Assembly (NCBI RefSeq): GCF_024498175.1
Contig: NZ_CP101823.1
Coordinates: 2,858,987-2,922,986, forward strand
Length of the DNA stretch: 64,000 nt
Source of the DNA: Haloplanus salinarum
GTDB lineage: Archaea > Halobacteriota > Halobacteria > Halobacteriales > Haloferacaceae
Direction: 5' to 3'
The notes under the pieces are model-generated. The model was not told the origin of the DNA, ran no database searches, and worked only from the letters and a program-made list of their open reading frames with translations. How positions within the stretch are numbered: the stretch's first letter is position 1; every line of letters begins with the position of its first letter. The position numbers and the translations under genes are program-made. Shown one piece after another: positions 1 to 64,000 of the stretch.

Positions 1-895
1 TCCGGAGGTGGTCGTTGGCGACCGATTCGGCGGTTCCGACCGCGGCGTCGAGGTCGTCGACGGCGGTCGTGAGCCGGTCGAGTTCGTCGTCGCCGACGGG
101 CGTGCCGTCGTCGTCGAGGCGGGAGAGCGCGTCGCGGAGCGCGTCGAGGTCACAGGGCGGCTCCATCCCCGCGGCGTCGTGGACCCGCGCCGCGGCGAGC
201 AAGGTGTCGCGGTTCGCCGCGAAGAACGCGAGGAGGCGCTCGGGCACCACCTCGGCGGGGTGTTCGAGGGCGTCCGGGCGTACCCGCACGTCGCCGGCCA
301 CGTCGACGCCGGCGAAGGTCTCGTCGAGGGCGATCACCGTCGCGTACGACCGGGCGAGTTCCGCGAGGTCGCGGGCGTCGTCGACCACCTCGACCGAGAG
401 TTCGGGAACCGCCTCCTCCGCCTCGGCGTACCGCTCGGCGTCGGCGGTGGCGAGACAGCGGTCGCGCACCCGCGTTGGCGGCGGGTCGGCGAGCGGAGTC
501 ACGTCCGAGAGCGCATCGAGGGTCGCGGGGTCGGCCTCGCGGTCGGTCGCCCGGTCGACGAGGGCGCGGACCTCCGCGATCCGCGAGGGCGCGCCCGTCG
601 GGACGAACGTCTCCATCCGCCGGGCGGCGTAGTCGGTGACCGTGCGTTCCTTCAGGAGGTCGAGCACGTCCTCGTAGACGTCGCGGGCGCGGTCGGTCGC
701 GAGGAACTCGCCGTCGGCGTCGTGTTCGTGGCGGACGGCCGCGCGGGCGATGGCGGCGGCCCGACCGGCGGAGATGCCCGGCGCCTCGGCGAGCGCGGCC
801 ACGTCGCCCTCCCGGAGCGCCCGCTCGGGGTCGTCGAGGTCGGCGAGCGCGGCCGCCGTCTTCTCGCCGACGCCCGGGATGGCCGTGAGTTCCAT
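1..895 (-). CDS. MutS-related HhH-domain protein (3' end outside window)
   Basis: Starts at ATG 893-895 and runs off the left edge, so only about the first 298 residues are visible. Residues 1-60 contain a helix-hairpin-helix with the IPGVGEKTAAAL signature, followed by a second HhH-like APGISAGRAAAIARAA. The rest is acidic and helical and resembles the N-terminal part of the haloarchaeal MutS5-type mismatch-repair family, whose Walker ATPase lies further downstream and is not seen here. HhH modules bind DNA without sequence specificity, so a DNA repair or recombination role is inferred. The ATPase assignment rests on remembered family resemblance, not on visible motifs. Confidence 0.6.
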   Translation of the reverse strand, partial: MELTAIPGVGEKTAAALADLDDPERALREGDVAALAEAPGISAGRAAAIARAAVRHEHDADGEFLATDRARDVYEDVLDLLKERTVTDYAARRMETFVPTGAPSRIAEVRALVDRATDREADPATLDALSDVTPLADPPPTRVRDRCLATADAERYAEAEEAVPELSVEVVDDARDLAELARSYATVIALDETFAGVDVAGDVRVRPDALEHPAEVVPERLLAFFAANRDTLLAAARVHDAAGMEPPCDLDALRDALSRLDDDGTPVGDDELDRLTTAVDDLDAAVGTAESVANDHLR

Positions 896-940
896 GCGGC
901 AACGAGTATCGCCCCATCCGGCAAAACGTTGCGGGTCGGA

Positions 941-1189
941 TCAGGACCCGTGGCGGGTGACGTGATAGAGGACGCCCCACAGGAACGAGAGCGCGAGGAC
1001 GACCACGAATCCGCCGGTCAGTTCGCGGGACAGCGGGACGCCGATCAGGGTGACGAGGTGGCGGCCGACGACGGCCCCCGCCTCCGCGAGCGGTGGGGTG
1101 TACGTCCAGACGTACTTCGAGAGGACGGTCCCGACGATCAGGCTGACGAACGCCGACATGGCGTGTGACGCCCCCGTCTTGGCTGGCAT
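941..1189 (-). CDS. Small membrane protein, unknown function
   Basis: About 82 residues from ATG 1187-1189, with an alternative ATG at 1157-1159. It has two hydrophobic stretches, one near residues 10-25 (AFVSLIVGTVLSKYVWTY) and one near 55-75 (GGFVVVLALSFLWGVLYHV), so it is probably a two-helix membrane protein. It lies 45 nt from the MutS-like start on the same strand and diverges from larE. I do not recognise a characterised family. The frame is open further upstream, but a start beyond 1189 would run into the larE promoter. Confidence 0.6.
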   Translation of the reverse strand: MPAKTGASHAMSAFVSLIVGTVLSKYVWTYTPPLAEAGAVVGRHLVTLIGVPLSRELTGGFVVVLALSFLWGVLYHVTRHGS

Positions 1190-1278
1190 CGTCGTTCTGC
1201 CCGTCCCTTGAGGGGTAGCGGGGATGAATCTTTCTCCCGGACGACGCGCTTTTGCCCGTCGGCGCGGAAGGGCGGACG

Positions 1279-2148
1279 ATGACTGCACTCGACGCGAAAC
1301 TGGACGCCGCCCGCGCCGACCTCGCCGAGCGCGACGGGGTCGTCGTCGCGTTCTCCGGCGGCGTCGACTCGGCGGTCGTCGCCGCCCTCGCCTACGACGC
1401 CCTCGGGGACGACGCCCTGGCCTGCACGGCCCGCAGCGAGACCCTCCCCGCGTCCGAACTCGACGACGCGGTCCGGGTGGCCGAGGAGATCGGGATCCCC
1501 CACGAGACCGTGACCTTCTCCGAACTCGACGACCCGGACTTCGTCGCCAACGGCGACGACCGGTGTTACCACTGCCGGACGATGCGCCTGGGGCGGATGT
1601 ACGACGTGGCCCGCGAGCGGGGCATCGGGACCGTCTGTGACGGGACGAACGCCTCGGACCCGGGCGAGGGTCACCGGCCCGGGCTCCGCGCCGTCGAGGA
1701 ACTCGACGTGTTCTCGCCGCTACTCGCCCACGACGTCACCAAGGCGGAGGTCCGCGAGGCCGCCGAGCGCTACGGCCTCTCGGTCGCCGACAAGCCCTCG
1801 ATGGCGTGTCTCTCCTCCCGGATCCCGACGGGGCTCGAGGTGACCGAGGAACGGCTGACCCGCGTCGAGAAGGCCGAGCGACTGCTGCGGACCTGGGGGT
1901 TCTCGCAGTTTCGGGTACGCGACCACGACGGCCTCGCCCGCATCGAGGTGGCGCCCGAGGAACTCGACGCCGCCCTCGACCGGGAGTTCGTCCGCGCGGC
2001 GCGCGAACACCTCGACGACGTGGGCTTCGAGCACGTCACGCTCGACCTGCACGGCTACCGGACGGGGAGCGTGAGCCCCGACGAGGACGACGAGGAACCG
2101 CTCGTCGCCGACGTGTTCGCCCAGGAGTACCCCACCGGCGGGGACTGA
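1279..2148 (+). CDS. larE: ATP-dependent sacrificial sulfur transferase LarE
   Basis: 289 residues. An N-terminal PP-loop ATP pyrophosphatase motif (FSGGVDSAVVAAL, about residues 25-37) adenylates the substrate. Family knowledge: LarE inserts sulfur into pyridinium-3,5-biscarboxylic acid mononucleotide for the nickel-pincer cofactor of lactate racemase. Cys177, in MACLSSRIPTG, matches the sacrificial cysteine. Cys96 and Cys99 (RCYHCR) add the C-x2-C found in LarE variants that hold an Fe-S cluster and may recycle sulfur. No larB, larC or larA is in the window, so the cofactor pathway is not confirmed here. ATG 1279 is preferred over 1252 because homology begins there. Confidence 0.88.
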   Translation: MTALDAKLDAARADLAERDGVVVAFSGGVDSAVVAALAYDALGDDALACTARSETLPASELDDAVRVAEEIGIPHETVTFSELDDPDFVANGDDRCYHCRTMRLGRMYDVARERGIGTVCDGTNASDPGEGHRPGLRAVEELDVFSPLLAHDVTKAEVREAAERYGLSVADKPSMACLSSRIPTGLEVTEERLTRVEKAERLLRTWGFSQFRVRDHDGLARIEVAPEELDAALDREFVRAAREHLDDVGFEHVTLDLHGYRTGSVSPDEDDEEPLVADVFAQEYPTGGD

Positions 2149-2152
2149 GCGG

Positions 2153-2782
2153 CTACGCCGAGACGCCGTCGAGGAAGTCGGTCCGGTTCTCGGCGAGCAG
2201 GCTCGCCCGCCCGTCGCGCACGCGGAGTTCGTTCAGCGCGCAGTTGTCCTGCTCGCCCTCCACGACCGCCGAGACGACGTCGCGGCCCTCGACGGCGCCG
2301 ACGAGGAGGTAGAGCGGGCCGCCGTGACAGACGACGGCCACCGTCTCCTCGGGGTCGCTCTCGGCGACGAGTCGCTCCCAGCCGGCGAGGACGCGTTCCC
2401 GCACGTCCCGGAGGCTCTCGCCGCTCTCCGGGCGGGCGTCCACCGCGTCGTGGCCGGCCCGGCGTAGCGAGAGACGGTCGTGGTCCTCGAACATCGCCGC
2501 CTTCGGGAGCCCCTGGTAGCGGCCGAAGTCACGCTCGCGCCACGCCGACTCGAAGGTGGGGTCACAGCCGACGTGTTCGGCGAGGTGAGTGGCGGTCCGC
2601 CTGGCCCGCCGGAGGTCGGAGGCGAGGACGCGGTCCACGTCGTATTCGGCGGCGACGGCGGACCCGAGGGCCCGCGACTGTGCGTGTCCGCGGTCGGTCA
2701 GCGACGTCGGCGCCCAGCCCTGGAGGCGGCCGTCACGGTTCCACGTCGTCTCGCCGTGTCGGGCGAGCAGGACGGTGGTCAT
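2153..2782 (-). CDS. Histidine phosphatase family protein (phosphoglycerate mutase-like)
   Basis: 209 residues. The N-terminal LLARHGETTWN carries the RHG signature whose histidine is phosphorylated during catalysis. A second catalytic His lies in AVVCHGGPLYLL near residue 160, and ERDFGRYQG holds the conserved acid region. Substrates of the family range from phosphoglycerate to phosphosugars, nucleotides and cobalamin intermediates, and nothing nearby fixes the substrate. The stop lies 4 nt from the convergent larE stop. ATG 2780-2782 is chosen because the beta-strand before RHG starts there. Confidence 0.85.
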   Translation of the reverse strand: MTTVLLARHGETTWNRDGRLQGWAPTSLTDRGHAQSRALGSAVAAEYDVDRVLASDLRRARRTATHLAEHVGCDPTFESAWRERDFGRYQGLPKAAMFEDHDRLSLRRAGHDAVDARPESGESLRDVRERVLAGWERLVAESDPEETVAVVCHGGPLYLLVGAVEGRDVVSAVVEGEQDNCALNELRVRDGRASLLAENRTDFLDGVSA

Positions 2783-2873
2783 GGGACCCGCTACGGCCGT
2801 CGCCCACAAGAGCGTTCCTCGGGACGGGACCGGACGGCATCCCCGCGCTCGGTTCGGGAACCGATCACAGGGG

Positions 2874-4280
2874 TCAGTTGCCGGTCCACCGGAGCAGGGC
2901 GAGCGTCCCCTCGAACAGCGAGATCATGGTCGCAGCGACGATGATCGGCGCCATGCCCGTCGGGTCGGGGCTGACCAGGAAAGAGAGCCCGAGGAACCCG
3001 CCCCAGAACAGCAGGCGCCGACCTTCGAGCCACTCCCGGGTGGTGAGGTTCATCATGATCGCGAGCATGATGAAGAGGGGAATCTGGAAGACGAGCGCCA
3101 TATAGCCCATGAGGACGAGGATGAGGCCGAACGTCTCCTTGAGTCCGAAGGCGATGAGTTCGACGGACTCCTCGGTGTAGAGCGTGAAGTACGCGAAGAT
3201 GGCCGGGAGGACGACGAAGTGGGCGAAGCCGACGCCGATCAGCGCCAACACGAGACTGGTCGGGACGGCGGCGAGGTAGTAGCGGCGTTCGCGGGGAAAG
3301 AGCCCGGGACGCATGAACAGGTACGTCTCGTAGACGGCGATTGGGAGGCCGACGACGAAGCCGGCGAGCGCGGCGACCTTCAGTTCGGTGAGCAGGAGTT
3401 CGAGCGGGCCGTACAGGCGGGGCCGCAGGTCGGGGTCCGTCGCCGCCCCCGGGATGTGGGAGTTCCAGAGGTAGTTGATGACGCCGTCGGCGAAGGGGAA
3501 GACCGCGAGGGCGACGACGCCGCCGACGACGAGGACGACCGCCAGCCGGCGCACCATCTCCTCGATGTGGGCGGCGAGGGGCATCTCCTCGTCCGAGGCC
3601 GGCCCCTCGCCGACGAGGCCGTCGTCGACGTCGCCGGCCGGCTCGGGGGCCGACGGCGGCTGGGGTTCGACCGTCGTCTCCCCCCCGACGACCGAATCGC
3701 TGCTCGTGGTGGGCGCCGAGTCAGCGTTCGCGTCCGCGTCCGAACCGGCGTCGGTCTCCGCAGTCGACGCCGCGTCGGCGTCGTCGTCCTCACGGCCCTG
3801 GGGCGCCGTGCCGTCGTGCAGGTCACGGTCGGTCGGGGGCGTGTCGTCGGCCCCGGCGGGGTCGTCACCGCCCTCGGCCTCGGCGGTCACCTCCGGCGCG
3901 AGTTCGAGTTCCGGGTCGTCGGCGAGCTCCTCGTCCGGGACGGGGGCGCCGACGGCGTCGGAGACGCTCCGGCGCTCGTCGATGTCGAAGGGGTCGTCGG
4001 TCCCCGTCGCGCCCTCGGGGGCCGTCCGGTCGGCGGCGAGCGCGGAGTCGTCGTCGAGGTAATCCTCGATGGAACCGCCGGCGTCGGGCGCGTCCTCCGG
4101 CGAGTAGACGGTGTCGGTGTCGGGGTCGAGCGCCGGGTCGTCGGCGTCGGGAACGGACTCGGCGTCGCCGTCCGCGGCACCGCGGCTGTCGGCGGCGGTG
4201 TCCGCGTCGCCGTCCGCCGGGTCCGGGTCGCCGTCCGCCGTCGGCTCGGACGACGCTTCCGGCTCCGAGTCCTCAGCCAT
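2874..4280 (-). CDS. tatC: Twin-arginine translocase subunit TatC (single-domain, TatCo type)
   Basis: 468 residues. The TatC core is the last 236 residues, from about Met233, with several hydrophobic helices, PLAAHIEEMVRRL before the first of them and the family-typical PGLFPRERR segment. TatC is the receptor for folded RR-signal proteins, which haloarchaea use for most secretion. Residues 1-232 are an unusual, highly acidic Asp/Glu/Ser/Ala/Thr extension of low complexity that should lie in the cytoplasm. The gene diverges from tatCt. A TATA-like cctataac on the minus strand near 4302-4309 is about 25 nt upstream, which suggests a leaderless transcript. Confidence 0.9.
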   Translation of the reverse strand: MAEDSEPEASSEPTADGDPDPADGDADTAADSRGAADGDAESVPDADDPALDPDTDTVYSPEDAPDAGGSIEDYLDDDSALAADRTAPEGATGTDDPFDIDERRSVSDAVGAPVPDEELADDPELELAPEVTAEAEGGDDPAGADDTPPTDRDLHDGTAPQGREDDDADAASTAETDAGSDADANADSAPTTSSDSVVGGETTVEPQPPSAPEPAGDVDDGLVGEGPASDEEMPLAAHIEEMVRRLAVVLVVGGVVALAVFPFADGVINYLWNSHIPGAATDPDLRPRLYGPLELLLTELKVAALAGFVVGLPIAVYETYLFMRPGLFPRERRYYLAAVPTSLVLALIGVGFAHFVVLPAIFAYFTLYTEESVELIAFGLKETFGLILVLMGYMALVFQIPLFIMLAIMMNLTTREWLEGRRLLFWGGFLGLSFLVSPDPTGMAPIIVAATMISLFEGTLALLRWTGN

Positions 4281-4401
4281 TCACCCGAAGTATCTCCCCG
4301 GCTGTTATAGGCCTTTTTCCATCGGATCGGCGGACGGGACACGCTGCTCGGGTGGGCTGGGAGAGAAAAGATTGATGACGCCGAGACGGGTTCGGTGTAC
4401 C

Positions 4402-6609
4402 ATGTCGAGCGCGCTTGACGAGGACACCCGTCGGACGTTGGACGCCGGGCGGGAGACGGCCGGTGCGATGCTTCGCTCCGCCCAGAAGGATCTTCAGAAG
4501 GTGTTCATCGTCTTCCTCGTCGGGTTCATCGGCTCGTTTTACGCCCTGCGGCTCTACATCTGGGAGTTCCTGCGCAACGTGACGGAGGCACGAATGTCGG
4601 CGGCGACGGCGGAGGACCTCCAGATCATCGCCCAGACGCCGTTCGACGTGATCCTCCTGCAGGCGAAGATCGGGCTCATCACCGGGATCATCATGGCGAT
4701 ACCCGTCTTCCTCTACTTCTCGCGTGACGCCCTCGAGGAACGCGGATGGTGGCCGTCGACGCCGGTCGCGCGGTGGAAGATCGCCGCCGGGGGCCTGCTC
4801 TCGGCGACGCTGTTCGTGGCCGGGCTCGTCTACGGCTACGCCGTCTTCTTCCCCGTGATGTTCTCCTTTCTCGCGAACAACGCCATCTCCGCGGGGTTCA
4901 AGCCGACCTACTCCATCGTCCTCTGGGCGCAGTTCATCTTCCTGCTGACGCTCTCGTTCGGCCTGGCGGCGCAGTTGCCGCTGGTGATGAGCGCGCTCTC
5001 CTACACCGAAATCGTCCCCTACGAGACGTTCCGTGACCGCTGGCGATACGCCGTCGTCGGCATGGTCGCCGCCGGCGCGCTGTTCACCCCGCCCGACCCG
5101 TTCACGCAGATCATGTGGGCGGTGCCGATGCTCGTCCTCTACGGGTTCAGCCTCTACCTCGCGAAGGTGGTGGTGACGGCCAAGCGCGGCAGCGAGCGCC
5201 TCGACGTGTGGACGGCCGCCGGCCGACACTGGAACCTCATCCTCGGCGTCGGCGTCGTCGGCGGCTTCCTGGTGTACGCCTTCTACGCGTACGGCGGCCT
5301 CGAACGCGCCAACGACCTGCTGGCGTGGATGGGGACCAGCCGACGCCTCCTGACGCCCGGATCGACCCTCCCGGTCACCCCCGCCGTCGCCCTCGCGGTG
5401 TGGACGACGGCCGGCGGACTCGTCGCCGGCGCGGTCGGCTTCATGTACTACGTGTACGCCGAACTCGAAGCCGCGGTCGAGCCGACCGAGGTCGGCGACC
5501 CGACCGAGATCGACCTCTCGGCGCTCGACGCGGACGGGATCCGCGCGGCACCGCCGGAGGCCTTCGCCGACCTGAGCGAGGAGGAGGCGCTGACGATGGC
5601 CAACGAGGCCATGGACGACGACGAGAAGGAGAAGGCCCGGGCCATCCTCGAACGGTTCGACGAGGCCGAGGAGCGGCGGGCGGCCGAAGGGGAGGGCGAG
5701 GGCGACGCCCCCCAGTCGGCGAGCGAGGAGATCGGCGACCGGGCGAGTCGCGCCGGCGGCACCTTCCTCGACGAGTTCACCGACGGCGAGACCGACGAGG
5801 ACGACATCGGCGGCTACTACACCGACGTCGCGTTTATCCTCGACAGCCTCACGTCGCGGGCCTTCCGCATCGCCGCCGTCTTCGGGATCGTCCTCGCGTC
5901 GACGTTCGGATGGCTCTACACCGGCGGCATCGGCCGCGTCTTCGAGCAGTTCCTCTCGCAGTTGCCCGACGACGTGACTGCCACCGACCAGATCGAGGTG
6001 GTGGCCCTCCACCCCATGGAGGCGCTGATCTTCGAGGTGAAGTTCTCGACGCTGATCGCCGTCCTCGTCACCCTCCCGATCGTGGCGTACTACGCGTGGC
6101 CGGCGCTCCGGGAACGCGGGTTCGTCCGCGGCAACCGGAACCTCATCTTCGGGTGGGTCGCGGCCCTCGTCGTCGGCCTGTTCGCCGGGTTCGCCCTCGG
6201 CTACACCACCGTCGCCCCGACGGTCATCTCCTATCTCGTCGCCGAAGGCGTGCGGGCCGAGATGGTCATCGCCTACCGCATCACCAACTTCTTCTGGCTC
6301 ATCTTCTTCACCACCGCGGGCATCGGCCTCCTCACGGACGTGCCCGTCCTCATGCTCCTGCTCAACACCGCCGGCGTCTCCTACCGGACCATGCGCGACC
6401 GCTGGCGGGAGGTGACCGTCGGCATCCTGGGGTTCGCCGCCGTCGCCACGCCCGCCGACGTGATGACGATGTTCCTCGTCACGATTCCGCTGATGGTCGC
6501 CTACGGCGTCGGCCTCGGCGTGTTGTTCGCGGTGACGCTCGGCGGCCGCCGCGACCTCTCCGGGAGCGAACCGTCGGAGGGCGATCAGGGCGCCGACGCC
6601 GAGGTGTGA
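4402..6609 (+). CDS. tatCt: Double-domain twin-arginine translocase TatCt
   Basis: 735 residues with two TatC-like membrane halves in one chain. The first half spans about residues 35-355 (including extra helices) and the second about 475-720. They are joined by a charged cytoplasmic linker at about 358-470 rich in Glu and Asp (for example DDDEKEKARAILERFDEAEE). Duplicated TatC proteins of this kind are known from haloarchaea and are essential in Haloferax. The start ATG at 4402 leaves 121 nt to the divergent tatC. Longer in-frame starts exist upstream but would cross the divergent promoter and part of tatC. Confidence 0.92.
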   Translation: MSSALDEDTRRTLDAGRETAGAMLRSAQKDLQKVFIVFLVGFIGSFYALRLYIWEFLRNVTEARMSAATAEDLQIIAQTPFDVILLQAKIGLITGIIMAIPVFLYFSRDALEERGWWPSTPVARWKIAAGGLLSATLFVAGLVYGYAVFFPVMFSFLANNAISAGFKPTYSIVLWAQFIFLLTLSFGLAAQLPLVMSALSYTEIVPYETFRDRWRYAVVGMVAAGALFTPPDPFTQIMWAVPMLVLYGFSLYLAKVVVTAKRGSERLDVWTAAGRHWNLILGVGVVGGFLVYAFYAYGGLERANDLLAWMGTSRRLLTPGSTLPVTPAVALAVWTTAGGLVAGAVGFMYYVYAELEAAVEPTEVGDPTEIDLSALDADGIRAAPPEAFADLSEEEALTMANEAMDDDEKEKARAILERFDEAEERRAAEGEGEGDAPQSASEEIGDRASRAGGTFLDEFTDGETDEDDIGGYYTDVAFILDSLTSRAFRIAAVFGIVLASTFGWLYTGGIGRVFEQFLSQLPDDVTATDQIEVVALHPMEALIFEVKFSTLIAVLVTLPIVAYYAWPALRERGFVRGNRNLIFGWVAALVVGLFAGFALGYTTVAPTVISYLVAEGVRAEMVIAYRITNFFWLIFFTTAGIGLLTDVPVLMLLLNTAGVSYRTMRDRWREVTVGILGFAAVATPADVMTMFLVTIPLMVAYGVGLGVLFAVTLGGRRDLSGSEPSEGDQGADAEV

Positions 6610-6616
6610 CCGCGCC

Positions 6617-7960
6617 TCACGCCTCGACGAGCGTCAGGCGGAGGTCCATCACGTTCGTCCCCGTGGGGCCCGTCACCACCGCGTCGTCGACGGCCCGGAG
6701 CGCCGGCGTCGCGTCGTGGCAGTCGAGGTGGGCGACGGGATCACGTCCCGCCGCTTCGAGCCGGGACGCCGTCGTGTGATCCACGAGTCCCCCGGCGACG
6801 TCGGTGGGGCCGTCGGTGCCGTCGGTCCCGAGCGCGAGCGTCGTCACCCGGGGTTCGTCGGCGAGGGCGACCGCCGACCGCAGGGCGAACTCCTGGTTCG
6901 GGCCGCCCTCGCCGGCGCCCTCGCCGACCCGGACGGTCGTCTCGCCGCCCGAGATCAGCACGCACGGCGGGCTGGCCGGCCGCCCGTGGGTCACCGCCTC
7001 GCGGGCGAGCGCCGCCAGACAGGTCGCCACCTCGCGGCTCTCGCCCTCGACCGTCGAGGAGAGGATCAGCGGCTCGTAGCCGCGAGCCGCGGCCCGGTCC
7101 CGGGCGGCCTCGACGACGTCGGCGGGTCCCGCGAGGACGAGGACGTCGCCGTCGGTCGCCCCGGGCGTCTCGGGAACCGCGCCGTCCCGGCCGCGGCGGA
7201 GGTGCCGGGGGACGGCCGGCGGGACGGCGTCGGTCAGGTCGTGACGGTCGAGGACGGCGAGCGCGTCGGCGAACGTCGACCCGTCGCCGACGGTCGGGCC
7301 CCAGGGGTCGCCGGCGGGTTCGTCGACGACGACGAGCGTCGCGAGCGTCGCCGGCGCGACCCGCTCGGCCAGCCGGCCGCCCTTGAGCGTCGAGCAGTGT
7401 TTCCTGACGGCGTTGATCTCGTCGATCCGGAGCCCCGCCCGCAGGAGCCTGTCGGTCACGTCCGCGAGGTCGGACAGCGAGAGGTCCCCGGCGGGGGCGG
7501 CGAGCGTCGCCGAGGCGCCGCCGGTGATGGCGGCGATCACCAAGTCCTCGGGCCCCGCCGCGTCGGCGAGTTCGTGGACCCGCCGGCCGGCCCGCAGGCT
7601 CTCGGCGTCGGGGATCGGATGACCGGCGCCGACGACGGCGACGCCGTCGATGTCGCGTTCGCCGCCCGCCTTCTCGGCGACGACGCCGTCCGTGAGGCGG
7701 TCGCCGAGACGGGAGCGCAGTTCCGCAGCGACGGCGGCCGACCCCTTGCCCGCCGCGAGGAGGTAGACGTCGTCGACGGCGGCGAGGTCGACGGTGCGCT
7801 CGCCGATCCGGAGTCGGTCGCCGTCGCGGGTCACGGCCGCGGGGACGGTCCGACGGGGGTGGACGGCGTCGACGGCCGCGGACGCGATATCGAGGAGGTC
7901 ACGTCGGGCCGTGACGTTGCCGTGGTCGACGAGCGCCGACCGGTTGCGGACGGTCGTCAC
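6617..7960 (-). CDS. Glycerate 2-kinase (MOFRL/DUF4147 family)
   Basis: 447 residues, ATP-dependent conversion of glycerate to 2-phosphoglycerate. Family motifs visible: AAGKGSAAVAAELR near residue 70, GAGHPIPDAES near 110, ITGGASATLAAP near 145, KHCSTLKGGRLAE near 185, and ISGGETTVRV with GPNQEFAL near 340-360. The GTG start overlaps the stop of the upstream enolase-like gene as GTGA (7957-7960), so the two are translationally coupled. 2-phosphoglycerate is the substrate of true enolase, which makes the pairing meaningful. In the semi-phosphorylative pathway of haloarchaea this kinase type acts on glycerate from sugar or serine breakdown. Confidence 0.88.
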   Translation of the reverse strand: MTTVRNRSALVDHGNVTARRDLLDIASAAVDAVHPRRTVPAAVTRDGDRLRIGERTVDLAAVDDVYLLAAGKGSAAVAAELRSRLGDRLTDGVVAEKAGGERDIDGVAVVGAGHPIPDAESLRAGRRVHELADAAGPEDLVIAAITGGASATLAAPAGDLSLSDLADVTDRLLRAGLRIDEINAVRKHCSTLKGGRLAERVAPATLATLVVVDEPAGDPWGPTVGDGSTFADALAVLDRHDLTDAVPPAVPRHLRRGRDGAVPETPGATDGDVLVLAGPADVVEAARDRAAARGYEPLILSSTVEGESREVATCLAALAREAVTHGRPASPPCVLISGGETTVRVGEGAGEGGPNQEFALRSAVALADEPRVTTLALGTDGTDGPTDVAGGLVDHTTASRLEAAGRDPVAHLDCHDATPALRAVDDAVVTGPTGTNVMDLRLTLVEA

Positions 7961-9228
7961 GGGTCGAGGGTCCCCTCGGCGGGCGGGCCGAACGTCGCGG
8001 CGTCGCCCAGTTCGTCCTCGATTTCGAGGAGACGGTTGTACTGTTCGGTGCGTTCGCCGCGGGTCACGCCGGTCTTGATCTGTCCGGCGCCGAGGCCGAC
8101 CGCGAGGTCGGCGAGCCACGTGTCGGGGGTCTGTCCGGAGCGTTCCGACACCTGCACCGCGTAGCCGTTCCGGGTCGCCAGCCGCGACGCCTCCCGTGCC
8201 GCCGTGACGGTCCCGACCTGGTTCACCTTCCAGAGGAGGGCGGTCGCGGCACCGCGGTCGACGCCCCGCCGCAGTCGCTCGGGGGAGGTGACGAAGAGGT
8301 CGTCGCCGACGATCTGGACGTCGAGGCGGTCGGTCAGGTCGGCGTAGCCGTCGAAGTCGTTCTGATCGAGCGGATCCTCCAGCGAGACGACGGGGTAGGT
8401 GTCGACGAGTTCCTCGTAGAACGCGAGAAGCTCCGCCCGGGAGAGGGTCTCGCCGAGGAGGGCGTAGGTCCCCGTCTCGGGGTCGTAGAAGTGGGAGGCG
8501 GCCACGTCCGCCGCGAGGGCGAACTCGCCGTCGTAGCCACACGCCTCGATGGCCCGGAGTTCGAGGTCGAATGCCGTCCGCGGGTCGTCGACGCCGATCG
8601 GGTTGTACCCCCCTTCGGCGCCGACGTTGAGCGACGCCTCGCCGTACTCCGCGCGGACGATGTCCCCGAGTTCGTAGTACACCTCGGCGGCCATCCGGAC
8701 GGCTTCGGCGACGGAGTCGGCGCCGACGGGGACGACCTGGTGTTCCTGGAAGGGGAGGTCCCCGCCGGCGAGTTCGCCGCCCTCGATCAGATCGAAGAAG
8801 GGGAGCGGGAGGACGTGCGTGTCGGCGCCGCCGACGTACCGGTAGAGGGGCTGGTCGGTCGCCGCGGCCCCGGCCCGGAGGGTGGCGAGCGAGACGCCGG
8901 TGATGGCGTTGCCGCCGAGCGGGTCCTCGGGGTCGTCGAGCGCGTCGAGGCGGGCGTCGACGGTTCGCTGGGCGGTGGCGTCGTGGCCGACGAGCGCGGG
9001 GGCGATCCGGTCCTCGACGTTCGCGGCCGCCTGTCGGACCCCACGGCCCCGATACCGGTCGTCGCCGTCGCGCAGGTCGATGGCTTCGTGCTCGCCACGG
9101 GAGCGACCCCGGGGAACGTCGGCCCGGCCGGTGCCGGCGGCCGTCTCGACGGTGACCCGTAACGTCGGCTCCAGGCGATTGTCGAGGATTTCGCGTGCGG
9201 TGATGGCTTCGATGGACGCGTCGGTCAT
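7957..9228 (-). CDS. Enolase paralogue with altered active site
   Basis: 423 residues, full enolase length. Metal ligands are kept: Asp241 (AADVAAS), Glu284 (SLEDP) and Asp309 (VGDD). The catalytic Lys334 (WKVNQVGT), Lys385 (GQIKTG), Glu162 and Glu205 are also kept. Several substrate-loop residues differ from canonical enolase. The SGAST loop reads RGRSRGEHEA (40-49), the GGSHAG loop reads GGELAGG so its His is Leu153, the GDEGG Asp is Ala204, and the SHRSGET His is Glu362. Leaderless haloarchaeal genomes normally carry a canonical eno as well, not seen here. It may act on a related 2-phospho-acid or be a modified enolase. It is coupled to glycerate 2-kinase by a GTGA overlap. Confidence 0.8.
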   Translation of the reverse strand: MTDASIEAITAREILDNRLEPTLRVTVETAAGTGRADVPRGRSRGEHEAIDLRDGDDRYRGRGVRQAAANVEDRIAPALVGHDATAQRTVDARLDALDDPEDPLGGNAITGVSLATLRAGAAATDQPLYRYVGGADTHVLPLPFFDLIEGGELAGGDLPFQEHQVVPVGADSVAEAVRMAAEVYYELGDIVRAEYGEASLNVGAEGGYNPIGVDDPRTAFDLELRAIEACGYDGEFALAADVAASHFYDPETGTYALLGETLSRAELLAFYEELVDTYPVVSLEDPLDQNDFDGYADLTDRLDVQIVGDDLFVTSPERLRRGVDRGAATALLWKVNQVGTVTAAREASRLATRNGYAVQVSERSGQTPDTWLADLAVGLGAGQIKTGVTRGERTEQYNRLLEIEDELGDAATFGPPAEGTLDP

Positions 9229-9317
9229 TCGTGGCTACGCTACGTCGGGCGGGGGGCAAATAGTTGGGGAGCGCGGCACCCCGGAACGGGGGGCCGACCC
9301 GGACGGCGAAGCCGTCG

Positions 9318-9325
9318 TATTTAAA
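9318..9325 (+). promoter_or_regulatory. TATA box of the leader/RHH/transporter operon
   Basis: tatttaaa stands out in GC-rich surroundings, 39 nt upstream of the ATG at 9357. An archaeal start about 25-27 nt downstream would give a very short leader before the 16-codon ORF. Confidence 0.55.
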
Positions 9326-9356
9326 CCCGGGCGGGAAATATGGCCGAGAGAACACC

Positions 9357-9407
9357 ATGAGAATATTCGAACGAGTATGCGGGCGCGGAGCGGGGGGCAC
9401 GGCGTGA
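9357..9407 (+). CDS. Possible 16-codon leader ORF before the RHH gene
   Basis: ATG 9357 opens a 16-residue ORF starting MRIFERVCGRG, whose TGA (9405-9407) overlaps the GTG start of the RHH gene (9404) as GTGA. It lies just after the predicted transcription start. Its role would be translational coupling or attenuation. There is no homology evidence, only position and overlap. Confidence 0.35.
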   Translation: MRIFERVCGRGAGGTA

Positions 9408-9580
9408 GCAAGATCAGCGTCGAGATTCCGGACGAACTCCTCGCCGACCTCGACGAGCACGTCGGCGAGGACGGGAAGTTCGTGAACCGGAGCGACGCGA
9501 TCCGGGCGTCGATCCGGAAGAATCTGGACCTGCTCGACGAGATCGACGCCAGACACGGGCGTCTGGAGGCCGACGAATGA
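9404..9580 (+). CDS. Ribbon-helix-helix DNA-binding protein
   Basis: 58 residues. SKISVEIPDELLADLDEHV is the basic strand and helix A of an RHH (CopG/MetJ) fold, and NRSDAIRASIRKNLDLL is the second helix with the usual RSDAIR turn. It should dimerise and bind DNA. GTG 9404 is chosen because homologues begin at the SKISVE strand; an in-frame ATG at 9377 would add nine residues. The stop overlaps the ATG of the following transporter gene (ATGA at 9577-9580), so it may regulate or simply be co-expressed with it. Confidence 0.75.
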   Translation: MSKISVEIPDELLADLDEHVGEDGKFVNRSDAIRASIRKNLDLLDEIDARHGRLEADE

Positions 9581-10320
9581 GCGCCGGACGGGACGCGTGG
9601 CCGGTGGGCCGCGTCGCGATCCTCGCGCTGTTCGTGACGGCGCTGGTGACCGCACAGTTGACCGCCTCGAAGGTGCTGGCGATCCCGCTGCCGGTCGCGG
9701 TACCGCGGATCGGGGCGACGGTCTCCCTGCCCGGGGCGGCGCTGGCGTACGCGCTCACCTTCTTCGCCTCGGACTGCTACGCGGAGCTGTACGGCCGGCG
9801 GGCGGCACAGGTCATGGTGAACGTCGCCTTCGTGATGAACTTCGTGTTGCTGGCGCTGGTGTGGTCGACCATCATGGCGCCGGCGTCCCCGAACTCGCCC
9901 GTCGATCCCGCGTCGTTCGCGGCGGTGCTCGGCGCGAGCACGAACATCGTCGCGGGGAGCCTGCTCGCCTACATCGTCAGCCAGAACTGGGACGTCCTCG
10001 TCTTCCACCGCCTCCGGGAGGCGACCGAGGGCGACTTCCTCTGGCTCCGGAACATCGCCTCGACGGCGACGAGTCAGGCCATCGACACCGTCATCTTCGT
10101 CGGCGTGGCCTTCTACCTCCTGCCGCGGTACGCGGGGATCGGCGAGGCGACGCCGTGGTCACTGGTCGTCGGGCTGATGCTCGGCCAGTACCTCCTCAAA
10201 CTGCTCATCGCGCTGGTCGACACGCCGTTCGTGTACGCCGTGGTCGGCCTCGTCCGCTCGCGGGCCGACGCGGCTGCGAAGGCCGCGGCCGCCGCGACGG
10301 GCGAGCCCGAACGCGAGTGA
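9577..10320 (+). CDS. VUT-family (YhhQ-like) queuosine/archaeosine precursor transporter
   Basis: 247 residues with about six to seven hydrophobic helices. Typical signatures of the vitamin/7-cyano-7-deazaguanine uptake family are visible: LTASKVLAIPLP near the N-terminus, FFASDCYAELYGRR near residue 65, and FLWLRNIASTATSQAIDT near residue 150. In archaea the likely cargo is preQ0 or a related base for archaeosine in tRNA. It is translationally coupled to the RHH gene. The tail is Ala-rich and soluble. Confidence 0.82.
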   Translation: MSAGRDAWPVGRVAILALFVTALVTAQLTASKVLAIPLPVAVPRIGATVSLPGAALAYALTFFASDCYAELYGRRAAQVMVNVAFVMNFVLLALVWSTIMAPASPNSPVDPASFAAVLGASTNIVAGSLLAYIVSQNWDVLVFHRLREATEGDFLWLRNIASTATSQAIDTVIFVGVAFYLLPRYAGIGEATPWSLVVGLMLGQYLLKLLIALVDTPFVYAVVGLVRSRADAAAKAAAAATGEPERE

Positions 10321-10331
10321 CGCGGCGGGTC

Positions 10332-11099
10332 TCACACCCGCTCGGCGAAGGCAAAGCGCGGTTTGACCTCGTCGATCCGTACCTCGATGCGGTCGCCCAC
10401 CTCGGCGTCGGGGACGAAGACGGTGAACCCCTCGACGCTGGCGATGCCGTCGCCCTCGTCGCCCCGGTCGACGATCTCGACGACGAGTTCGTCGCCGGCG
10501 GCGATCGGCGCCGTGAGATACCCCTTGGCGACGAGATACACCTCGGAGGACGAGTCCCGGGAGGCGTCCGGGCGGATCGAGCGCACGTACTCGAAGGTGT
10601 CGTCCATGTCGGCACGGAGATCCGCGAGGTCCGGGCCGTCGAAGGCCTTTACGACCAGGTCGCCGCCCGGGGCGAGGACGTCCTCGGCGACGCCGAGGGC
10701 CTGCCGGGCGAGATGGATCGATCGGGCGTGGTCGACGGAGTACTCGCCGGTCATGTTCGGAGCCATGTCCGAGACGACGACGTCGGCGCCGGCGTCGCCG
10801 ACGGTCTCGCGGAGGCGGTCGACCGTCGCGTCCTCGGTCATGTCGCCCCGGAGCGTCTCGACGACGGCGTGATCGAGCGGGCGGATGCGCTGGCGGTCGA
10901 CGCCGACGACGGTCCCGGCGTCGCCGACCGCCTCGGCGGCAACCTGGAGCCACCCGCCGGGTGCGGCCCCGAGGTCGACGACGACGTCGCCCGGGGCGAG
11001 CAGGTCGGCCGCCTCGTCGAGCTGTTTGAGCTTGTAGGCCGACCGGGCGCGGTAGCCCTCCTGTTTCGAGCGGTTGTAGTACTCGTCGCGACCGGTCAT
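10332..11099 (-). CDS. rlmE: 23S rRNA 2'-O-ribose methyltransferase RlmE/FtsJ with TRAM domain
   Basis: 255 residues. The Rossmann methyltransferase core contains the SAM motif VVDLGAAPGGWLQV near residue 40, the catalytic Asp in VVSDMAPNMTGEY, and the catalytic Lys in LVVKAFDG. The C-terminal 60 residues (LTAPIAAGDELVVEIVDRG to VRIDEVKPRFAFAE) form a TRAM RNA-binding module, a haloarchaeal addition absent from bacterial RlmE. It methylates the uridine equivalent to U2552 in 23S rRNA. It is convergent with the transporter gene, 11 nt apart. Confidence 0.92.
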   Translation of the reverse strand: MTGRDEYYNRSKQEGYRARSAYKLKQLDEAADLLAPGDVVVDLGAAPGGWLQVAAEAVGDAGTVVGVDRQRIRPLDHAVVETLRGDMTEDATVDRLRETVGDAGADVVVSDMAPNMTGEYSVDHARSIHLARQALGVAEDVLAPGGDLVVKAFDGPDLADLRADMDDTFEYVRSIRPDASRDSSSEVYLVAKGYLTAPIAAGDELVVEIVDRGDEGDGIASVEGFTVFVPDAEVGDRIEVRIDEVKPRFAFAERV

Positions 11100-11207
11100 G
11101 GGCGACTCACCGGGAGGCGTGACCGCGAGCGAGCGGTCGCGGGATCGGCGTTCATACCCGGACCGAGGTGGTCGATCCGGAAATGCACGTCGGATGTCTG
11201 GCCGGCC

Positions 11208-11561
11208 TCAACACTCCTTCAGCAGGCGCTCGGCGAGCGGCGCCCCGTCGTACCGGACCGTCGAGCGGTCGGGGAGGTAGTCGATCACGCCAGCGGCGTC
11301 GAGTTTCGGCAGGTGGACGTGTCCGAGCGAGACGACGAGCCGATCCACCGGTGCCGGGTCACGCTCCGCGAGGGCCTCCGCGAGCGTCGCGACGGTCGTC
11401 ACCTCCGTCTCCCCGCCGGAGAGGACGCGGATCACCCGCCGCCGTCGCGCGTCGGCCAACACCTCGAAGACGGCATCCAGTCGCTCGGTGTCGGCTTCGT
11501 CGTGTCGATTCTCCCCCGGGTCGTCGTCGACCGTGCTGTCACACGTGTTCGATGTAGTCAT
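11208..11561 (-). CDS. Winged-helix protein of the haloarchaeal DUF7344 type
   Basis: 117 residues. After an acidic N-terminus, residues 25-117 form a wHTH typical of haloarchaeal regulators: DAVFEVLADARRRRVIRVL, then LVVSLGHVHLPKLDAAGVIDYLPDRSTVRYDG. The pattern HVHLPKLDAAGVIDYD is diagnostic of this family as I remember it. It is probably a DNA-binding regulator with unknown targets. It lies downstream of and on the same strand as the Bat-type HTH gene. Confidence 0.75.
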   Translation of the reverse strand: MTTSNTCDSTVDDDPGENRHDEADTERLDAVFEVLADARRRRVIRVLSGGETEVTTVATLAEALAERDPAPVDRLVVSLGHVHLPKLDAAGVIDYLPDRSTVRYDGAPLAERLLKEC

Positions 11562-11643
11562 CGGATCCCCCCCCAGAACGCAGCTACCGGTTCCGTGTGA
11601 GCACTCATGAAGCTATTGGATGAACGGACTGTCATGTGTGCTG

Positions 11644-12294
11644 TCACTCGTCCTCGGGCAACAGGGCGTTGGTGACGAAGGTCACGATGCCGCGGCGCAG
11701 TCGCTCGGTGACGGCCTGATCGGAGATACCGAGGTCGTCGGCCAGTTCGAGGGTCGTACAGCGTCGGGGGATGTCGTAGTAGCCGCGTTCGACCGCGAGT
11801 TCGAGCGTCCGTCGCTGTCTGGGTGTCAGCCCGTACCAGGCGCCGGTTCCCGCAGTGGGGTTGTAGACGCGCTCGATTTCGACGGGGGTGTCGAGGTCCT
11901 CGGCACCGGATCGGAAAGTCGAGAAATCGTCGTGGCTCGGGAACTCCGCCTCGAAGGTCCACGCCTCCGGCGTTCCCGTCCCGCGGCGGATGGAGCCGCC
12001 GTGTTCGGCGAGCAGTCCGAAGAAGGGGTCGACCTCGGGGTCCCACGAGACGAGACGGAGCGAGCAGTCCTCCGACACGTCCACGAGCTCGAACCGATAG
12101 CCCTCCGCGTCGGCGAACTGATCGCGGCCGTCGAGGCGGCCGTCGGCGAGGTCGGAAAGCGAGAAAACCGGCGCCGAGCCGTCTTCTACCCCGTTCACCC
12201 GTTCGAGTTCCGTCGGTCCCCCCGACCGCGTCGGGATCCGCCGACCGAGCTCGAACTGGTGAGTCGGTATTCGCAGTTCGACGATGACAGCTAT
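11644..12294 (-). CDS. Bat-type HTH regulator, start codon uncertain
   Basis: About 216 residues. The N-terminal half is a haloarchaeal sensor-like domain (AVIVELRIPTHQFELGR onward). The C-terminal half is the bacterio-opsin-activator HTH, from LTPRQRRTLELAVERGYYDIPR to LADDLGISDQAVTERLRRG. Homologues usually start with Met just before the VIVELR strand, but here that codon is ATA (12292-12294). No in-frame ATG, GTG or TTG lies close by, and the whole core lacks methionine. The next in-frame ATG is about 150 nt upstream, beyond the palindrome at 12337. An ATA start, a real N-terminal extension, or a mutation that damages the start are all possible. Confidence 0.6.
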   Translation of the reverse strand: MAVIVELRIPTHQFELGRRIPTRSGGPTELERVNGVEDGSAPVFSLSDLADGRLDGRDQFADAEGYRFELVDVSEDCSLRLVSWDPEVDPFFGLLAEHGGSIRRGTGTPEAWTFEAEFPSHDDFSTFRSGAEDLDTPVEIERVYNPTAGTGAWYGLTPRQRRTLELAVERGYYDIPRRCTTLELADDLGISDQAVTERLRRGIVTFVTNALLPEDE

Positions 12295-12326
12295 TGATCG
12301 TAGGGGAGTAGCCGACGGGGGATCAT
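12291..12326 (-). other. 11-codon upstream ORF ending on the regulator's presumed start
   Basis: On the minus strand an ATG at 12326 opens MIPRRLLPYDQ, and its TAG stop overlaps the ATA codon of the Bat-type gene (ATAG at 12291-12294). The arrangement mimics the 4-nt stop/start overlaps seen elsewhere in the window. Translation is unproven. Confidence 0.25.
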
Positions 12327-12336
12327 AGCAGGTATG

Positions 12337-12350
12337 CTTGGTTAACCAAG
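12337..12350. promoter_or_regulatory. 14-bp perfect palindrome, likely operator
   Basis: CTTGGTTAACCAAG is a perfect inverted repeat with no spacer, in the region between the Bat-type regulator and pcn. Its position, about 45 nt upstream of the regulator's presumed start and 110 nt upstream of pcn, suits a dimeric regulator acting on the minus-strand gene. Confidence 0.5.
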
Positions 12351-12426
12351 TTTCGTTCGGTGACGGGTCGATCGTGATAAACGTGGACGCCGCCGGTACG
12401 CGCGCTCGCCCGCGACGAACAGCGGG

Positions 12427-12436
12427 TATTTTTAAC
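12427..12436 (+). promoter_or_regulatory. TATA box of pcn
   Basis: tatttttaac lies with its centre about 28 nt upstream of the pcn ATG at 12460, the spacing expected for a leaderless haloarchaeal transcript. Confidence 0.7.
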
Positions 12437-12459
12437 GCCCGGGGCATACCACCGGATAC

Positions 12460-13203
12460 ATGTTCAAGGCCATCGTGAGCGCGTCGACGCTCCGGGATGC
12501 CCTCGACTCCGTGAGCGTGCTGGTCGACGAGTGTAAGGTTCGGCTCAACGAGGACGGCCTGTCGATCCGGGCGGTCGATCCGGCGAACGTGGGGATGGTG
12601 GACCTCTCGCTGGACGCCGCGGCGTTCGAGTCCTACGAGGCCGACGGCGGCGTCATCGGCGTCAACCTCGCCCGACTGGAGGACATCGCGGGCATGGGCA
12701 ACGCCGGCGACCTCGTCCACCTCGAACTCGACGAGGAGACCCGCAAACTCCACATCCGGATCGACGGCCTCTCCTACACGCTGGCGCTGATCGACCCGGA
12801 CTCGATCCGACAGGAGCCGGACATCCCCGACCTCGATCTACCCGCACAGATCGTGGTGGAGGGCAACCAACTCGACCGCGGCATCACGGCCGCCGATATG
12901 GTCTCCGATCACATCAACCTCCGCGTCGACGAGGCGGTGGAGACGTTCCACATCGAGGCCGAAGGCGACACCGACGACGTCGACTTCGAGATGGGTCCCG
13001 AGGACCTCATCCACCTGGAGGCGGGGCCGGCCGACTCGCTGTTCTCGCTCGACTACCTCAAGGACATGAACAAGGCCATCCCCGGCGACGCCGAGGTGAC
13101 GGTCGAACTGGGCGAGGAGTTCCCGGTGAAGCTCCACTACGAGTTCGCCGAAGGCCTGGGACAGGTGACGTTCATGCTCGCGCCGCGCATCCAGAGCGAA
13201 TAA
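12460..13203 (+). CDS. pcn: DNA polymerase sliding clamp PCNA
   Basis: 247 residues, the usual length for archaeal PCNA. It begins [24 protein letters not shown] and includes [21 protein letters not shown], the interdomain [16 protein letters not shown], and the C-terminal [20 protein letters not shown]. Three copies form the ring that holds DNA polymerase, FEN1, ligase and other PIP-box partners on DNA. The large subunit of the replicative PolD lies 31 kb away in the same window. The downstream neighbour tfb is now separated from pcn by an IS6-type insertion. Confidence 0.97.
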
Positions 13204-13260
13204 CCGTCGACCGCCCACCGCTCACCCGTCCCCGCGTCGACCCGTACCGCTCGCGATTTC

Positions 13261-13958
13261 GGTGCTGTTCAGATTAGCTGATTCCATGCGAAGGCGAACG
13301 ATCTGAGCCACTCGTTTGCAGTTTCTGCTTCGGCGTTGCTAAAACAGTTCGAGAAACTGGTAGTTCTGCGTTTTACTTCACGAAAGACACGTTCGACGCT
13401 GTTCCGATTTCCATGACGTTCGTATCTGAAATCGAGGCCGTGGCGACGGCAGGCGTCGTTCAGAGGTTTCGCACCGTCGACGAGAAACACCGCGTCGTCA
13501 ACGTCGTGTTTCTCGCGTAGTTCGCGGAAGAACGAATGAGCGATAACATTGTTTCTCGTCGGTTCAAGCCTTGTGTGTAGTAATTCGTTCGTCTCTGGAT
13601 CAACCGCAGCGTACAGCCAGTACTGCTCGTCATTGAGTCGGATCACGGTTTCGTCAACCGCAACGTGATCCGGGCTTCGATCTTCTTCGGGCTGTAGATC
13701 AGCCTTGTGAACCCAGTTGTGAACGGTGGATCGTGCCCGCTCAACACCAAATATTTCAAGAATAGAGACAGTATTCGAAAGTGATAGTCCAGCAAGATGG
13801 AGCTGAATACTGAGCTTCATCAACAGCCGCGGTGTTGCCTCTCGTTCCACAAAACCTAACTCGATTCGGTCGATACAACCGTTGAGGCGGGCGATTTCAG
13901 CCATGAACCAGCAGAAACTCGCACCGCCTCACCTTTCAATCCTTATCTGAACACTACC
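13261..13958 (-). mobile_element. Complete IS6-family insertion sequence, 698 bp
   Basis: The left terminus begins ggtgctgttcagatta and the right terminus, read inward, begins ggtagtgttcagataa. These imperfect terminal inverted repeats share TGTTCAGAT. An 8-bp direct repeat abuts both ends. It contains one transposase gene and nothing else. GC content is visibly below the flanks. It sits between pcn and tfb without breaking either gene. The intact repeats and duplication suggest a fairly recent insertion. Confidence 0.92.
13269..13904 (-). CDS. IS6-family transposase
   Basis: 211 residues, the length of compact haloarchaeal IS6-type transposases. An N-terminal HTH region (LAGLSLSNTVSILEIFGVERARSTVHNWV) precedes the DDE core: Asp84 in VAVDETVI, Asp143 in FLVDGAKP, and the Glu/Lys segment ERVFREVKRRT near 171-181. 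It catalyses replicative transposition by way of cointegrates. The frame is unbroken and the catalytic acids are in place, so it looks functional. Confidence 0.93.
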   Translation of the reverse strand: MAEIARLNGCIDRIELGFVEREATPRLLMKLSIQLHLAGLSLSNTVSILEIFGVERARSTVHNWVHKADLQPEEDRSPDHVAVDETVIRLNDEQYWLYAAVDPETNELLHTRLEPTRNNVIAHSFFRELREKHDVDDAVFLVDGAKPLNDACRRHGLDFRYERHGNRNSVERVFREVKRRTTSFSNCFSNAEAETANEWLRSFAFAWNQLI

Positions 13959-14072
13959 GCGATTTCTACCCCATCATTTATTATCGTCTGATTTTTCGCC
14001 GCCATCGAGAAGGTCTGCACGCTGTCACTATTTCCGTTGGAGTTATGTATCTCCGCGCATTTCAGCGGGATG

Positions 14073-14080
14073 TTTATATG
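14073..14080 (+). promoter_or_regulatory. TATA box upstream of tfb
   Basis: tttatatg inside tgtttatatgtc is the clearest TATA-like site between the IS and tfb. It predicts a start near 14100 and a 5' leader of roughly 55-60 nt before ATG 14160. The IS right end lies about 115 nt upstream, so the core promoter is intact. Confidence 0.5.
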
Positions 14081-14159
14081 TCTTCATCACTAACTGTGGG
14101 TTAAGAAGCGTCACGGCGACACGGTCCCCGCGTCGGTCGTCGGTGACGATCACCCCATC

Positions 14160-15134
14160 ATGACAGAAGCACGCGTCTGGACGACCGAGAGCACCGAGAT
14201 TCGAGAGCGAGAGGAGTCGACGGCCGAACACGCCTGCCCCGAGTGTGGCGGCGCGCTGGTGACCGACGAGGAGCACGGCGAGACGGCCTGCAGCGAGTGT
14301 GGGCTCATCGTCGAGGCCGACGAGGTCGACCGCGGCCCCGAGTGGCGAGCCTTCGACGCCCGGGAACGCGACGAGAAGTCCCGGGTCGGCTCGCCGACGA
14401 CGAAGATGATGCACGACAAGGGGCTGTCGACGACGATCGACTGGCAGGACAAGGACGCAAACGGGAAGACGCTGAGTTCGCGCCAGCGCGAGAAGATGCA
14501 GCGGCTCCGCACCTGGAACCGGCGGTTCCAGACGCAGGACCACCAGGAACGCAACCTGCGGCAGGCGCTCGGCGAGATCGACCGCATGGCCTCGGCGCTC
14601 GGCCTGCCCGAGAACGTCCGCGAGACCGCAAGCGTCATCTACCGACGTGCGCTGGAGGACGACCTCCTGCCGGGTCGATCGATCGAGGGCGTCGCCACCA
14701 GCGCGCTCTACGCCGCCGCGCGACAGGCGGGCGTTCCGCGAACCATCGACGAGATGGCCCGCGTCAGCCGGGTCGAGGAGACCGAGTTCAAACGCACCTA
14801 CCGGTACGTGGTGCGGGAACTCAACCTCGAAGTCGCTCCGGCCGACCCGGTGAGCTACGTCACCCGGTTCACGTCGGAACTCGATCTCTCGGACGAGGCC
14901 GACCGACTGGCACGGGGGATGCTCGACGCGGCCAAGGAGCGCGGCCTCCACAGCGGCAAGAACCCGGTCGGCCTCGCGGCCGCCGCCGTCTACGCCGCGC
15001 CGCTGCTCACCAACGAGGAGATCACCCAGCGGGAGGTGGGCGAGGTGGCCGACATCAGCGAGGTCACCATCCGCAACCGGTACCGGGAACTCCTCGAGGC
15101 CTACGAGGACGTCGACGGGGCGGTCGCGGCCTGA
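14160..15134 (+). CDS. tfb: Transcription initiation factor TFB
   Basis: 324 residues. The N-terminal zinc ribbon has Cys pairs in ACPECGG and CSECGL (residues 26-52). The B-reader/linker is VDRGPEWRAFDARERDEKSRVG, followed by two cyclin-like repeats (about 125-215 and 220-315), the second with the DNA-contacting ISEVTIRNRYREL. It binds the TBP-TATA complex at the BRE and recruits RNA polymerase. Haloarchaea encode several TFBs that serve different promoters, and which paralogue this is cannot be told from the sequence. Confidence 0.95.
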   Translation: MTEARVWTTESTEIREREESTAEHACPECGGALVTDEEHGETACSECGLIVEADEVDRGPEWRAFDARERDEKSRVGSPTTKMMHDKGLSTTIDWQDKDANGKTLSSRQREKMQRLRTWNRRFQTQDHQERNLRQALGEIDRMASALGLPENVRETASVIYRRALEDDLLPGRSIEGVATSALYAAARQAGVPRTIDEMARVSRVEETEFKRTYRYVVRELNLEVAPADPVSYVTRFTSELDLSDEADRLARGMLDAAKERGLHSGKNPVGLAAAAVYAAPLLTNEEITQREVGEVADISEVTIRNRYRELLEAYEDVDGAVAA

Positions 15135-15252
15135 GGCGGATCGGTACCGAGTCACCCCCCGGAGCGTGGATCGCCGGAGACGGCTCACGAGGCCGTCCGA
15201 ACCCCGTACCCCGGAATCCTTTTACGCGAAAGCACCTTATTCGGAGCCAATC

Positions 15253-15672
15253 ATGGGCATGGGCTCGGATATGTACCGACAGCAGATCCTCGATCACTAC
15301 AAGAACCCCCGCAACCACGGGGAACTCGAGGATCCGACGTTCACCCACGTCGGCGAGAACCCGTCGTGTGGCGACACGATCAGGATCGACGTGCGCCTCG
15401 ACGACGACGGGGAGACCATCGACTACGTGAGTTTCTCCGGCGACGGGTGTGCCATCAGTCAGGCGAGCGCGAGCATGCTCACCGAGCGCCTCCCGGGGAC
15501 GACCCTCGACGAACTCGCCGGGATGGACCGTGACGACGTGGTGGAGATGCTCGGCGTCGACATCAGCCCCATGCGGATCAAATGCGCCGTCCTCGCGGAG
15601 AAAGTGGTCCAGGACGGAGCGAAGATCCACGAGGGCGAACTCGACATCGACGAGACGACGACCGAGGAGTAG
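15253..15672 (+). CDS. sufU: SufU/IscU-type iron-sulfur cluster scaffold
   Basis: 139 residues. Conserved MYRQQILDHYKNPRN at the N-terminus. The three cluster or zinc cysteines lie in NPSCGDTIRID, GDGCAISQAS and MRIKCAVLAEKV, with the Asp of CGD typical of the family. It receives sulfur from the SufS cysteine desulfurase. No suf genes are adjacent. ATG 15253 is chosen, with MYRQQ seven residues in. A TATA-like ccttttacg lies about 35 nt upstream. Confidence 0.92.
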   Translation: MGMGSDMYRQQILDHYKNPRNHGELEDPTFTHVGENPSCGDTIRIDVRLDDDGETIDYVSFSGDGCAISQASASMLTERLPGTTLDELAGMDRDDVVEMLGVDISPMRIKCAVLAEKVVQDGAKIHEGELDIDETTTEE

Positions 15673-16308
15673 CTACTCGGCCCCCCGGTCGACCTCCCGA
15701 CCGATCCCTCGCGCCATCGCGATCAGAAACGCCAGTCCTCGCTTGACTTCCGGATCCCGGAGCGCCCGCACCAGACCGAGCGGCCCCACCTCGCGGTAGG
15801 CGGCGTCGGGGGAGCCCGCGTCACCGAGCGCCCGGAGCAGCGTTCGGGCGCCTCGTACCGTCCCCGGATCGGCCGCCTCGTCGGCCAGTTCGCCGAGCGA
15901 CCCGGCGGTGCCGGCGACCGAGGACACCATCTCGTCGTCCGCCGCTTCGGTCGCGAGAGCCACGACGTCCGCGAGTTCGACGAGGTGATCCAAGGTCCCG
16001 TCTCGCTGGAGGTCGGCCACCGTCTCGACCGCCTCGGCGAGTTCGTCCCCCCGGTCGCCGACCGAGGCGGCCAGGCGAGGCGTCCCGTCTTGGGCGAGCT
16101 CGTCGGCCGATTCACCGAGTGTGGACGCGTTCTCGGCCACCGAGGACACCATCTCGTCGTCCGCCGCCTCCACGCCGAGTGTGGCCACGTCGAGCAGTTC
16201 GTTCACCACGTCCAGACGGCGGACGAACGCCGCCACTGCCTCGGGGTCCTCCGCGATGGCGGCGGCGAGTTCGTCGTCGACGTCGGTGGTCTGCGCGTCG
16301 TCGACCAC
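15673..16308 (-). CDS. DUF1641 protein, partner of the adjacent flavoprotein
   Basis: 211 residues from GTG 16306-16308. The C-terminal GPLGLVRALRDPEVKRGLAFLIAMARGIG is the DUF1641 signature. The first part contains two copies of a helical unit sharing the identical dodecapeptide EAADDEMVSSVA (about residues 48-59 and 122-133), and the DNA of the two copies is identical over 29 nt. The gene begins 1 nt after the stop of the SQR-like gene, so it is almost certainly an operon partner. In other genomes DUF1641 proteins also sit beside sulfide:quinone oxidoreductase-like or formate dehydrogenase genes; the exact role is unknown. Confidence 0.85.
   Translation of the reverse strand: MVDDAQTTDVDDELAAAIAEDPEAVAAFVRRLDVVNELLDVATLGVEAADDEMVSSVAENASTLGESADELAQDGTPRLAASVGDRGDELAEAVETVADLQRDGTLDHLVELADVVALATEAADDEMVSSVAGTAGSLGELADEAADPGTVRGARTLLRALGDAGSPDAAYREVGPLGLVRALRDPEVKRGLAFLIAMARGIGREVDRGAE
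15917..16167. repeat. 29-bp direct repeat inside the DUF1641 gene
   Basis: The same 29 bases (beginning accgaggacaccatctcg) occur at 15917-15945 and 16139-16167. They encode the repeated EAADDEMVSSV segment. Exact DNA identity suggests recent internal duplication or gene conversion. Confidence 0.85.
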
Positions 16309-16309
16309 G

Positions 16310-17446
16310 TCAGATCAACCCCCGTGCGGTCAGCCAGTACGCCTCGTTGTACGCACCTTTCGCCCAGTGGACGAGCCGTGATTCCTCACGGAGGACGGGC
16401 ATGGAATCGTAATCGAAGGAGACGAACGTCGCCTCGTCCATCCCGGCCTCGAGGAAGCAGAGCACCTTGCCGTCGTAGGTGGCGGTCGGCGTGTGGCCGC
16501 GCACCGACGCGGCGAGGCGGTCGGCGACGGTCCCCGCCTGGTAGTGAGCGACGCTCCCGGCCATCGGCCGCTCGATGTCGGTCGTGTCGCCGATGGCGTA
16601 CACGTCCTCGGCGTGAACTGCCGCCAACGTCCGTGGGTCGGTCTCGACCCACCCGTCGTCGCCCAACCCCGCGTCGGCCACGAGGTCGACGCCCGCGTGC
16701 GGCGGAATGGAGACCAGAAGGTCGTAGTCGACCGTCCGCCCGTCTTCGGCGTGGAGCGTCCGGTCGTCGGTGTCGACGTGGTCGACCGCGAACTCGGTGT
16801 GACTCTCGACGCCGCGGGCCTCGAACCGATCGTCGGCCCAGTCGGCCACCGGCGGAAGCTTGTGGGTCCGTTCGGTGGGAGCGGTGTAACCCACCGTCGC
16901 GTCGACGCCGCGGTCACGGAGCCAGTCCTCGACCATCAGCGTGAACTCCACGGGCGCGGCCGGGCACATGTGCGGCATCCCCGCAACCGTGAGGACGACA
17001 CGACCACCGTCGAAGTCGGCGAGCGCGTCACGCAGTCGCTCGGCGCCGTCCGCACTGTAGAAATCGTGGGCACCCTCGGCGAGTCCGGGGATACGGTCGG
17101 GGACCAGCCGAGCCCCGGTGGCGACGGTCAGGTAGTCGTACTCGAGTGTGTCGCCGTCGTCGAACTGCAGGCGCTTGGCCGACGGGTCGACGTCGGTGAT
17201 CCGTCCCGTCCGGAGCCGGATTCGTCGGTCGAGCAGGTCGTCGAGTGGCCGCCGCGCCTCGGACGGATCGGCCCGACCGAAGGCCACGTAGAGCCAGACG
17301 GGCTTGTAGACGTGCGTCGCCGTCTCGTTGATCAGCGTCACCTCGACGTCACCGGCGTCGATCTCCGTGTCGAGTTTCGCCGCGAGTTTGTTGGCGAGTA
17401 CGGTCCCACCGGTGCCGCCACCGAGGACGGCGAGACGGGTCGTCAT
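16310..17446 (-). CDS. Sulfide:quinone oxidoreductase-like FAD-dependent oxidoreductase
   Basis: 378 residues. The N-terminal FAD dinucleotide-binding motif is RLAVLGGGTGGTVLANKLA, a second pyridine-nucleotide-like region lies near VVLTVAGMPHMCPAAPVEF, and the C-terminal FAD motif is VYAIGDTTDIERP. The single cysteine in HMCPAAPVE matches the position of a redox-active Cys in the SQR family. The second cysteine seen in classical SQRs is not obvious; Cys in KVLCFLEAG is nearer the end. Probably a membrane-peripheral oxidation of sulfide or a related thiol with electrons to quinone. It forms an operon with DUF1641. Confidence 0.8.
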   Translation of the reverse strand: MTTRLAVLGGGTGGTVLANKLAAKLDTEIDAGDVEVTLINETATHVYKPVWLYVAFGRADPSEARRPLDDLLDRRIRLRTGRITDVDPSAKRLQFDDGDTLEYDYLTVATGARLVPDRIPGLAEGAHDFYSADGAERLRDALADFDGGRVVLTVAGMPHMCPAAPVEFTLMVEDWLRDRGVDATVGYTAPTERTHKLPPVADWADDRFEARGVESHTEFAVDHVDTDDRTLHAEDGRTVDYDLLVSIPPHAGVDLVADAGLGDDGWVETDPRTLAAVHAEDVYAIGDTTDIERPMAGSVAHYQAGTVADRLAASVRGHTPTATYDGKVLCFLEAGMDEATFVSFDYDSMPVLREESRLVHWAKGAYNEAYWLTARGLI

Positions 17447-17868
17447 GTGAGTATCACCGGGGGACGGTACGGCTTCCGCCCACCTAATATTGTGCGGTTA
17501 TTCCAAGAAACCCGTTCGTCGATCGCCGACGAATTCGTGCCGATGTGCGCGGACACCGGTCCACTCCCCCGGCATAACCGCCCTAGATCACGTATATACG
17601 CAGTTCCAGTTACGTGTGGCGTATTCAGTGGGTGCGAGCCACGGGGACGTCGGCGGCTGACGATATTGGGGGTTCAAGATCCAACCATCTGATTGATAGG
17701 CAGTAGTAGTCGTTGGGAGTCGGCGCGCGCTCGAACGGAGCCCAGTCCGACGCCGGCGGTCAGGAGTTCGTGAGAACGGCAGGGACCGTGTTGAGTCGCG
17801 ACGGGGGGTCGAATCGTCGTCCCGTCGGTGCTGCGTTCGGCCGGCAGGCCGGCGAGGGTCGCGTGGCG
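17447..17868. other. 422-bp intergenic region without a convincing gene
   Basis: Between the SQR-like gene start and the radA stop. Its first 200 bases are lower in GC and hold TATA-like cctaatatt (17483-17491, suits the minus-strand SQR gene) and cgtatata (17590-17597). The rest is GC-rich. No ORF has plausible protein composition. An unannotated small RNA is possible because of the orphan cgtatata site. Confidence 0.5.
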
Positions 17869-18900
17869 TTACTCGGGGACGAGCCCCTCGTCTTTGACGC
17901 GCATCACGGCCTCGCCGTCGGCGAGGTTGGGCGCGTCGACGAGACGGACGATCCGTTTGTCGCCTTTCGACTTCCGGAGATACATCCGGAACGTCGAGGT
18001 GTGGCCGAGGATGTTGCCCCCGATGGGTTGGGTCGGGTCGCCGAAGTAGGAGTCGGGGTTCGAGGCGACCTGGTTGGTGACGAGGACGGCGGCGTTGTAG
18101 AGGTCGCCGATCCGCATCAGGTCGTGGAGATGTTTGTTGAGCTTCTGCTGTCGCTCGGCGAGTTCCCCCCGGCCGACGTACTCGGCGCGGAAGTGAGCGG
18201 TCAGGGAGTCGACGTTCAGCAGGCGGACGGGCCATTCGGAGTCCTCGTGTTCGCTCGCGAGCTCCTTCGCCTTCTCGGCCAGCAGGATCTGGTGGTTGGA
18301 GTTGAACGCCTTCGCGACGTGGATCTTGTCCAGCACGTCGGTGACGAGTGCCTCCATGGCGTCCTCGTCGCCGGGCGAGCCCTCGATGCCGCGGTCGTCC
18401 ATCGTCGCCTGAATGATCTCGTCGTCGAGGCCCCGGACCATGTCGTCGATGCGCTCGGGACGGAACGTGTCCTCGCTGTCGACGAAGATGGCGCTCCCGC
18501 GGAGGCCGCCGTACTCGGTGGGCAACTGGACGTTGACCGAGAGCTGGTGGGTGACCTGTGACTTGCCGGCGCCGAACTCGCCGTACACCTCGGTGATCGA
18601 CTGGGTCTCGACGCCGCCGCCGAGCAACTCGTCGACCTCGGGGACGTTCCAGGTGAGCTTGCCGATCTGTTCGCGACGTTCGAGGACGGTCGCCCCCGTC
18701 TCGAAGCCGCCGACGTCCGCCGCCTCGCGGGCCGCGTTGATGATGTCGCTCGCCGTCGATTCGCCGATGTCGGCCGTGTTGGAGAGCTCCGCGGGACTCG
18801 CCACCGCGATGCTCTGGTAGCTCTCGAAGCCCGCTTCGACCAGTTTGTCGGCCGTCGCCGGCCCGACTCCCGGAAGGTTCTCGAGGTCGTCTTCTGCCAT
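17869..18900 (-). CDS. radA: DNA repair and recombination protein RadA
   Basis: 343 residues, normal archaeal length, no intein. The N-terminal HhH domain has [19 protein letters not shown]. The RecA core follows, with Walker [15 protein letters not shown] near 110-123, the polymerisation-linker region, Walker [19 protein letters not shown]1/L2 loops, and [20 protein letters not shown]. It assembles on ssDNA and catalyses strand exchange. ATG 18898-18900 fits the family start [13 protein letters not shown]; the in-frame upstream extension is not conserved in type. Confidence 0.97.
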
Positions 18901-19019
18901 GTGACTCCGCTTGTGCCCCTCCGCACATAAAGCCTCGTTAACACCGTGGTGAAAGTGAAACGGCACGACGGCGTGGCCGTCGATACCACGGAGCGCGGTG
19001 GTTCATGCGGGAGCGGGCG

Positions 19020-19631
19020 CTACGTCCACGGGTGGCCGCCGTCCGTGCCGGGCCACAGCGGGTACCAGTAGCTCTCGTCGTCCTCCACGTCGAGTTCGCC
19101 GTCGAGGACCGACTGGAGTTTGAACTCCAGTCGGTTGTCCCGTTCGCGGCCACCCGTCGGGACGAAGGGGTAGTACGCCCCGCGGCGGAAGGAGTAGAGC
19201 CAGTAGGCACGGGTCCCGTCGCGGGCGCGCTCGAACCCGAAGACCGCCGCGAGCAGGCGCGAGCCGTATCCGCGCTCGACGAACGTATCGGCGGCGAAGT
19301 GGACGCTCGTCACCAGGTCCTCGGGGTCGTCGTCCTCGAGGACGACCCAGTGGTAGCCGTGGTCGTCCTCGTGGCGGTAGAACGTCGTCCCCGTCTCGGC
19401 CTCGCCGGCGCGGAGGATCTCCTCGACGTCGTCGACCGTCGCGTCGAAGTCGGTGCTGTCGACCGAGGAGAAACAGAGCGCCGCGGCGCCGACGGGGGCG
19501 AAACCGAGGTCGGCCTCCATCGTGAGGTAGGCGGTGCTCATGCCGAACAGGTCCTCGGGGTCGGCTTCGCGGGTCGCGTCGGCGTCGGTCCGGACGCCGA
19601 GCACCGACCGGAGCGTATCGAACAGGCCCAT
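19020..19631 (-). CDS. pspAB: PspA-associated protein PspAB
   Basis: 203 residues beginning MGLFDTLRSVLGVRTDADATREADPEDLFGMSTAYLTM, which matches the PspAB family linked to PspA/Snf7-type envelope stress systems in archaea and actinobacteria. It has Trp/Tyr-rich blocks (GYHWVVLEDDDPEDLV, RRGAYYPFVP, YWYPLWPG) and no membrane segment. Its ATG overlaps the htpX stop as ATGA (19628-19631 region), so the two are coupled. Family knowledge places it in membrane stress handling; the biochemical role is unknown. Confidence 0.82.
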   Translation of the reverse strand: MGLFDTLRSVLGVRTDADATREADPEDLFGMSTAYLTMEADLGFAPVGAAALCFSSVDSTDFDATVDDVEEILRAGEAETGTTFYRHEDDHGYHWVVLEDDDPEDLVTSVHFAADTFVERGYGSRLLAAVFGFERARDGTRAYWLYSFRRGAYYPFVPTGGRERDNRLEFKLQSVLDGELDVEDDESYWYPLWPGTDGGHPWT

Positions 19632-20503
19632 CAGCGCCGTTCCATCTCCCCTTCGAGGTCGCGCAGGCGGTCGACGCGCTTCTCGGTCGGCGGGTGCGTC
19701 GAGAACAGGCGGCCGACGACGCCGCTCCGGAGCGGGATGACGAAGAAGGCGTTCATCTCCGACTGCTCGCGGAGGTCACGGTCGGGGACGTCGTCCATCC
19801 GGCCGGAGATCTTCAGCAGCGCCGACGCGAGCGCCGACGGTTGGCCGGTGATGGCCGCCGCCCCGCGGTCGGCGGCGTACTCGCGGTAGCGCGAGAGCGC
19901 CCGGACGAGCAGGAAGGAGACGATCCAGACGACCAGCGAGACGAGGATCGCCACGACGACGCCGCCGCCGCCCTGGCGGTTGCGGCCGCCGCCGAACAGC
20001 CACCCCCACCGCACGACCATGAAGGCGAGCGTCGAGAGGAAGGAGGCGATCGTCATCACCATCACGTCCCGGTTCTTGACGTGGGCGAGTTCGTGGGCCA
20101 TCACGCCCTCGAGTTCCTCCTCGTCGAGGGTGCGGAGGAGCCCCTCGGTGACACAGACCGTCGAGTGCTTCTGGGACCGGCCGGCGGCGAAGGCGTTGGG
20201 CATCTTCGTGTCCGCGACCGCGACGTCGGGTTTCGGGAGGTCGGCCTGTTGACAGAGGCGGTCGACCATGGCGTGCAGGCGGGGATACTCCTCGGCGTCG
20301 ACGCGTCTCGCGCCCATGCTGTACAGCGCGAGGCGGTCGCTGAAGAAGAACTGTCCCAGCGAGAACAGTCCCATCACGAGGACGATTCCGAACAGCCCCA
20401 TGTACCGCGACAGGATCGCGACGAAGACGATATAGAGGACGAACAGGAGGAACATCGTCAGGACCATCCGGCCCCGAAGCCCCCAGTCGGGTTTCCACTC
20501 CAT
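19631..20503 (-). CDS. htpX: Membrane zinc metalloprotease HtpX
   Basis: 290 residues. Two N-terminal helices (MVLTMFLLFVLYIVFVAILS and LFGIVLVMGLFSLGQFFF), the zinc site HELAH in EGVMAHELAHVKNRDVMVM, two more helices, the third ligand Glu region YREYAADRGAAAITGQP, and a cytosolic tail ending in STHPPTEKRVDRL. It degrades damaged membrane proteins. It is coupled to pspAB. ATG 20501-20503 is used; the longer reading frame upstream lacks the family start. Confidence 0.93.
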   Translation of the reverse strand: MEWKPDWGLRGRMVLTMFLLFVLYIVFVAILSRYMGLFGIVLVMGLFSLGQFFFSDRLALYSMGARRVDAEEYPRLHAMVDRLCQQADLPKPDVAVADTKMPNAFAAGRSQKHSTVCVTEGLLRTLDEEELEGVMAHELAHVKNRDVMVMTIASFLSTLAFMVVRWGWLFGGGRNRQGGGGVVVAILVSLVVWIVSFLLVRALSRYREYAADRGAAAITGQPSALASALLKISGRMDDVPDRDLREQSEMNAFFVIPLRSGVVGRLFSTHPPTEKRVDRLRDLEGEMERR

Positions 20504-20589
20504 GTGCGGGGGTAGACGCGGCGGTCGGTAAACGTTATCGGCGATCCGTGTCGCGGGGCTTAACCGCCGCGGGCGACTACGGCCCGGCG

Positions 20590-21696
20590 ATGAGCGACAC
20601 CGAGTCCCGGGAGTTCTGTCCGCGCTGTGGCGACCCGGTGCCGACGCGAACGGAGCCACTGCCCGGCGAGCCACGCGACCGGGACCGCCGCCTCTGTGAC
20701 GCCTGTTACTTCGAGGACTTCGACCTCGTGGACGCACCCGAGCGGATCGAGGTGCTGGTCTGTTCCGGCTGTGGTGCCGTCCACCGGGGGAACCGGTGGG
20801 TCGACGTCGACGCCCGCGACTACACGGACGTGGCCGTCGACGAGACCCGCGAGGCGCTCGGGATCCACGTCGGCGCCCGGAACGTCACGTGGGCGGTCGA
20901 TCCCGAGCAGGTCGACGAGAACACCATCCGGATGCACTGCCAGTTCACCGGCGTCGTCCGCGAGACGCCGCTGGAGGAGTCGGTCGTCGTGCCCGTGAAG
21001 ATCTCGCGGGGCACCTGCGACCGCTGTGGGCGTATCGCCGGGGGCTACTACGCGAGTACGGTTCAGGTGCGGGCGACCGACCGGACGCCCACGGCCGAGG
21101 AACGGAGCCGCGCCGTCGAGATCGCGGAGTCCCACGTCGCCGACAAGGAGGGGGACGGCGACCGCGAGGCCTTCGTCAGCGAGGTGAAGGAGACGGACGA
21201 CGGCCCGAACGTGAAGCTGTCGACGAACGGCCTCGGCGAGGAGGTGTCCCGGCGCATCGTCCGCGAACTCGGCGGGAGCGTCGAGAGCTACCCCACCCTC
21301 GTCACCGAGGACGGCGACGGCAACGAGGTCTACCGGGTCACCTACGCGGTGCGGCTGCCGAAGTTCACGCCGGGCGACGTCATCGCCCCCGACGACGACG
21401 CGGGGCCGGTCCTCGTCCGGAGCGTGAGCGGGAACCTGAAGGGGATCCGACTGGCCACCGGCGAGCCCTACGAGGCGTCGTTCGACGACGAGGAACTCGC
21501 AGCCAGGCGACTGGCGACCCGCGAGGACGCCGTCGAGACGACGGTGGTGGCCGTCGAGGACGCCCACGCGGTGCAGGTACTCGACCCGGAGACCTACGAG
21601 GCGAAGACGATCCCGCGCCCGGACTTCTTCGACGCGGACGCGGAGACGGTTCCCGTCGTCAAGACGCGAGCCGGCCTCCACGCCCTGCCTGACTAG
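20590..21696 (+). CDS. NMD3 family ribosome maturation protein
   Basis: 368 residues. Four Cys-x2-Cys pairs in FCPRCGD, LCDACYF, VCSGCGA and TCDRCGR form the two NMD3 zinc fingers. The middle domain reads NVKLSTNGLGEEVSRRIVRELGG, and the C-terminal part ends near VPVVKTRAGLHALPD. Eukaryotic NMD3 exports the 60S subunit; archaeal homologues are thought to act in large-subunit maturation or recycling. The gene diverges from htpX and overlaps the convergent small HTH gene by 4 nt. Confidence 0.9.
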   Translation: MSDTESREFCPRCGDPVPTRTEPLPGEPRDRDRRLCDACYFEDFDLVDAPERIEVLVCSGCGAVHRGNRWVDVDARDYTDVAVDETREALGIHVGARNVTWAVDPEQVDENTIRMHCQFTGVVRETPLEESVVVPVKISRGTCDRCGRIAGGYYASTVQVRATDRTPTAEERSRAVEIAESHVADKEGDGDREAFVSEVKETDDGPNVKLSTNGLGEEVSRRIVRELGGSVESYPTLVTEDGDGNEVYRVTYAVRLPKFTPGDVIAPDDDAGPVLVRSVSGNLKGIRLATGEPYEASFDDEELAARRLATREDAVETTVVAVEDAHAVQVLDPETYEAKTIPRPDFFDADAETVPVVKTRAGLHALPD

Positions 21697-21890
21697 TCGG
21701 CGTCGGCCGACCGGTCGGCCGTGGACGTGACGTCGCCGGCGTCGACGTCGATCCCCGCCCGCTGCAGGTGTCCCGTCACCGCCGACGCCATCTCCTCGTC
21801 GGAACAGCCCGCGCGCCGGGCGGCCTGCGAGAGCGTGAGCGTCCCGTTGCGATACAGGATCACCGACGACTCGATCGTATGAGTGCGCAT
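21693..21890 (-). CDS. Small HTH-like haloarchaeal protein
   Basis: 65 residues. ESSVILYRNGTLTLSQAARRAGCSDEEMASAVTGHLQRAGI reads as a tri-helical HTH with the usual LTLSQAARRAG turn, as in a haloarchaeal family I recall as DUF7317-like. The acidic tail follows. The upstream 130 nt are AT-rich and contain its promoter. It overlaps nmd3 by 4 nt at the 3' ends. Regulatory function is inferred only from the HTH. Confidence 0.6.
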   Translation of the reverse strand: MRTHTIESSVILYRNGTLTLSQAARRAGCSDEEMASAVTGHLQRAGIDVDAGDVTSTADRSADAD

Positions 21891-22018
21891 TTGGGTGTAT
21901 TTTCGAGGAATAGCTACAAGTACCTAAATCTTTCTAGTAATACAACCCGCGTTTGACAATCTTGTCCACAATAGAAGAAACGTATGGTCAGTTATTGTTT
22001 GAGTCTCGGTACCACGGA

Positions 22019-23809
22019 TCACTCGCCCCACACGTCCGACAGCGGGTGGTCGTCGGCGCCGTCGTCGCCCGACTCGCCCCCGTCGGACGCCGTGTGGGGC
22101 CGCGCCCCGGTCCGCCCACCGCTCCGTGTGCCGGGCGTCGTGTCCGTCCCGTCGAGTGCCGCGTCGGGGTCAAAGGCCGGGAGGGTCGGCCGCTCCATGT
22201 CGTCCACGGCGTCCGCGAACCAGGGCGGCATGTCCCCCCGGGCGCGCTCGAAGAGGTCGAGGAGGCTCGAATCCGCGAGGTAGGTGGCGCCGTGGTCGTC
22301 GGGCGCGCGGACGATGCGGCCAGCGGCCTGGATCACCGTCCGGAGGGCGACCCGGTAGTACCACGCCCACTGCCCGTCTTCGAGCCGACGGGCCACCCGC
22401 GAGTCGGCGGTGTTGAGATAGGGCGCCTTGCAGAGTACCTGCCAGCGGGCCAGGTCGCCACGCAGGTCCAGCGCCTCCTCCATCTTCACCGAGAGGAAGA
22501 CGTCGGGGTCGTCGGTCGCCTTCCAGTCCTCCAGGGCCCGGTCGCGGTCCGCCCGATCGTGGGTCCGGAGACGGGCGTCGACGCCGAAATCCGACAGGCG
22601 GTCGGCCAGGCGGTCCTGAATCGCGTAGGAGTGACAGTGGACGAGACCCTTCTCGGAGGGGTGCCGAGCCATGAGTCGAACCAGCAGGCGGGCCACGTCG
22701 GGCAGCGTCCCGTCGCGGTGTTCGTAGGTCATCTTTCCCCGGGTCACGTCGTAGAGCGGGCGGTTCTCCAGGGGGAAGGTGTGGGGGACGTCGACGAGGG
22801 CGACGTTCGCGGGGTCGAGACCGACCCCGCGACAGAACGCCGCCTTGTCGAGGATGGTCGCCGAGAGGAGGGCGAACTTGTTCCCGCGGTCCCAGACGGT
22901 GTGATGGAGGTACCGACCGGGGTCGAGCGGCTTGATCGTGATGGCGCCGCCAGCGTCGTCGGGCTGGTCGACGACCCAGGTGGTCGTACTGGTCGGGTCG
23001 CGGTAGTCGGAGACGAACCACTGGAGCTCCGACCGAAGCTCCTGTAACCGGTCGCGGCGGGCGGCCTCGCCCGGCGTGAGTTCCGGCGATTTCGTCAGAT
23101 CCGACGCCGCGCGCTCACAGACGCCGGCGAGCGTCTCGGCGAAGCGGGCCGTCCGGTCGAGCGGGTCGTCCGCGTCGTCCAAGTCGGGCACGCCCACCTC
23201 GTCCCAGACGGGGACGGTGTCGGACCGGAGGTCGACGGTGGCGTACATCTCCGCCCACTCCGCGAGGCCGTGGGCCTCGTCGATCACCACCACGTCGCGC
23301 TTGCCGAACACCTCCGACCCGGCGGTCTGCATGAAGTAGGCGAGCGTCATCGCCGCGATGGATCGGTTGGAGGCGATGGCGCGGTCGGCGTAGTAGGGAC
23401 ACCGGTGTTTGACCGTACAGTCGTAGCCCGACTCCCGCGCACAGGGTGCACGGTCCACCGGCGTCGTCGTCTCGTCGGGGAGGATGCAGGTGTAGTTTCC
23501 CTTCCCCCGGATCACGTTGAGGTCGTCGAGCAGGTCGTCCGCGGCCACGTCGTCGAGCTGTGACACCTGCGGCGTGGTGTAGTAGGCGCCGGTCGCCTCG
23601 GCGGGGTCGGCCTCGTCGGGCGTCCGGGCCGCCCCGGCGACGGCGCGGGCCAGCAGCGACTTCCCGCTCCCGGTCGGGGCACGGACCAGCACCACGTCGT
23701 TGCCCGCGGCGAAGGCCGAACGGATGTCCGCCAGGGCGTCGCGCTGGTTGCCACGGAACGACGGGGCCGGGAACGAGGCGGGGATGCGCTCGGGGTCCAC
23801 GGTGACCAC
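22019..23809 (-). CDS. XPD/DinG-like superfamily 2 DNA helicase
   Basis: 596 residues from GTG (alternative GTG at 23800). Walker A APTGSGKSLLARAV near residue 43, a four-cysteine cluster (NYTCIL, APCARES, YDCTVK, RCPYY at about 105-140) matching the Fe-S domain of XPD/DinG/FancJ helicases, DEAH in VVVIDEAHGLAEW, motif III LLSATIL, and the C-terminal motif VI TVIQAAGRIVRAPDDHG. A 5'-3' helicase in repair or replication is expected. The acidic glycine-rich tail from about residue 550 is low complexity. The haloarchaeal name rad3 is used for similar genes. Confidence 0.88.
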   Translation of the reverse strand: MVTVDPERIPASFPAPSFRGNQRDALADIRSAFAAGNDVVLVRAPTGSGKSLLARAVAGAARTPDEADPAEATGAYYTTPQVSQLDDVAADDLLDDLNVIRGKGNYTCILPDETTTPVDRAPCARESGYDCTVKHRCPYYADRAIASNRSIAAMTLAYFMQTAGSEVFGKRDVVVIDEAHGLAEWAEMYATVDLRSDTVPVWDEVGVPDLDDADDPLDRTARFAETLAGVCERAASDLTKSPELTPGEAARRDRLQELRSELQWFVSDYRDPTSTTTWVVDQPDDAGGAITIKPLDPGRYLHHTVWDRGNKFALLSATILDKAAFCRGVGLDPANVALVDVPHTFPLENRPLYDVTRGKMTYEHRDGTLPDVARLLVRLMARHPSEKGLVHCHSYAIQDRLADRLSDFGVDARLRTHDRADRDRALEDWKATDDPDVFLSVKMEEALDLRGDLARWQVLCKAPYLNTADSRVARRLEDGQWAWYYRVALRTVIQAAGRIVRAPDDHGATYLADSSLLDLFERARGDMPPWFADAVDDMERPTLPAFDPDAALDGTDTTPGTRSGGRTGARPHTASDGGESGDDGADDHPLSDVWGE

Positions 23810-23918
23810 AGCCGGGCGCCGCAGGTAATACTGTCGGCAACGGTTCGACGTCCGGGGATGTCGGACCGTTCCGTCGACTTCCGTTCGACTGTAAAACTAT
23901 CTTCCTGCTAGGAGAGAA

Positions 23919-23938
23919 TCCCGCCGTTTACGCCGGGA
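23919..23938. repeat. Imperfect hairpin matching the right end of the tnpB element
   Basis: tcccgccgtttacgccggga folds with one mismatched pair. It resembles the perfect hairpin at 25319-25338 in stem sequence, tetranucleotide loop (ttta versus ttca) and flanks (gaatcccgccg / gaagccccgccg). It may be the remnant right end of an earlier IS1341-type copy upstream of tnpB. Confidence 0.5.
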
Positions 23939-24035
23939 GTGAATCCGACACTTCCTACGCAGTCCACCGTCGATGACAGACCGGATAGTCCACGCCAATC
24001 CGGGCATTAAATAACTGCTTCGACATAGGCTATGT

Positions 24036-25286
24036 ATGGCGATTCAGGTCACGCGCACCTTCGTTGGTTCCATCCAGAACCACCGGCAGGTCTGCGATGG
24101 CCTCGACTCGCTCGGGGATTCCGCCTCGAAGATCTGGAACGTCGCACGATGGACAGCCCAACGAGTTTGGGACGCAATCGGTACGATTCCCAACGAAGGT
24201 TCGCTTAAATCGTATATGAAGAACCGCTCGTGCTGGAAAGACTTGAACGCACAATCCAGTCAGAAAGTCATTGAAGAACTTTCTGACGCTTTCCAGTCGT
24301 GGTTCGACCTACGACAGAAAGACGACAAGGCAAATCCGCCCGGCTACCGGAAACACGGCGACGAACGACCACGTTCCACGGTTACGTTCAAAGAAGACGG
24401 GTTCAAACACGACTCCGAGAACAATCGAGTTCGACTCTCGAAAGGCTCGAACCTGAAGAAACACTTCTCGGACTTCTTGCTCTGCGAGTACCAGACTCGT
24501 CCTGACGTTGACCTCTCTGAAGCCAACTCGGTGCAGAACGTTCGTGCGGTCTGGAACGGTGACGAGTGGGAACTGCACTTCGTCTGTAAAGTCGAACTCG
24601 AAACAAACGACCCAGCAGGTGACGAAGTGGCCGGTATTGACCTCGGTATCACAAATATCGCTACGGTCGCGTTCCCGGACGAATACGTTCTCTACCCCGG
24701 TAACTCGCTCAAGCAGGACAAGCACTACTTCAAGCGTGCTGAGTACGACACGGAAGGTGAGAACGGCCCGTCTGAGAAGTCGATGTGGGCACGTCAGAAA
24801 CTCACTGACCGTGAGACGCACTTCTACCACGCCCTCTCAGACGCCATCATCACAGAGTGTGTCGAACGCGGTGTGGGCACGCTCGCAGTAAGTTGGCCCG
24901 AGACTGTTCGAGAGTCCGACTGGGGGAAGACAGGCAACAAGAAACTCCATACGTGGGCCTTCGACCGCATCTTCCAGTACCTCGAATACAAGGGCGAAAT
25001 ACGCGGTGTTGAGGTGCTAAAGGAGAACGAGTGGGACACCTCGAAGACCTGTTCGGCGTGTGGAGACGACACGAAAGCGAACCGTGTTGAGCGAGGGTTG
25101 TACGTCTGCCAGTCGTGTGGCTTGGTCGGGAACGCAGATTGCAACGGAGCGGAGAACATGCGGCAGAAGATAACTCCGAATCCTCACGGTGAGGATAGGA
25201 GTAACGGCTGTGTGGCACAGCCATCGACACACTTGTTCGACCGCGAGAGCGGGACGTTTCACACGAGAGAACAAGTCGCGTCGTAG
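24036..25286 (+). CDS. tnpB: TnpB-like RNA-guided nuclease of an IS1341-type element, RuvC-II possibly altered
   Basis: 416 residues. RuvC-I Asp202 in VAGIDLGITN, RuvC-III Asp368 in GNADCNGAEN, and a zinc ribbon with Cys339, 342, 358 and 361 are present. In related haloarchaeal copies the RuvC-II acid lies in a GD or ED just before IRED-NWGK; here that spot reads AVSWPETVRESDWGK, with Ser286-Trp287 where the acid is expected and Glu289 two residues later. It may be inactive or use Glu289. No tnpA accompanies it. Base composition is clearly lower in GC than the neighbours, consistent with transfer. Confidence 0.88.
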   Translation: MAIQVTRTFVGSIQNHRQVCDGLDSLGDSASKIWNVARWTAQRVWDAIGTIPNEGSLKSYMKNRSCWKDLNAQSSQKVIEELSDAFQSWFDLRQKDDKANPPGYRKHGDERPRSTVTFKEDGFKHDSENNRVRLSKGSNLKKHFSDFLLCEYQTRPDVDLSEANSVQNVRAVWNGDEWELHFVCKVELETNDPAGDEVAGIDLGITNIATVAFPDEYVLYPGNSLKQDKHYFKRAEYDTEGENGPSEKSMWARQKLTDRETHFYHALSDAIITECVERGVGTLAVSWPETVRESDWGKTGNKKLHTWAFDRIFQYLEYKGEIRGVEVLKENEWDTSKTCSACGDDTKANRVERGLYVCQSCGLVGNADCNGAENMRQKITPNPHGEDRSNGCVAQPSTHLFDRESGTFHTREQVAS

Positions 25287-25344
25287 ACCGGCAAATATCC
25301 CACCTGCGGTACGGGAAGCCCCGCCGTTCACGGCGGGGAGGATG
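25287..25344 (+). ncRNA. Right-end hairpin and predicted reRNA (omega RNA) 3' part
   Basis: ccccgccgttcacggcgggg (25319-25338) is a perfect 8-bp stem with a TTCA loop, about 33 nt after the tnpB stop. Family knowledge: TnpB guide RNAs are made from the 3' end of tnpB and the element's right end, with the guide read from the flanking DNA. Here the guide would start near 25345, inside the 3' end of the neighbouring zinc-finger gene. Boundaries are inferred. Confidence 0.5.
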
Positions 25345-25554
25345 TCACTCGGACAACGCCGCCACGTCGTCGGCGGTCACCTCGCGGTCGTCGGGGAGGC
25401 GCTCGATGCAGTCGAAACAGAGGAAATGTTCGGTGCCGTCCGCGAGTTCGAGCGTGACGCCGCCGGTCGTCGTCGCCTCGAACGTCCAGAAGTTCCCGGC
25501 GCCGCCCGCGACGGGAACGTCCGTCCCGCAGCCGTCACAGGGGTCGGAGCTCAT
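25345..25554 (-). CDS. Small zinc-ribbon protein
   Basis: 69 residues with two Cys-x2-Cys knuckles, PCDGCGTDV near the N-terminus and FLCFDCIERLP near residue 45, separated by a beta-rich FWTFEATTTGGVTLELADGTEHF. It resembles a haloarchaeal four-cysteine family (DUF7561-like from memory). The function is unknown. Its stop codon abuts the right end of the tnpB element. Confidence 0.7.
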   Translation of the reverse strand: MSSDPCDGCGTDVPVAGGAGNFWTFEATTTGGVTLELADGTEHFLCFDCIERLPDDREVTADDVAALSE

Positions 25555-25593
25555 ACCCGAAGCCGACGGGCCGGGACGGGAAAGCCCTGCGGG

Positions 25594-26418
25594 TCAACAC
25601 TCGCCCGCGTCGGCGGCGACGCCCAGCGAGAACGACACGGAGTCCGTCTGCACGCGGTTCGGCGCATCCGCCGGGAGCTCCCACCGGAACCGGACGGCGT
25701 GGGCCCCCGCGGCGACGCAGGCGTCGGTCAGCGGGATCCACTCCGAAACGGCGTCGAGGCCGGCGAGCGATCCCTCGTAGACCGGCCGGCCGTCGGCGTC
25801 GTCGTACCACAGACGGACCCGCACGTATTCCTGTAGTTCACCCGGCGGGCCGCCGTCGCCCGCGCTCCGCTCTGCGTCGGTCACGCCGCCCTCCGCGACG
25901 TCGGTCACGGTCCCCCGAACCCAGAGGCGTGCGGGCGACCCCGACAGCGAGAGCGAGAGGTCGACCGTCCCGCCGTCGCCGGGCACTACGTCGTCGAGGG
26001 CGACGGGGGGAACGGCGGCCGCGACCGGATCGTCGGGCGGGACGGCCGTCCCGGTGCCGGCGGGCGGCGGATTACGGTCGCCGTCGAGCCATCCCGATCC
26101 GTCGGCGGGCGAGCCGTCGGCGGTCTGATCGGACGGCCGCTCGGTCGAACCGCCGTCGTCCACGGGCGTGTCGGGTGCGGGCGTCGGATCCGCGTCGGTG
26201 GCCTCGCCCGCCGGCGTCGGGGTGGACGTCGGCGGACGGTCGGCCGTCACGTCGTACTCGATCGAGAGGTCCGGGTCCGAGGCCGGGTCGTCGTCGAATC
26301 GGGGCGCGGTGCCGAACCCCGCGCCGACGACAGCGAGCAGTCCGGATCCGAGGAGGACGAGCAGACGGCGACGGGAGGAGTCGTCCTCCGCCGCGTCCGG
26401 GTCACCGGCGTCGCTCAT
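25594..26418 (-). CDS. Exported protein of the haloarchaeal SipW/TasA-like type
   Basis: 274 residues. The N-terminus SSRRRLLVLLGSGLLAVVGAGF looks like a signal or Tat-like segment. Residues about 55-130 are a Pro/Thr/Ser/Asp-rich linker typical of surface proteins. The C-terminal domain has LWYDDADGRPVYEGSLAGLDAVSEWIPLT and ends WELPADAPNRVQTDSVSFSLGVAAD, which matches the tail of SipW-dependent CalY/TasA-like proteins. Probably secreted or membrane-anchored outside the cell. No sipW-like peptidase gene is nearby, so the class assignment is moderate. Confidence 0.6.
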   Translation of the reverse strand: MSDAGDPDAAEDDSSRRRLLVLLGSGLLAVVGAGFGTAPRFDDDPASDPDLSIEYDVTADRPPTSTPTPAGEATDADPTPAPDTPVDDGGSTERPSDQTADGSPADGSGWLDGDRNPPPAGTGTAVPPDDPVAAAVPPVALDDVVPGDGGTVDLSLSLSGSPARLWVRGTVTDVAEGGVTDAERSAGDGGPPGELQEYVRVRLWYDDADGRPVYEGSLAGLDAVSEWIPLTDACVAAGAHAVRFRWELPADAPNRVQTDSVSFSLGVAADAGEC

Positions 26419-26734
26419 CCGGCGTCACCGGCCGTGGGGATCCGCCGTGCGGTCCGATCGGGGACGCGGTGCGATCTCATGGGCGCCGCTACGCGGGAGG
26501 GGGAAATAGGTAATCAGGCGCTAGCCGACCGCCGGGACGCAGCGCGGATCGTCAGGGTGAGCCTGAAGCCGCGTCGTGGGGGCCGCGGCGTCGCCCCCAG
26601 CCGAGGTCGGGCCGCTGGAACCGGCGCCCGTGCCGGCGATGGGGAGACCCGCCGCTGGTCGGGCGGTGGTGGGTCACGTCACCGGGGCGCTGGTGTCGAC
26701 GGCGGTTCCCGTCCTGCGCGGGCGGAACGGACGG
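26419..26734. other. 316-bp GC-rich spacer, no gene seen
   Basis: Between two minus-strand genes. No ORF with plausible composition is present. A possible promoter for the exported protein gene lies in the AT-richer stretch near 26500-26515 (gggggaaataggtaatc). Nothing else is identifiable. Confidence 0.4.
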
Positions 26735-26899
26735 TCACTCCCCCTGGAGTTGCTTGAACTGATCCAGGAGGGCCTCGGTGGAGTCGCCGGACTCGTACGA
26801 GAGGGTCCCTCGGAACTCCGACCGGTCGTCGTCGGAGAGGTCGACCTGCCCGGTCTTCTGCGCGCGCCGCTCGTGCTCGTCCTCGTCATAGGCACCCAT
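26735..26899 (-). CDS. DUF5786-type small acidic protein
   Basis: 54 residues starting MGAYDEDEHERRAQKTGQ and ending DSTEALLDQFKQLQGE. This is a very conserved small haloarchaeal family (DUF5786 by memory) of unknown function. ATG 26897-26899 matches the family start; an ATG at 26903-26905 would add MS. TATA-like tcctgatatatatg just upstream on the opposite reading serves this minus-strand gene. Confidence 0.8.
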   Translation of the reverse strand: MGAYDEDEHERRAQKTGQVDLSDDDRSEFRGTLSYESGDSTEALLDQFKQLQGE

Positions 26900-27003
26900 T
26901 GACATGGTACGTGGTGACTTGGAGGTGTCCTGATATATATGTAACGGACGATTCGGGGGGACGACGCGGAACGCGTAAATCGTCCGAGGACGTACCGTCC
27001 CCC

Positions 27004-28005
27004 GTGGCACGACCCCTTCGTTTTCGACACGCCCCCGGCCGCTGGACGGACGGCCGCGTCCGCGCCGAGGTGTTCGAACCGCTGGACGGCAACCTGGGTG
27101 CGACGAGCAGTCGCCCCTGGTTCAAACCCCCCGAGGGGTACGAGGCCCGGCGGTTCGACGTTGACAACGGCGACACCGCGCTCTTCTGCTGGGACGACGA
27201 CGGCGCCTACTGGCTCGGCAACACGGAGACGCCGTCGAGCCTCTGGCGCACCGAGAAGTACGGCTTCACCGAGGTACCGGACGGCGTCGCCGACTGGGCG
27301 GAGCGCGAACTCCGCGCGGAACTACACGAGCAGTCGCCGTGGCTGGAACCCTATCCGCATCTCTCGTGGTTCTTCCTCCCCGTCTTCCTCTCGAAGGACG
27401 GCCGCTGGACGACCCGTGAGTTCTTCGACGAACACGCGGCGGGGTTCCCGGACGCCGACCGCGACGACGCGCTGGCCTTCTACGAGCGGTTCCTGTCGGC
27501 CGGGATCCTCGACGAATACCGCGAGACGATGGCGGGCAAGCTCGGCACCTCGGAGCGCCTGGATCTGACGCGCATGGCGGCGACCATGGGTGAGTTTCAC
27601 ACCGCGAAGCTGCTCGTGGACGCCGGCTACGAACCCCGGCCCGAAATCGAGGTGACGACGGGCCACTCCATCGACTTCCAGGCCCGGACCGACGAGGGCG
27701 AACAGCCGCTCGTCGAGGTGACGCGGCCGCTACCGCCGAACCGCCGCTCCGCGGGGACGCCGGCCGCCGCCGTCCGGGACACCGCGAAGACGAAGACGGA
27801 CGGACAGCTGTCGGCACACGCCGGCGGCGTCGTGCTGTTCGTTGACTGCTCGTCGTTCCCCGACGACGACTGGCTAGCGGTCGAACAGGCACAGCCGGAG
27901 GTGGGACACCGGCCGGCGGTCGTCTACCGAACCCGGCCCGACGGGCGGACGACGGGCTACACGAAGGGAGCGGTACCGCTAGAACTGGAATCGGCCTTCG
28001 ACTAG
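27004..28005 (+). CDS. DUF5784 protein with possible nuclease fold
   Basis: 333 residues from GTG 27004, start matching the family's ARPLRFRHAPGRWT. Conserved blocks: GDTALFCWDDDGAYWLGNTETPSSLW, YPHLSWFFLPVFLSKDGR and MAGKLGTSERLDL. The C-terminal part AKLLVDAGYEPRPEIEVTTGHSIDF then PLVEVTRPLPPNRR has the D...E-x-x arrangement of PD-(D/E)xK-like restriction folds, which is my inference. No experimental function is known. It overlaps the convergent DUF5789 gene by 4 nt. Confidence 0.75.
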   Translation: MARPLRFRHAPGRWTDGRVRAEVFEPLDGNLGATSSRPWFKPPEGYEARRFDVDNGDTALFCWDDDGAYWLGNTETPSSLWRTEKYGFTEVPDGVADWAERELRAELHEQSPWLEPYPHLSWFFLPVFLSKDGRWTTREFFDEHAAGFPDADRDDALAFYERFLSAGILDEYRETMAGKLGTSERLDLTRMAATMGEFHTAKLLVDAGYEPRPEIEVTTGHSIDFQARTDEGEQPLVEVTRPLPPNRRSAGTPAAAVRDTAKTKTDGQLSAHAGGVVLFVDCSSFPDDDWLAVEQAQPEVGHRPAVVYRTRPDGRTTGYTKGAVPLELESAFD

Positions 28006-28286
28006 AGCGACAGCGGGGTCGGGCCCGACTCGCCGAGCGCCGTCGGGTCGCGGTCGCTGTAGAAGCGACGGCCGATGGCCTTGTGTCCGACCGCCGAGCG
28101 GACCGAGAGACGGACCTGCTCGGGCGTGTCGAACTCCTCGGTGGCCAGTCGGTTCAGCACCTCGCCGACCCGCTCGGTCCCGCGCTGGAGTTCGAGTTCG
28201 TGGTCGCCGTGTTCGGCGATGATCTCGTCGGTTGTCGTGGGGAATTCGAGGGCGTCGATCATTTCGCCAGTGCCGTTGAACTTCAT
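28002..28286 (-). CDS. DUF5789-type small protein
   Basis: 94 residues starting MKFNGTGEMIDALEFPTTTDEIIAEHGDHELELQRGTERVGEVLNRL in sense, a small haloarchaeal family known to me as DUF5789. VRSAVGHKAIGRRFYSDRDP near the end is also conserved. Function unknown. ATG 28284-28286 is preferred over the GTG one codon earlier. Confidence 0.72.
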   Translation of the reverse strand: MKFNGTGEMIDALEFPTTTDEIIAEHGDHELELQRGTERVGEVLNRLATEEFDTPEQVRLSVRSAVGHKAIGRRFYSDRDPTALGESGPTPLSL

Positions 28287-28443
28287 CACTGGGTTAGAGG
28301 CAGCGGAGAACTATAATGGTTTTCCATGTACAACCTTAGTTCGGATGAAGTCTTTAATCATCCTTAATTGAGGACCGTTACCGCGTGTGGGAGTGACACG
28401 CGTCCGTCGCAAGGCCTATCGGCGGGGCTGGCGAGGGGAGTCC

Positions 28444-29235
28444 ATGGACGTGGTCGCCGACCTACACGTACACACGCCCGTCTCGGACGGGCGGTTGTCC
28501 CTCGATGCCCTGCCGTCGGCCGCGCGGGCGGCCGGCGTCGAGACCGTCGCGATCACCGATCACGACCGCCTCCACCCGGACCTCGACGCCCCCGTGACCG
28601 TCCGCGACGGGATCACGGTGATCCGCGGGGTCGAACTCCAGGTCGAGACGGCGACGGGGCGGCTCGACCTGCTCGGCTACGGCGTCGAGGGGACGGCGGG
28701 GCTGCGGGCGGAACTCGACCGCCTCCAGCGCGACCGGATCGAGCGCGCCCGGCGCATGACGGCGCGGGTCGAGGACCGCCTCGGCGTCGACCTGGACGTC
28801 GCGTTCGAACCCGGCGTCGGGCGGCCACACGTCGCCCGGGCGGTCGACGAGAGCGACGCCGACTGCGACTACGCGGGCGCGTTCGAGCGGTTCATCGGCG
28901 ACGACGGTCCCTGTTACGTCCCGCGCGAGGTGCCGCCGGTGGACCGCGCCCTCTCCCTGCTGACCGCGGCCTGCCCCGTCGTCTCGCTGGCCCACCCGTT
29001 CCGGTACGCCGACCCGGAAGCCGCCCTCGAACTCGCCCCACAACTCGACGCGGTCGAACGGTACTACCCGTACGACGCCCCGGTCGGGACGGAGCGCCTC
29101 GACGCGGTGATGGAGCGCCACGACCTGCTGGCGACCGGGGGGAGCGACGCCCACGACGAGCGGCTGGGCATCGCGGGTCTCGACACCGCCGCGGCCGCCC
29201 GGATCACGTCGCGTCTGCCGGATGCGCAGCCTTAA
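28444..29235 (+). CDS. PHP-domain metal-dependent phosphoesterase
   Basis: 263 residues. PHP metal ligands are visible: DLHVHTPVSDG at residues 5-15, ITDHDRL near 38, GVELQVE near 64, LAHPFRY near 185, and GSDAHDE near 238. The fold resembles YciV/RNase AM-type enzymes that hydrolyse 3',5'-bisphosphates or short 5'-phosphate RNA ends. The substrate is not decided by context. It starts at ATG 28444 after an AT-rich promoter (tttaatcatccttaatt near 28351). Confidence 0.85.
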   Translation: MDVVADLHVHTPVSDGRLSLDALPSAARAAGVETVAITDHDRLHPDLDAPVTVRDGITVIRGVELQVETATGRLDLLGYGVEGTAGLRAELDRLQRDRIERARRMTARVEDRLGVDLDVAFEPGVGRPHVARAVDESDADCDYAGAFERFIGDDGPCYVPREVPPVDRALSLLTAACPVVSLAHPFRYADPEAALELAPQLDAVERYYPYDAPVGTERLDAVMERHDLLATGGSDAHDERLGIAGLDTAAAARITSRLPDAQP

Positions 29236-29260
29236 ACCGGCGTGAGCCCCTACTCCGGGT

Positions 29261-29425
29261 ATGAAGTGCCACTACTGTGATCGCGAGGCCGCCTACGCGG
29301 CGGAGAAGGAGGGTATTCGCGTCGGCCTCTGCGAGAACCACTTTCGCGAGCGGTTGGAGGAGCTCGCGGAGTCCGACGACCTGGCCGCCCTCCGCGAACG
29401 GATCGACATCGACCGCACCGAGTAG
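29261..29425 (+). CDS. Small zinc-binding haloarchaeal protein (DUF6757-like)
   Basis: 54 residues: KCHYCDREAAYAAEKEG near the start, LCENHFRERLEELAE in the middle and IDIDRTE at the end. The C-x2-C plus C-x2-H pattern (Cys3, Cys6, Cys29, His32) should bind zinc. The family matches what I know as DUF6757. It lies 25 nt downstream of the PHP gene with a short TATA-like cttaaa between them. Function unknown. Confidence 0.72.
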   Translation: MKCHYCDREAAYAAEKEGIRVGLCENHFRERLEELAESDDLAALRERIDIDRTE

Positions 29426-29485
29426 CCCTTCTCCCGCCCCACATCCGGACCGGCCTCGTTGCCGTCGCGGACGACCCGCCCCGAC

Positions 29486-30010
29486 TCACAGTACCGTCCC
29501 GAACCAGAGGTAGAGCCCGGCCAGTATCGACTCGAAAGAGAGGGTGCCGAGCGCCGAGAGGAGCACGAACCGCCGGTCGTCCATGCCGGCGAGGCCGGCG
29601 GGCACCGTCACCATCCCCCGCGTGAACAGGAGCGTGTTGCTCAGGGGGACCACCACCGGCCCCCAGCGGTCGAACCACCCCTCGAAGCGGGCGAGGGAGT
29701 CGTCGCTGACGCGGAACCACCGGGACTGGAGGAGCCGTTCCCGGCCGACCCGCTTGGCCAAGAGGAAGAGGGCAAACTGCCCGACCGTCGCGCCGGCGAC
29801 GGCGACGGCGACGACGACGACGGCGGTCCGGACGGAGCCCCCGAGGAGCGCGAGGGCACCCGGAACGACGAGTTCGCTCGGGACGACGTAGAGCAACATC
29901 GCGCCCTCGAGGACGAACACGCCGAAGAGGACCAGCAGACCGTAGTCGGCGGCGACCAGCTCGCGGAGGGCGGTGGGCAGTTGCGCGACCTGGAGCGGCG
30001 GCGTGGACAC
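29486..30010 (-). CDS. DedA/VTT-domain membrane protein
   Basis: 174 residues, GTG start. Hydrophobic helices around 25-55, 60-85 and the last 25 residues. The VTT signature SELVVPGALALLGG near 45, VGQFALFLLAKRVGRERLL near 78, and FEGWFDRWGPVVVPLSNTLLFTRGMVTVPAG with the conserved Arg in the re-entrant loop are present. DedA proteins move polyprenyl-phosphate or phospholipids across the membrane. It is slightly short but includes all core elements. Confidence 0.82.
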   Translation of the reverse strand: MSTPPLQVAQLPTALRELVAADYGLLVLFGVFVLEGAMLLYVVPSELVVPGALALLGGSVRTAVVVVAVAVAGATVGQFALFLLAKRVGRERLLQSRWFRVSDDSLARFEGWFDRWGPVVVPLSNTLLFTRGMVTVPAGLAGMDDRRFVLLSALGTLSFESILAGLYLWFGTVL

Positions 30011-30103
30011 ACCTCGCCCTGTGCCGTCGAGGGACTAATCGGTTGCGTTGTCGTGAATGTGCGGGAACGACGGGGTTTTGGGCGTCCCGAGCGAGGCGGC
30101 CGT

Positions 30104-31093
30104 ATGGACCAGACAGACCGCCCGCGGCGACTACGCCGGGACGGCGTCCGCTCGCTGGTCAGCGAGACCGAACTCCGCGCGACCGACCTCGTGGCGCCCG
30201 TGTTCGTCGACGCGACGACCGACGAGCGGGTGCCCATCGAGTCGATGCCCGGACACGAACGGGTCCCCGTCGACGAGGCGGTCGACCGCGTCGAGGAAGT
30301 GTTGGCGACGGGCGTCGAGGCCGTCATCCTCTTCGGGGTGCCGGAATCGAAGGACAACGAGGGCTCGCGCGCCTGGGCGCCGGACGGCGTCGTCCAGCGA
30401 GCGACCCGCGACGTCACCGAGGCGACGGACGCGACGGTCATCACCGACGTGTGTCTCTGTGAGTACACCGACCACGGCCACTGCGGGGTGTTGGAGGCGG
30501 ACGCCCGCGACGATCCGACCCTGACCGTCGACAACGACGCGACCCTGGACCGACTGGCACGGACGGCCGTCTCCCACGCCGAGGCGGGGGCGGAGATGGT
30601 AGCCCCGTCGAGCATGACCGACGGGATGGTTGGCGCCATCCGGACGGCGCTCGACGACGCCGGCTTCGCCGACGTGGCGATCATGTCCTACGCGGCGAAA
30701 TACGAGAGCGCCTTCTACGGTCCCTTCCGCGACGCGGCCGACGGCGCCCCCGCCTTCGGCGACCGGCGACATTACCAGATGGACCCCGCGAACACGCGGG
30801 AGGCGCTCCGCGAGGTGCGACTCGACGTCCAGCAGGGTGCGGACGTGCTGATGGTGAAACCCGGCCTCCCCTACCTCGACGTCGTGAGCGCCGTCCGCCG
30901 GGAGTTCGACCGACCCGTCGCCGCCTACAACGTCAGCGGCGAGTACGCGATGCTCCACGCCGCCGCCGAGAAGGGGTGGCTCGACTTGGAGGCCGTCGCC
31001 CGGGAGTCGTTGCTCTCGCTCAAGCGTGCGGGTGCCGACCTGATCGTGACCTACTTCGCCGAGGACGTCGCGCCCGACTGCCGGGACGCGTGA
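30104..31093 (+). CDS. hemB: Delta-aminolevulinic acid dehydratase (porphobilinogen synthase)
   Basis: 329 residues. The active-site lysines lie in SYAAKYESAFYGPFRDA and in VLMVKPGLPYLD. Zinc-type cysteines 117, 119 and about 127 (DVCLCEYTDHGHCG) are present, marking a zinc-dependent form. It condenses two 5-aminolevulinate molecules to porphobilinogen. It is the first of four tetrapyrrole genes in this 8-kb stretch (with hemL, hemC, hemD). ATG 30104 fits the family start MDQTDRPRRLRRD. Confidence 0.96.
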   Translation: MDQTDRPRRLRRDGVRSLVSETELRATDLVAPVFVDATTDERVPIESMPGHERVPVDEAVDRVEEVLATGVEAVILFGVPESKDNEGSRAWAPDGVVQRATRDVTEATDATVITDVCLCEYTDHGHCGVLEADARDDPTLTVDNDATLDRLARTAVSHAEAGAEMVAPSSMTDGMVGAIRTALDDAGFADVAIMSYAAKYESAFYGPFRDAADGAPAFGDRRHYQMDPANTREALREVRLDVQQGADVLMVKPGLPYLDVVSAVRREFDRPVAAYNVSGEYAMLHAAAEKGWLDLEAVARESLLSLKRAGADLIVTYFAEDVAPDCRDA

Positions 31094-31387
31094 GCACGCG
31101 GCCGACCGACAGTCATAGGGAATCTTACACTACGTTCGTCTAATTATTCGCCGCTCACTGCCCACAGAGTAGCCATCTTACGACCTTATACAACCCTTAT
31201 CCACTATTAAACCGGACGAACATCCACCGAATCCCCTTCATATCAACAATTGTAAACGCTAACCCTTATATTATGTCGTAACAGTATCTTCTATCGCGAT
31301 TCGGAGAACGAACATGGCACGCAAATACGGAAACACGAACGTCTGTCCAAGCACTGCTCGCGAAGTACCGTCGGCGGAGGTGGCCGG
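31094..31387. other. AT-rich intergenic control region of amt-PII
   Basis: About 294 nt, far lower in GC than its surroundings. It holds ccttatacaaccctta (31184-31199), taaaccggac (31208-31217), a TATA-like cttata (31265-31270), aacagtatctt (31280-31290) and a 26-codon leader ORF. It closely resembles the control region of the nitrite reductase gene. Confidence 0.75.
31189..31290 (+). promoter_or_regulatory. Nitrogen-type promoter module of amt-PII
   Basis: Ordered blocks tacaaccctta (from 31189), taaaccggac (31208), taaacg (31253), cttata (31265) and aacagtatctt (31280). The same blocks occur upstream of nirA in the same order, with taaaccggac to cttata exactly 57 nt in both. cttata is the probable TATA box, giving a start near 31292. 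Confidence 0.65.
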
Positions 31388-31394
31388 ATGCTGA
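31314..31394 (+). CDS. Possible 26-codon leader ORF overlapping the amt start
   Basis: ATG 31314 opens a 26-residue ORF starting [17 protein letters not shown] and ending in Cys. Its TGA (31392-31394) lies 4 nt inside the amt reading frame, an overlap of 7 nt with ATG 31388. It is the first ATG after the predicted transcription start. A coupling or attenuation role is inferred from position only. Confidence 0.4.
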
Positions 31395-33040
31395 CGCCGC
31401 TGCAGGTCGATCCCTCGGCGCTGGCCTCAGGTGTCAACAACGTCTGGGTGTTGACCGTCACCTTCCTGATCTTCTTCATGCACGCCGGCTTCGCCATGCT
31501 GGAGGCGGGGCAGGTACGCTCGAAGAACGTCGCCAACCAGCTGACGAAGAACATGCTCACCTGGAGTATCGGCGTCATCGTCTACTTCCTGATCGGGGCC
31601 GGCGTCTCCGGGATTGTCGGCGGGGCGGCCGATCCGTTCGCCTACATCACCGGCGGCTCCGACACGTGGATCGGCTGGCTCTTCGGCGCGGTGTTCGCCA
31701 TGACGGCGGCGACCATCGTCAGCGGGGCCGTCGCCGGCCGCGCGAAACTCCGCGCGTACGTCACGTACACTATCATCCTCTCGGCGGTCATCTACCCCGT
31801 CGTGACGGGGCTGACGTGGGGTGGCGGCTACCTCTCGTCGGTGCTCGGCGTCGGGTTCAGCGACTTCGCGGGCGGCATGATCGTCCACGGCATGGGCGGC
31901 ATCGCCGGCCTCACGGCGGCGTGGGTCCTCGGCCCGCGGATGGACCGCTACAACGACGACGGGAGCGCGAACGTCATCCCCGGCCACTCGATGACCTTCG
32001 CCGTGCTGGGGACGCTCATCCTCTGTTTCGGCTGGTACGGCTTCAACGTCGGCACGGCGGCGACGGTGTTCGTCGTCGAGGAAGGCACCATGGCCCTCGG
32101 CGCCTTCGCCGACACCGTCGGCCGCGTGGCGCTGACGACGACGCTCGCGATGGGCGCGGGCGCCATCGGCGCCGCCGGCGTCTCGCTGCTCCAGACCGAG
32201 AAGGTCGATACGCTCTACGTCGCCAACGGGATGCTCGCCGGCCTCGTCGGCATCACGAGCATCCCCAACCTGTCGACGTGGTGGGGCGCGCTGCTGGTCG
32301 GCCTGCTGGCCGGCGGACAGCTCCCCATCGTCTTCAAGTTCGTCGAGAAGCGGCTCAAGATCGACGACGTCTGCGCCGTCTACCCCGTCCACGGGAGCGC
32401 CGGCGCGATGGGGTGTATCCTGCTCCCCTTCGTCTCGATCAACGGCTTCTCGACGCAGGTCCTGCTGGCACAGATCGTCAGCGTCACCGTCATCGGCGCC
32501 TGGACCATCGCCGCCACCGCGGTCGTGTTCGGTGCGCTGAAGGCCATCGGCCAGGCTCGCGTCGATCCCGACCACGAGCGTGAGGGGCTCGACGTCGCCG
32601 AGCACGGCGTCGACACCTACCCCGAGTTCGGCGACCAGCCCGACGCGGTGCCGGACGGCGGCGAGGAGATCCGCACCGACGGCGGCGAGGACGAGCGCGA
32701 CATCAAGATGGTCGTCGCGATGCTTCGCCCGGAGAAGCTGGGCGACGTGAAACAGGCCATCGCCGAGGTCGGTGCCCCCTCGATCACCGTGACGAACGTC
32801 TCCGGCCGCGGCTCCCAGCCCGCGAAGAAGGGCCAGTGGCGCGGCGAGGAGTACACGGTCGACCTCCACCAGAAGGTGAAAATCGAATGCGTGGTCGCGG
32901 ACGTACCCGCCGAAGACGTCGCCGAGGCCATTCGCGAGAGCGCGAACACGGGCGAACCCGGCGACGGCAAGATCTTCATCATGCCCGTCGACGAGGCGAT
33001 TCAGGTCCGGACGGGCAAGGAGGGGCCCGACGCGGTCTGA
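31388..33040 (+). CDS. Ammonium transporter Amt fused to a PII (GlnK) domain
   Basis: 550 residues in one frame. Residues 1 to about 400 are Amt: 11 helices, the twin pore histidines in [10 protein letters not shown] and [10 protein letters not shown], and [20 protein letters not shown] soluble acidic linker (about 400-437) leads into a complete PII domain (438-550): [18 protein letters not shown], a T-loop with [22 protein letters not shown] in which the Tyr51 equivalent is Tyr489, GDGKIF and VRTGKEG for ATP. In most organisms amt and glnK are separate genes of one operon. No in-frame Met precedes the PII beta-strand, so this looks like a true fusion. Confidence 0.95.
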
Positions 33041-33198
33041 GACCGTCCTCGACGCCGACCCCGATCGCGATCCCGACCGCGACCCGCTCCGGCCCGACGG
33101 TCTCCCCTGGTTACGGTTCCGTCGCCGGCGCCGGCTCGCGGTGAGCACCTTTTCTCCGACCCAGTACATTCTTTCCGCCGCCGCACACACCGGTAGGT

Positions 33199-34533
33199 AT
33201 GAACCACGAGAACTCCCGCGAGCTGTACGACCGGGCGCTGTCGGTCCTGCCCGGTGGCGTCAACTCGTCGGTCCGAGCGTCGATGCCTTACCCCTTCTTC
33301 GTCGAGGACGGCGACGGCGCACACGTCGTCGACGCCGACGGCAACCGCTATCTCGACTACGTGATGGGCTACGGGCCCCTGCTGTACGGCCACGACCTCC
33401 CCGACCCCGTCGAGGCGGCGATCCAGTCCCACGCCAGCGCCGGGCCGATGTACGGCGCGCCGACGGAGGTGGAGGTCGACCTCGCGGAGTTCGTGACCCG
33501 CCACGTCCCCTCCGTGGAGATGCTCCGGTTCGTCAACTCGGGGACCGAGGCGACGGTCTCCGCGGTCCGTCTGGCGCGGGCGTACACCGGGCGGGACAAG
33601 ATCGTCGTCATGCAGGGCGGCTACCACGGCGCCCAGGAGTCCACGCTCGTCGAGGGCGGTCCCGACGGCGCTCGACCGTCCTCGCCGGGCATCCCCGAGA
33701 GCTTCGCCGAGCATACGATCCCCGTCCCGTTCAACGACACCGACACCATCGCCGACGTGTTCGCGGAACACGGCGACGACATCGCCGCCGTGCTCACGGA
33801 GCCGATGCTGGGCAACATGGGCGTGGTGATGCCCGTCGACGGCTTCCACGAGTCGCTTCGCGACCTCTGTGACGAGTACGGCTCGCTGTTGATCTTCGAC
33901 GAGGTCATCACGGGCTTCCGGGTCGGCGGCCTCGGCTGTGCCCAAAGCGAGTTCGGGATCACGCCCGACCTGACGACGCTCGGCAAGATCGTCGGCGGCG
34001 GCTTCCCCGTCGGCGCCGTCGGCGGCCGGGCCGAAATCGTCGAACATCTCACTCCCGGCGGCGACGTGTTCCAGTCCGGCACCTTCTCCGGGCATCCGGT
34101 GACGATGGCCGCCGGGCTGGAGACCCTGCGGTACGCCGCCGAGAACGACGTCTACGACCACGTGAACGCGCTCGGCGAGCAGTTGCGTGCCGGCATCACC
34201 GACATCCTCGAGGAGCGGGCGCCGGAGTACACCGTCGTCGGCACCGGGAGCATCTTCAAGACGATCTTCACCCGCGAGGGGCGCGGCGGCGAGGGCCGTT
34301 GCGAGGCCGGCTGTCGCCAGCGCGAAGACTGCCCGAACTACGACGCCTGTCCCAAGACGGGCGCGGACGTGGCCGCAGCCGAGACCAACCGCTGGGAGCG
34401 GGTCTTCTGGCAGGAGATGAAGGATCGGGGGATCTTCCTCACCGCCAACCAGTTCGAGGCGCAGTTCGTGAGCTACGCCCACACGGAGGCGGACGTCCAG
34501 CGAACGCTCGACGCCTACCAGGACGCGCTGTAG
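33199..34533 (+). CDS. hemL: Glutamate-1-semialdehyde 2,1-aminomutase
   Basis: 444 residues, PLP aminotransferase fold. PLP lysine in [17 protein letters not shown] near residue 258, [13 protein letters not shown] near 235, and [13 protein letters not shown] at the N-terminus. It turns glutamate-1-semialdehyde into 5-aminolevulinate, the substrate of HemB. Residues 368-384 hold four cysteines (CEAGC, then DCPNYDAC) in an insertion not found in bacterial HemL. Such clusters bind metal in many proteins; here the role is unknown. It is about 160 nt downstream of amt-PII. Confidence 0.95.
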
Positions 34534-34591
34534 ACCGAACACCGCGCGACAGTGTGCGACACGAGAGACGGCCGTTATCGATCGGGACGAT

Positions 34592-34607
34592 AGTGTGATC
34601 GCACACT
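34592..34607. promoter_or_regulatory. Inverted repeat operator upstream of the VapBC-like pair
   Basis: agtgtgatcgcacact has perfect 6-bp arms around ATCG. It directly precedes the TATA-like atttatac (34611-34618), so a bound antitoxin would block TBP/TFB. A half-site cagtgtgcgac occurs at 34549-34559. Confidence 0.6.
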
Positions 34608-34635
34608 ACGATTTATACAGGGAGATCACCTACCC

Positions 34636-34893
34636 GTGGACGTGGGCAGTGAGAACGTCGACTCCGAGAGCAAAGTGTCGGGGAACCAGGCGAACATCCC
34701 CGCTCGCATCCGCCGGGAACTCGACATCGACGACGGCGACACGCTCCGCTGGCACGTCGAGGACGACGGCACGCTCCGCGTCCGGGTCGTTCAGCAGCGA
34801 AGCGGTACGTTCAGCGACTTCGACGGCTACGACGGTGAGCAGGAGACCGCAGTCACGACCGACCACGATGCGTGGGGCGTCGACACGGAATAG
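34636..34893 (+). CDS. AbrB/SpoVT-type antitoxin (VapB-like)
   Basis: 85 residues. The swapped-hairpin AbrB motif reads SKVSGNQANIPARIRRELDIDDGDTLRWHVEDDGTLRVRVV, with the DNA-binding PARIRRELDIDDGD turn. The C-terminal acidic part should wrap the toxin. It starts at GTG 34636, close to the predicted transcription start 25 nt after the TATA box, so leaderless. It directly abuts the toxin gene (34893/34894). Confidence 0.82.
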   Translation: MDVGSENVDSESKVSGNQANIPARIRRELDIDDGDTLRWHVEDDGTLRVRVVQQRSGTFSDFDGYDGEQETAVTTDHDAWGVDTE

Positions 34894-35328
34894 ATGCCGC
34901 GAGCACTCGTCGATACGACGGTCCTCTTCGCCGCTGCGTACCGTCGTGACGAGGCACACGACGGGGCCCTCGCCATCCTCACGGGCATCGATACCGCCGA
35001 CCTTCCGGAGGCAGTGATCCTCGACTACGTGCTCGCAGAGACGCTGAACGGACTGACGAACCACGCCGGACACGCGGCCGCCGTCGACTTTCTCGACCGA
35101 ATAGAGGAGAACGCGCGCTGCCACATCGACACCCTGACCGCGGACGAGTTCGCGACGGCGAAAGCGCTCTTCCGGCGGCACGAGGGGTTCTCGTTCGTCG
35201 ACGCCGCTATCGTGGCGTATATGCAAGCGGAGGGGCTCGGCTACCTCTACGCGTTCGACGACGACTTCGACGCCGCCGCGGACGTCTACCGCCTCGACAC
35301 GGCGACCGATCCCTATCAGCCGGAGTGA
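34894..35328 (+). CDS. PIN-domain ribonuclease toxin (VapC-like)
   Basis: 144 residues. PIN acids: Asp in RALVDTTVLFAAA (about residue 7), Glu in DYVLAETLNGL (about 50), Asp in GFSFVDAAIVAY (about 100) and Asp in AFDDDFDAA (about 120). PIN toxins cut tRNA or rRNA. With the AbrB-type gene just upstream and a palindromic operator, this is a type II toxin-antitoxin pair. Confidence 0.85.
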   Translation: MPRALVDTTVLFAAAYRRDEAHDGALAILTGIDTADLPEAVILDYVLAETLNGLTNHAGHAAAVDFLDRIEENARCHIDTLTADEFATAKALFRRHEGFSFVDAAIVAYMQAEGLGYLYAFDDDFDAAADVYRLDTATDPYQPE

Positions 35329-35337
35329 CGTTCGCGG

Positions 35338-36429
35338 TCACCCCTCGTCCTCGCGCTCGTGATACGGCGGCACGAACACGTCCGCCTCGACCATCTTCTC
35401 GATCTGTCGCTCGGTCACCTCCTCGGCGTAGGTGTCGTGATCGACGGGTTGGCGGTCCAGCCACAGGTTCTTCGGGTAGATCTCGCGGTCGTAGATGGGC
35501 TGGATCAGCTCGGTCCGCAGGTCCTTGATCCAGTTGGTCAGCGGCGAGGACGTGCGGTGTTCGCGGAGCCCTTCCACGTCGATCGGGGCGGCGCAGTACG
35601 AGGACCCGGCGCCGTAGGCGTGTTCGGCGAGGATCTGCCCGCGGTGGTCGACGATCATCGATCCGCCGCCGAAGGTGTCGACCGGCGTGTCGGCGTCCGG
35701 GGTGACGTAGTACGTCCCCAGGTTGGGGGCGACGACGTAGCAGGTGTTGTCGAGAGCGCGGGCGCGGTTCTGGATCTCCCAGCTGTCGTTCGCCACGAGG
35801 GGTTCGGGGCAGGCGATCCGGCAGATCACCTCGGCGCCGTTCATCGCGAGGCCGCGGACGTACTCGGGGTAGGCGCCCTCGATGGCCAGCGAGATGCCGA
35901 TGCGACCGATCTCGGTGTCGACGACGGGAAAGAGGTCGTCCAGGTCGTCGCCGTGGTGGTCGGTCCAGTCGTCCCACACGTCGTGGGGGGAGACCGATCG
36001 CTCGACGGGGAGCAGGGGCGTCACCTTCCGGTGGGTGTGGATCACGTCGCCGTCGGGGTCGATCACGAAGGCCGTGTTGTAGAATTTCCCGTCGTACTCG
36101 GGGGCCTTCTCCTTGGCCGAGGCGACGATGAAGGTCTCGAACTCCTTGGCGTACTCGCCGAGGGTCTCGGTTTCGGGGCCCGGGATGTCGATCGCGATCT
36201 CCTCCCGGTAGGTCGCGTGGTCCATGTCGAACACTTCGTCGGTGAACCCCTGGAGCGCGCCCTCGGGGAGGACGGCGAGCCGGACGGGGAGCTCGAGGCC
36301 GCTGAGCCACGTGGCCGCCGAGAGGGCCTCGTGCACGTGCTCCAGGTTCCGCTCGATGTCACTGCGTTCCTCGACCCCCCACACGGTCGGGGAGAGGCCG
36401 ACGGCGTTGTATTTCGGGATCTTCGACAT
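35338..36429 (-). CDS. Nitrilase-superfamily protein lacking the catalytic cysteine
   Basis: 363 residues. Nitrilase/amidase fold with Glu56 (VLPEGALQG) and Lys135 (THRKVTP) of the Glu-Lys-Cys triad in place. The usual G-x-x-I-C-x-E/D-x-x-x-P-E element reads GISLAIEGAYPE, so the nucleophile is Ala182 (codon GCC). Pfam carbon-nitrogen hydrolases without Cys cannot form the thioester. The fold is otherwise complete, including SWEIQNRARALDNTCY. It could bind or scaffold, or regulate a nitrogen metabolite. It lies between hemL and hemC, on the opposite strand. Confidence 0.85.
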   Translation of the reverse strand: MSKIPKYNAVGLSPTVWGVEERSDIERNLEHVHEALSAATWLSGLELPVRLAVLPEGALQGFTDEVFDMDHATYREEIAIDIPGPETETLGEYAKEFETFIVASAKEKAPEYDGKFYNTAFVIDPDGDVIHTHRKVTPLLPVERSVSPHDVWDDWTDHHGDDLDDLFPVVDTEIGRIGISLAIEGAYPEYVRGLAMNGAEVICRIACPEPLVANDSWEIQNRARALDNTCYVVAPNLGTYYVTPDADTPVDTFGGGSMIVDHRGQILAEHAYGAGSSYCAAPIDVEGLREHRTSSPLTNWIKDLRTELIQPIYDREIYPKNLWLDRQPVDHDTYAEEVTERQIEKMVEADVFVPPYHEREDEG

Positions 36430-36518
36430 GCGTCGGGGGGTCTCGGGTCCGACGGATATCGTTTGTGCCGTCGATCGGAACTGGTGGGCTTTTCACCCTC
36501 GGGAGCGACCGATCGGAC

Positions 36519-37604
36519 ATGAATACAGGCGGGACAATCCGGCTGGCGACACGCGGATCCGACCTCGCCCGCCGACAGACGGCGAACGTTCGCGACCGCC
36601 TCGACGGGCGACGCCGCAGCGTCGAGACGGTGGAGGTGTCGACCCGCGGCGACGAGATCAGGGACGAACTCATCCATCGCCTCGGGAAGACGGGGGCGTT
36701 CGTCCGCGCGCTCGACGAGCGGGTGCTCGACGGGGACGTCGACGCCGCGGTCCACTCGATGAAGGACATGCCCACGGAGTCGCCGCCGGAACTCGTGGTC
36801 GCCGGCGTGCCGGAGCGTGCCCCCGCGGGCGACGTGCTGGTGACGCCCGACGGGAGCGACCTCGACGACCTCCCGGCGGGCGCTGTCGTCGGCACTTCGT
36901 CGCTCCGGCGGGGCGCGCAACTGCGCCGCGAGCGGCCGGACCTCGACGTGGAACCGCTCCGGGGCAACGTCGACACCCGGGTGGAGAAACTGCTCGCGCC
37001 GACCCTCCAGCGCGAACACCAGCGGCGGCTGGACGCCGAGGACGAGGACGAGGGGGAGCATCCGGACGCGTTCGATCGCTCCGCCGAGGCGTGGTTCGAC
37101 GACCTCGCGGAACTGGAGCGGCGGGCGCTGGAACGGGCGGTCGATCGGGAGTACGACGCGATCGTCCTCGCGGAGGCGGGGCTGGAGCGAAGCGGGCTGC
37201 TGGGAACCGTCGGGACGGTCCGGCTGCCGAAACCGCAGTTCGTCCCCGCGCCGGGCCAGGGTGCCATCGCGGTGACGGCGCTGGCTGAGGGCGAGGCGAC
37301 GGCGACGATCCACGACCGGGTCGACGACCCGGTAACCCGCGTCGAGACGACCGTCGAGCGGACGGTCCTCGCGGAACTCGGCGGCGGCTGTATCGCCCCG
37401 ATCGGCGTCCACGCGGTCGTCCAGGGGGAGTACGTTCACGTGGCGGTGCAGGTGCTTTCCCTCGATGGCGAGGAGGCGATCGAGCGGACCGCCGACCTGC
37501 CGATCACGGACCACGCGGCGGCGGCGGCGTCGCTGGCCGCCGAGTTGCGCGAGGCGGGGGCGGCCGATCTGATCGACCGCGCCCGCGAGGAGGCAGAGGA
37601 GTGA
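36519..37604 (+). CDS. hemC: Hydroxymethylbilane synthase (porphobilinogen deaminase)
   Basis: 361 residues. IRLATRGSDLARRQTA at the N-terminus, AVHSMKDMPTE, GTSSLRRGAQLRRERP and the dipyrromethane-cofactor cysteine in ELGGGCIAPIGVHA near residue 290. It polymerises four porphobilinogens to hydroxymethylbilane. A charged, low-complexity insertion DAEDEDEGEHPDAFDR near 177-190 is haloarchaeal. Its stop overlaps the hemD GTG (GTGA), so they are coupled. Confidence 0.95.
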   Translation: MNTGGTIRLATRGSDLARRQTANVRDRLDGRRRSVETVEVSTRGDEIRDELIHRLGKTGAFVRALDERVLDGDVDAAVHSMKDMPTESPPELVVAGVPERAPAGDVLVTPDGSDLDDLPAGAVVGTSSLRRGAQLRRERPDLDVEPLRGNVDTRVEKLLAPTLQREHQRRLDAEDEDEGEHPDAFDRSAEAWFDDLAELERRALERAVDREYDAIVLAEAGLERSGLLGTVGTVRLPKPQFVPAPGQGAIAVTALAEGEATATIHDRVDDPVTRVETTVERTVLAELGGGCIAPIGVHAVVQGEYVHVAVQVLSLDGEEAIERTADLPITDHAAAAASLAAELREAGAADLIDRAREEAEE

Positions 37605-38350
37605 CCGGGGAGGAACCGAGCGGGCGGCCGCGCGTGGCGGTCTTCCGCCCGGACGACGACCGACTGGCCGCGGCCCGGTCGCTCCTCGCGGACCTCGGCG
37701 CCGAGGCGGTCCCCGACCCGATGCTCGCGGTCGAACCGACCGGCGAGCGGCCGCGGGAGGCCGACTACGTCGTGTTCACGAGCAAGACCGGCGCCGAACT
37801 CGCCGCGGACGCGGACTGGGAACCGGGGGCGGCGACGGTCGTCGCCATCGGGCCGAAGACCGCGGACGCGCTGGAGGCGGCGGGCTACGCGGTCGACCTG
37901 GTGCCAGACGCGTTCTCCTCGACCGGGCTGGTCGACCTACTCGCTCCCCGGGTCGGGGCGGCGACGGTGGAGGTGGCCCGGAGCGACCACGGCAGTCCCG
38001 TCCTGCTCGACGGCCTGCGCGACGCGGGCGCCGCGGTCCACGAGACGGTGCTCTACCGGCTGGTCCGCCCCGAGGGGGCGGGCGAGTCGGCGACCCTCGC
38101 CGCGGACGGCGCCCTCGACGCCGCCTGCTTCACCTCGTCGCTGACGGTCGAACACTTCCTCGACGCCGCCGCCGAGCGCGGGATCCGTGCGGACGCGGTC
38201 GGTGGCCTGAACGCCGCCGTCGTCGGCGTCATCGGGGAGCCCACGCGGGAGACCGCCGAGGGCGAGGGGATCGCGGTCGACGTGGTGCCCGCCGAGGCGA
38301 CCTTCGAGGCGCTGGCCCGCGAGACGGTCGCCCGCCTCGACTCACGCTGA
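37601..38350 (+). CDS. hemD: Uroporphyrinogen-III synthase
   Basis: 249 residues, GTG start overlapping the hemC stop. The family is poorly conserved, but the two-domain pattern is visible: RVAVFRPDDD, DYVVFTSKTGAELAAD, VVAIGPKTADALEAAGYAVDLVPDAFSSTGLVDLL, LYRLVRP and ACFTSSLTVEHFLDAAAERG, then GEPTRETAEGEGIAVDVVP. It closes the linear tetrapyrrole with ring-D inversion, giving the substrate of the methyltransferase at 58.9 kb. Confidence 0.9.
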   Translation: MTGEEPSGRPRVAVFRPDDDRLAAARSLLADLGAEAVPDPMLAVEPTGERPREADYVVFTSKTGAELAADADWEPGAATVVAIGPKTADALEAAGYAVDLVPDAFSSTGLVDLLAPRVGAATVEVARSDHGSPVLLDGLRDAGAAVHETVLYRLVRPEGAGESATLAADGALDAACFTSSLTVEHFLDAAAERGIRADAVGGLNAAVVGVIGEPTRETAEGEGIAVDVVPAEATFEALARETVARLDSR

Positions 38351-38353
38351 CGA

Positions 38354-38361
38354 GGGTTTAT
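38354..38361 (+). promoter_or_regulatory. TATA box of the RecJ-like gene
   Basis: gtttatca lies just after the hemD stop and about 27-34 nt before ATG 38388, the position for a leaderless transcript. It supports ATG 38388 over the upstream GTG 38367. Confidence 0.55.
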
Positions 38362-38387
38362 CACCGGTGGCGCACGAGTCGTCGACG

Positions 38388-39821
38388 ATGACGGGTCCCG
38401 TACCGGAACTCGCCGAGCGCGCGGCGGCGTGTGCCGACCGGCTCCGGACCGCGGACTCGGTGTTGCTCGCCTCCCACATCGACGCGGACGGCCTGACGAG
38501 CGCCGCCGTCGCCGCGACGGCGCTGGAGCGCGCGGGCGTTCCCTTCGAGACGGTCTTCGAGAAGCAACTCGACGAGGCGGCGGTCCGGCGGATGGCGGCG
38601 ACCGACCACGACACCGTCCTCTTCACCGACTTCGGGAGCGGCCAACTCGACGTGATCGCCGGCTTCGAGGGGCGGGGCGCGTTCGTCCCGGTGATCGCCG
38701 ACCACCACCAGCCGGCCGACGCGACGACGACCTACCATCTGAACCCCCTGCTCGTGGGGATCGACGGCGCGAGCGAACTGTCGGGGGCGGGGGCGGCGTA
38801 CGTCCTCGCACGCGCGCTCGAAGCCGACGGGGTCGACAACCGCGACCTCGCGGCACTGGCGGTCGTCGGCGCCGTCGGCGACATGCAGGGCGGAGTCGAC
38901 GGCCTGACCGGCGCCAACGGGGGAATCGTCGCCGAAGGGGTCGCGGCGGGCGTCCTCGGCGAGGGCACGGACCTGGCGATGTACGGCCGACAGACCCGCC
39001 CGCTCCCGAAACTGCTCCAGTACGCGAGCGACGTGCGGATCCCGGGGATCACGGGCGACGAGGCCGGCGCGGTCGAGTTCCTCGCGGGGCTGGACGCCGA
39101 CCTCCGGGGGGACGGCGAGTGGAAGCGGTGGGTCGACCTCACCGACGACGACCGGCGGACGGTCGCGAGCGCCCTGCTCAAGCGGGCGGTCGCGAGCGGC
39201 GTGCCCGCCGACCGCGTCGACGACCTGATCGGGACGACCTACACGCTCACCGCCGAGAGCGAGGGCACCGAACTGCGCGACGTGAGCGAGTTCTCGACGC
39301 TCCTGAACGCGACGGCGCGGTACGAGCGCGCGGACGTCGGGCTCGCGGTCTGTCTCGGCGACCGCGGGGCGGCCCTGGAGCGCGCCCGGACGCTCCTCCG
39401 GAACCACCGCCGGAACCTCTCGAACGGGCTGGAGCTGGTGAAATCGGAGGGGGTCACGGTCGAGGGAAACGTCCAGTGGTTCGACGCGGGCGGGCGGATC
39501 AGGGAGACCATCGTCGGCATCGTCGCCGGGATGGCCCTCGGGGCCGACGGGATCCGTCGCGACCTGCCGATCGTCGCCTTCGCGAGCGTCGAGCCGTCGG
39601 CGGAGGGTGAGGGGCTCGAGGAACGGAAGGTCTCGGCCCGCGGCTCACACGCGCTGGTCCGGGAGGGGCTCGACCTCTCGGCGGTCATGCGCGAGGCCGC
39701 GCGGTCCGTCGGGGGTGACGGCGGCGGCCACGACGTCGCCGCGGGGGCGACCATCCCCGCGGACGAGCGGGCGGCGTTCGTCGAGGCCGTCGACCGCCTC
39801 GTGGGCGAACAGCTCGGGTAG
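38388..39821 (+). CDS. RecJ-like single-stranded-DNA exonuclease, DHH family
   Basis: 477 residues. DHH motifs: ASHIDADGLTSAAVAA near residue 30, VLFTDFGSGQLDVI near 78, and PVIADHHQPADATT near 104 (the DHH triad). The C-terminal DHHA1-like part ends KVSARGSHALVREGLDLSAVM with the GGGDGGGHDVAAG glycine loop. Archaeal RecJ/GAN proteins are 5'-3' or 3'-5' single-strand exonucleases in repair and replication, sometimes in the CMG complex. Haloarchaea have several, and this one cannot be assigned to a numbered paralogue. Confidence 0.9.
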   Translation: MTGPVPELAERAAACADRLRTADSVLLASHIDADGLTSAAVAATALERAGVPFETVFEKQLDEAAVRRMAATDHDTVLFTDFGSGQLDVIAGFEGRGAFVPVIADHHQPADATTTYHLNPLLVGIDGASELSGAGAAYVLARALEADGVDNRDLAALAVVGAVGDMQGGVDGLTGANGGIVAEGVAAGVLGEGTDLAMYGRQTRPLPKLLQYASDVRIPGITGDEAGAVEFLAGLDADLRGDGEWKRWVDLTDDDRRTVASALLKRAVASGVPADRVDDLIGTTYTLTAESEGTELRDVSEFSTLLNATARYERADVGLAVCLGDRGAALERARTLLRNHRRNLSNGLELVKSEGVTVEGNVQWFDAGGRIRETIVGIVAGMALGADGIRRDLPIVAFASVEPSAEGEGLEERKVSARGSHALVREGLDLSAVMREAARSVGGDGGGHDVAAGATIPADERAAFVEAVDRLVGEQLG

Positions 39822-39870
39822 CGAACCGGTTCGGGTCAACCCTTTCCCGTGGCGTCGGGGTAGAACGGGT

Positions 39871-40806
39871 ATGAGCGAACGGGTGACGGCCGACCGGTCG
39901 CACGGGGACGGCGTGGTCGACTCGGTCGAGGCGTTGATCGGCGACACGCCGCTGGTCCGCCTCGACGGCTTCGCCGAGAACCTCCTCGGGAAGGTGGAGG
40001 CGGCCAACGCCTACTCGGTCAAGGATCGGATCGCCCGGGAGATGGTCGACGCGGCGGAGGAGTCGGGCGAGCTCCCGCCGGGCGGGACGATCGTGGAGGC
40101 CACGAGCGGGAACACCGGCATCGGCCTGGCGACGGTTGCGGCCGCCCGCGGCTACGACTGCGTCCTGACGATGCCGGCCTCGATGTCCGAGGAGCGCCGG
40201 GCGATGCTGTCGGCGCTCGGTGCGGACCTGGAGTCGACGCCCGCCGAGGAGGGGATGGGCGGCGCGAACCGGCGGGCCGCGGAACTGGCGACGGCGGACG
40301 ACGCCGTCCTCGCCCGGCAGTTCGAGAACGAGGCGAACCCGCGCGCCCACCGGCGGACGACGGGGCCGGAGATCGACCGCGCCACCGACGGCGACGTCGG
40401 TGCCGTCGTCGCGGGCGTCGGGACCGGCGGCACCATCACCGGCCTCGGCGAGTACTTCGGCGAGCGGGACCGCGACGTGACGACCGTCGCCGTCGAGCCC
40501 GCGTCGTCGCCGACGCTCTCGGAGACCTGCACCGACGGACACGACATCCAGGGGATCGGGCCGGGATTCGAACCGGACGTCCTACGGCCGGAACTGGTCG
40601 ACGAGGTCCGTGGGGTGACGGGTGACGAGGCACGGACGGCCGCGCGTCGCCTCGGCCGCGAGGCGGGACTGCTCGTCGGCATCTCCTCGGGGGCGGCACT
40701 CGCCGCCGCGACCGACTACGCGGCCGAACACCCCGGGGAGACGACGGTCGTGCTCCTCCCCGACACGGGCGAGCGGTACCTCTCGACGGACCTGTTCGAG
40801 GCGTGA
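39871..40806 (+). CDS. cysK: Cysteine synthase family PLP enzyme
   Basis: 311 residues. PLP lysine in NAYSVKDRIAREM, TSGNTGIGLATVA phosphate loop, GVGTGGTITGLGEYF, and GISSGAALAAATDYA near the end. It converts O-acetylserine (or a related activated serine) and sulfide to cysteine. No cysE is adjacent. ATG 39871 matches the family start. The next gene is 214 nt away with no shared operon sign. Confidence 0.92.
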   Translation: MSERVTADRSHGDGVVDSVEALIGDTPLVRLDGFAENLLGKVEAANAYSVKDRIAREMVDAAEESGELPPGGTIVEATSGNTGIGLATVAAARGYDCVLTMPASMSEERRAMLSALGADLESTPAEEGMGGANRRAAELATADDAVLARQFENEANPRAHRRTTGPEIDRATDGDVGAVVAGVGTGGTITGLGEYFGERDRDVTTVAVEPASSPTLSETCTDGHDIQGIGPGFEPDVLRPELVDEVRGVTGDEARTAARRLGREAGLLVGISSGAALAAATDYAAEHPGETTVVLLPDTGERYLSTDLFEA

Positions 40807-41020
40807 CCGCAGCGTCTCACGGCTGATAGCGGTCGTCGGTCGCGGGCGAGCGGTGCACGTCGGCGACTCCGCATTCCCGTGCCGAAATCCGCCGACTGCG
40901 CGCCCCGAAGTGTCAGACCAAAGGACAAAGGTAGAAACGTGTTCGCCCCGAATTGCGCATATCAGCGATGAAAACGGGGATCCCTGCTCCGCGGCCGGCA
41001 CGTGGGGTTCGGAGGCGGCC

Positions 41021-43012
41021 GTGAGCCCCGGTCGAGCGCGCGGACAGAGTTCCGTCGTGGGCGTCGTGCTGGTCGTGGCGCTCGTCGTCGTCGTGACGAC
41101 CAGCGTCCTGTTGATCGGCGGCAGCGCGCTGCGCGACGTGCAGGACCGGACGGAGGCCGGTCAGGCGGAACTGGCCATGTCGAACGTCGACGCCGAAGTG
41201 AGCGAGGTGGCCTTGGGGTACGCCGACGCGCGCCGGGTGTCGATCGGCGGGAACGGGCGGGCGACGCTGAACGAGTCGGCGGGGCGGATCACGGTCGAAC
41301 GGGTGGGCACGAACGGGACGCCCATCGTGAACACGACGCTGGGTGCGGTCGAGTACCGAGCGGGCGGGACGACCGTCGCCTACCAGGGCGGTGGCGTCTG
41401 GCGGTCCGAGGCGGGGCGCGCACGGATGATCTCGCCCCCGGAGTTCCACTACCGCTGGGGGGTCGGATCCGGGAACGATCCGACGCTGACCTTCCCTATC
41501 GTGGTGCTCCGGGGGTCGGGCTCCTCGGCCGAGGCGCTCCGGTTCGCGGACGGCCCGACGCGGGCGGCGTTCCCGAACGCCAGCGCGGGGCTGGAGAACC
41601 CGCTATCGTCGGGGACCGTCCGGATCACCATCTCCGGCGAGTACTACCGGGGGTGGGCCGACTACTTCGAGACGCGGACCGACGCGGACACGGTCAGAGT
41701 CGACGACGCCAACCGGTCGGTCGTGGCGGTGCTCAGCGTGCCGTCGCGGGGTCGCGAGGTCGGGGATTCGATCGCGGCCTCCTCGCCGACGGTCACCGTC
41801 CAGGGCGGCGCGACGGTCGACAGCTACAACTCCTCGCAGGGGAGCTACGCGGCGACGCGGGGGGAGAACGGGAGCGTCTACGTCGGCGAGGACCTCGTCA
41901 ACGCGGGGGGAGGGACCATCTACGGCGACATGCGCGTCGACGGCGACTTCGAGGCCGGCGGGGGAATCGAGGTGAAGGGCCGACTGATCGCCGACGGGGA
42001 CGCCGACCTGACGGGGGGCGGCGTCACCGTCGACGACGAAATCGTGGCCGACGGCGACCTCCGCCTCGGCGGCGGCGGGCGACTGGACAGCCCGGCGACC
42101 GTCAGCGGGCAGGTGGTCGAGACGGGCGGCGGCGTCACCGTCGCCGCGCCGGTCGTCGCCGGTGGGGATTATCTGAGCGGGTCCGGAACCATCGAATCCG
42201 GGGCCGACGTCCACGTGGGCGGCGATTTCTACCCGGCGAACGGGCAGAACATCGACGGCAACGTGACGGCCGCGGGCACGTTCGAGAACGGGCCGAGCGT
42301 CAGCCCGAACGTGAACGGGGTCGTCGTCGAGAACGGCCCGGCGCCGAACCTCGGGGCCGTCTCGGCGGCGCGCGATCTCCGGCCGCCGGATCTGCGGCCC
42401 GTCGACACCACCATCGACACGAAAGTCGACGCCGCGGCGACGACGAACGACAACGACGGGAGCGACGCCGGCCGGATCGAGGCGGGGAACTGCGGGAGCG
42501 GGTGTACGCTGACCAACGGGACGTACCACCTCGACTCCCTCGATCTGTCCGGCGGGAGCAGCCTCACCTTCGACACCACCGGCGGGCCGGTGTACGTCGC
42601 CGTCGACGGCGACGTGTCCACCTCGGGCGGGTCGCCGGTGGACGTGGTCGGCTCGAACGAGGTCCACGTCTACGCGACCGGCGACTACACGATCAAGACC
42701 GACTGGACGAGCGTCGGCGACCGCGGCGACCAGATCTGGCTCTACGGATCGAGCGCGTCGACCGTGACCGTCCAGGGCGGGGCGAACTTCTACGGCGTCG
42801 TCTACGCGCCGGGGAACCAGGACGTGACCGTCCGCGGCGGGGCCGCGGTGTACGGCGCCATCGTCGGCGCCGTGAGCGACGTGCAGGGCGGGACGGCCGT
42901 CCACTACGACACGGTGCTCGCGGACCAGCGACCCGTCCTCACGGGCGGGGGCGGCGCGCCGGTGACCTACCTGCACGTCACGGTCAACGAGATCCGAGTC
43001 GAGGACGGCTAA
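41021..43012 (+). CDS. Large pilin-like surface protein with beta-repeat region (DUF7289 type)
   Basis: 663 residues from GTG 41021. RGQSSVVGVVLVVALVVVVTTSVLLIGG at the start is an archaeal type IV pilin/archaellin-like class III signal plus helix. Residues about 265-430 are short Gly/Asp-rich beta-repeats (YGDMRVDGDFEAGGGIEVKG, GGVTVDDEIVADGDLRLGGGG), resembling polymer-forming or right-handed beta-helix surface modules. Two Cys (NCGSGC near 490) could pair. It is probably anchored outside the cell. The DUF7289 label is from memory. Confidence 0.65.
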   Translation: MSPGRARGQSSVVGVVLVVALVVVVTTSVLLIGGSALRDVQDRTEAGQAELAMSNVDAEVSEVALGYADARRVSIGGNGRATLNESAGRITVERVGTNGTPIVNTTLGAVEYRAGGTTVAYQGGGVWRSEAGRARMISPPEFHYRWGVGSGNDPTLTFPIVVLRGSGSSAEALRFADGPTRAAFPNASAGLENPLSSGTVRITISGEYYRGWADYFETRTDADTVRVDDANRSVVAVLSVPSRGREVGDSIAASSPTVTVQGGATVDSYNSSQGSYAATRGENGSVYVGEDLVNAGGGTIYGDMRVDGDFEAGGGIEVKGRLIADGDADLTGGGVTVDDEIVADGDLRLGGGGRLDSPATVSGQVVETGGGVTVAAPVVAGGDYLSGSGTIESGADVHVGGDFYPANGQNIDGNVTAAGTFENGPSVSPNVNGVVVENGPAPNLGAVSAARDLRPPDLRPVDTTIDTKVDAAATTNDNDGSDAGRIEAGNCGSGCTLTNGTYHLDSLDLSGGSSLTFDTTGGPVYVAVDGDVSTSGGSPVDVVGSNEVHVYATGDYTIKTDWTSVGDRGDQIWLYGSSASTVTVQGGANFYGVVYAPGNQDVTVRGGAAVYGAIVGAVSDVQGGTAVHYDTVLADQRPVLTGGGGAPVTYLHVTVNEIRVEDG

Positions 43013-43049
43013 CCGTCCGACTTTTGCCCGCGCCCCCGAAAGGTTGGCC

Positions 43050-43385
43050 ATGGCCGACTTCGACCCCGAGAAGTTCGAGGACAAGTACGCAAACTACTTC
43101 ACCGAACTCCAGCGGGCGTACAAGAACGCCTTCGAGACGATGAACGATCGGTTCGACTCCGAACTCATCCACGCCATCGACCAGCAGGTGCTCAACGAGT
43201 CCGAGCCGTTCTACGAGGACGGCGAGTTCCGGATCGAGCTCCCGGAGAACCCGACCGACCGCGTGACGGCCGTGGTCGTCGACGAGGAGAAGTTGGAGAC
43301 GACGCTGGAGCGGTACGTCGAGGAGATCAGGACCGAACTCCGGTCCGTGTTCGGCCTCGACGAACGTGACGAACCAAAGGCCTAA
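43050..43385 (+). CDS. DUF5783 family protein
   Basis: 111 residues starting MADFDPEKFEDKYANYFTELQRAYKNAFETMN in sense, ending EEIRTELRSVFGLDERDEPKA. Helical and acidic, a conserved haloarchaeal family (DUF5783 by memory), no known function. ATG 43050 is preferred to the TTG two codons upstream. The following gene starts 26 nt downstream and may be co-transcribed. Confidence 0.75.
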   Translation: MADFDPEKFEDKYANYFTELQRAYKNAFETMNDRFDSELIHAIDQQVLNESEPFYEDGEFRIELPENPTDRVTAVVVDEEKLETTLERYVEEIRTELRSVFGLDERDEPKA

Positions 43386-43410
43386 GCCCGTCGGTGTCCT
43401 TGGTTCGCGC

Positions 43411-43797
43411 ATGAGTACTGACGCTCAGGACGCCGACGGCGAGGACGACCTGCGGGAGCGCGTGACCAACTTCCTGCGGCGGAACTTCCCGCAGATCCAG
43501 ATGCACGGCGGGAGCGCCGCGATCCAGCACATCGACCTCGAGACGGGCGAGGTGAGCATCCAGCTGGGCGGCGCCTGTTCCGGCTGTGGCATCTCCCCGA
43601 TGACGATCCAGGCGATCAAGAGCCGGATGGTCAAGGAGATCCCCGAGATCACGAAGGTCCACGCCGACACCGGTATGGAGGGCATGGGCGGCGAGGGCGG
43701 TCACGGCGGCGGCGACGGCGGCATGGAACCCTCGTTCCCCGGCGAGACGACCGACGACGGCGAGTCGAGCGACGAAGGCCCGCAGGCTCCGTTCTAA
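43411..43797 (+). CDS. NifU C-terminal (NfuA-like) iron-sulfur carrier
   Basis: 128 residues. The Nfu fold with GGACSGCGISPMTIQAIK supplies the C-x2-C that holds a bridging [4Fe-4S] cluster between two subunits. The last 45 residues are a Gly/Met/Ser/Asp-rich tail (GMEGMGGEGGHGGGDGG). It delivers clusters to apo-proteins and complements the SufU scaffold at 15.3 kb. It could help the nitrite reductase and helicase clusters, which is inference. Confidence 0.9.
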   Translation: MSTDAQDADGEDDLRERVTNFLRRNFPQIQMHGGSAAIQHIDLETGEVSIQLGGACSGCGISPMTIQAIKSRMVKEIPEITKVHADTGMEGMGGEGGHGGGDGGMEPSFPGETTDDGESSDEGPQAPF

Positions 43798-43907
43798 CGC
43801 TCCGTTCGCCGCGGCGTTTTTCACCGATTCCGAGCGACCGCCGTATCCCGACCGGGGCCATCGGCGGACCGAGTAAGGTTTAATCGGCGGCGGTCCGTCT
43901 CGCGTCC

Positions 43908-44309
43908 ATGGACGTTCGTGAACTCGCCGTGAGCGCGGAGTACCGCGTCGCCGTCGAGGCGGGCGACGACTGGCGGGGAGCGATCGAAGCCGTCGCCGCC
44001 GACGAGGGCGTCGCGGCGGCGTGGTTCACCGGCGTCGGGACGGTCCGCGACGCCGACGTGTGGTATTACGACCCCGACGCCGAGGAGCATCGTGCGGTCC
44101 GGTTCGACGAGCCGCTGTCGGTCGCGGCCTGCACGGGCGGGGTGTCGACGGGCGAGGACGGGGAGCCGTCGGCCCGTCCCTACGCCGTCCTGACGCGGCC
44201 GACCGGACAGGCCGTCGGCGGCTATCTCAACGCCGCCGAGGCGGTCACGGGACGGCTGTACCTCCGAGCCTTCGAGACGGCGTTCGACGACGGGTGGACG
44301 GAGCCGTGA
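43908..44309 (+). CDS. PPC/DUF296 domain protein
   Basis: 133 residues with the plant-and-prokaryote-conserved fold: GDDWRGAIEAVAADEGVAAAWFTGVGTVRDADVWYYD and the GGYLNAAEAVTGRLYLRAFE beta end. Bacterial and archaeal members are often trimeric and metal- or ligand-binding; the function is unsettled. Its stop overlaps the polC GTG (GTGA at 44306-44309), so it is translationally coupled to the polymerase subunit. Confidence 0.82.
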   Translation: MDVRELAVSAEYRVAVEAGDDWRGAIEAVAADEGVAAAWFTGVGTVRDADVWYYDPDAEEHRAVRFDEPLSVAACTGGVSTGEDGEPSARPYAVLTRPTGQAVGGYLNAAEAVTGRLYLRAFETAFDDGWTEP

Positions 44310-47300
44310 GACCGGCGGACGAGCGATACTTCGAGCGGATCGAGGACCGCCTCGACGAGGCGTTCGACCACGCGAAGCGGGCGAAATCCCGGGGTGCGGA
44401 CCCGAAGCCCGAGGTCGAGATCCCGGTCGCCCGCGACATGGCCGACCGCGTGGAGAACATCCTCGGCATCGACGGGGTCGCCGAGCGGGTGCGCGAACTC
44501 GACGGGCGGATGAGCCGCGAGGAGGCGGCGCTGGCGCTCGTCACCGACTTCGTCGAGGGGACCGTCGGCGACTACGAGAGCGACGCCGGCAAGATCGAGG
44601 GAGCGGTGCGGACGGCCGTCGCCCTGCTGACCGAGGGGGTCGTCGCGGCGCCCATCGAGGGGATCGACCGCGTCGAGTTGCTGGAGAACGACGACGGGAG
44701 CCGCTTCGTCAACGTCTACTACGCGGGGCCGATCCGCTCGGCCGGCGGGACCGCCCAGGCGCTCTCGGTGCTGGTGGCGGACTACGCCCGCTCGCTGCTG
44801 GGGATCGAGGAGTTCCGCCCGCGGGACGACGAGATCGAACGCTACGCCGAGGAGATCGGCCTCTACGACGCCGAGACGGGGCTCCAGTACACGCCCAAGG
44901 ACAAGGAGACGAAGTTCATCGCCGAGCACATGCCGATCATGCTGGACGGCGAGGCGACGGGCGACGAGGAGGTGTCCGGCTTCCGGGACTTGGAGCGGGT
45001 CGACACCAACGCCGCCCGCGGCGGCATGTGTCTCGTCCTCGCGGAGGGCATCGCGTTGAAGGCGCCGAAGATCCAGCGCTACACCCGCGACCTGGAGGAG
45101 GTATCGTGGCCGTGGCTCCAGGACCTCATCGACGGTACCATCGGGGCCGACGACGGTGCCGACGACGCCGACGGCGACGAGGACGACGCAGACGGCGACG
45201 GGGACGACGACGCGAGCGAGGCCGAGGCGGGACCGCCCCGGGTCGAGCCCTCCGCGAAGTACCTCCGGGACCTGATCGCGGGGCGGCCGGTGTTCGGTCA
45301 CCCCTCGGAGTCGGGGGGCTTTCGGCTCCGATACGGCCGCGCCCGGAACCACGGGTTCGCGACGGCGGGCGTCCACCCGGCGACGATGCACCTCGTCGAC
45401 GACTTCCTGGCGACGGGGACACAGATCAAGACCGAGCGCCCGGGGAAGGCCGCGGGCGTGGTGCCGGTCGACACCATCGAGGGGCCGACGGTCCGCCTCG
45501 CGAACGGCGAGGTCCGCCGCATCGACGACCCCGCGGAGGCCCTGGAGGTACGCAACGGCGTCGAGGCGATCCTGGATCTGGGCGAGTACCTCGTCAACTA
45601 CGGCGAGTTCGTCGAGAACAACCACCCGCTCGCGCCGGCCTCCTACACCGTCGAGTGGTGGGAACGGGAGTTCGAGGCGACGGCGGCGGACGTCCAAGCG
45701 TTGCGGGACGACCCGCGCGTCGACCTGGCGGACCCGACGGCCGCGGAAGCCATCGAGTGGGCCACCGAGTTCGACTGCCCGCTGCACCCCGTCTACACCT
45801 ACATGTGGCACGACGTGAGCGTCGACGCCGTCGAGACGCTGGCGGCGGCGGTGGCCGACGGCGAACCCCGCGTCGCCGAGAGCGACGGCGGCTACGGGGC
45901 GATCCGCCCGCAGGACGACGAGGGCGACGTCGACGTCCTCGTGATCGAGCGGACCGAACCGCTTCGGCGGACGCTGGAGACCCTCCTCGTCGAACACGTC
46001 GCGAGCGAGGAGGGAATCCGGATTCCGGACTGGCGGCCGCTGGCCCGGTCGCTCGGGATCTCGTCGGAGCGCGAACGGGCGTGGACGGCGGCGGACCTGT
46101 CGGCCGCGGCCCGGGAGTACGACGGCGGCGACAACGCCATCCGCGCGGTCAACGAGGTGGCGCCGTTCACGATCCGGGAGCGGGCGCCGACCCGGATCGG
46201 CAACCGGATGGGCCGCCCGGAGAAATCGGAGCGCCGCGACCTCTCGCCGGCGGTCCACACCCTCTATCCCATCGGCGAATCCGGCGGCAGTCAGCGCGAC
46301 GTCGGCGCGGCGGCCACCGCCCGCACCGACGCGGGGCTCGGCGTCGTGGACGTCGAGGTGGGCCGGCGGGCGTGCCCGGACTGCGGGACCGACACCCACC
46401 GGACCCTGTGTCCGGACTGTCGGACCCACACCGAACCGGTCTACGAGTGTGGCTCCTGTGGGCAGTTCGTCGACCCGGACGAGTCGGGGCGCGTCCACTG
46501 CGAGCGGTGCGAGCGGGACGTGACGAGCGTCGAACGGCGCCGCCTGAACGTCGGCGAGCGCTACCGCGAGGCCCTGGAGACGGTCGGGGAGCGGGAGGCC
46601 GCCTTCGACATCCTGAAGGGGGTCAAGGGGCTCACCTCCGCGAACAAGACGCCGGAACCGATGGAGAAAGGCGTGTTACGCGCCAAACACGACGTGAGCG
46701 CGTTCAAGGACGGGACGGTCCGCTACGACATGACGGACCTGCCGGTGACGGCGGTCCGACCCGAGGAACTCGACGTGACCGCCGACGACTTCCGGGAACT
46801 CGGGTACGAGACCGACATCGAGGGCGACCCGCTCCGGTTCGACGACCAGTTGGTCGAACTCAAGGTCCAGGACATCGTCCTCTCGGACGGCGCCGCCCAG
46901 CATCTCATCCGGACTGCGGACTTCGTCGACGACCTGTTGACGGAGTTCTACGACCTGCCGGCCTTCTACGAGGTCGAACAGCGGGAGGACCTGGTCGGCG
47001 AACTCGTCTTCGGGATGGCGCCACACACCTCGGCGGCGGTTGTCGGGCGGGTCGTCGGGTTCACCTCCGCGGCGGTCGGGTACGCACACCCGTACTTCCA
47101 CGCGGCGAAGCGGCGGAACTGTGACGGCGACGAGGACTGCGTCATGCTCCTGATGGACGGCCTGATCAACTTCAGTCGAGAGTACCTTCCCAACCAAAGG
47201 GGGGGCAGAATGGACGCCCCCCTCGTCATGTCCTCGCGGATCGACCCCACCGAGATCGACGACGAGGCCCACAACATGGACGTGGTGCGGCAGTACCCGA

Positions 47301-47866
47301 GGGAGTTCTACGAGGCGACCCGGGAGATGGCCGACCCGGAGGACGTCGACGTCGAGATCGCGGAGGCGTCGCTGGGGACCGACGGGGAGTACCACGGCTT
47401 CGATCACACCCACGACACCTCGGACATCGCACTCGGGCCGGACCTCTCGGCGTACAAGACGCTGGGGTCGATGATGGAGAAGATGGACGCGCAGTTGAAC
47501 CTGGCGCGGAAACTCCGCGCGGTCGACGAGACGGACGTGGCCGAGCGGGTCATCGAGTATCACTTCCTCCCGGACCTGATCGGCAACCTCCGGGCGTTCT
47601 CGCGCCAGGAGACCCGGTGTCTGGACTGCGGGGAGTCCTACCGCCGGATGCCGCTGTCGGGCGACTGCCGGGAGTGTGGCGGGCGCGTGAACCTCACCGT
47701 CCACGAGGGGTCGGTGAACAAGTACATGGACACCGCGACGGAGGTGGCCGAGGAGTTCGGCTGTCGGCCGTACACGAAACAGCGCCTGGAGGTGCTCCAG
47801 AAGAGCTTGGAGAGCGTCTTCCAGAACGACCGGAACAAGCCCTCGCGTCTCGACGACTTCATGTGA
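44306..47866 (+). CDS. polC: DNA polymerase D large (catalytic) subunit DP2
   Basis: 1186 residues. It begins RPADERYFERIEDRLDEAFDHAKRAKSRG and contains NVYYAGPIRSAGGTAQALSVLVADY and the catalytic region SREYLPNQRGGRMDAPLVMSS, which is a known intein site but is uninterrupted here. Zinc motifs are ACPDCGTDTHRTLCPDC near 690 and CLDCGESYRRMPLSGDCRECGG near 1110. It is the euryarchaeal replicative polymerase with the DP1 exonuclease subunit, not seen here. An Asp-rich insert (about residues 280-310) is low complexity and likely salt-adaptive. Confidence 0.97.
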   Translation: MRPADERYFERIEDRLDEAFDHAKRAKSRGADPKPEVEIPVARDMADRVENILGIDGVAERVRELDGRMSREEAALALVTDFVEGTVGDYESDAGKIEGAVRTAVALLTEGVVAAPIEGIDRVELLENDDGSRFVNVYYAGPIRSAGGTAQALSVLVADYARSLLGIEEFRPRDDEIERYAEEIGLYDAETGLQYTPKDKETKFIAEHMPIMLDGEATGDEEVSGFRDLERVDTNAARGGMCLVLAEGIALKAPKIQRYTRDLEEVSWPWLQDLIDGTIGADDGADDADGDEDDADGDGDDDASEAEAGPPRVEPSAKYLRDLIAGRPVFGHPSESGGFRLRYGRARNHGFATAGVHPATMHLVDDFLATGTQIKTERPGKAAGVVPVDTIEGPTVRLANGEVRRIDDPAEALEVRNGVEAILDLGEYLVNYGEFVENNHPLAPASYTVEWWEREFEATAADVQALRDDPRVDLADPTAAEAIEWATEFDCPLHPVYTYMWHDVSVDAVETLAAAVADGEPRVAESDGGYGAIRPQDDEGDVDVLVIERTEPLRRTLETLLVEHVASEEGIRIPDWRPLARSLGISSERERAWTAADLSAAAREYDGGDNAIRAVNEVAPFTIRERAPTRIGNRMGRPEKSERRDLSPAVHTLYPIGESGGSQRDVGAAATARTDAGLGVVDVEVGRRACPDCGTDTHRTLCPDCRTHTEPVYECGSCGQFVDPDESGRVHCERCERDVTSVERRRLNVGERYREALETVGEREAAFDILKGVKGLTSANKTPEPMEKGVLRAKHDVSAFKDGTVRYDMTDLPVTAVRPEELDVTADDFRELGYETDIEGDPLRFDDQLVELKVQDIVLSDGAAQHLIRTADFVDDLLTEFYDLPAFYEVEQREDLVGELVFGMAPHTSAAVVGRVVGFTSAAVGYAHPYFHAAKRRNCDGDEDCVMLLMDGLINFSREYLPNQRGGRMDAPLVMSSRIDPTEIDDEAHNMDVVRQYPREFYEATREMADPEDVDVEIAEASLGTDGEYHGFDHTHDTSDIALGPDLSAYKTLGSMMEKMDAQLNLARKLRAVDETDVAERVIEYHFLPDLIGNLRAFSRQETRCLDCGESYRRMPLSGDCRECGGRVNLTVHEGSVNKYMDTATEVAEEFGCRPYTKQRLEVLQKSLESVFQNDRNKPSRLDDFM

Positions 47867-47945
47867 GGCCGGCGGCGTCGTCGCGGCGTCGTCGGGTTCG
47901 CCCCGTCCGGAACACTTAGTGTAGTCGGTTCTACATCGGTATGGC

Positions 47946-50078
47946 ATGGGGAGAGGTACACGGGGACGCGTCGTAGCGACGGGAGTGATCGTGTTGCTCG
48001 TCGTCTCGGGGATGACGGCGACGGTGGCGGCCGCACCCACCCTGGACGTCACGGTCGATGGATCGGGCGTCGGCGACGGGGAGTCGATCACCGTCACCGA
48101 CGACCCGCAGTTCCGCATCGAGGCGAGCGGCGAGTCGTCGGTCGAATCGATCGAAGTGATGGTCGGCGGGGAGACGCGCCACTCGTTCCAGCCGGGATCG
48201 GAGTCGTTCTCGGAACTGGTGGAACTCGACATCGACGACGGCGAACACGAGGTGCGGATCGTCGCCGAGGGCTCGGGGACGACCGAGTGGACGGCGACGA
48301 TCCGGAAGGACTCGGACGGGCCGCGGGTGAGTTACACGTCGCCGTTCAGCGGGCCGGGACAACCGACGGGGACGGTGGTGATCGAGCACTCGGACGCGAC
48401 ACTCGCCGCCGACCTTTCGGACCGGAGCGGCGTCCAGTTGGTCCGGATCGAGCGGAACTACGAGTGGACGTTCGGCGGCCAGTCACAGCGTGACCGCGAG
48501 ACCTACCGGATCTCGGATCCCGGGGAGAACTTCTCCCGGCCCATGCTGTTCGGCCTTGGGGAGAACTCCCTGCGCGTCGAGGCCCGGGACGTCCACGGGC
48601 AACGGACCACCCACGAGATCACCGTCAGGGTCGAGGACGCCGAGCGGCCGTCGATCGACCTCGACCGGTTCGAGCGGAGCGGGAACACGCTCGAGATCGC
48701 CGGCGTCGCCGAGGACAACGTGAAGGTGCGGTCGCTCGACGTGCGGGTCGGACGGAACCGCAAGTCGGTGTTGACCGAGACGTCGAAGGAGCCGACCCGC
48801 GAACGGCTCTCGGCGGAGTTCGAGAGCACCGTCCAGCTTACGGGCGACGTCCAAGAGGTCACGCTCATCGCGACGGACGTTGCCGGCAACACCCGGGAGT
48901 GGACGGTCCCGATCGACTACCGGGGACACATCGTGCCGACCATCGACATCGACGACGAGGCGACGCGGATCGAAGGCGACAGCGTCGCCGTCACCGGGAC
49001 GGTCACCGACGGACAGTTCGGGCGGGTCGTCGTCGAGACGGTCGACGCCGACGGGAACGTCGTCTCGACGGCCACCGCCTACGACGGCGACACGACCGAC
49101 CAGGTCGACGTGCGGGCGCGGCTCGGTCGCGCCGACGGGGAGACGACCGTCGTGGTCCGGGCCGTCGACGTCGACGGGGAGGAACACGAGGAGACGCTGA
49201 CGCTGGATGCGGGGGGATCCGAGACGGCGACGAGCGCCGAGACGGTGACGCCGGCGGCCACCGACGCACCCTCGACGCCGGCGGCCACCGACGCACCCTC
49301 GACGCCGGCGACGACGGCGGCACCCGCCGTCGACGACGCGCCGCAGCTGGCGCTCGGGGGGACGACGAGCCGGATGCCGGTGCCGCTCCCGCTCCCGTTC
49401 CCGCTCTCGATCCCGCTGCCGATCCCCTTCGCCGGGACCGTCGTGGCGGTGGTGGTAGTCGGCCTGGCGATGGCCGTCAGCGCCGTCGGGGAAGCGGGCG
49501 TCGAACCCGGTGCCGGACCGGCCGCGACCGACGAACCGGCCGCCGGGACCGGCGAGTCGGCGGACCGCCGGGACGCCGCGTCGACGGCGGGCGGTGGGAC
49601 CGAACCACGGGACCGGGAGCGTCCCGGCGGGGCGACGTCGACGCCGCGTTCCGACGCCAGGGGCGGCGAGACGGCTCCGCCACCGGGCCATAACGGAGCC
49701 AGCCCGGAGACGGGACGGCCCGCCGGCGAGCCGGCGAACGACCCGTCCGCCACGGGCGAGACGGGGGGAAGCGGGGGGGCGGCGCCGGAACCGGAACCCG
49801 AACCGGAACCCGCCGTCGACGTGACCGACCACCTCGGCGTCGGATCGATGGCCGACGTCGGCGCCGACGAGGTGGCCAGCCTGGCGACGGAACTCGACGC
49901 GGACGAGACGGAGACGGTGGCGACCGCCGCCCGCGTGCTGGCGGCACTGGCCGAGGAGCGGCCGGGACTGGTCGCGGGCACCGAGGCCGAGTCCCGGCTC
50001 CGTGACCTGCGTCTCGACCCGGATCCGGCGGTGAGTGAGGCGGCGAGTACGGCCGTCCGCCGGCTGACCGACGAGTGA
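47946..50078 (+). CDS. Large exported protein with Ig-like domains, Thr/Pro linker and cytosolic tail
   Basis: 710 residues. Signal peptide VVATGVIVLLVVSGMTATVAAAP. Residues 30-425 look like several Ig/Big-like beta domains (SVESIEVMVGGETRHSF; RSLDVRVGRNRKSV; VTLIATDVAGNTREWTVPI). A TPAATDAPS linker (about 432-460) is followed by the odd PVPLPLPFPLSIPLPIPF run, then a transmembrane helix AGTVVAVVVVGLAMAVSAVG (about 494-513). The remaining 195 residues are Gly/Pro-rich with a helical HEAT-like end (DEVASLATELDADETETVATAARVLAALAEE). Not a known S-layer glycoprotein; surface sensing or adhesion is inferred. Confidence 0.7.
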   Translation: MGRGTRGRVVATGVIVLLVVSGMTATVAAAPTLDVTVDGSGVGDGESITVTDDPQFRIEASGESSVESIEVMVGGETRHSFQPGSESFSELVELDIDDGEHEVRIVAEGSGTTEWTATIRKDSDGPRVSYTSPFSGPGQPTGTVVIEHSDATLAADLSDRSGVQLVRIERNYEWTFGGQSQRDRETYRISDPGENFSRPMLFGLGENSLRVEARDVHGQRTTHEITVRVEDAERPSIDLDRFERSGNTLEIAGVAEDNVKVRSLDVRVGRNRKSVLTETSKEPTRERLSAEFESTVQLTGDVQEVTLIATDVAGNTREWTVPIDYRGHIVPTIDIDDEATRIEGDSVAVTGTVTDGQFGRVVVETVDADGNVVSTATAYDGDTTDQVDVRARLGRADGETTVVVRAVDVDGEEHEETLTLDAGGSETATSAETVTPAATDAPSTPAATDAPSTPATTAAPAVDDAPQLALGGTTSRMPVPLPLPFPLSIPLPIPFAGTVVAVVVVGLAMAVSAVGEAGVEPGAGPAATDEPAAGTGESADRRDAASTAGGGTEPRDRERPGGATSTPRSDARGGETAPPPGHNGASPETGRPAGEPANDPSATGETGGSGGAAPEPEPEPEPAVDVTDHLGVGSMADVGADEVASLATELDADETETVATAARVLAALAEERPGLVAGTEAESRLRDLRLDPDPAVSEAASTAVRRLTDE
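49247..49300. repeat. 27-bp tandem repeat encoding TPAATDAPS
   Basis: Two exact copies of a 27-nt unit (beginning gacgccggcggccaccgacg) at 49247-49273 and 49274-49300, with a partial third copy after. It codes for the 9-residue linker repeat of the surface protein. Confidence 0.9.
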
Positions 50079-50306
50079 TCACAGTCGGCGAGTGTTCCAC
50101 CCGAGGGCGGCGTTGACGGGACAGCGGCGGAGGGCCGCGGTGACGAACATGACGACCGCGAACACGAGGATCGCTCCGACGGTGACCGTCCGAACGCGAG
50201 CGGTCAGGCCGCCACCGTAGGCGACGAGGGCCGTCGCCGACAGGGTGGCGAGGACGCCGAGGCCGATCCGAACCGCGCGGTCGGTGCCGCCGACGTTCGG
50301 TTCCAT
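50079..50306 (-). CDS. DUF2892 small membrane protein
   Basis: 75 residues: NVGGTDRAVRIGLGVLATLSATALVAYGGGLTAR and a second helix VTVGAILVFAVVMFVTAA, ending CPVNAALGWNTR. This is the YgaP-type inner-membrane module (DUF2892), often fused to or near rhodaneses; none is nearby. The single conserved Cys before PVNAALGWNT is typical. Confidence 0.85.
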   Translation of the reverse strand: MEPNVGGTDRAVRIGLGVLATLSATALVAYGGGLTARVRTVTVGAILVFAVVMFVTAALRRCPVNAALGWNTRRL

Positions 50307-50342
50307 GGGGGACGTACGCTGCGCGGCGGCAAAAGCCGTCGG

Positions 50343-51896
50343 TTACTCCAGATAGCCCAGGTCGCGCAGGCGTTCCTGTGCTTCCTCGTCCATGTCGGCG
50401 ACGGCGTCGTCGGTCACGTCGGCGTCGGCGGCGCCGGTCCACGCGCCGCCGACGGCCGATTCGAAGTCCGCGAGGGCGCGCTCGACGGCACGGACGGCCG
50501 GGTCGTCGCCGACGGCGGCGGCACGGTCCTCCGTCTCCCCGGGGTCCTCGTCGAGGCGGTAGGCCTCGTCGGGGATGCGGTCGATCCGGACGTACTTCGC
50601 GTCCGGGCGGCGCGCGGCGCGCATCCGGGCGTAGAACCGGGAGTCCTCGGGAATGTCGATGCCGGCGCCCGCGGCCTTCTCCTCCAGTTGCTTGAGTTCG
50701 ACCACCGATCGGGAGTACTCGACGAAGCCGACGGCACCGTCGGGCGCGGCCGCCTGCCCGGGGTCGGGGTCGTCGACGGCGTCGAAGGCGCGGTAGTCGT
50801 CGGCGAGCAGGGAGCGGGTCGGGTCGCGGGCGACGGCCGTCTCGCCGGGGGCGGCGGGGTCGCCGCCCGCGACGTCGAGGGCGTCGAGGACGGTGTGGTA
50901 CAGGTCGACGAGTTCGACGGTGTCGGTCCGCCGGTCGGCGGTCAGGTCGGGATGTTTCACCATGAGGGGGACGTTCACCAGCGGGTCGTAGAGGCAGAAC
51001 TCGTGGCCGTAGAGGTCGTGTTCGCCGTGGAGTTCGCCGTGGTCCGCACAGACCACGACCGTCGTGTCGTCCCACTCCCCTCGCTCCTTGAGCCAGTCGA
51101 ACAAGCGGGTGAGCTGGGCGTCGATGTGGGCGATTTCGGCGTCGTAGAGGCCGCGGATATCGTCCCACTCGTCGTCGTCGATGTCGCGGGCACCCGAGTT
51201 GTACTCCTTCGAGTTCTGACAGACCGCCGTGTCGTCGACGCCGGGGGCGAACTCCGCGGCGAACTCGTCGGGCGGGTGGTACGGCAGGTGGGCGTCCATC
51301 AGGTTGACGAACGCGAACCAGTCCTCGGAGTCGTCGACGAACTCCATCGTCCGATCGATCACGGCGGGGGTCTTGGAGTCGGCGCCCTCGCCGCCCGCGA
51401 GGTACTCGTGGGCGACGTTGCCGAGCGAGACGAGTTTGTCGGCGATGGTCCGGAGTCGGTCACTGTCGTTCATCGTCTTCCAGGCCCGGGCGAGCGGGCC
51501 GGAGAGCAGGTCGCCGGGCATCACCTCGAAGAAGTTGTCCTGGGCGTCGAAACCGTCGGTGAGGTGAGTGTAGGGGGTGATCCAGGCGTTCGATGAGTAA
51601 CAGGCGGTGTCGTAGCCGGCGGCGGAGAGCGTCTCGGCGAGCGTGGTGGCGCCCTCCAGATAGGGGTTCTCCTGGTCGGCGCCGTGCTGACTGGGGTAGA
51701 GGCCGGTGAAGAGGGAGGCGTGAACGGGGAGGGTCCAAGGGGCGGGGGCGACGGCCTCCTCGAAGACGGTCGCCTCGGACGCGAAGTCGGCGAGACCGGG
51801 CGTCGTCGGCCGGTCGTAGCCGTACGGCGTCAGGTGGTCGGCCCGAACGGTGTCCATGACGACGAAGAGGACGTTCCCGGGGGCGTCGCGCGACAT
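50343..51896 (-). CDS. Sulfatase-family hydrolase with Thr at the nucleophile position
   Basis: 517 residues, alkaline-phosphatase superfamily. Metal ligands in VVMDTVRADH near the start and CADHGELHGEHDLYGH near 285. The position that holds formylglycine-forming Cys/Ser in sulfatases (C-x-P-S-R) reads WTLPVHASLFTG, giving Thr55. Thr nucleophiles occur in phosphatases and phosphoethanolamine/LTA-type transferases of this superfamily, so this may be a phosphotransferase or phosphodiesterase. No transmembrane helix or signal is apparent. Confidence 0.75.
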   Translation of the reverse strand: MSRDAPGNVLFVVMDTVRADHLTPYGYDRPTTPGLADFASEATVFEEAVAPAPWTLPVHASLFTGLYPSQHGADQENPYLEGATTLAETLSAAGYDTACYSSNAWITPYTHLTDGFDAQDNFFEVMPGDLLSGPLARAWKTMNDSDRLRTIADKLVSLGNVAHEYLAGGEGADSKTPAVIDRTMEFVDDSEDWFAFVNLMDAHLPYHPPDEFAAEFAPGVDDTAVCQNSKEYNSGARDIDDDEWDDIRGLYDAEIAHIDAQLTRLFDWLKERGEWDDTTVVVCADHGELHGEHDLYGHEFCLYDPLVNVPLMVKHPDLTADRRTDTVELVDLYHTVLDALDVAGGDPAAPGETAVARDPTRSLLADDYRAFDAVDDPDPGQAAAPDGAVGFVEYSRSVVELKQLEEKAAGAGIDIPEDSRFYARMRAARRPDAKYVRIDRIPDEAYRLDEDPGETEDRAAAVGDDPAVRAVERALADFESAVGGAWTGAADADVTDDAVADMDEEAQERLRDLGYLE

Positions 51897-51959
51897 GTCT
51901 CCCCGTGGGTCGGTAGAGCGAATAAAGGCCGCGGTCCCGGCTGTCGGACTGCGGGCCGG

Positions 51960-52124
51960 CTATCGCCAGTCGTCGAGTCCGGTCGCGTCGTCGAGTTGGA
52001 CGGACACCCAGGCGTCGTCACGGGAGACGTCGGCGATGACGAACTCCGGGAGTCCCGGCCCCTCGTCCACCGCGGCCATGACATCCGAACCCTGCCCGCC
52101 TGCTGCCGTCACGTCGGGCGCCAT
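51960..52124 (-). CDS. DUF7556-type small acidic protein
   Basis: 54 residues: MAPDVTAAGGQGSDVMAAVD, then GLPEFVIADVSRDDAWVSV and LDDATGLDDWR at the end. It matches a haloarchaeal family I remember as DUF7556; function unknown. The minus-strand TATA tttatatgag (about 52148-52157) predicts a start almost at the ATG, i.e. leaderless. A 17-bp palindrome covers the start codon. Confidence 0.65.
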   Translation of the reverse strand: MAPDVTAAGGQGSDVMAAVDEGPGLPEFVIADVSRDDAWVSVQLDDATGLDDWR

Positions 52125-52137
52125 GTGTGACACATGG
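52121..52137. promoter_or_regulatory. 17-bp perfect palindrome over the DUF7556 start codon
   Basis: CCATGTGTGACACATGG is a perfect inverted repeat about a central G. On the minus strand it contains the ATG and would sit at +1 of a leaderless transcript, a classical repressor position. Confidence 0.65.
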
Positions 52138-52251
52138 TCACACCCTCATATAAACACGTCGATACGACGGCGGTCACGGCGCCGAGACGGGTGGACGGGG
52201 CGTCGAAAGGCGTTCGCAGAGTATTAGAGGGTGGGCGGCGGAACGGGGAGC

Positions 52252-53097
52252 ATGCACGTAGCCGACGCGATGACGCCCCGCGCGGACGTCGTGACGGTCG
52301 AACTCCCGGGGACCCGGGACGACGCCCTCGAATATCTGCAGGAGCGGGGCTTCTCGTCGATTCCCGTCGTCAAGCCGACGGACGACGGCGAAGCGTACCG
52401 CGGCCTGGTCTCGCGGGACGACCTCATCGAGAACCCGGACGAGGACCAGCTCGCGCTGTTGATGCGGGAGGTACCGACGACGACGGCGGACGCCGACCTC
52501 GTCGAGGTGGCCCGCATGATGGTCGCCGAGGACGCCCGGCGGATCCCCGTCGTCGACGGGGAGCTCGAGGGGATCCTCACCGTGACCGACGTGGTCCGGG
52601 CCATCGCCCGGGGGGACGTGGACGGCGGGACGAACGTCGATGCGCTGGCGTCCCGGGACGTGAACGCCGTCTACCACGCGACGCCGCTGCCGGTCGCCGA
52701 ACGGGAGATCAACTACGCGAACGTCCCCTACGCGGTCGTCCTCGACGACGACGGCGAGATGACGGGCATGCTGACCGAGGTGGACATCATCGAGGTGGCC
52801 CGCGTCGTCGAGGGCGAGGACGACACCGGCGAGAGCATCGCCAACCAGGACGACGAGTGGATGTGGGAGGGGATCAAGGCCGTCGGCAACCGCTACTACC
52901 CCACCCGGAACGTCGAGATCCCGCGCGAGCCCGTCAGCACCTTCATGACCGACGACCTGGTGACGGTGTCGGGACACCGGACGGCCAAGGAGGTGGCCCG
53001 CGTCCTGCTCTCGAACGACGTCGAACAGGTGCCGCTGGTCGACGGCAGCGCGCTCGTCGGCATCGTCCGGGACGTCGACCTGCTGGAGGGCGTATGA
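52252..53097 (+). CDS. Four-CBS-domain protein coupled to glyS
   Basis: 281 residues with four CBS repeats, each with a GhLTxxDlhe-like end: YRGLVSRDDLIEN, LEGILTVTDVVRAIA, MTGMLTEVDIIEVARV and VGIVRDVDLLEGV. A pair of CBS dimers would bind adenosine nucleotides and sense energy state. Its stop overlaps the glyS ATG (ATGA at 53094-53097), so it is co-translated with glycyl-tRNA synthetase. Regulation of GlyS is an inference from coupling only. Confidence 0.88.
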   Translation: MHVADAMTPRADVVTVELPGTRDDALEYLQERGFSSIPVVKPTDDGEAYRGLVSRDDLIENPDEDQLALLMREVPTTTADADLVEVARMMVAEDARRIPVVDGELEGILTVTDVVRAIARGDVDGGTNVDALASRDVNAVYHATPLPVAEREINYANVPYAVVLDDDGEMTGMLTEVDIIEVARVVEGEDDTGESIANQDDEWMWEGIKAVGNRYYPTRNVEIPREPVSTFMTDDLVTVSGHRTAKEVARVLLSNDVEQVPLVDGSALVGIVRDVDLLEGV

Positions 53098-54911
53098 GCG
53101 ACGCGCGAGCCATCACCGAACTCGCGAAGCGCCGCGGCTTCTTCTTCGGGGCGAACGAGTCGTACGGCGGCGTCGCCGGGTTCTACACCTTCGGCCCCGA
53201 GGGGGCCGCCCTCAAGCGCAACGTCGAGGCGGCGTGGCGGGATCGCTTCACCGTCCGCGAGGGCAACGACGAGATCGAGGCGCCGACGATCATGCCCGAA
53301 CCGGTCTTCGAGGCCTCGGGCCACCTCGACGGCTTCGACGACATGCTCGTCGAGTGTGGCGAGTGCGGCGAGAGCCACCGCGCCGACCACCTGGTCGAGG
53401 ACGCGAGCGACGTCGAGGAGGCCGAGAGCCTGCCGATTCCCGAGGTCGAGGAGCTCGTCGCCGAGTACGAGATCGCCTGCCCGTCATGCGGTGCGGCGCT
53501 GGCCGGGCGCTCGATCGAGGAGTTCAACCTCATGTTCGCGACGGCCATCGGCCCCGGGAGCGGCCAGCCCGGCTACCTCCGCCCCGAGACGGCCCAGGGC
53601 ATCTTCGTCGAGTTCCCCCGCCTGAAGGAGTACGCGCGCAACAAACTCCCGTTCGGCGTCACCCAGATCGGCCGGGCCTACCGCAACGAGATCAGCCCCC
53701 GCAAGGGCATCGTCCGAACCCGCGAGTTCACGCAGGCTGAGTTGGAGCAGTTCGTCGATCCCGACGACGACGACCCGCCCCTCGACCGCGTCGCGGACGT
53801 GTCGCTGCGGCTCTACCCCGCCGACGAACAGGAGGACCCCGATGGCGAGTACGTCGAGGCGACGGTCGCCGAGGCCGTCGAGGAGGGAATCGTCGCGAGC
53901 GACTGGGTGGCGTACTACCTGGGCGTCGCGCGGGAGTGGTACGACCGGATCGGCGTCGACGGCGACCGGTTTCGCTTCCGTCAGCACCTGCCCGGCGAGC
54001 GCGCCCACTACGCCGCGGACTGCTGGGACGCCGAGAGCGAAGTGAGCGGGGCGGCGGGCGACCTCGCCGACCCGACTGCGGGCGACTGGATCGAGATCGC
54101 CGGCTTCGCCTACCGCGGCGACTACGACCTCTCGAAACACGCCGAACACGCCGACGACGACTTCACGGTCTTCGAGCAGTACGACGAGCCCCGGACCGTC
54201 GAGCGGGCGGTCGCCGACCCCGACATGAGCGTCCTCGGCCCCGAGTTCGGCGGGCGGGCCGGCGACGTCGCGGACGCACTCCGTGCCCTCGCCGAGCGCG
54301 ATCCGTCGGCCTTCGACGGCGACGAGGTGACCGTCGAGGTCGACGGCGAGGCCGTGACCGTCGACAGCGCGGTGGCGAACTTCCGGATCGAGGAGCGGAC
54401 GGAGGCGGGTGAACACGTCACGCCCCACGTGGTCGAACCCTCCTTCGGCGTCGACCGGACGGTCTACACCCTGATCGCCCACGGCTACGACCACGACCTG
54501 ATCGACGGCGAGGAGCGCACCTACCTCTCGCTGTCGCCGGAGGTGGCGCCGACGGACGTGGCCGTCTTCCCCCTCGTGAGCGACGGGGCGCTCGAAACCC
54601 TCGCCGCGGACGTCGTGGCCGACCTGCGGGCGGCGGGGCTGTCGGTCGCCCACGACGACTCCGGCAACATCGGACGGCGCTACCGCCGGCAGGACGAGGT
54701 CGGCACGCCGCTGTCGGTGACCGTCGACCACGAGAGCGTCGAGGAGACGCCCGCCACGGTGACGGTCCGCGACCGGGACACAACCGCACAGGTACGGGTC
54801 CCGGTCGACGAACTCGCGACGGAACTGGAGCGGGTCCTCGAGAGCGGCGGGAGCTTCGACGCCCTGCTCGCGGACTACGACCGGGTCGAGACGGACGTCA
54901 CGCGCACCTGA
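53094..54911 (+). CDS. glyS: Glycyl-tRNA synthetase (class II)
   Basis: 605 residues. Class II motifs: motif 1 region RRGFFFGANESYGGVAGFYTFGPEG, the zinc-binding ECGECGESHRADHL and ACPSCGAAL insertion, motif 2 VTQIGRAYRNEISPRKGIVRTREFTQAELE, and motif 3 VVEPSFGVDRTVYTLI. The anticodon-binding domain starts near LSPEVAPTDVAVFPLV. It charges tRNA-Gly. It is the eukaryote/archaeal alpha2 type. Coupled to the upstream CBS protein; the dolichol kinase-like gene starts 3 nt after its stop. Confidence 0.97.
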   Translation: MSDARAITELAKRRGFFFGANESYGGVAGFYTFGPEGAALKRNVEAAWRDRFTVREGNDEIEAPTIMPEPVFEASGHLDGFDDMLVECGECGESHRADHLVEDASDVEEAESLPIPEVEELVAEYEIACPSCGAALAGRSIEEFNLMFATAIGPGSGQPGYLRPETAQGIFVEFPRLKEYARNKLPFGVTQIGRAYRNEISPRKGIVRTREFTQAELEQFVDPDDDDPPLDRVADVSLRLYPADEQEDPDGEYVEATVAEAVEEGIVASDWVAYYLGVAREWYDRIGVDGDRFRFRQHLPGERAHYAADCWDAESEVSGAAGDLADPTAGDWIEIAGFAYRGDYDLSKHAEHADDDFTVFEQYDEPRTVERAVADPDMSVLGPEFGGRAGDVADALRALAERDPSAFDGDEVTVEVDGEAVTVDSAVANFRIEERTEAGEHVTPHVVEPSFGVDRTVYTLIAHGYDHDLIDGEERTYLSLSPEVAPTDVAVFPLVSDGALETLAADVVADLRAAGLSVAHDDSGNIGRRYRRQDEVGTPLSVTVDHESVEETPATVTVRDRDTTAQVRVPVDELATELERVLESGGSFDALLADYDRVETDVTRT

Positions 54912-54913
54912 GG

Positions 54914-55504
54914 ATGGGCGGGGAACTCCGGCGGCGCGCCGTCCACGCCAGCGGCGTCGGCTTCCCGGCGCTGTACCTGCTGGACCTCGCGGCGTGGCGG
55001 ACCGTCGGCTACCTCCTCGTCGTCGGCTCCGCCGTCGCCGCGATACTGGAGGCGGTGCGGCTCCTGATCGGCCTGGACTGGGCCGTCTACGAGACGCTCA
55101 CCCGGGAGTACGAACGGGACAACGTCGCCGGCTACGCCCTCTACATGTTCAGCATGACCGCCGTCGCGTGGGTCTTCGACCCGCCGGTCGCGGTCCCCGG
55201 GATGCTCATGCTCGCGCTCGGCGATCCGGTGAGCGGCCTCCTCGGCTCGAACGAGGCGGGGCGGGCCAAACGCGCCGGGGTCGTCGCCGCCATGTTCGCC
55301 GTCTGCTTCGCGCTCGGGACGCTCGTGTTGGTCCGGACGGTGGCGCCCCCGACGGCGGCCCTGGCCGCGGCCGTCGGCGCGGCGGGCGCCACCGTCGCCG
55401 ACGGCTACACCCCCGTCGTCGCCGGCTACGTCGTCGACGACAACATCACCATCCCCCCGGCCGCCTGCCTGGGGATCTGGCTCGTCCTGCGGTTCGGCGC
55501 GTAG
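54914..55504 (+). CDS. Dolichol kinase-like / CDP-alcohol-type membrane kinase
   Basis: 196 residues with about six hydrophobic helices. RRRAVHASGVGFPALYLL at the start, LALGDPVSGLLGSN in the middle and DNITIPPAACLGIWLVL at the end match the CTP-dependent dolichol/phosphatidate cytidylyltransferase-like (SEC59/DgkA-related) family. Dolichyl phosphate is the lipid carrier for archaeal N-glycosylation. It follows glyS by 3 nt, so it is co-transcribed with no clear functional link. Confidence 0.8.
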   Translation: MGGELRRRAVHASGVGFPALYLLDLAAWRTVGYLLVVGSAVAAILEAVRLLIGLDWAVYETLTREYERDNVAGYALYMFSMTAVAWVFDPPVAVPGMLMLALGDPVSGLLGSNEAGRAKRAGVVAAMFAVCFALGTLVLVRTVAPPTAALAAAVGAAGATVADGYTPVVAGYVVDDNITIPPAACLGIWLVLRFGA

Positions 55505-55618
55505 GGCCCCCACCGTGGGCCGCCGCCCTGCACGCACACCATTATACACCTTAGAAAAGATAATATGACGAATAGATAGAGTTATATGTGGACGTTCGAA
55601 TTTCGAGTACGGATACAG

Positions 55619-55732
55619 ATGGAGAACGTGAACTTCTCTTGGCCTTCCGGTGCCCGTTCGTTTGGAGACAGCGACGGTTCCGAGGCGAACCGGTCGAAAC
55701 GCGCGGTCGGCGTGTCGCCGAGGGGGCGGTGA
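55619..55732 (+). CDS. Possible 37-residue leader ORF upstream of the FNT gene
   Basis: ATG 55619 opens MENVNFSWPSGARSFGDSDG and continues to TGA 55730-55732, 6 nt before the FNT ATG. A TATA-like gttatatg (55581-55588) predicts a start close to this ATG. There is no homology evidence. It parallels the leader ORFs of amt and nirA. Confidence 0.35.
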   Translation: MENVNFSWPSGARSFGDSDGSEANRSKRAVGVSPRGR

Positions 55733-55738
55733 GCCGCG

Positions 55739-56566
55739 ATGTACGACGAGGAGATGGCGGACATCGGCGACGCGGCGGCGGCACAGATCGAGTTGATCGA
55801 GAAGCGTCTTCCGGCGTATCTCGTCCACGCGGCGATGGCGGGGGCGTACATCGGCATCGCCATCGTTCTGGTCTTCGTGCTGGGGACGGGGCTGCTGGGG
55901 ACGGTCTTCGAACCGCTCAGCGGCATCCTGATGGCCGCGACCTTCGGGCTCGCCCTCAGTCTCGTGCTCATCGCCGGCTCCGAGCTGTTCACCGGGAACG
56001 CGATGATCATGGGCGTCGGCGCGCTGTCGGGGCGGACCGACTGGGGCGACCTCGGCAGGGTGTGGACGTACTCGTGGGTCGGCAACCTCTTCGGCTCCGT
56101 CCTCGTGGCGGCGATGGCCGTCTACGGTGGGGTGTTCGCCGACTCGTCGCTCGTCGTCGACGTTGCGGCGAACAAGATGACACTGTCGCCGCTGGAGCTG
56201 TTCATCCAGGCGGTGTTCTGCAACTGGCTCGTCGTGTTGGCCGTCTGGTGTAACTTCCGGCTGGAGAACGCCGTCGCGAAACTCGTGATGGTCTGGTGGT
56301 GTCTGTTGGCGTTCATCGGGGCGGGGTTCGAACACAGCGTCGCCAACATGACCGTCCTGACGCTCGCGAACCTCCTGCCGCACTCCACGGCGGCGGTGTC
56401 CTGGAGCGGGTGGCTCTACAACATCTCCATCGTCACCGCCGGCAACGCCTTCGCCGGCGTCGTCATGATGGGCGGTGCCTACTGGTACATCAGCGAGTCC
56501 TACAAGCTCGAACTGCCGAGCGGTTCGACGTCGGTGTCGACGTTCAGTAGCGCCGACGACGACTGA
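55739..56566 (+). CDS. nirC: Formate/nitrite transporter (FNT) channel, likely NirC
   Basis: 275 residues, about six helices. FNT signatures: AGAYIGIAIVLVFVLG near the first helix, GLALSLVLIAGSELFTGNAMIM (second re-entrant half), VFCNWLVVLAVWCNF, and FEHSVANMTVLTLANL. It lets nitrite (or formate) across the membrane as a pentamer. Next to the siroheme nitrite reductase, nitrite uptake is the sensible cargo. The tail is hydrophilic with Ser/Thr and Asp. Confidence 0.9.
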   Translation: MYDEEMADIGDAAAAQIELIEKRLPAYLVHAAMAGAYIGIAIVLVFVLGTGLLGTVFEPLSGILMAATFGLALSLVLIAGSELFTGNAMIMGVGALSGRTDWGDLGRVWTYSWVGNLFGSVLVAAMAVYGGVFADSSLVVDVAANKMTLSPLELFIQAVFCNWLVVLAVWCNFRLENAVAKLVMVWWCLLAFIGAGFEHSVANMTVLTLANLLPHSTAAVSWSGWLYNISIVTAGNAFAGVVMMGGAYWYISESYKLELPSGSTSVSTFSSADDD

Positions 56567-56869
56567 TCCGTCTTCGGCGCGCACCGCGCACGCATCGCCG
56601 GTCCCGAACCGGCGGGCGAACCGCGTTCGGATCGCAAATACGATGAACGTACGTCGAACTGAGTCGGTTTTTCTGGACAGAATACAACCTTATATCCCGG
56701 GTATTCCATAATAAACCGGACATCCATCCGTCGAGATGGCCCCTAATACAAGAATATAAACGGTTATGCTTATACATCGCCATCAACAGATACTCTCCTG
56801 TGCGAAATATTGAATCTTCAGGCCGTAACACACGTGAATTTGGACGAACTCCGAACTTCGGTGGTCGCG
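56567..56869. other. Control region of nirA
   Basis: 303 nt, low GC from 56630 on. It contains tacaacctta (56683), taaaccggac (56712-56721), ataaacg, cttata (56769-56774) and caacagatact (56784), matching the amt control region, and a 25-codon leader ORF. Nothing else recognised. Confidence 0.75.
56683..56794 (+). promoter_or_regulatory. Nitrogen-type promoter module of nirA
   Basis: tacaacctta (56683), taaaccggac (56712), taaacg (56757), cttata (56769) and aacagatact (56785) in the same order as upstream of amt-PII. taaaccggac to cttata is 57 nt in both; tacaacc to taaaccggac is 29 nt here and 19 nt at amt, one helical turn more. cttata is the likely TATA box. Confidence 0.65.
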
Positions 56870-56877
56870 ATGAGTAG
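56800..56877 (+). CDS. Possible 25-codon leader ORF overlapping the nirA start
   Basis: GTG 56800, close to the predicted transcription start, opens a 25-residue Arg/Asn/Gly-rich ORF ending at TAG 56875-56877, an 8-nt overlap with the nirA ATG at 56870. Similar length and overlap to the amt leader. Unproven. Confidence 0.35.
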   Translation: MRNIESSGRNTREFGRTPNFGGRDE

Positions 56878-58636
56878 CAAGAAGGAGACGTGGAAGGAGG
56901 GGATGTACGGCGACGAGGTCCGCGAGAAGCTCCTGGAGTTCGCCGAGAGAGGGTGGGAGTCCATCCCCGAGGACGAACGCGACATGTGGTTCTCCCGGTT
57001 CAAGTTCTGGGGGGTCTTCCACCAGCGGAGCGGGCAGGAGAGCTACTTCATGCTGCGGCTGACGAACGCGAACGGACAGCTGAACGCCGAACAGCTCCGG
57101 GCTATCGGCGAGGTGGCTCGGGACTACGCCACCGGCCCGGTCGAGAACCCCGAGTTCGGCGACGCCTGGATCGATCTGACGACCAGACAGTCGATCCAAC
57201 TGCACTGGATCAACCTGGAGGACGTCCCGGCCATCTGGGAGAAGCTGGAGTCCGTGGGCGTGACGACGCGGTCCTCGGGCGGCGACACGATGCGCAACAT
57301 CGTCGGCTGTCCGGTCGCGGGGAAAGACGAGGAGCAGGTGATCGAGACGCAGTCGCTGCTGGAGCGCCTCCAGGAGGACCTCCGTGGCGACGACGAGCTC
57401 GCGAACATGCCCCGGAAGTTCAACATCAGCGTCACGGGCTGTCGCGAGGGGTGTGCCCAGGACGCGATCAACGGTATCGGCCTCGAACCCGCCGAGAAGG
57501 AGATAGCGGGCGAGGTCGTGACGGGGTTCAACGTCCGGATCGGCGGCGGCCTCGGCGGGCGCGAACCCCGCAAGGCCCGGGACCTCGACGTGTTCGTCAC
57601 GCGGGAGAACGCCTACCACGTGATCCGCGGGTTCGTGGAACTGTACTACGAGCACGGGCGCCGTGACAACAGACAGAAAAACCGGAGCCGGTTTTTCGTC
57701 GACGACGAGGGGACGGCGGCCATCCGGGAACGCCTGCAGGAGGAGTACGTCGACGTCGACCTCCGGCGGGCGGGGCGGAACGTCCGCGAGGAGTACACCT
57801 ACAACGCGGGGCGGCCCCCCGAGGCGGGGAAATCCGACCACGTGGGCGTCCACGACCAGCCCGACGGGCGGAAGTACGTCGGCCTGAGCGTCCCCGTCGG
57901 GCGGATGACCGCCCGGGAGACCATCGCGCTCGCCGACGTGGCCGAGGCGTACGGCTCCGGGAAGATCCGGCTCACCCGTCGGCAGAACCCGCTCATCATG
58001 GACGTCGAGGAGGAAGCCCTCGAGGACCTGCTGGCCGAACCGCTCCTCGAGACCCACCAGCCGAACCCGACGCCGTTCGACCGCGGCGGGATGGCCTGTA
58101 CGGGTACGGAGTTCTGTGACATCGCGCTGACGGAGACGAAACTGCGCCTGACGCGGATCCTCCGCTGGCTCAACGCGAACGTCGAGGTGCCGGACGACGT
58201 GGAGACGATCAAGATCCACTACTCCGGCTGTACCGCCGACTGCGGGCACGCCTACACCGCCGACATCGGGTTGCAGGGGATGCGCGCCCAGAAGGACGGC
58301 GACATCGTCGAGGCGCTCGACATCGGCGTCGGTGGCGGCCTCGGTCCCCATCCCGGCTTCGTCGAGTGGGTCAGCCAGCGGGTGCCCGCCGACGAGGTGC
58401 CGGGCGCCATCCGGAGTCTGATCGGTGCGTTCGCGGCCCACCGCGAGGAGGGGCAGACCTTCCGCGAGTGGGTGGAGTCGTTCGGCACCGAGTCGGTCGT
58501 CGACCTCTGTGAGCCGACCGAGACCACCTACGAGGATCCGTACATGCACGACGCCAAGCAGACGTGGTACCCGTTCGCGGAGGGGGAGAGTCCGGCACCG
58601 ACCACCGTCGATGACGTGCCGATCACCTCGGACTGA
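56870..58636 (+). CDS. nirA: Ferredoxin-dependent siroheme nitrite (or sulfite) reductase
   Basis: 588 residues. Two nitrite/sulfite-reductase ferredoxin-like halves. Cys410 and Cys416 (ACTGTEFCDI) and Cys454 and Cys458 (SGCTADCGH) hold the [4Fe-4S]-siroheme. Another half contains NIVGCPVAGKDE and SVTGCREGCAQDAINGIGLEP. It reduces nitrite to ammonium with six electrons. Neighbours (FNT channel before, uroporphyrinogen methyltransferase after) favour assimilatory nitrite over sulfite. ATG 56870 is chosen; in-frame TTG 56810 and GTG upstream could extend it by up to 20 residues. Confidence 0.92.
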   Translation: MSSKKETWKEGMYGDEVREKLLEFAERGWESIPEDERDMWFSRFKFWGVFHQRSGQESYFMLRLTNANGQLNAEQLRAIGEVARDYATGPVENPEFGDAWIDLTTRQSIQLHWINLEDVPAIWEKLESVGVTTRSSGGDTMRNIVGCPVAGKDEEQVIETQSLLERLQEDLRGDDELANMPRKFNISVTGCREGCAQDAINGIGLEPAEKEIAGEVVTGFNVRIGGGLGGREPRKARDLDVFVTRENAYHVIRGFVELYYEHGRRDNRQKNRSRFFVDDEGTAAIRERLQEEYVDVDLRRAGRNVREEYTYNAGRPPEAGKSDHVGVHDQPDGRKYVGLSVPVGRMTARETIALADVAEAYGSGKIRLTRRQNPLIMDVEEEALEDLLAEPLLETHQPNPTPFDRGGMACTGTEFCDIALTETKLRLTRILRWLNANVEVPDDVETIKIHYSGCTADCGHAYTADIGLQGMRAQKDGDIVEALDIGVGGGLGPHPGFVEWVSQRVPADEVPGAIRSLIGAFAAHREEGQTFREWVESFGTESVVDLCEPTETTYEDPYMHDAKQTWYPFAEGESPAPTTVDDVPITSD

Positions 58637-58639
58637 CCG

Positions 58640-58942
58640 ATGCCCATCAGACTGCTCGACGTGACCGCGTACACGACGTTCGACTTCGTGTCGGGAAAGG
58701 CCGTCGGCCCGGACTGGAGCGACGCGTCCGCGGCCGTCGTCGACGTGGACCGCCCCGACGAGGCGCCGGGGACCGTCAGGCTCCGGATGGAGTTCGACGG
58801 GTCGGATCTGGAACACGTCGCCCCCCACGCGGACCACCTGTCGTTGTCGCCGGAGCAGGCCCGGGGCCTCGCGGCCGAACTGGAACGCAAGGCGGCGAAC
58901 GCCGAGGCCGGCGAGGACGTCCCGGGAGGGCGCGGCCGATGA
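58640..58942 (+). CDS. DUF6360 protein in the nitrite operon
   Basis: 100 residues: MPIRLLDVTAYTTFDFVSG, VVDVDRPDEAPGTVRLRMEFDGSDL and ADHLSLSPEQARGLAAELERKA. It matches a haloarchaeal family I know as DUF6360. It starts 3 nt after nirA and overlaps the methyltransferase ATG (ATGA at 58939-58942), so it is in the nitrite operon. Role unknown; a small accessory of nitrite reduction is possible. Confidence 0.75.
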   Translation: MPIRLLDVTAYTTFDFVSGKAVGPDWSDASAAVVDVDRPDEAPGTVRLRMEFDGSDLEHVAPHADHLSLSPEQARGLAAELERKAANAEAGEDVPGGRGR

Positions 58943-59784
58943 CCGACGCCGTCGGCGGGGGGCGAAGGATGCAGCCCGGAACGGTGTCCCTCGTCGGCGC
59001 AGGGCCGGGCGATCCGGACCTCCTGACGGTGAAGGCAAGGCGGCTCCTCGAGGACGCCGACGCCGTGCTCTACGACTCGCTCGTGAGCGAGGCGATCCGC
59101 GACCTGCCGCCGGCGTCGGTCGAGCGGATCGACGTCGGGAAGCGGGGCGACGGCGAGCGGACGACACAGGCTGCGATCAACGACCTGCTGGTCCGGCGGG
59201 CGGCCGCCGGCGACGACCTGGTGCGGCTCAAAAGCGGCGACCCCTACGTGTTCGGTCGGGGCGGCGAGGAGGCCGAACACCTCGCGGCGGCGGGGATTCC
59301 GTTCGAGGTGGTGCCGGGGATCACCAGCGCCGTCGCCGGGCCGAGCCTGATCGGCGTCCCGGCGACCCACCGCGACCACGCGTCCAGCCTGACGGTCGTG
59401 ACGGGTCACGAGGACCCGACCAAAGAGGAGGGCGCCCTCGACTGGGACGCCCTCGCCCGGTCGGTGTCCGCCGGCGGGACGCTGGTGATCCTCATGGGCG
59501 TCGGCCGCCTCCCCGACAACGTGGCGGCGCTCCGCGCGGGCGGCGTCGCCCCCGACACGCCCGTCGCCATGGTCGAACGCGCCTCCAGACCCGACGAGTT
59601 CGCCGTCACCGGAACGCTCGACACCATCACCGACCGCGCCCAGGGGGTGGGGATCGATCCCCCGGCCGTCACCGTCGTCGGCGACGTGGTGTCGGTCCGC
59701 GACCGGGTGGCCGACGCCCTGCGGGCGGCCGGAACCGTCCGTTCCGCCGACGCCGTCGACGACCCGGCGGTTCCGACGGAGTGA
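58939..59784 (+). CDS. cobA: Uroporphyrinogen-III C-methyltransferase
   Basis: 281 residues. VSLVGAGPGDPDLLTVKARRLLEDADAVLYDSLVS is the SUMT N-terminal motif. RLKSGDPYVFGRGGEEAEHL, VPGITSAVAGPSLIGVPATHRD and VVTGHEDP follow. It methylates uroporphyrinogen III at C2 and C7 to precorrin-2, the first step to siroheme (and cobalamin). Directly behind nirA, siroheme supply is the expected use. The N-terminal 11 residues before the first strand (TDAVGGGRRMQ) allow an internal start at Met11. Confidence 0.95.
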   Translation: MTDAVGGGRRMQPGTVSLVGAGPGDPDLLTVKARRLLEDADAVLYDSLVSEAIRDLPPASVERIDVGKRGDGERTTQAAINDLLVRRAAAGDDLVRLKSGDPYVFGRGGEEAEHLAAAGIPFEVVPGITSAVAGPSLIGVPATHRDHASSLTVVTGHEDPTKEEGALDWDALARSVSAGGTLVILMGVGRLPDNVAALRAGGVAPDTPVAMVERASRPDEFAVTGTLDTITDRAQGVGIDPPAVTVVGDVVSVRDRVADALRAAGTVRSADAVDDPAVPTE

Positions 59785-60045
59785 CGCCGGCGGTTCGCAA
59801 GGTATTAGTACCGAGACGGGCTGTATTCCGACAATGGACCGGACGGAGTCCCGTACGTCCGAACCCGTCTGCCCCACGTCCGCAGTCCGCCGACCGCGAC
59901 GACTGGGCCGTTAGGCCCACCTACTACACTTCTCCAGTCCCGCGTTCCGATTTCCAGACATCGCGTCCGTGAGCGCCCCGTTTCTCATTTAATTTCGATA
60001 ATAAAAACGCAGAATATAAGTCCGACAAGGGCGAAGTCGCCGGTA

Positions 60046-61278
60046 ATGACACGTGTGGCACTCGCGTTCTCCGGCGGACTCGACACGACAGTATGCGTCC
60101 CGCTCCTGGAGGAGGAGTGGGGGTACGACGAAGTCGTCGGCGTCACGGTCGACGTCGGCCAGCCCGAAGCGGAGTTCGCCGAGGCCGAGGAGACGGCCGA
60201 GGCGCTCGGCCTGGAACAGTACGTCGTGGACGCCAAGGCGGAGTTCGCGTCGGTGTGTCTCGACTCCGTCCGGGCGAACGCCACCTACCAGGGCTACCCG
60301 CTCGGGACGGCACTCGCGCGGCCGGTCATCGCCGAGGCCATCCTCGACGTGGCCCAGGAACACGACTGTGACGCCGTGGCCCACGGCTGTACGGGGAAGG
60401 GCAACGACCAGTTGCGGTTCGAGGCCGTGTGGCGCGCCTCCGACCTCGACGTCATCGCGCCCGTGCGCGAACTCGGCCTGACCCGCGAGTGGGAGATCGA
60501 GTACGCCGACGAGAAGGACCTGCCGGTCGAGGCCGGCAACGAGGGCGTCTGGAGCATCGACACGAACCTCTGGAGCCGGTCGATCGAGGGCGGCGACCTC
60601 GAACAGCCCGGTCACGTCCCGGGCGAGGAGATTTACGACTGGACGCGCTCGCCCGCGGGCGACAGCGAGGAAGTCGAGATCACCTTCGAGGACGGCTACC
60701 CCGTCGCCGTCGACGGCGAGGAGATGGACCCCGTCGCGCTCATCGACCACCTCAACGAGGTGGCCGGCGAGTACGGCGTCGGCCGCACCGACATGATGGA
60801 GGATCGGATGCTCGGGCTGAAGGTACGCGAGAACTACGAGCATCCGGCGGCGACGACGCTCCTGAACGCCCACGAGACCCTGGAGAGCCTGGTGCTCACG
60901 AAAGAGGAGCGCGACTTCAAGAAACTCGTCGACGACGAGTGGTCCCAGAAGGGCTACGAGGGGCTGGTCGACGCGCCCCTGATGGGGGCACTCGAGGGCT
61001 TCATCGACGAGACCCAGACCCGCGTCACCGGCACGGTGACGATCCGGTTCGAGGGCGGGCAGGCCCGCCCGGTCGGCCGGGACAGCGAGTACGCCGTCTA
61101 CGACGAGTCCTTCGCCTCCTTCAACACGGAGGACGTGGGCGACATCACGCAGAACGACGCGACGGGCGTGGCGAAGTACCACGGCTTCCAGGAGCGCATG
61201 GCGGCGAAGGTACTGGCGAAGGTCAAAGGCGAGGGAACCGAAGCGGTGACCGACGGCGCGGACTGGAGCGAGGAGTGA
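60046..61278 (+). CDS. argG: Argininosuccinate synthase
   Basis: 410 residues. ATP P-loop ALAFSGGLDTTVCVPLL, EEWGYDEVVGVTVDVGQPE, HGCTGKGNDQLRFEAVW, TREWEIEYADEKDLPVE and YLxxYRSxx-type tail absent as in archaea. It joins citrulline and aspartate with ATP. The TATA-like agaatataag (60011-60020) lies 26-35 nt before ATG 60046, so leaderless. argX follows with its ATG overlapping the argG TGA by one base. Confidence 0.96.
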   Translation: MTRVALAFSGGLDTTVCVPLLEEEWGYDEVVGVTVDVGQPEAEFAEAEETAEALGLEQYVVDAKAEFASVCLDSVRANATYQGYPLGTALARPVIAEAILDVAQEHDCDAVAHGCTGKGNDQLRFEAVWRASDLDVIAPVRELGLTREWEIEYADEKDLPVEAGNEGVWSIDTNLWSRSIEGGDLEQPGHVPGEEIYDWTRSPAGDSEEVEITFEDGYPVAVDGEEMDPVALIDHLNEVAGEYGVGRTDMMEDRMLGLKVRENYEHPAATTLLNAHETLESLVLTKEERDFKKLVDDEWSQKGYEGLVDAPLMGALEGFIDETQTRVTGTVTIRFEGGQARPVGRDSEYAVYDESFASFNTEDVGDITQNDATGVAKYHGFQERMAAKVLAKVKGEGTEAVTDGADWSEE

Positions 61279-62138
61279 TGCACGTCGGCCTGCTGTACTC
61301 GCGGATCAGGCGGGACGAGAAGCTCCTGCTCTCGGAGCTTCGGGACCGCGACCACGAGGTGACGAAAATCGACGTCCGGAAGGAGCGGTTCAACATCGGC
61401 GACGCGCCCGAGACGTTCGACGACATCGACATCGCGGTCGACCGGTGTCTGGCGACGAGCCGGAGCCGCTACGTGACGCGCTTCCTGGACGCCTACGGCG
61501 TGCCCGTGGTCAACGCGGCCGACACCGCGGAGCTGTGTGCCGACAAGGTGAAAAACAGCCTCGTCCTGGAGGCCGCGGGCGTGCCGACGCCCAACACCGA
61601 CGTCGCCTTCACCACCGACAGCGCCCTCGAATCCATCGAGGACTTCGGCTACCCCTGCGTGCTCAAGCCGGTGATCGGGTCGTGGGGCCGCCTGATGGCC
61701 AAGGTGGACTCCCGGAGCGCCGCCGAGGCCATCCTCGAACACAAGGCCACCCTCGGCCACTACGAACACAAGGTGTTCTACATCCAGGAGTTCGTCGAGA
61801 AGCCGGGGCGGGACATCCGCGTCGTCGCCACCGACGGCGAGCCCGTCGCGGCGATGACCCGCAGTTCCGACCACTGGCTGACCAACGCCGCGAAGGGCGG
61901 CGAGGTCAACGAGTTCGAAATCGACGACGAGGTGGCCGACCTCGTGAAGCGGGCCTCCGACGCCGTCGGCGGCGGGTTGCTGGGCGTCGACCTCATGGAG
62001 ACGGGCGACTCCTACACCGTCCACGAGGTGAACCACACGGTGGAGTTCAAGGCGCTCGACTCCTGTGTCGACTTCGACGTGCCCGCGGCCATCGTCGACT
62101 GGCTGGAGGGGAAGGCCCGGCAGGAGGCGACGGCATGA
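61278..62138 (+). CDS. argX: Glutamate-[LysW] ligase ArgX
   Basis: 286 residues, ATP-grasp of the LysX/RimK type. HVGLLYSRIRRDEKLLLSELR at the start, PTPNTDVAFTTDSALESIEDFGYPCVLKPVIGSWG in the middle and HEVNHTVEFKALDSCVDF at the metal-binding end. It attaches glutamate through an isopeptide to the carrier LysW, protecting its amino group. In Haloferax argH and lysW lie between argG and argX; here argX follows argG directly. Its stop overlaps the argC ATG. Confidence 0.93.
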   Translation: MHVGLLYSRIRRDEKLLLSELRDRDHEVTKIDVRKERFNIGDAPETFDDIDIAVDRCLATSRSRYVTRFLDAYGVPVVNAADTAELCADKVKNSLVLEAAGVPTPNTDVAFTTDSALESIEDFGYPCVLKPVIGSWGRLMAKVDSRSAAEAILEHKATLGHYEHKVFYIQEFVEKPGRDIRVVATDGEPVAAMTRSSDHWLTNAAKGGEVNEFEIDDEVADLVKRASDAVGGGLLGVDLMETGDSYTVHEVNHTVEFKALDSCVDFDVPAAIVDWLEGKARQEATA

Positions 62139-63172
62139 GCTACACCGCGAGCGTCGTCGGCGGCAGCGGCTTCACTGGCGGCGAACTCCTCCGCCTGCTC
62201 GACGGCCACCCGGAGTTCGAGGTTGTCCAGGCGACCAGCCGGAGCTACGAGCGCAAGACGGTGGGCCACCAGCACCCCAACCTCCGGGGGATGGACCTCC
62301 GGTTTACCGACCCGTCGGAACTCGAACCCGTCGACGTGCTCTTCGCGGCGACGCCCCACGGCGTCTCGATGGAGCGCATCGACGCTTTCCGGGACGCCGC
62401 CGACACCGTGGTGGACCTGAGCGCGGACTTCCGGCTGGGGAGCGAGACGCAGTACGACGAGTGGTACGACGGCCACGACCGGCCGGAGCTACTGGCCGAC
62501 GCCGAGTACGCCCTGCCGGAGCTCAACCGCGAGAACCTCCCCGGCGCCGACCTGATCGCCTCCGGTGGCTGTAACGCGACGGCGACCATCCTGGGACTGA
62601 AGCCCCTCTTCGACGCGGGCGTCCTCTCGGGCGACGAGGACGTCGTCGTCGACGTGAAGGTCGGCTCCTCGGAGGGCGGTGCGGGCGGCGGCGCGGCCTC
62701 CTCGCACCCCGAGCGGTCCGGCATCGTCCGCCCGTACGCCCCGACGAGCCACCGTCACGAGGCCGAAATCGAGGAGTTCCTCGGACTCTCCGTGTCCTTT
62801 ACCGTCCACGCGGTCGACATGACCCGCGGCGCGGCCGCGACCTGTCACGTCTTCCCGGACGGGCCGGTGGGGAAGAAGGACATGTGGAGCGCCTACCGCG
62901 AGAGCTACGGCGACGAGCCGTTCATGCGCACCGTCGCCGGCGGTGGCGGCGTCTACCGCTACCCCGAACCGAAGGCGGTCGCCGGTACCAACTACGGCGA
63001 GGTCGGGTTCGAGATCGACCCCGGGAACGAACGGGTGGTGGTGTTCTCCGCCATCGACAACATGATGAAGGGCTCGGCCGGACAGGCGGTTCACGCCGCG
63101 AACGTCGCCCTCGGAATCGAGGAGACCGCAGGGCTAGCGTTCCAGGGACTCCACCCCGTGGGCGCGCCATGA
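62135..63172 (+). CDS. argC: [LysW]-gamma-glutamyl-phosphate reductase ArgC
   Basis: 345 residues. NAD(P) Rossmann motif SVVGGSGFTGGELLRLLDGHPEF, then LFAATPHGVSM, the catalytic ASGGCNATATILGLKPLF (Cys149 region), HRHEAEIEEFLGL and TNYGEVGFEIDPGNERVVVFSAIDNMMKGSAGQAV. It reduces the acyl-phosphate made by ArgB on the LysW carrier. ATGA overlaps with argX before it and with a 35-codon ORF after it. Confidence 0.95.
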   Translation: MSYTASVVGGSGFTGGELLRLLDGHPEFEVVQATSRSYERKTVGHQHPNLRGMDLRFTDPSELEPVDVLFAATPHGVSMERIDAFRDAADTVVDLSADFRLGSETQYDEWYDGHDRPELLADAEYALPELNRENLPGADLIASGGCNATATILGLKPLFDAGVLSGDEDVVVDVKVGSSEGGAGGGAASSHPERSGIVRPYAPTSHRHEAEIEEFLGLSVSFTVHAVDMTRGAAATCHVFPDGPVGKKDMWSAYRESYGDEPFMRTVAGGGGVYRYPEPKAVAGTNYGEVGFEIDPGNERVVVFSAIDNMMKGSAGQAVHAANVALGIEETAGLAFQGLHPVGAP

Positions 63173-63276
63173 CTTCAGAAAGACGTTCCTGCTCGCGGGC
63201 TCACGGCGCCGCCGTTCGCCGCTCCGCGGGCTGCGCCTTCCAGCGTCACGCGAGCCACCGGAGGTGCCTCGCGTGA
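63169..63276 (+). CDS. 35-codon bridging ORF between argC and argB
   Basis: ATG 63169 overlaps the argC stop (ATGA) and its TGA (63274-63276) overlaps the argB GTG at 63273 (GTGA). The peptide begins MTSERRSCSRAHGAAVRRSAG and is Arg/Ser/His-rich, unlike normal acidic haloarchaeal proteins. The DNA (ctcgcgggctcacggcg, then tcgccgctccgcgggctgcg) resembles GC-rich intergenic repeats common in haloarchaea. A repeat inserted in the operon while keeping the overlaps is the likeliest reading; it might be translated only for coupling. Confidence 0.45.
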   Translation: MTSERRSCSRAHGAAVRRSAGCAFQRHASHRRCLA

Positions 63277-64000
63277 CCGTCGTCGTCAAGATCGGGGGTG
63301 CGAAGGCGGTCGATCCGGCCGGCGCCGTCGCCGACGTGGCCGACCTGGTCGAGACGGGCGAACCCGTCGCCGTCGTCCACGGCGGCTCCACGGCGGTCGA
63401 CGACCTGCTGGATCGCCTCGACATCGACCCGACGTACGTCGAGACGCCGGACGGCGTGGTCGGCCGCTTCACCGACGAGGCGACCATGGAGGCGTTCACG
63501 ATGGCGATGGGCAAAGTCAACACCGACCTCGTCGCGGCGTTCCGCGCGGCGGGCGTCGACGCCGTCGGCCTCTCGGGGGTCGACGGCGGCCTGCTCACGG
63601 GCGCCCGGAAGTCCGCAGTGCGGGTGGTGGAGGACGGCAAGAAGAAGATCAAGCGCGGCGACCACTCGGGGCGGATCGAGTCGGTGAACGCCGGCCTGCT
63701 GGAGTCGCTGCTTGGCGAGGGATACACGCCCGTCGCGGGCCCGCCGATGCTCGCCGACGACGGCGTGGCGGTGAACACGGACGCCGACCGGGCGGCCGCG
63801 GCCGTCGCGGGCGCGCTCGGCGCTCGGCTGGTCGTCCTCACGGACGTCGCGGGCGTGTACGCCGACCCCGACGACCCGTCGACGCTGATCGACTCGGTGA
63901 CCACCCCCGCGGAGTACGACGCGCTGACCGACGCCGCGGAGGGGTTCATGACCAAGAAGGTGATGGCCGCGACGGAGGCCCTCGAATCGGGGGCGTCCGA
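63273..64000 (+). CDS. argB: Acetylglutamate/[LysW]-aminoadipate kinase ArgB (3' end outside window)
   Basis: First 242 residues visible, GTG start, truncated by the window. VKIGGAKAVDPAGAVADVADLVETGEPVAVVHGGSTAVDDLL is the amino-acid kinase N-terminus. GLSGVDGGLLTGARK and VNTDADRAAAAVAGALGARLVVLTDVAGVYADP follow. It phosphorylates the gamma-carboxylate of glutamate on LysW for ArgC. Next genes in relatives would be argD, argE and argF, off the window. Confidence 0.93.
   Translation, partial: MTVVVKIGGAKAVDPAGAVADVADLVETGEPVAVVHGGSTAVDDLLDRLDIDPTYVETPDGVVGRFTDEATMEAFTMAMGKVNTDLVAAFRAAGVDAVGLSGVDGGLLTGARKSAVRVVEDGKKKIKRGDHSGRIESVNAGLLESLLGEGYTPVAGPPMLADDGVAVNTDADRAAAAVAGALGARLVVLTDVAGVYADPDDPSTLIDSVTTPAEYDALTDAAEGFMTKKVMAATEALESGAS

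Follow-up and report, generated by a model that had tools for sequence, protein, structure and literature searches.

The window (the whole stretch of DNA that was analysed; 64,000 nucleotides of the Haloplanus salinarum genome) carries two overlapping open reading frames on the reverse strand, which encode homologues of glycerate 2-kinase and enolase and share the bases GTGA at 7960-7957, as described in the first-pass annotation. We refer to the enolase homologue as Eno-W. The features discussed below are as follows (window positions).

7957..9228, reverse strand: Eno-W, a divergent enolase paralogue of 423 amino acids with an ATG start, assigned by family profiles and an AlphaFold2 model
6617..7960, reverse strand: divergent class II glycerate 2-kinase homologue (DUF4147 and MOFRL), 447 amino acids, GTG start
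7957..7960, reverse strand: GTGA overlap, comprising the enolase TGA stop and the kinase GTG start
9091..9111, reverse strand: lid loop L1 of Eno-W, R40-G-R42-S43-R44-G-E46 in place of S-G-A-S-T-G-x; GRSRG invariant in 17 orthologues
8770..8793, reverse strand: loop L2 of Eno-W, D146..E149-G-G-E152-L153 in place of N..NGGxH, with Leu153 at yeast His159; D146, E149 and L153 invariant in Eno-W
8617..8619, reverse strand: Ala204 of Eno-W at the Asp position of GDEGG; variable, outside the signature
8128..8148, reverse strand: SERSGQT of Eno-W in place of SHRSGET, with Glu362 at yeast His373 and Gln366 at Glu377; invariant in 17 orthologues
7289..7324, reverse strand: kinase motif D213-E214-P-A216-G217-D-P-W220-G-P-T-V, with a four-residue deletion, in place of SDVxGxDxSVIASGPT

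Both proteins match their families over the full length. Eno-W has the Enolase_N (PF03952) and Enolase_C (PF00113) domains and scores 441 bits against TIGR01060, the cut-off of which (300) is exceeded by all three enolases of this genome; in RefSeq the Eno-W copies are named 'phosphopyruvate hydratase'. The AlphaFold2 model has an enolase fold (mean pLDDT 80.6) with a TM score of 0.89 to the Methanocaldococcus jannaschii enolase (MJ0232, 2pa6), and pLDDT falls below 50 at residues 41-58 (the lid loop), at residues 152-156 (a further loop) and at the C-terminus. That enolase is the nearest solved one; the two-domain fold is common to Eno-W and enolase (EC 4.2.1.11), and identity to solved enolases is at most ≈49%. 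The kinase matches PF13660 (DUF4147; 208 bits) and PF05161 (MOFRL; 119 bits), and against the NCBIfam glycerate 2-kinase equivalog it reaches 195 bits, below the cut-off of 550, as does the canonical kinase of the same genome (L060; 208 bits). Haloplanus ruber, the closest named relative in our collection, has a copy that is 93% identical.

The Haloplanus genome (3.45 Mb, one contig) encodes three enolases and two DUF4147 kinases. The first-pass annotation had suggested a search for a second, canonical eno and had counted the lack of one, together with full enolase activity at normal kinetics, against a specialised role of the pair; such a gene is present, beside a gene read as that for ribosomal protein S2 (rps2), which rules out that Eno-W is the sole enolase of the cell. 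The second DUF4147 kinase (L060) has the ordinary loop. Since these canonical copies (L003/L005 and L060) cover the housekeeping steps, the Eno-W pair is not needed for glycolysis as such, and it constitutes an extra, paralogous module.

Eno-W and its kinase were identified at 18 loci, in ten Haloplanus genomes, on plasmids of three Haladaptatus strains, on a Halorubrum sp. CBA1229 plasmid and in four further haloarchaeal genomes. At all 18 the kinase gene adjoins that of Eno-W, overlapping it or lying at most 40 bases away, in both chromosomal and plasmid contexts; at one locus (L083) the order is reversed, with the kinase first, and adjacency is kept. Among 391 genomes sampled from the class Halobacteria, Eno-W (520 bits or more, with the next enolase at 313) and the kinase variant (354 bits or more, with the next kinase at 324) occur in an identical set of 13. 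Likewise, the same four of 72,556 plasmid records top the Eno-W search and the kinase search. The coupling of the kinase to the divergent enolase, proposed from this one sequence, is thus well supported by adjacency at all loci and by co-occurrence in the class sample. Comparison of Haloplanus species gives dN/dS values of about 0.16-0.27 (enolase) and 0.28-0.41 (kinase), and hence both genes are under purifying selection. Bacterial matches (Pandoraea, 47% identical; Acidobacteria and Aminicenantes, 40-44%) have ordinary loops and were rejected as members. The only extra gene seen tightly linked to the pair encodes a DUF6282 protein and overlaps the kinase start in L083 (12058-13011). In one Haloplanus genome (G006) the pair kinase is split by a frameshift near the N-terminus (L047, 7303-8654), and another divergent enolase, Eno-2 (see below), is present only as fragments (G006:C1:826961-827443).

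Alignment with other enolases shows that the Mg(I) ligands are kept in Eno-W (D241, E284 and D309), and that the equivalents of the base Lys345 and of Lys396 (K334 and K385), of the acid Glu211 and of Glu168 (E205 and E162), and of the phosphate-binding Arg374 and Ser375 (R363 and S364) are invariant across Eno-W. This agrees with the first-pass annotation with respect to the metal ligands and the two lysines. The equivalents of the kept residues are named in published structures as touching PEP, 2-phosphoglycerate (2-PG) or Mg, and two Glu contact the 2-PG hydroxyl (PMC4667285, PMC4450660). Apart from His159, the residues known to make such contacts are kept, including the Mg(II)-binding Ser39 of yeast enolase, and an enolase-type elimination is therefore to be expected of Eno-W.

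Around this conserved centre the shell is changed: GASTG to GRSRG, NxxNGGxH to DxxEGGEL (His159 to Leu), SHRSGET to SERSGQT (His373 to Glu) and RGNPT to RLEPT. A residue-by-residue check showed GRSRG, Leu for His159 and Glu for His373 to be invariant in 17 of 17 Eno-W loci, and the two histidine replacements, which had been noted from this copy, are thereby fixed features of the family. R42, R44, D146, E149, L153, E362 and Q366 are found in none of 54 other enolases, where His159 is always kept and position 373 is His (42) or Ala (12); L19, E395 and Q396 likewise differ from all other enolases compared. Two further readings of this copy were retained in part. The replacement of the SGAST loop by RGRSRGEHEA is present, with Ser36, Ala38 and Thr40 each changed to Arg, and the Mg(II) serine is kept; loss of this serine is ruled out since Ser43 aligns with Ser39. 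Ala in place of the GDEGG Asp is real (Ala204), but as a member of the signature it was dropped, because the position is Ala, Asp, Phe or Val among the orthologues, and many methanogen enolases of the ordinary kind have Tyr or Phe there. In the Mycobacterium tuberculosis enolase the equivalent of His159 touches both 2-PG and PEP and may cause the loop to close (PMC10619443). The yeast H159A variant retains significant activity according to the title of a published paper.

In phylogenetic trees Eno-W forms one clade (support 100/100, and 100/99 with the motif columns removed), within which the residue changes are fixed; random, non-conserved loop changes among orthologues, which had been named as an observation that would speak against a distinct enzyme, are contradicted by their invariance in 17 orthologues. 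One Haloplanus copy (L052) clusters with the plasmid copies from Haladaptatus and Halorubrum (100/98), a placement that implies movement of the gene from one genus to another. The enolases of L098 and L100 (INT; other Halobacteriota, G533 and G663) have LSRG and SERSGET, i.e. Thr40 to Arg and His373 to Glu, in common with Eno-W, whereas His159 is kept and the other Eno-W changes are absent; in the one genome inspected there is no kinase neighbour, and the kinases have the ordinary loop. With the motif columns included these enolases are sister to Eno-W (92/90), but this relation is not robust: trees with those columns masked do not reject a canonical haloarchaeal or an Eno-2 grouping. A duplication of the canonical haloarchaeal eno as the source of Eno-W is unsupported, though not rejected statistically (motif-masked AU p 0.21), and the same applies to Eno-W as the sister of Eno-2 (motif-masked AU p 0.20). 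Second enolases with SERSGET and PSGLSRG, with His159 kept and no adjoining kinase, were seen in L098 and L100 and at L125:9070-10338, and it is possible that these enolases represent an intermediate of Eno-W.

The partner kinase has changed as well. It has in common with the class II glycerate 2-kinases of Thermoproteus tenax, Thermotoga maritima (2b8n) and Pyrococcus horikoshii (1x3l) both domains, the TDGTDGPTDVAG motif and GPTGTN, and DGTDGPTDVAG matches by eye the published class II consensus D-X(0,2)-G-X(0,1)-D-[GP]-X(4)-[APS]-[ACDGST] (PMC2063504). However, the SDVxGxDxxxIASGPT loop of the known class II kinases is replaced by DEPAGDPWGPTV. This loop (DE-x-AG-x-PWGPTV in general form) is four residues shorter than that of the 20 other kinases compared, which mostly have SDVVGNDxSVIASGPT, and than the ordinary loop of the solved homologues 1x3l and 2b8n. 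Specifically, all 15 pair kinases have E214, A216, G217 and W220, none of which occurs in the 20 others, including L060; G73, D281, R327, T382 and R400 are further pair-specific residues. The characterised T. tenax enzyme converts D-glycerate to 2-PG (PMC2063504), but given that its active-site loop has diverged from those of known glycerate 2-kinases, the pair kinase cannot simply be called a 2-phosphoglycerate maker, as had been assumed in the first-pass annotation. Many of the canonical haloarchaeal DUF4147 kinases (L154-L170) have GGGNAAA where others have G-G-K-A, the Asn standing where the remaining family members compared have a conserved Lys.

The genes surrounding the pair vary by genome (e.g. 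tat, RNA methyltransferase, nitrite/sulfite reductase, amidase and restriction genes) and recur mainly within Haloplanus. Reading a pathway from neighbour genes was therefore dropped; the neighbours differ between loci, and no single pathway is indicated. Among the Eno-W loci only the copy on the Halorubrum plasmid (pCBA1229) lies in a sugar-acid cluster, near genes for a sugar ABC transporter, an MR/MLE-family enzyme, a mannonate-dehydratase-like protein, 2-hydroxyacid dehydrogenases and 2,5-dioxovalerate dehydrogenase; this single locus suggests a link to sugar-acid breakdown.

The Eno-W pair is thus real, conserved and coupled: a recognisable enolase and a recognisable kinase with a shared, fixed change of the active site. 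This suggests a dedicated two-step route on a phosphorylated acid, maybe not the usual one. We propose that glycerate 2-kinase and enolase gave rise to a mobile module of two enzymes in haloarchaea, in which the substrate pocket would have changed as a unit. The kinase would phosphorylate the 2-hydroxyl of a 2,3-dihydroxy acid, and Eno-W, with two Mg, the Lys base and the Glu acid, would take the C2 proton and eliminate the 3-hydroxyl to yield an enol phosphate. Because the proton-abstraction machinery, the metal sites and phosphate binding are intact, Eno-W is expected to generate an enolate from a carboxylic acid phosphorylated at C2 and then to eliminate from C3. The gain of Arg in the lid and the loss of both pocket histidines would fit a substrate related to, and not identical with, D-2-phosphoglycerate; that lid, histidines and partner kinase have changed in concert would also point to a different substrate. 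Candidates would be an acid from sugar-acid breakdown with a C3 substituent or an additional negative charge, or the L-epimer. Judged from the sequences, the reading that we favour, at about even odds, is a kinase plus lyase whose substrate is some 2,3-dihydroxy acid and not D-glycerate; the fuller reading, an undescribed haloarchaeal two-step catabolic module that converts such an acid to a new enol phosphate, we hold slightly more tentatively. As a counterpoint to a new substrate, the added Arg are partly balanced by the new acidic residues D146, E149 and E362, and these Arg may represent no more than an alternative lid closure.

That the changed pocket still serves the usual substrate is a reading we consider rather unlikely, albeit the main rival. 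The pair would then be specialised D-glycerate isozymes, the kinase making D-2-phosphoglycerate and Eno-W converting it to PEP, for instance at another salinity or with distinct regulation or flux, whereby sugar acids or glycerate would enter lower glycolysis. The retention of the direct substrate-contact and metal residues (PMC4667285) is consistent with this, as are the scores of both proteins in the enolase and glycerate-kinase families, the reaction of the T. tenax class II enzyme (2-PG from D-glycerate; PMC2063504) and the activity that the title of the H159A paper ascribes to that variant; moreover, D-2-hydroxyacid dehydrogenases near the Halorubrum copy could supply D-glycerate. On the other hand, canonical versions of both enzymes are present in the genome besides the pair, and a fixed, concerted change of both active sites is hard to explain with an unchanged substrate.

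Alternatively, Eno-W may keep the enolate chemistry with another outcome, C2 epimerisation or elimination of a group other than hydroxide, e.g. of sulfite from 2-phospho-3-sulfolactate, which might be held by the lid arginines. Such changed outcomes after a common proton abstraction are known in the enolase superfamily (PMC4450660), and the replacement of two pocket histidines while the base, the metals and the phosphate-binding Arg and Ser are kept would fit. We nevertheless find this improbable, since Eno-W retains intact equivalents of Glu211 and Glu168, the residues that act on the departing hydroxyl, and sulfonate or other pathway genes do not recur beside the pair. We are equally doubtful that Eno-W is non-catalytic and serves the kinase or some other partner in a structural or regulatory capacity: the two histidines, L19, E395 and Q396 set it apart from all other enolases compared, but the family-wide invariance of the metal ligands, the Lys base, the Glu acid and the phosphate-binding Arg and Ser would be unusual for a dead enzyme.

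Few enzymes are as conserved as enolase proper, which in annotation is nearly always taken for the glycolytic step. If the substrate is new, the Eno-W clade would illustrate how enolase proper can acquire a different substrate in nature, and the pair is a ready target for enzyme assay; in haloarchaeal models, additional eno genes ought not to be assigned to glycolysis. Our search of the open-access literature, to which most subscription journals do not belong, returned no report of a haloarchaeal enolase of the Eno-W type.

The third enolase of the genome, Eno-2 (L004:7168-8439; G000:C1:90167-91438), with 12 relatives (L053-L058 and L085-L090), is like Eno-W a divergent extra enolase, and at 11 of 13 loci it has a kinase gene as its partner. 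It belongs to a separate clade with invariant His373 to Ala and Glu168 to Asp changes, and the partner, directly upstream in these 11 loci, is an APH-family phosphotransferase (PF01636), as opposed to the DUF4147 and MOFRL partner of Eno-W. Eno-2 and its APH-family kinase, present in some of the same genomes, may represent an independent solution to the same type of problem. Some Eno-2 copies lie near genes for galactarate/altronate dehydratase, MR/MLE and HpcH/HpaI-type aldolase. In the class sample, and uncorrected for phylogeny, Eno-2 is present in 7 of 13 genomes with Eno-W and in 4 of 378 others.

Follow-up and report, generated by a model that had tools for sequence, protein, structure and literature searches.

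The regions upstream of amt-PII and nirA in Haloplanus salinarum are best explained as two instances of one haloarchaeal promoter module serving inorganic nitrogen assimilation, built to a design of approximately 100 bases. From 5' to 3', the module comprises the distal box TACRNCCTTATAY; the middle element, TATYCG..AAATNGGACG, which is often a GGACGNNCGTCC palindrome; and the core promoter TNAACGNTTANNNTTATA. The TATA of the core promoter is mostly 79 to 81 nt 3' of the distal TTATA. The window, which is the whole 64-kb stretch of DNA analyzed, was scanned for the distal box TACRNCCTTATAY paired with a proximal box ..AAC..TTATA at any spacing from 50 to 110 nt. Exactly two sites, at amt-PII and nirA, carry the pair, and the distal and proximal TTATA are 80 nt apart at both (31186 to 31266 at amt and 56690 to 56770 at nirA). 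The features of the two loci are as follows.

31179..31191, plus strand: amt-PII distal box TACGACCTTATAC (box scan, alignment with relatives)
31208..31225, plus strand: amt middle element TAAACCGGAC with an imperfect GGACGNNCGTCC-type palindrome at 31214-31225
31251..31272, plus strand: amt proximal promoter box TGTAAACGCTAACCCTTATATT, TATA at 31266 (box scan)
31314..31394, plus strand: amt leader micro-ORF of 26 codons, opening at ATG 31314, with a stop that overlaps the amt start
31388..33040, plus strand: amt with a C-terminal P-II domain (PF00909 and PF00543)
56645..56656, plus strand: nirA upstream palindrome GAACGTACGTCG, a loosely placed, weaker element centered 39.5 nt 5' of the distal TTATA
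56683..56695, plus strand: nirA distal box TACAACCTTATAT (box scan, alignment with relatives)
56712..56729, plus strand: nirA middle element TAAACCGGAC with an imperfect palindrome GGACATCCATCC at 56718-56729
56755..56776, plus strand: nirA proximal promoter box TATAAACGGTTATGCTTATACA, TATA at 56770 (box scan)
56800..56877, plus strand: nirA leaderless-type micro-ORF of 25 codons, its GTG exactly 30 nt past TTATA, with a TAG stop that overlaps the nirA start
56870..58636, plus strand: nirA, a ferredoxin-type nitrite reductase (PF01077, PF03460)

All sequence blocks named in the original prediction lie where it placed them, including taaaccggac at 31208 and 56712 and cttata at 31265 and 56769, and the distance between these two blocks is indeed 57 nt at both amt and nirA. 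Its claim that the distal box is offset by one helical turn between the two sites was a register error, and we rejected it. Alignment with relatives identifies the true amt distal box as TACGACCTTATA at 31179 (one mismatch) rather than tacaaccctta at 31189; the distance to taaaccggac is thus 29 nt at amt and nirA alike, with no shift of a helical turn between them, and the error arose because a second, partial box lies approximately 10 bp 3' of the distal box. The additional copy of the distal block at 28329 has no proximal box paired with it at 50 to 110 nt. Among the loci inspected by eye, the aacag(t)at(a)ct block is confined to Haloplanus-type loci. Exact TAAACCGGAC occurs in three copies in the 3.45-Mb genome, the third of which falls within a mechanically called ORF.

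Genome-wide specificity was assessed with a sequence-only model (R1) that, together with the box matrices, was trained on the two window sites together with 32 loci for amt and 7 for nirA (set A2). Of the loci counted below, 32 of 80 for amt and 7 of 30 for nirA were thus training data, as was the window's own nirA (L084); no nasA or MFS sites were used in training. Only two matches in the genome itself are significant, at 63.9 and 60.6 bits, and both sites belong to the training set; the next-best match scores 12.6 bits (E = 0.37). The model matches 134 of 146 genomes of the family and 171 of 194 genomes of the class. In a phylum sample, 43 of 53 genomes within the order were matched versus 9 of approximately 241 outside it, and these nine are marginal (E = 0.003 to 0.009). 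The blocks are thus not missing upstream of orthologues in relatives, and the module is widespread in haloarchaea; some genomes have amt without a recognizable module.

In 38 genomes picked for having at least two model matches each, all 121 matches could be assigned to a gene: 48 amt, 31 nirA, 21 nasA, 12 MFS, 2 mobA-like, and 7 other. Although training covered amt and nirA only, 114 of the 121 sites precede amt, nirA, nasA, MFS transporter, or mobA-like genes. The prediction that ammonium uptake and nitrite reduction share a conserved haloarchaeal control module is strongly supported, and the module extends to nasA and to a transporter of the MFS family (nitrate type). The box pair is present in 72 of 80 amt loci, in 18 of 30 nirA loci, and in 25 of 30 loci of a first nasA set, which comes almost entirely from one family. 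A broader second nasA set has the full pair in just 7 of 40 upstream regions, several of the regions being operon internal and others having the proximal box only; the two sets together represent 70 of the nasA loci listed. By eye, 11 of the 12 nirA loci lacking the pair have another promoter in common. The pair is absent from locus L101.

Spacing within the pair is tightly fixed, at 79 to 81 nt in 71 of 72 amt pairs and 17 of 18 nirA pairs and at 80 to 81 nt in 24 of 25 pairs of the first nasA set. Spacings of 59, 71 to 72, and 91 nt are few, and we did not take them to prove that the boxes are helically phased. The 91-nt case (L095) is likely spurious because the other nirA promoter is present there. 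The locus with a spacing of 59 nt (L058) carries a second distal-like box. The two boxes are alike in sequence (..CCTTATA in the distal one and ..NTTATA in the proximal one) and share an orientation, as they would if they were tandem core promoters, with the distal box serving as a TATA/BRE element from which another transcript would start 80 nt farther 5'. This explanation is very unlikely: the CC ahead of TTATA is 97 to 98% invariant in the distal box, compared with 2 of 38 TTATA occurrences preceded by CC in control upstream regions, and tandem promoters have no need of a fixed distance of 80 to 81 nt.

The positions of start codons argue against tandem promoters as well. Among the modules that passed the thresholds for the periodicity and start codon analyses (74 of 81 amt, 18 of 30 nirA, 25 of 30 nasA, and 11 of 12 narK, with the rest dropped), an ATG or GTG lies at TATA+30 in 62/74 amt, 12/18 nirA, and 5/11 narK modules and at TATA+29 in 19/25 nasA modules, and no comparable peak follows the distal box in the same sets. 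In amt and nirA, this codon usually opens a micro-ORF that ends at or near the main gene; in the window, the amt codon at TATA+30 (31296) is GCG. A single frame relation of leader length is kept in 67 of 74 amt modules, and stops in the micro-ORF frame number 0, 3, and 0 in three amt sets versus 11 to 34 in each other frame. Many nasA frames meet a stop 2 to 3 codons in. We rejected a conserved small protein for the tested sets, in which purifying selection was not detected (synonymous fractions of 0.27, 0.14, and 0.18 observed versus 0.22, 0.21, and 0.23 expected). An RNA leader element was likewise rejected, with 0 Rfam matches above the gathering score in window positions 28000 to 60000.

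A/T tracts recur with a 10.5-bp period and in one phase across amt, nirA, nasA, and narK modules from positions -60 to +100. Power at 10.5 bp in single sequences is 3.8 versus 1.7 in controls, which still include some module promoters and are lower in A/T. With both boxes excised the signal weakens, giving P values at 10.5 bp of 0.009 (amt), 0.002 (nirA), 0.018 (nasA), and 0.063 (narK) and, over all periods, of 0.11, 0.01, 0.23, and 0.18, respectively. The A/T-rich sites are phased as for wrapping by an Lrp-type protein, more weakly so without both boxes. In several genomes amt, nirA, and nasA lie near each other, so their upstream DNA could share descent, and the whole module might be a mere relic of duplicated or horizontally shared operons that lacks regulatory function. 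We regard this as extremely improbable, since short blocks at fixed spacing persist across many genera while the intervening sequence diverges and since four unrelated gene types show the same phase.

The protein that binds the module probably belongs to the glnA-linked clade of Lrp/AsnC proteins, a candidate group suggested by genomic context, A/T phasing, and a published pull-down in which the Lrp encoded beside glnA was recovered with the nasABC promoter (PMC8143581). At least 12 loci have a gene for an Lrp of this clade adjacent to amt, and in 9 of 80 named amt loci this gene is directly downstream of amt. The 12 amt-linked Lrps and the organism's own glnA-linked Lrp form one clade (99/99), separate from its six other Lrps, so that Lrp genes of a single clade are linked to target operons. 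A different regulator, such as another helix-turn-helix dimer on GGACGNNCGTCC or the distal box, with the Lrp link a coincidence, is rather unlikely. Lrp presence does not follow module presence, as 35 of the 36 genomes tested have the glnA-linked Lrp, whether they carry the module or not, and the enrichment of GGACGNNCGTCC (at least 9 of 10 positions in 24/74 amt modules versus 12/342 control regions) would be expected from a dimeric non-Lrp factor, too. Against such a regulator stand the single clade of the amt-linked Lrps, the phased A/T tracts, the pull-down, and the neighboring genes: none of ten neighbor proteins scanned is a regulator by Pfam (three had no Pfam match), the genes having been called with a crude composition filter and selected from recurring families only. 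The box-pair scan found no module in the organism's own glnA-lrp region.

Several known nitrogen control systems were compared with the module. One is the nasABC promoter of Hfx. mediterranei with its Lrp/AsnC regulator HFX_0246, likewise a haloarchaeal nitrogen assimilation promoter with an activator-type site and an Lrp gene adjoining glnA; however, the available text of these papers describes, at the nasABC promoter, a palindrome and, apart from it, the 5-nt site TAGAT in region 2, in contrast to a bipartite 80-nt module found also at amt, nirA, and narK (PMC8143581, PMC8229911). In our data, nasA regions of the presumed Haloferax genus have the module in degenerate form, and TAGAT was not found in them; 4 of the 25 nasA modules have it at position +22 relative to the distal box. 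The haloarchaeal denitrification motif CGAAYATDKTYG is also a conserved cis element of nitrogen genes, but the genes described are respiratory (PMC10062603, PMC11218638). Membership in that regulon was rejected, as CGAAYATDKTYG is missing from both window modules and, with one mismatch allowed, occurs in 3/128 modules versus 4/342 controls. The H. volcanii motif AAAGACTAART was drawn partly from amt upstream regions, with Lrp suggested as the regulator (PMC6801745). At one mismatch or fewer it occurs in 0/128 of our modules, and we rejected it. NrpR of methanogens also controls nitrogen genes in Archaea, through the operator GGAA-N6/8-TTCC. An NrpR regulon was rejected, with PF01995 in 0 proteins of the organism's own genome and in 4 of 59 class genomes; the operator is absent from the window modules and occurs in 1/128 modules overall.

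On balance, we favor with moderate confidence a haloarchaeal nitrogen limitation promoter in which the phased tracts are binding sites for Lrp/AsnC from the glnA-linked clade and the micro-ORF is coupled to the main gene. Upon nitrogen limitation, multimeric Lrp/AsnC would occupy the tracts along one face of the helix from the distal box to the core promoter, and its binding would bend or wrap the DNA and help TBP/TFB at the TATA box. Translation of the leaderless micro-ORF may then hand ribosomes to amt or nirA via termination-reinitiation. More tentatively, amt-glnK, nasA, the nitrate transporter, and nirA could form a single master nitrogen regulon, not described before, in which an Lrp nucleoprotein wraps a phased promoter of >100 bp and translation of the micro-ORF, rather than its peptide, is conserved and gates the main gene.

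The Haloferax literature, in the text available, calls regulation of haloarchaeal nitrogen assimilation unknown or poorly understood (PMC3831643, PMC8143581, PMC6801745). From the sequences compared, one promoter design before ammonium, nitrite, and nitrate uptake genes points to a common haloarchaeal nitrogen control system. The module provides a precise cis target in most sampled haloarchaea, makes regulon membership predictable by sequence, and puts forward a candidate regulator clade. Its 80-nt, 10.5-bp-phased layout with a coupled leaderless micro-ORF is unusual for archaeal promoter design.

The promoters of amt-PII and nirA carry a nitrogen-assimilation module that is real, conserved and specific and is composed of a distal box, a middle element and a proximal core promoter box. 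It lies ahead of the following genes:

31388-33040, ammonium transporter with a fused P-II domain (amt-PII), 93% identical to amt-PII of Haloplanus ruber
56870-58636, ferredoxin-type nitrite reductase (nirA)

The blocks predicted to be common to both control regions are present, as is the 57-nt distance from taaaccggac to cttata. The original prediction had set the upstream block at amt in the wrong register, and thus described a difference of one helical turn. An alignment of 42, then 41, promoters sets TACGACCTTATA (31179) against TACAACCTTATA (56683), after which the distal box lies 29 nt from taaaccggac at amt and nirA alike. The TTATA-to-TTATA distance is likewise the same, 80 nt, and a two-box scan of the window allowing any spacing of 50 to 110 nt returned only these two sites, each at 80. 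The copy of the upstream block reported at 28329 is an isolated TACAACCTTA, flanked by genes for a DUF5789 protein and a PHP-domain protein, with no paired proximal box in the same scan.

As proposed, the comparison was extended to relatives. Upstream of amt-PII orthologues at 80 named loci, the short blocks are strongly kept within divergent surrounding sequence, and CCTTATA of the distal box reaches 93 to 98% per-position conservation (78 amt rows). Box matrices were built from amt and nirA promoters, with 32 amt loci, 7 nirA loci and no nasA sites used in training. Both boxes were found in 72/80 amt loci, spaced by 79 (n = 12), 80 (n = 42), 81 (n = 17) or 59 nt (n = 1), versus 2/80 for one shuffled copy per locus and 2/80 for reverse complements, both at 79 nt in the near relatives L045 and L053. 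Pairs occurred in 18/30 nirA loci (79 nt, n = 3; 80, n = 13; 81, n = 1; 91, n = 1) and in 25/30 loci of a first nasA set drawn almost entirely from one family (80 nt, n = 6; 81, n = 18; 72, n = 1). A second, broader nasA set gave 7/40, every one at 80. For the first nasA set and the nirA loci, shuffled copies gave no pairs and reverse complements of the loci gave 1/30 and 2/30, respectively.

Consensus sequences derived separately for the amt, nirA, nasA and narK (nitrate-type MFS transporter) classes share one order: distal box, middle element TATYCG, a GGACGNNCGTCC-like palindrome and the core promoter TNAACGNTTANNNTTATA, replaced in nasA by TAAACGATTACCGTTTAGTA. The palindrome, centered 33.5 nt downstream of the distal TTATA, is present at 7/10 positions or better in 61% of amt and 39% of nirA modules and is weak in nasA and narK; at a threshold of at least 9/10 it occurs in 24/74 amt, 3/18 nirA, 5/25 nasA and 1/11 narK modules, versus 12/342 control regions. 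Over -60 to +100, A/T content is most strongly periodic at 10.5 bp in each of the four classes, which share a phase of -1.8 to -2.3 nt (block-shuffle P of 0.0005 to 0.001 at 10.5 bp and 0.0005 to 0.03 over all periods). With both boxes cut out, P at 10.5 bp is 0.009 for amt, 0.002 for nirA, 0.018 for nasA and 0.063 for narK, where 10.5 bp is no longer the strongest period. Single sequences have a mean power at 10.5 bp of 3.8 across 128 modules. The control upstream regions, which include some modules themselves, average 1.7 (n = 105, A/T 0.42 or higher), or 2.0 when restricted to the 66 richest in A/T.

A start codon is tied to the proximal box. ATG or GTG falls exactly at TATA+30, counted from the TATA of that box, in 62/74 amt, 12/18 nirA and 5/11 narK loci and at TATA+29 in 19/25 nasA loci; no comparable peak lies downstream of the distal box in the same sets. 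In amt and nirA this codon mostly opens a micro-ORF of about 20 to 34 codons ending at or near the main start, as in the window:

56800, GTG of the nirA micro-ORF, 25 codons, stop overlapping the ATG at 56870
31314, ATG of the amt leader, in frame with a GCG at TATA+30

Stops in the micro-ORF frame number 0, 3 and 0 in three amt sets; the two remaining frames have 34/14, 32/19 and 24/11. Leader lengths preserve a single frame relation in 67/74 loci. Since these three sets show no surplus of synonymous changes in the peptide, it seems to be translation, rather than the peptide, that is conserved. The proposed translational coupling of the micro-ORF to the main gene is moderately supported. Many nasA frames stop within 2 to 3 codons. 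The nasA leaders of eight loci (L275, L276, L280, L282, L283, L287, L289 and L300; positions 1412-1495) contain a conserved 8-bp hairpin, GTGTGATTGTAAATCACAC, in which 2/8 pairs are changed on both sides and which in several loci overlaps micro-ORF codons for CDCKSH.

An Lrp/AsnC protein is the candidate regulator. Such a gene lies immediately downstream of amt in 9/80 named loci and near it on the opposite strand in one more (a distant Lrp upstream of amt in L049, 30% identical, was excluded), and adjoins amt in further genomes too. Neighborhoods of amt-glnK-lrp occur in several haloarchaeal lineages (the nine named loci and L257:11099-11557, L258:15562-16011 and L255:10603-11052), with the Lrp a paralogue from the glnA-linked clade. 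In a 19-Lrp tree, omitting one of two near-identical Natronomonas copies, all 12 included amt-linked Lrps cluster with the glnA-linked Lrp of the window's own genome (99/99), away from its other six Lrps, some of them long-branched. In a published study (PMC8143581), the Lrp encoded beside glnA was recovered on the nasABC promoter by pull-down, and a 5-nt mutation in that promoter lowered activity on nitrate. Against this candidate, the glnA-linked Lrp is present in 35/36 genomes, with and without the module alike. We infer, with moderate support, that Lrp wraps the module. NrpR-type domains (PF01995) occur in 4/59 genomes of the class but not in the own genome; G166 and G178, haloarchaea without detected amt or module, have them.

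A sequence-only model matches the two sites in the own genome at 63.9 and 60.6 bits, with the next match at 12.6. The scan gave no match at a second NIR/SIR-family gene (54% identical to nirA), the two-box scan found no module in the glnA-lrp region, and nasA had no match in this genome at an E value of 1e-100. Matches occur in 134/146 genomes of the family, 171/194 of the class and 52/294 of a phylum sample, 43 of the 52 within the order (53 sampled) and 9 outside it at near-chance E values (0.003 to 0.009). In 38 genomes picked for at least two matches, the genes following all 121 matches, with classes backed by Pfam assignments of representatives, were 48 amt, 31 nirA (one a short gene), 21 nasA, 12 MFS transporters, 2 mobA-like and 7 others, which include the three weakest matches. 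Among 26 genomes without a match, 15 have amt; 16 amt upstream regions inspected in matchless genomes show a degenerate module in some and none in others. In one genus without matches, two amt upstream regions (L352 and L353) have a distal-type box about 51 nt before a proximal stretch rich in A/T, an arrangement that may be a shortened module.

Searches of open-licence PMC text, and the passages of papers on haloarchaeal nitrogen genes consulted there, gave motifs that differ from the module, which none of those passages describes; the published motifs are essentially missing from the modules in a motif scan. Eleven nirA loci without the module (L092, L093, L096, L099, L100, L101, L102, L103, L105, L107 and L108) share, by eye, a different promoter that reads approximately GTATTTNTTAAA-N6-RYAYTTTATG and lies no more than about 300 nt from the gene start, which suggests that nirA is under different control in part of the family. 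For the module itself, the claim at the level of the regulon is nearly certain.
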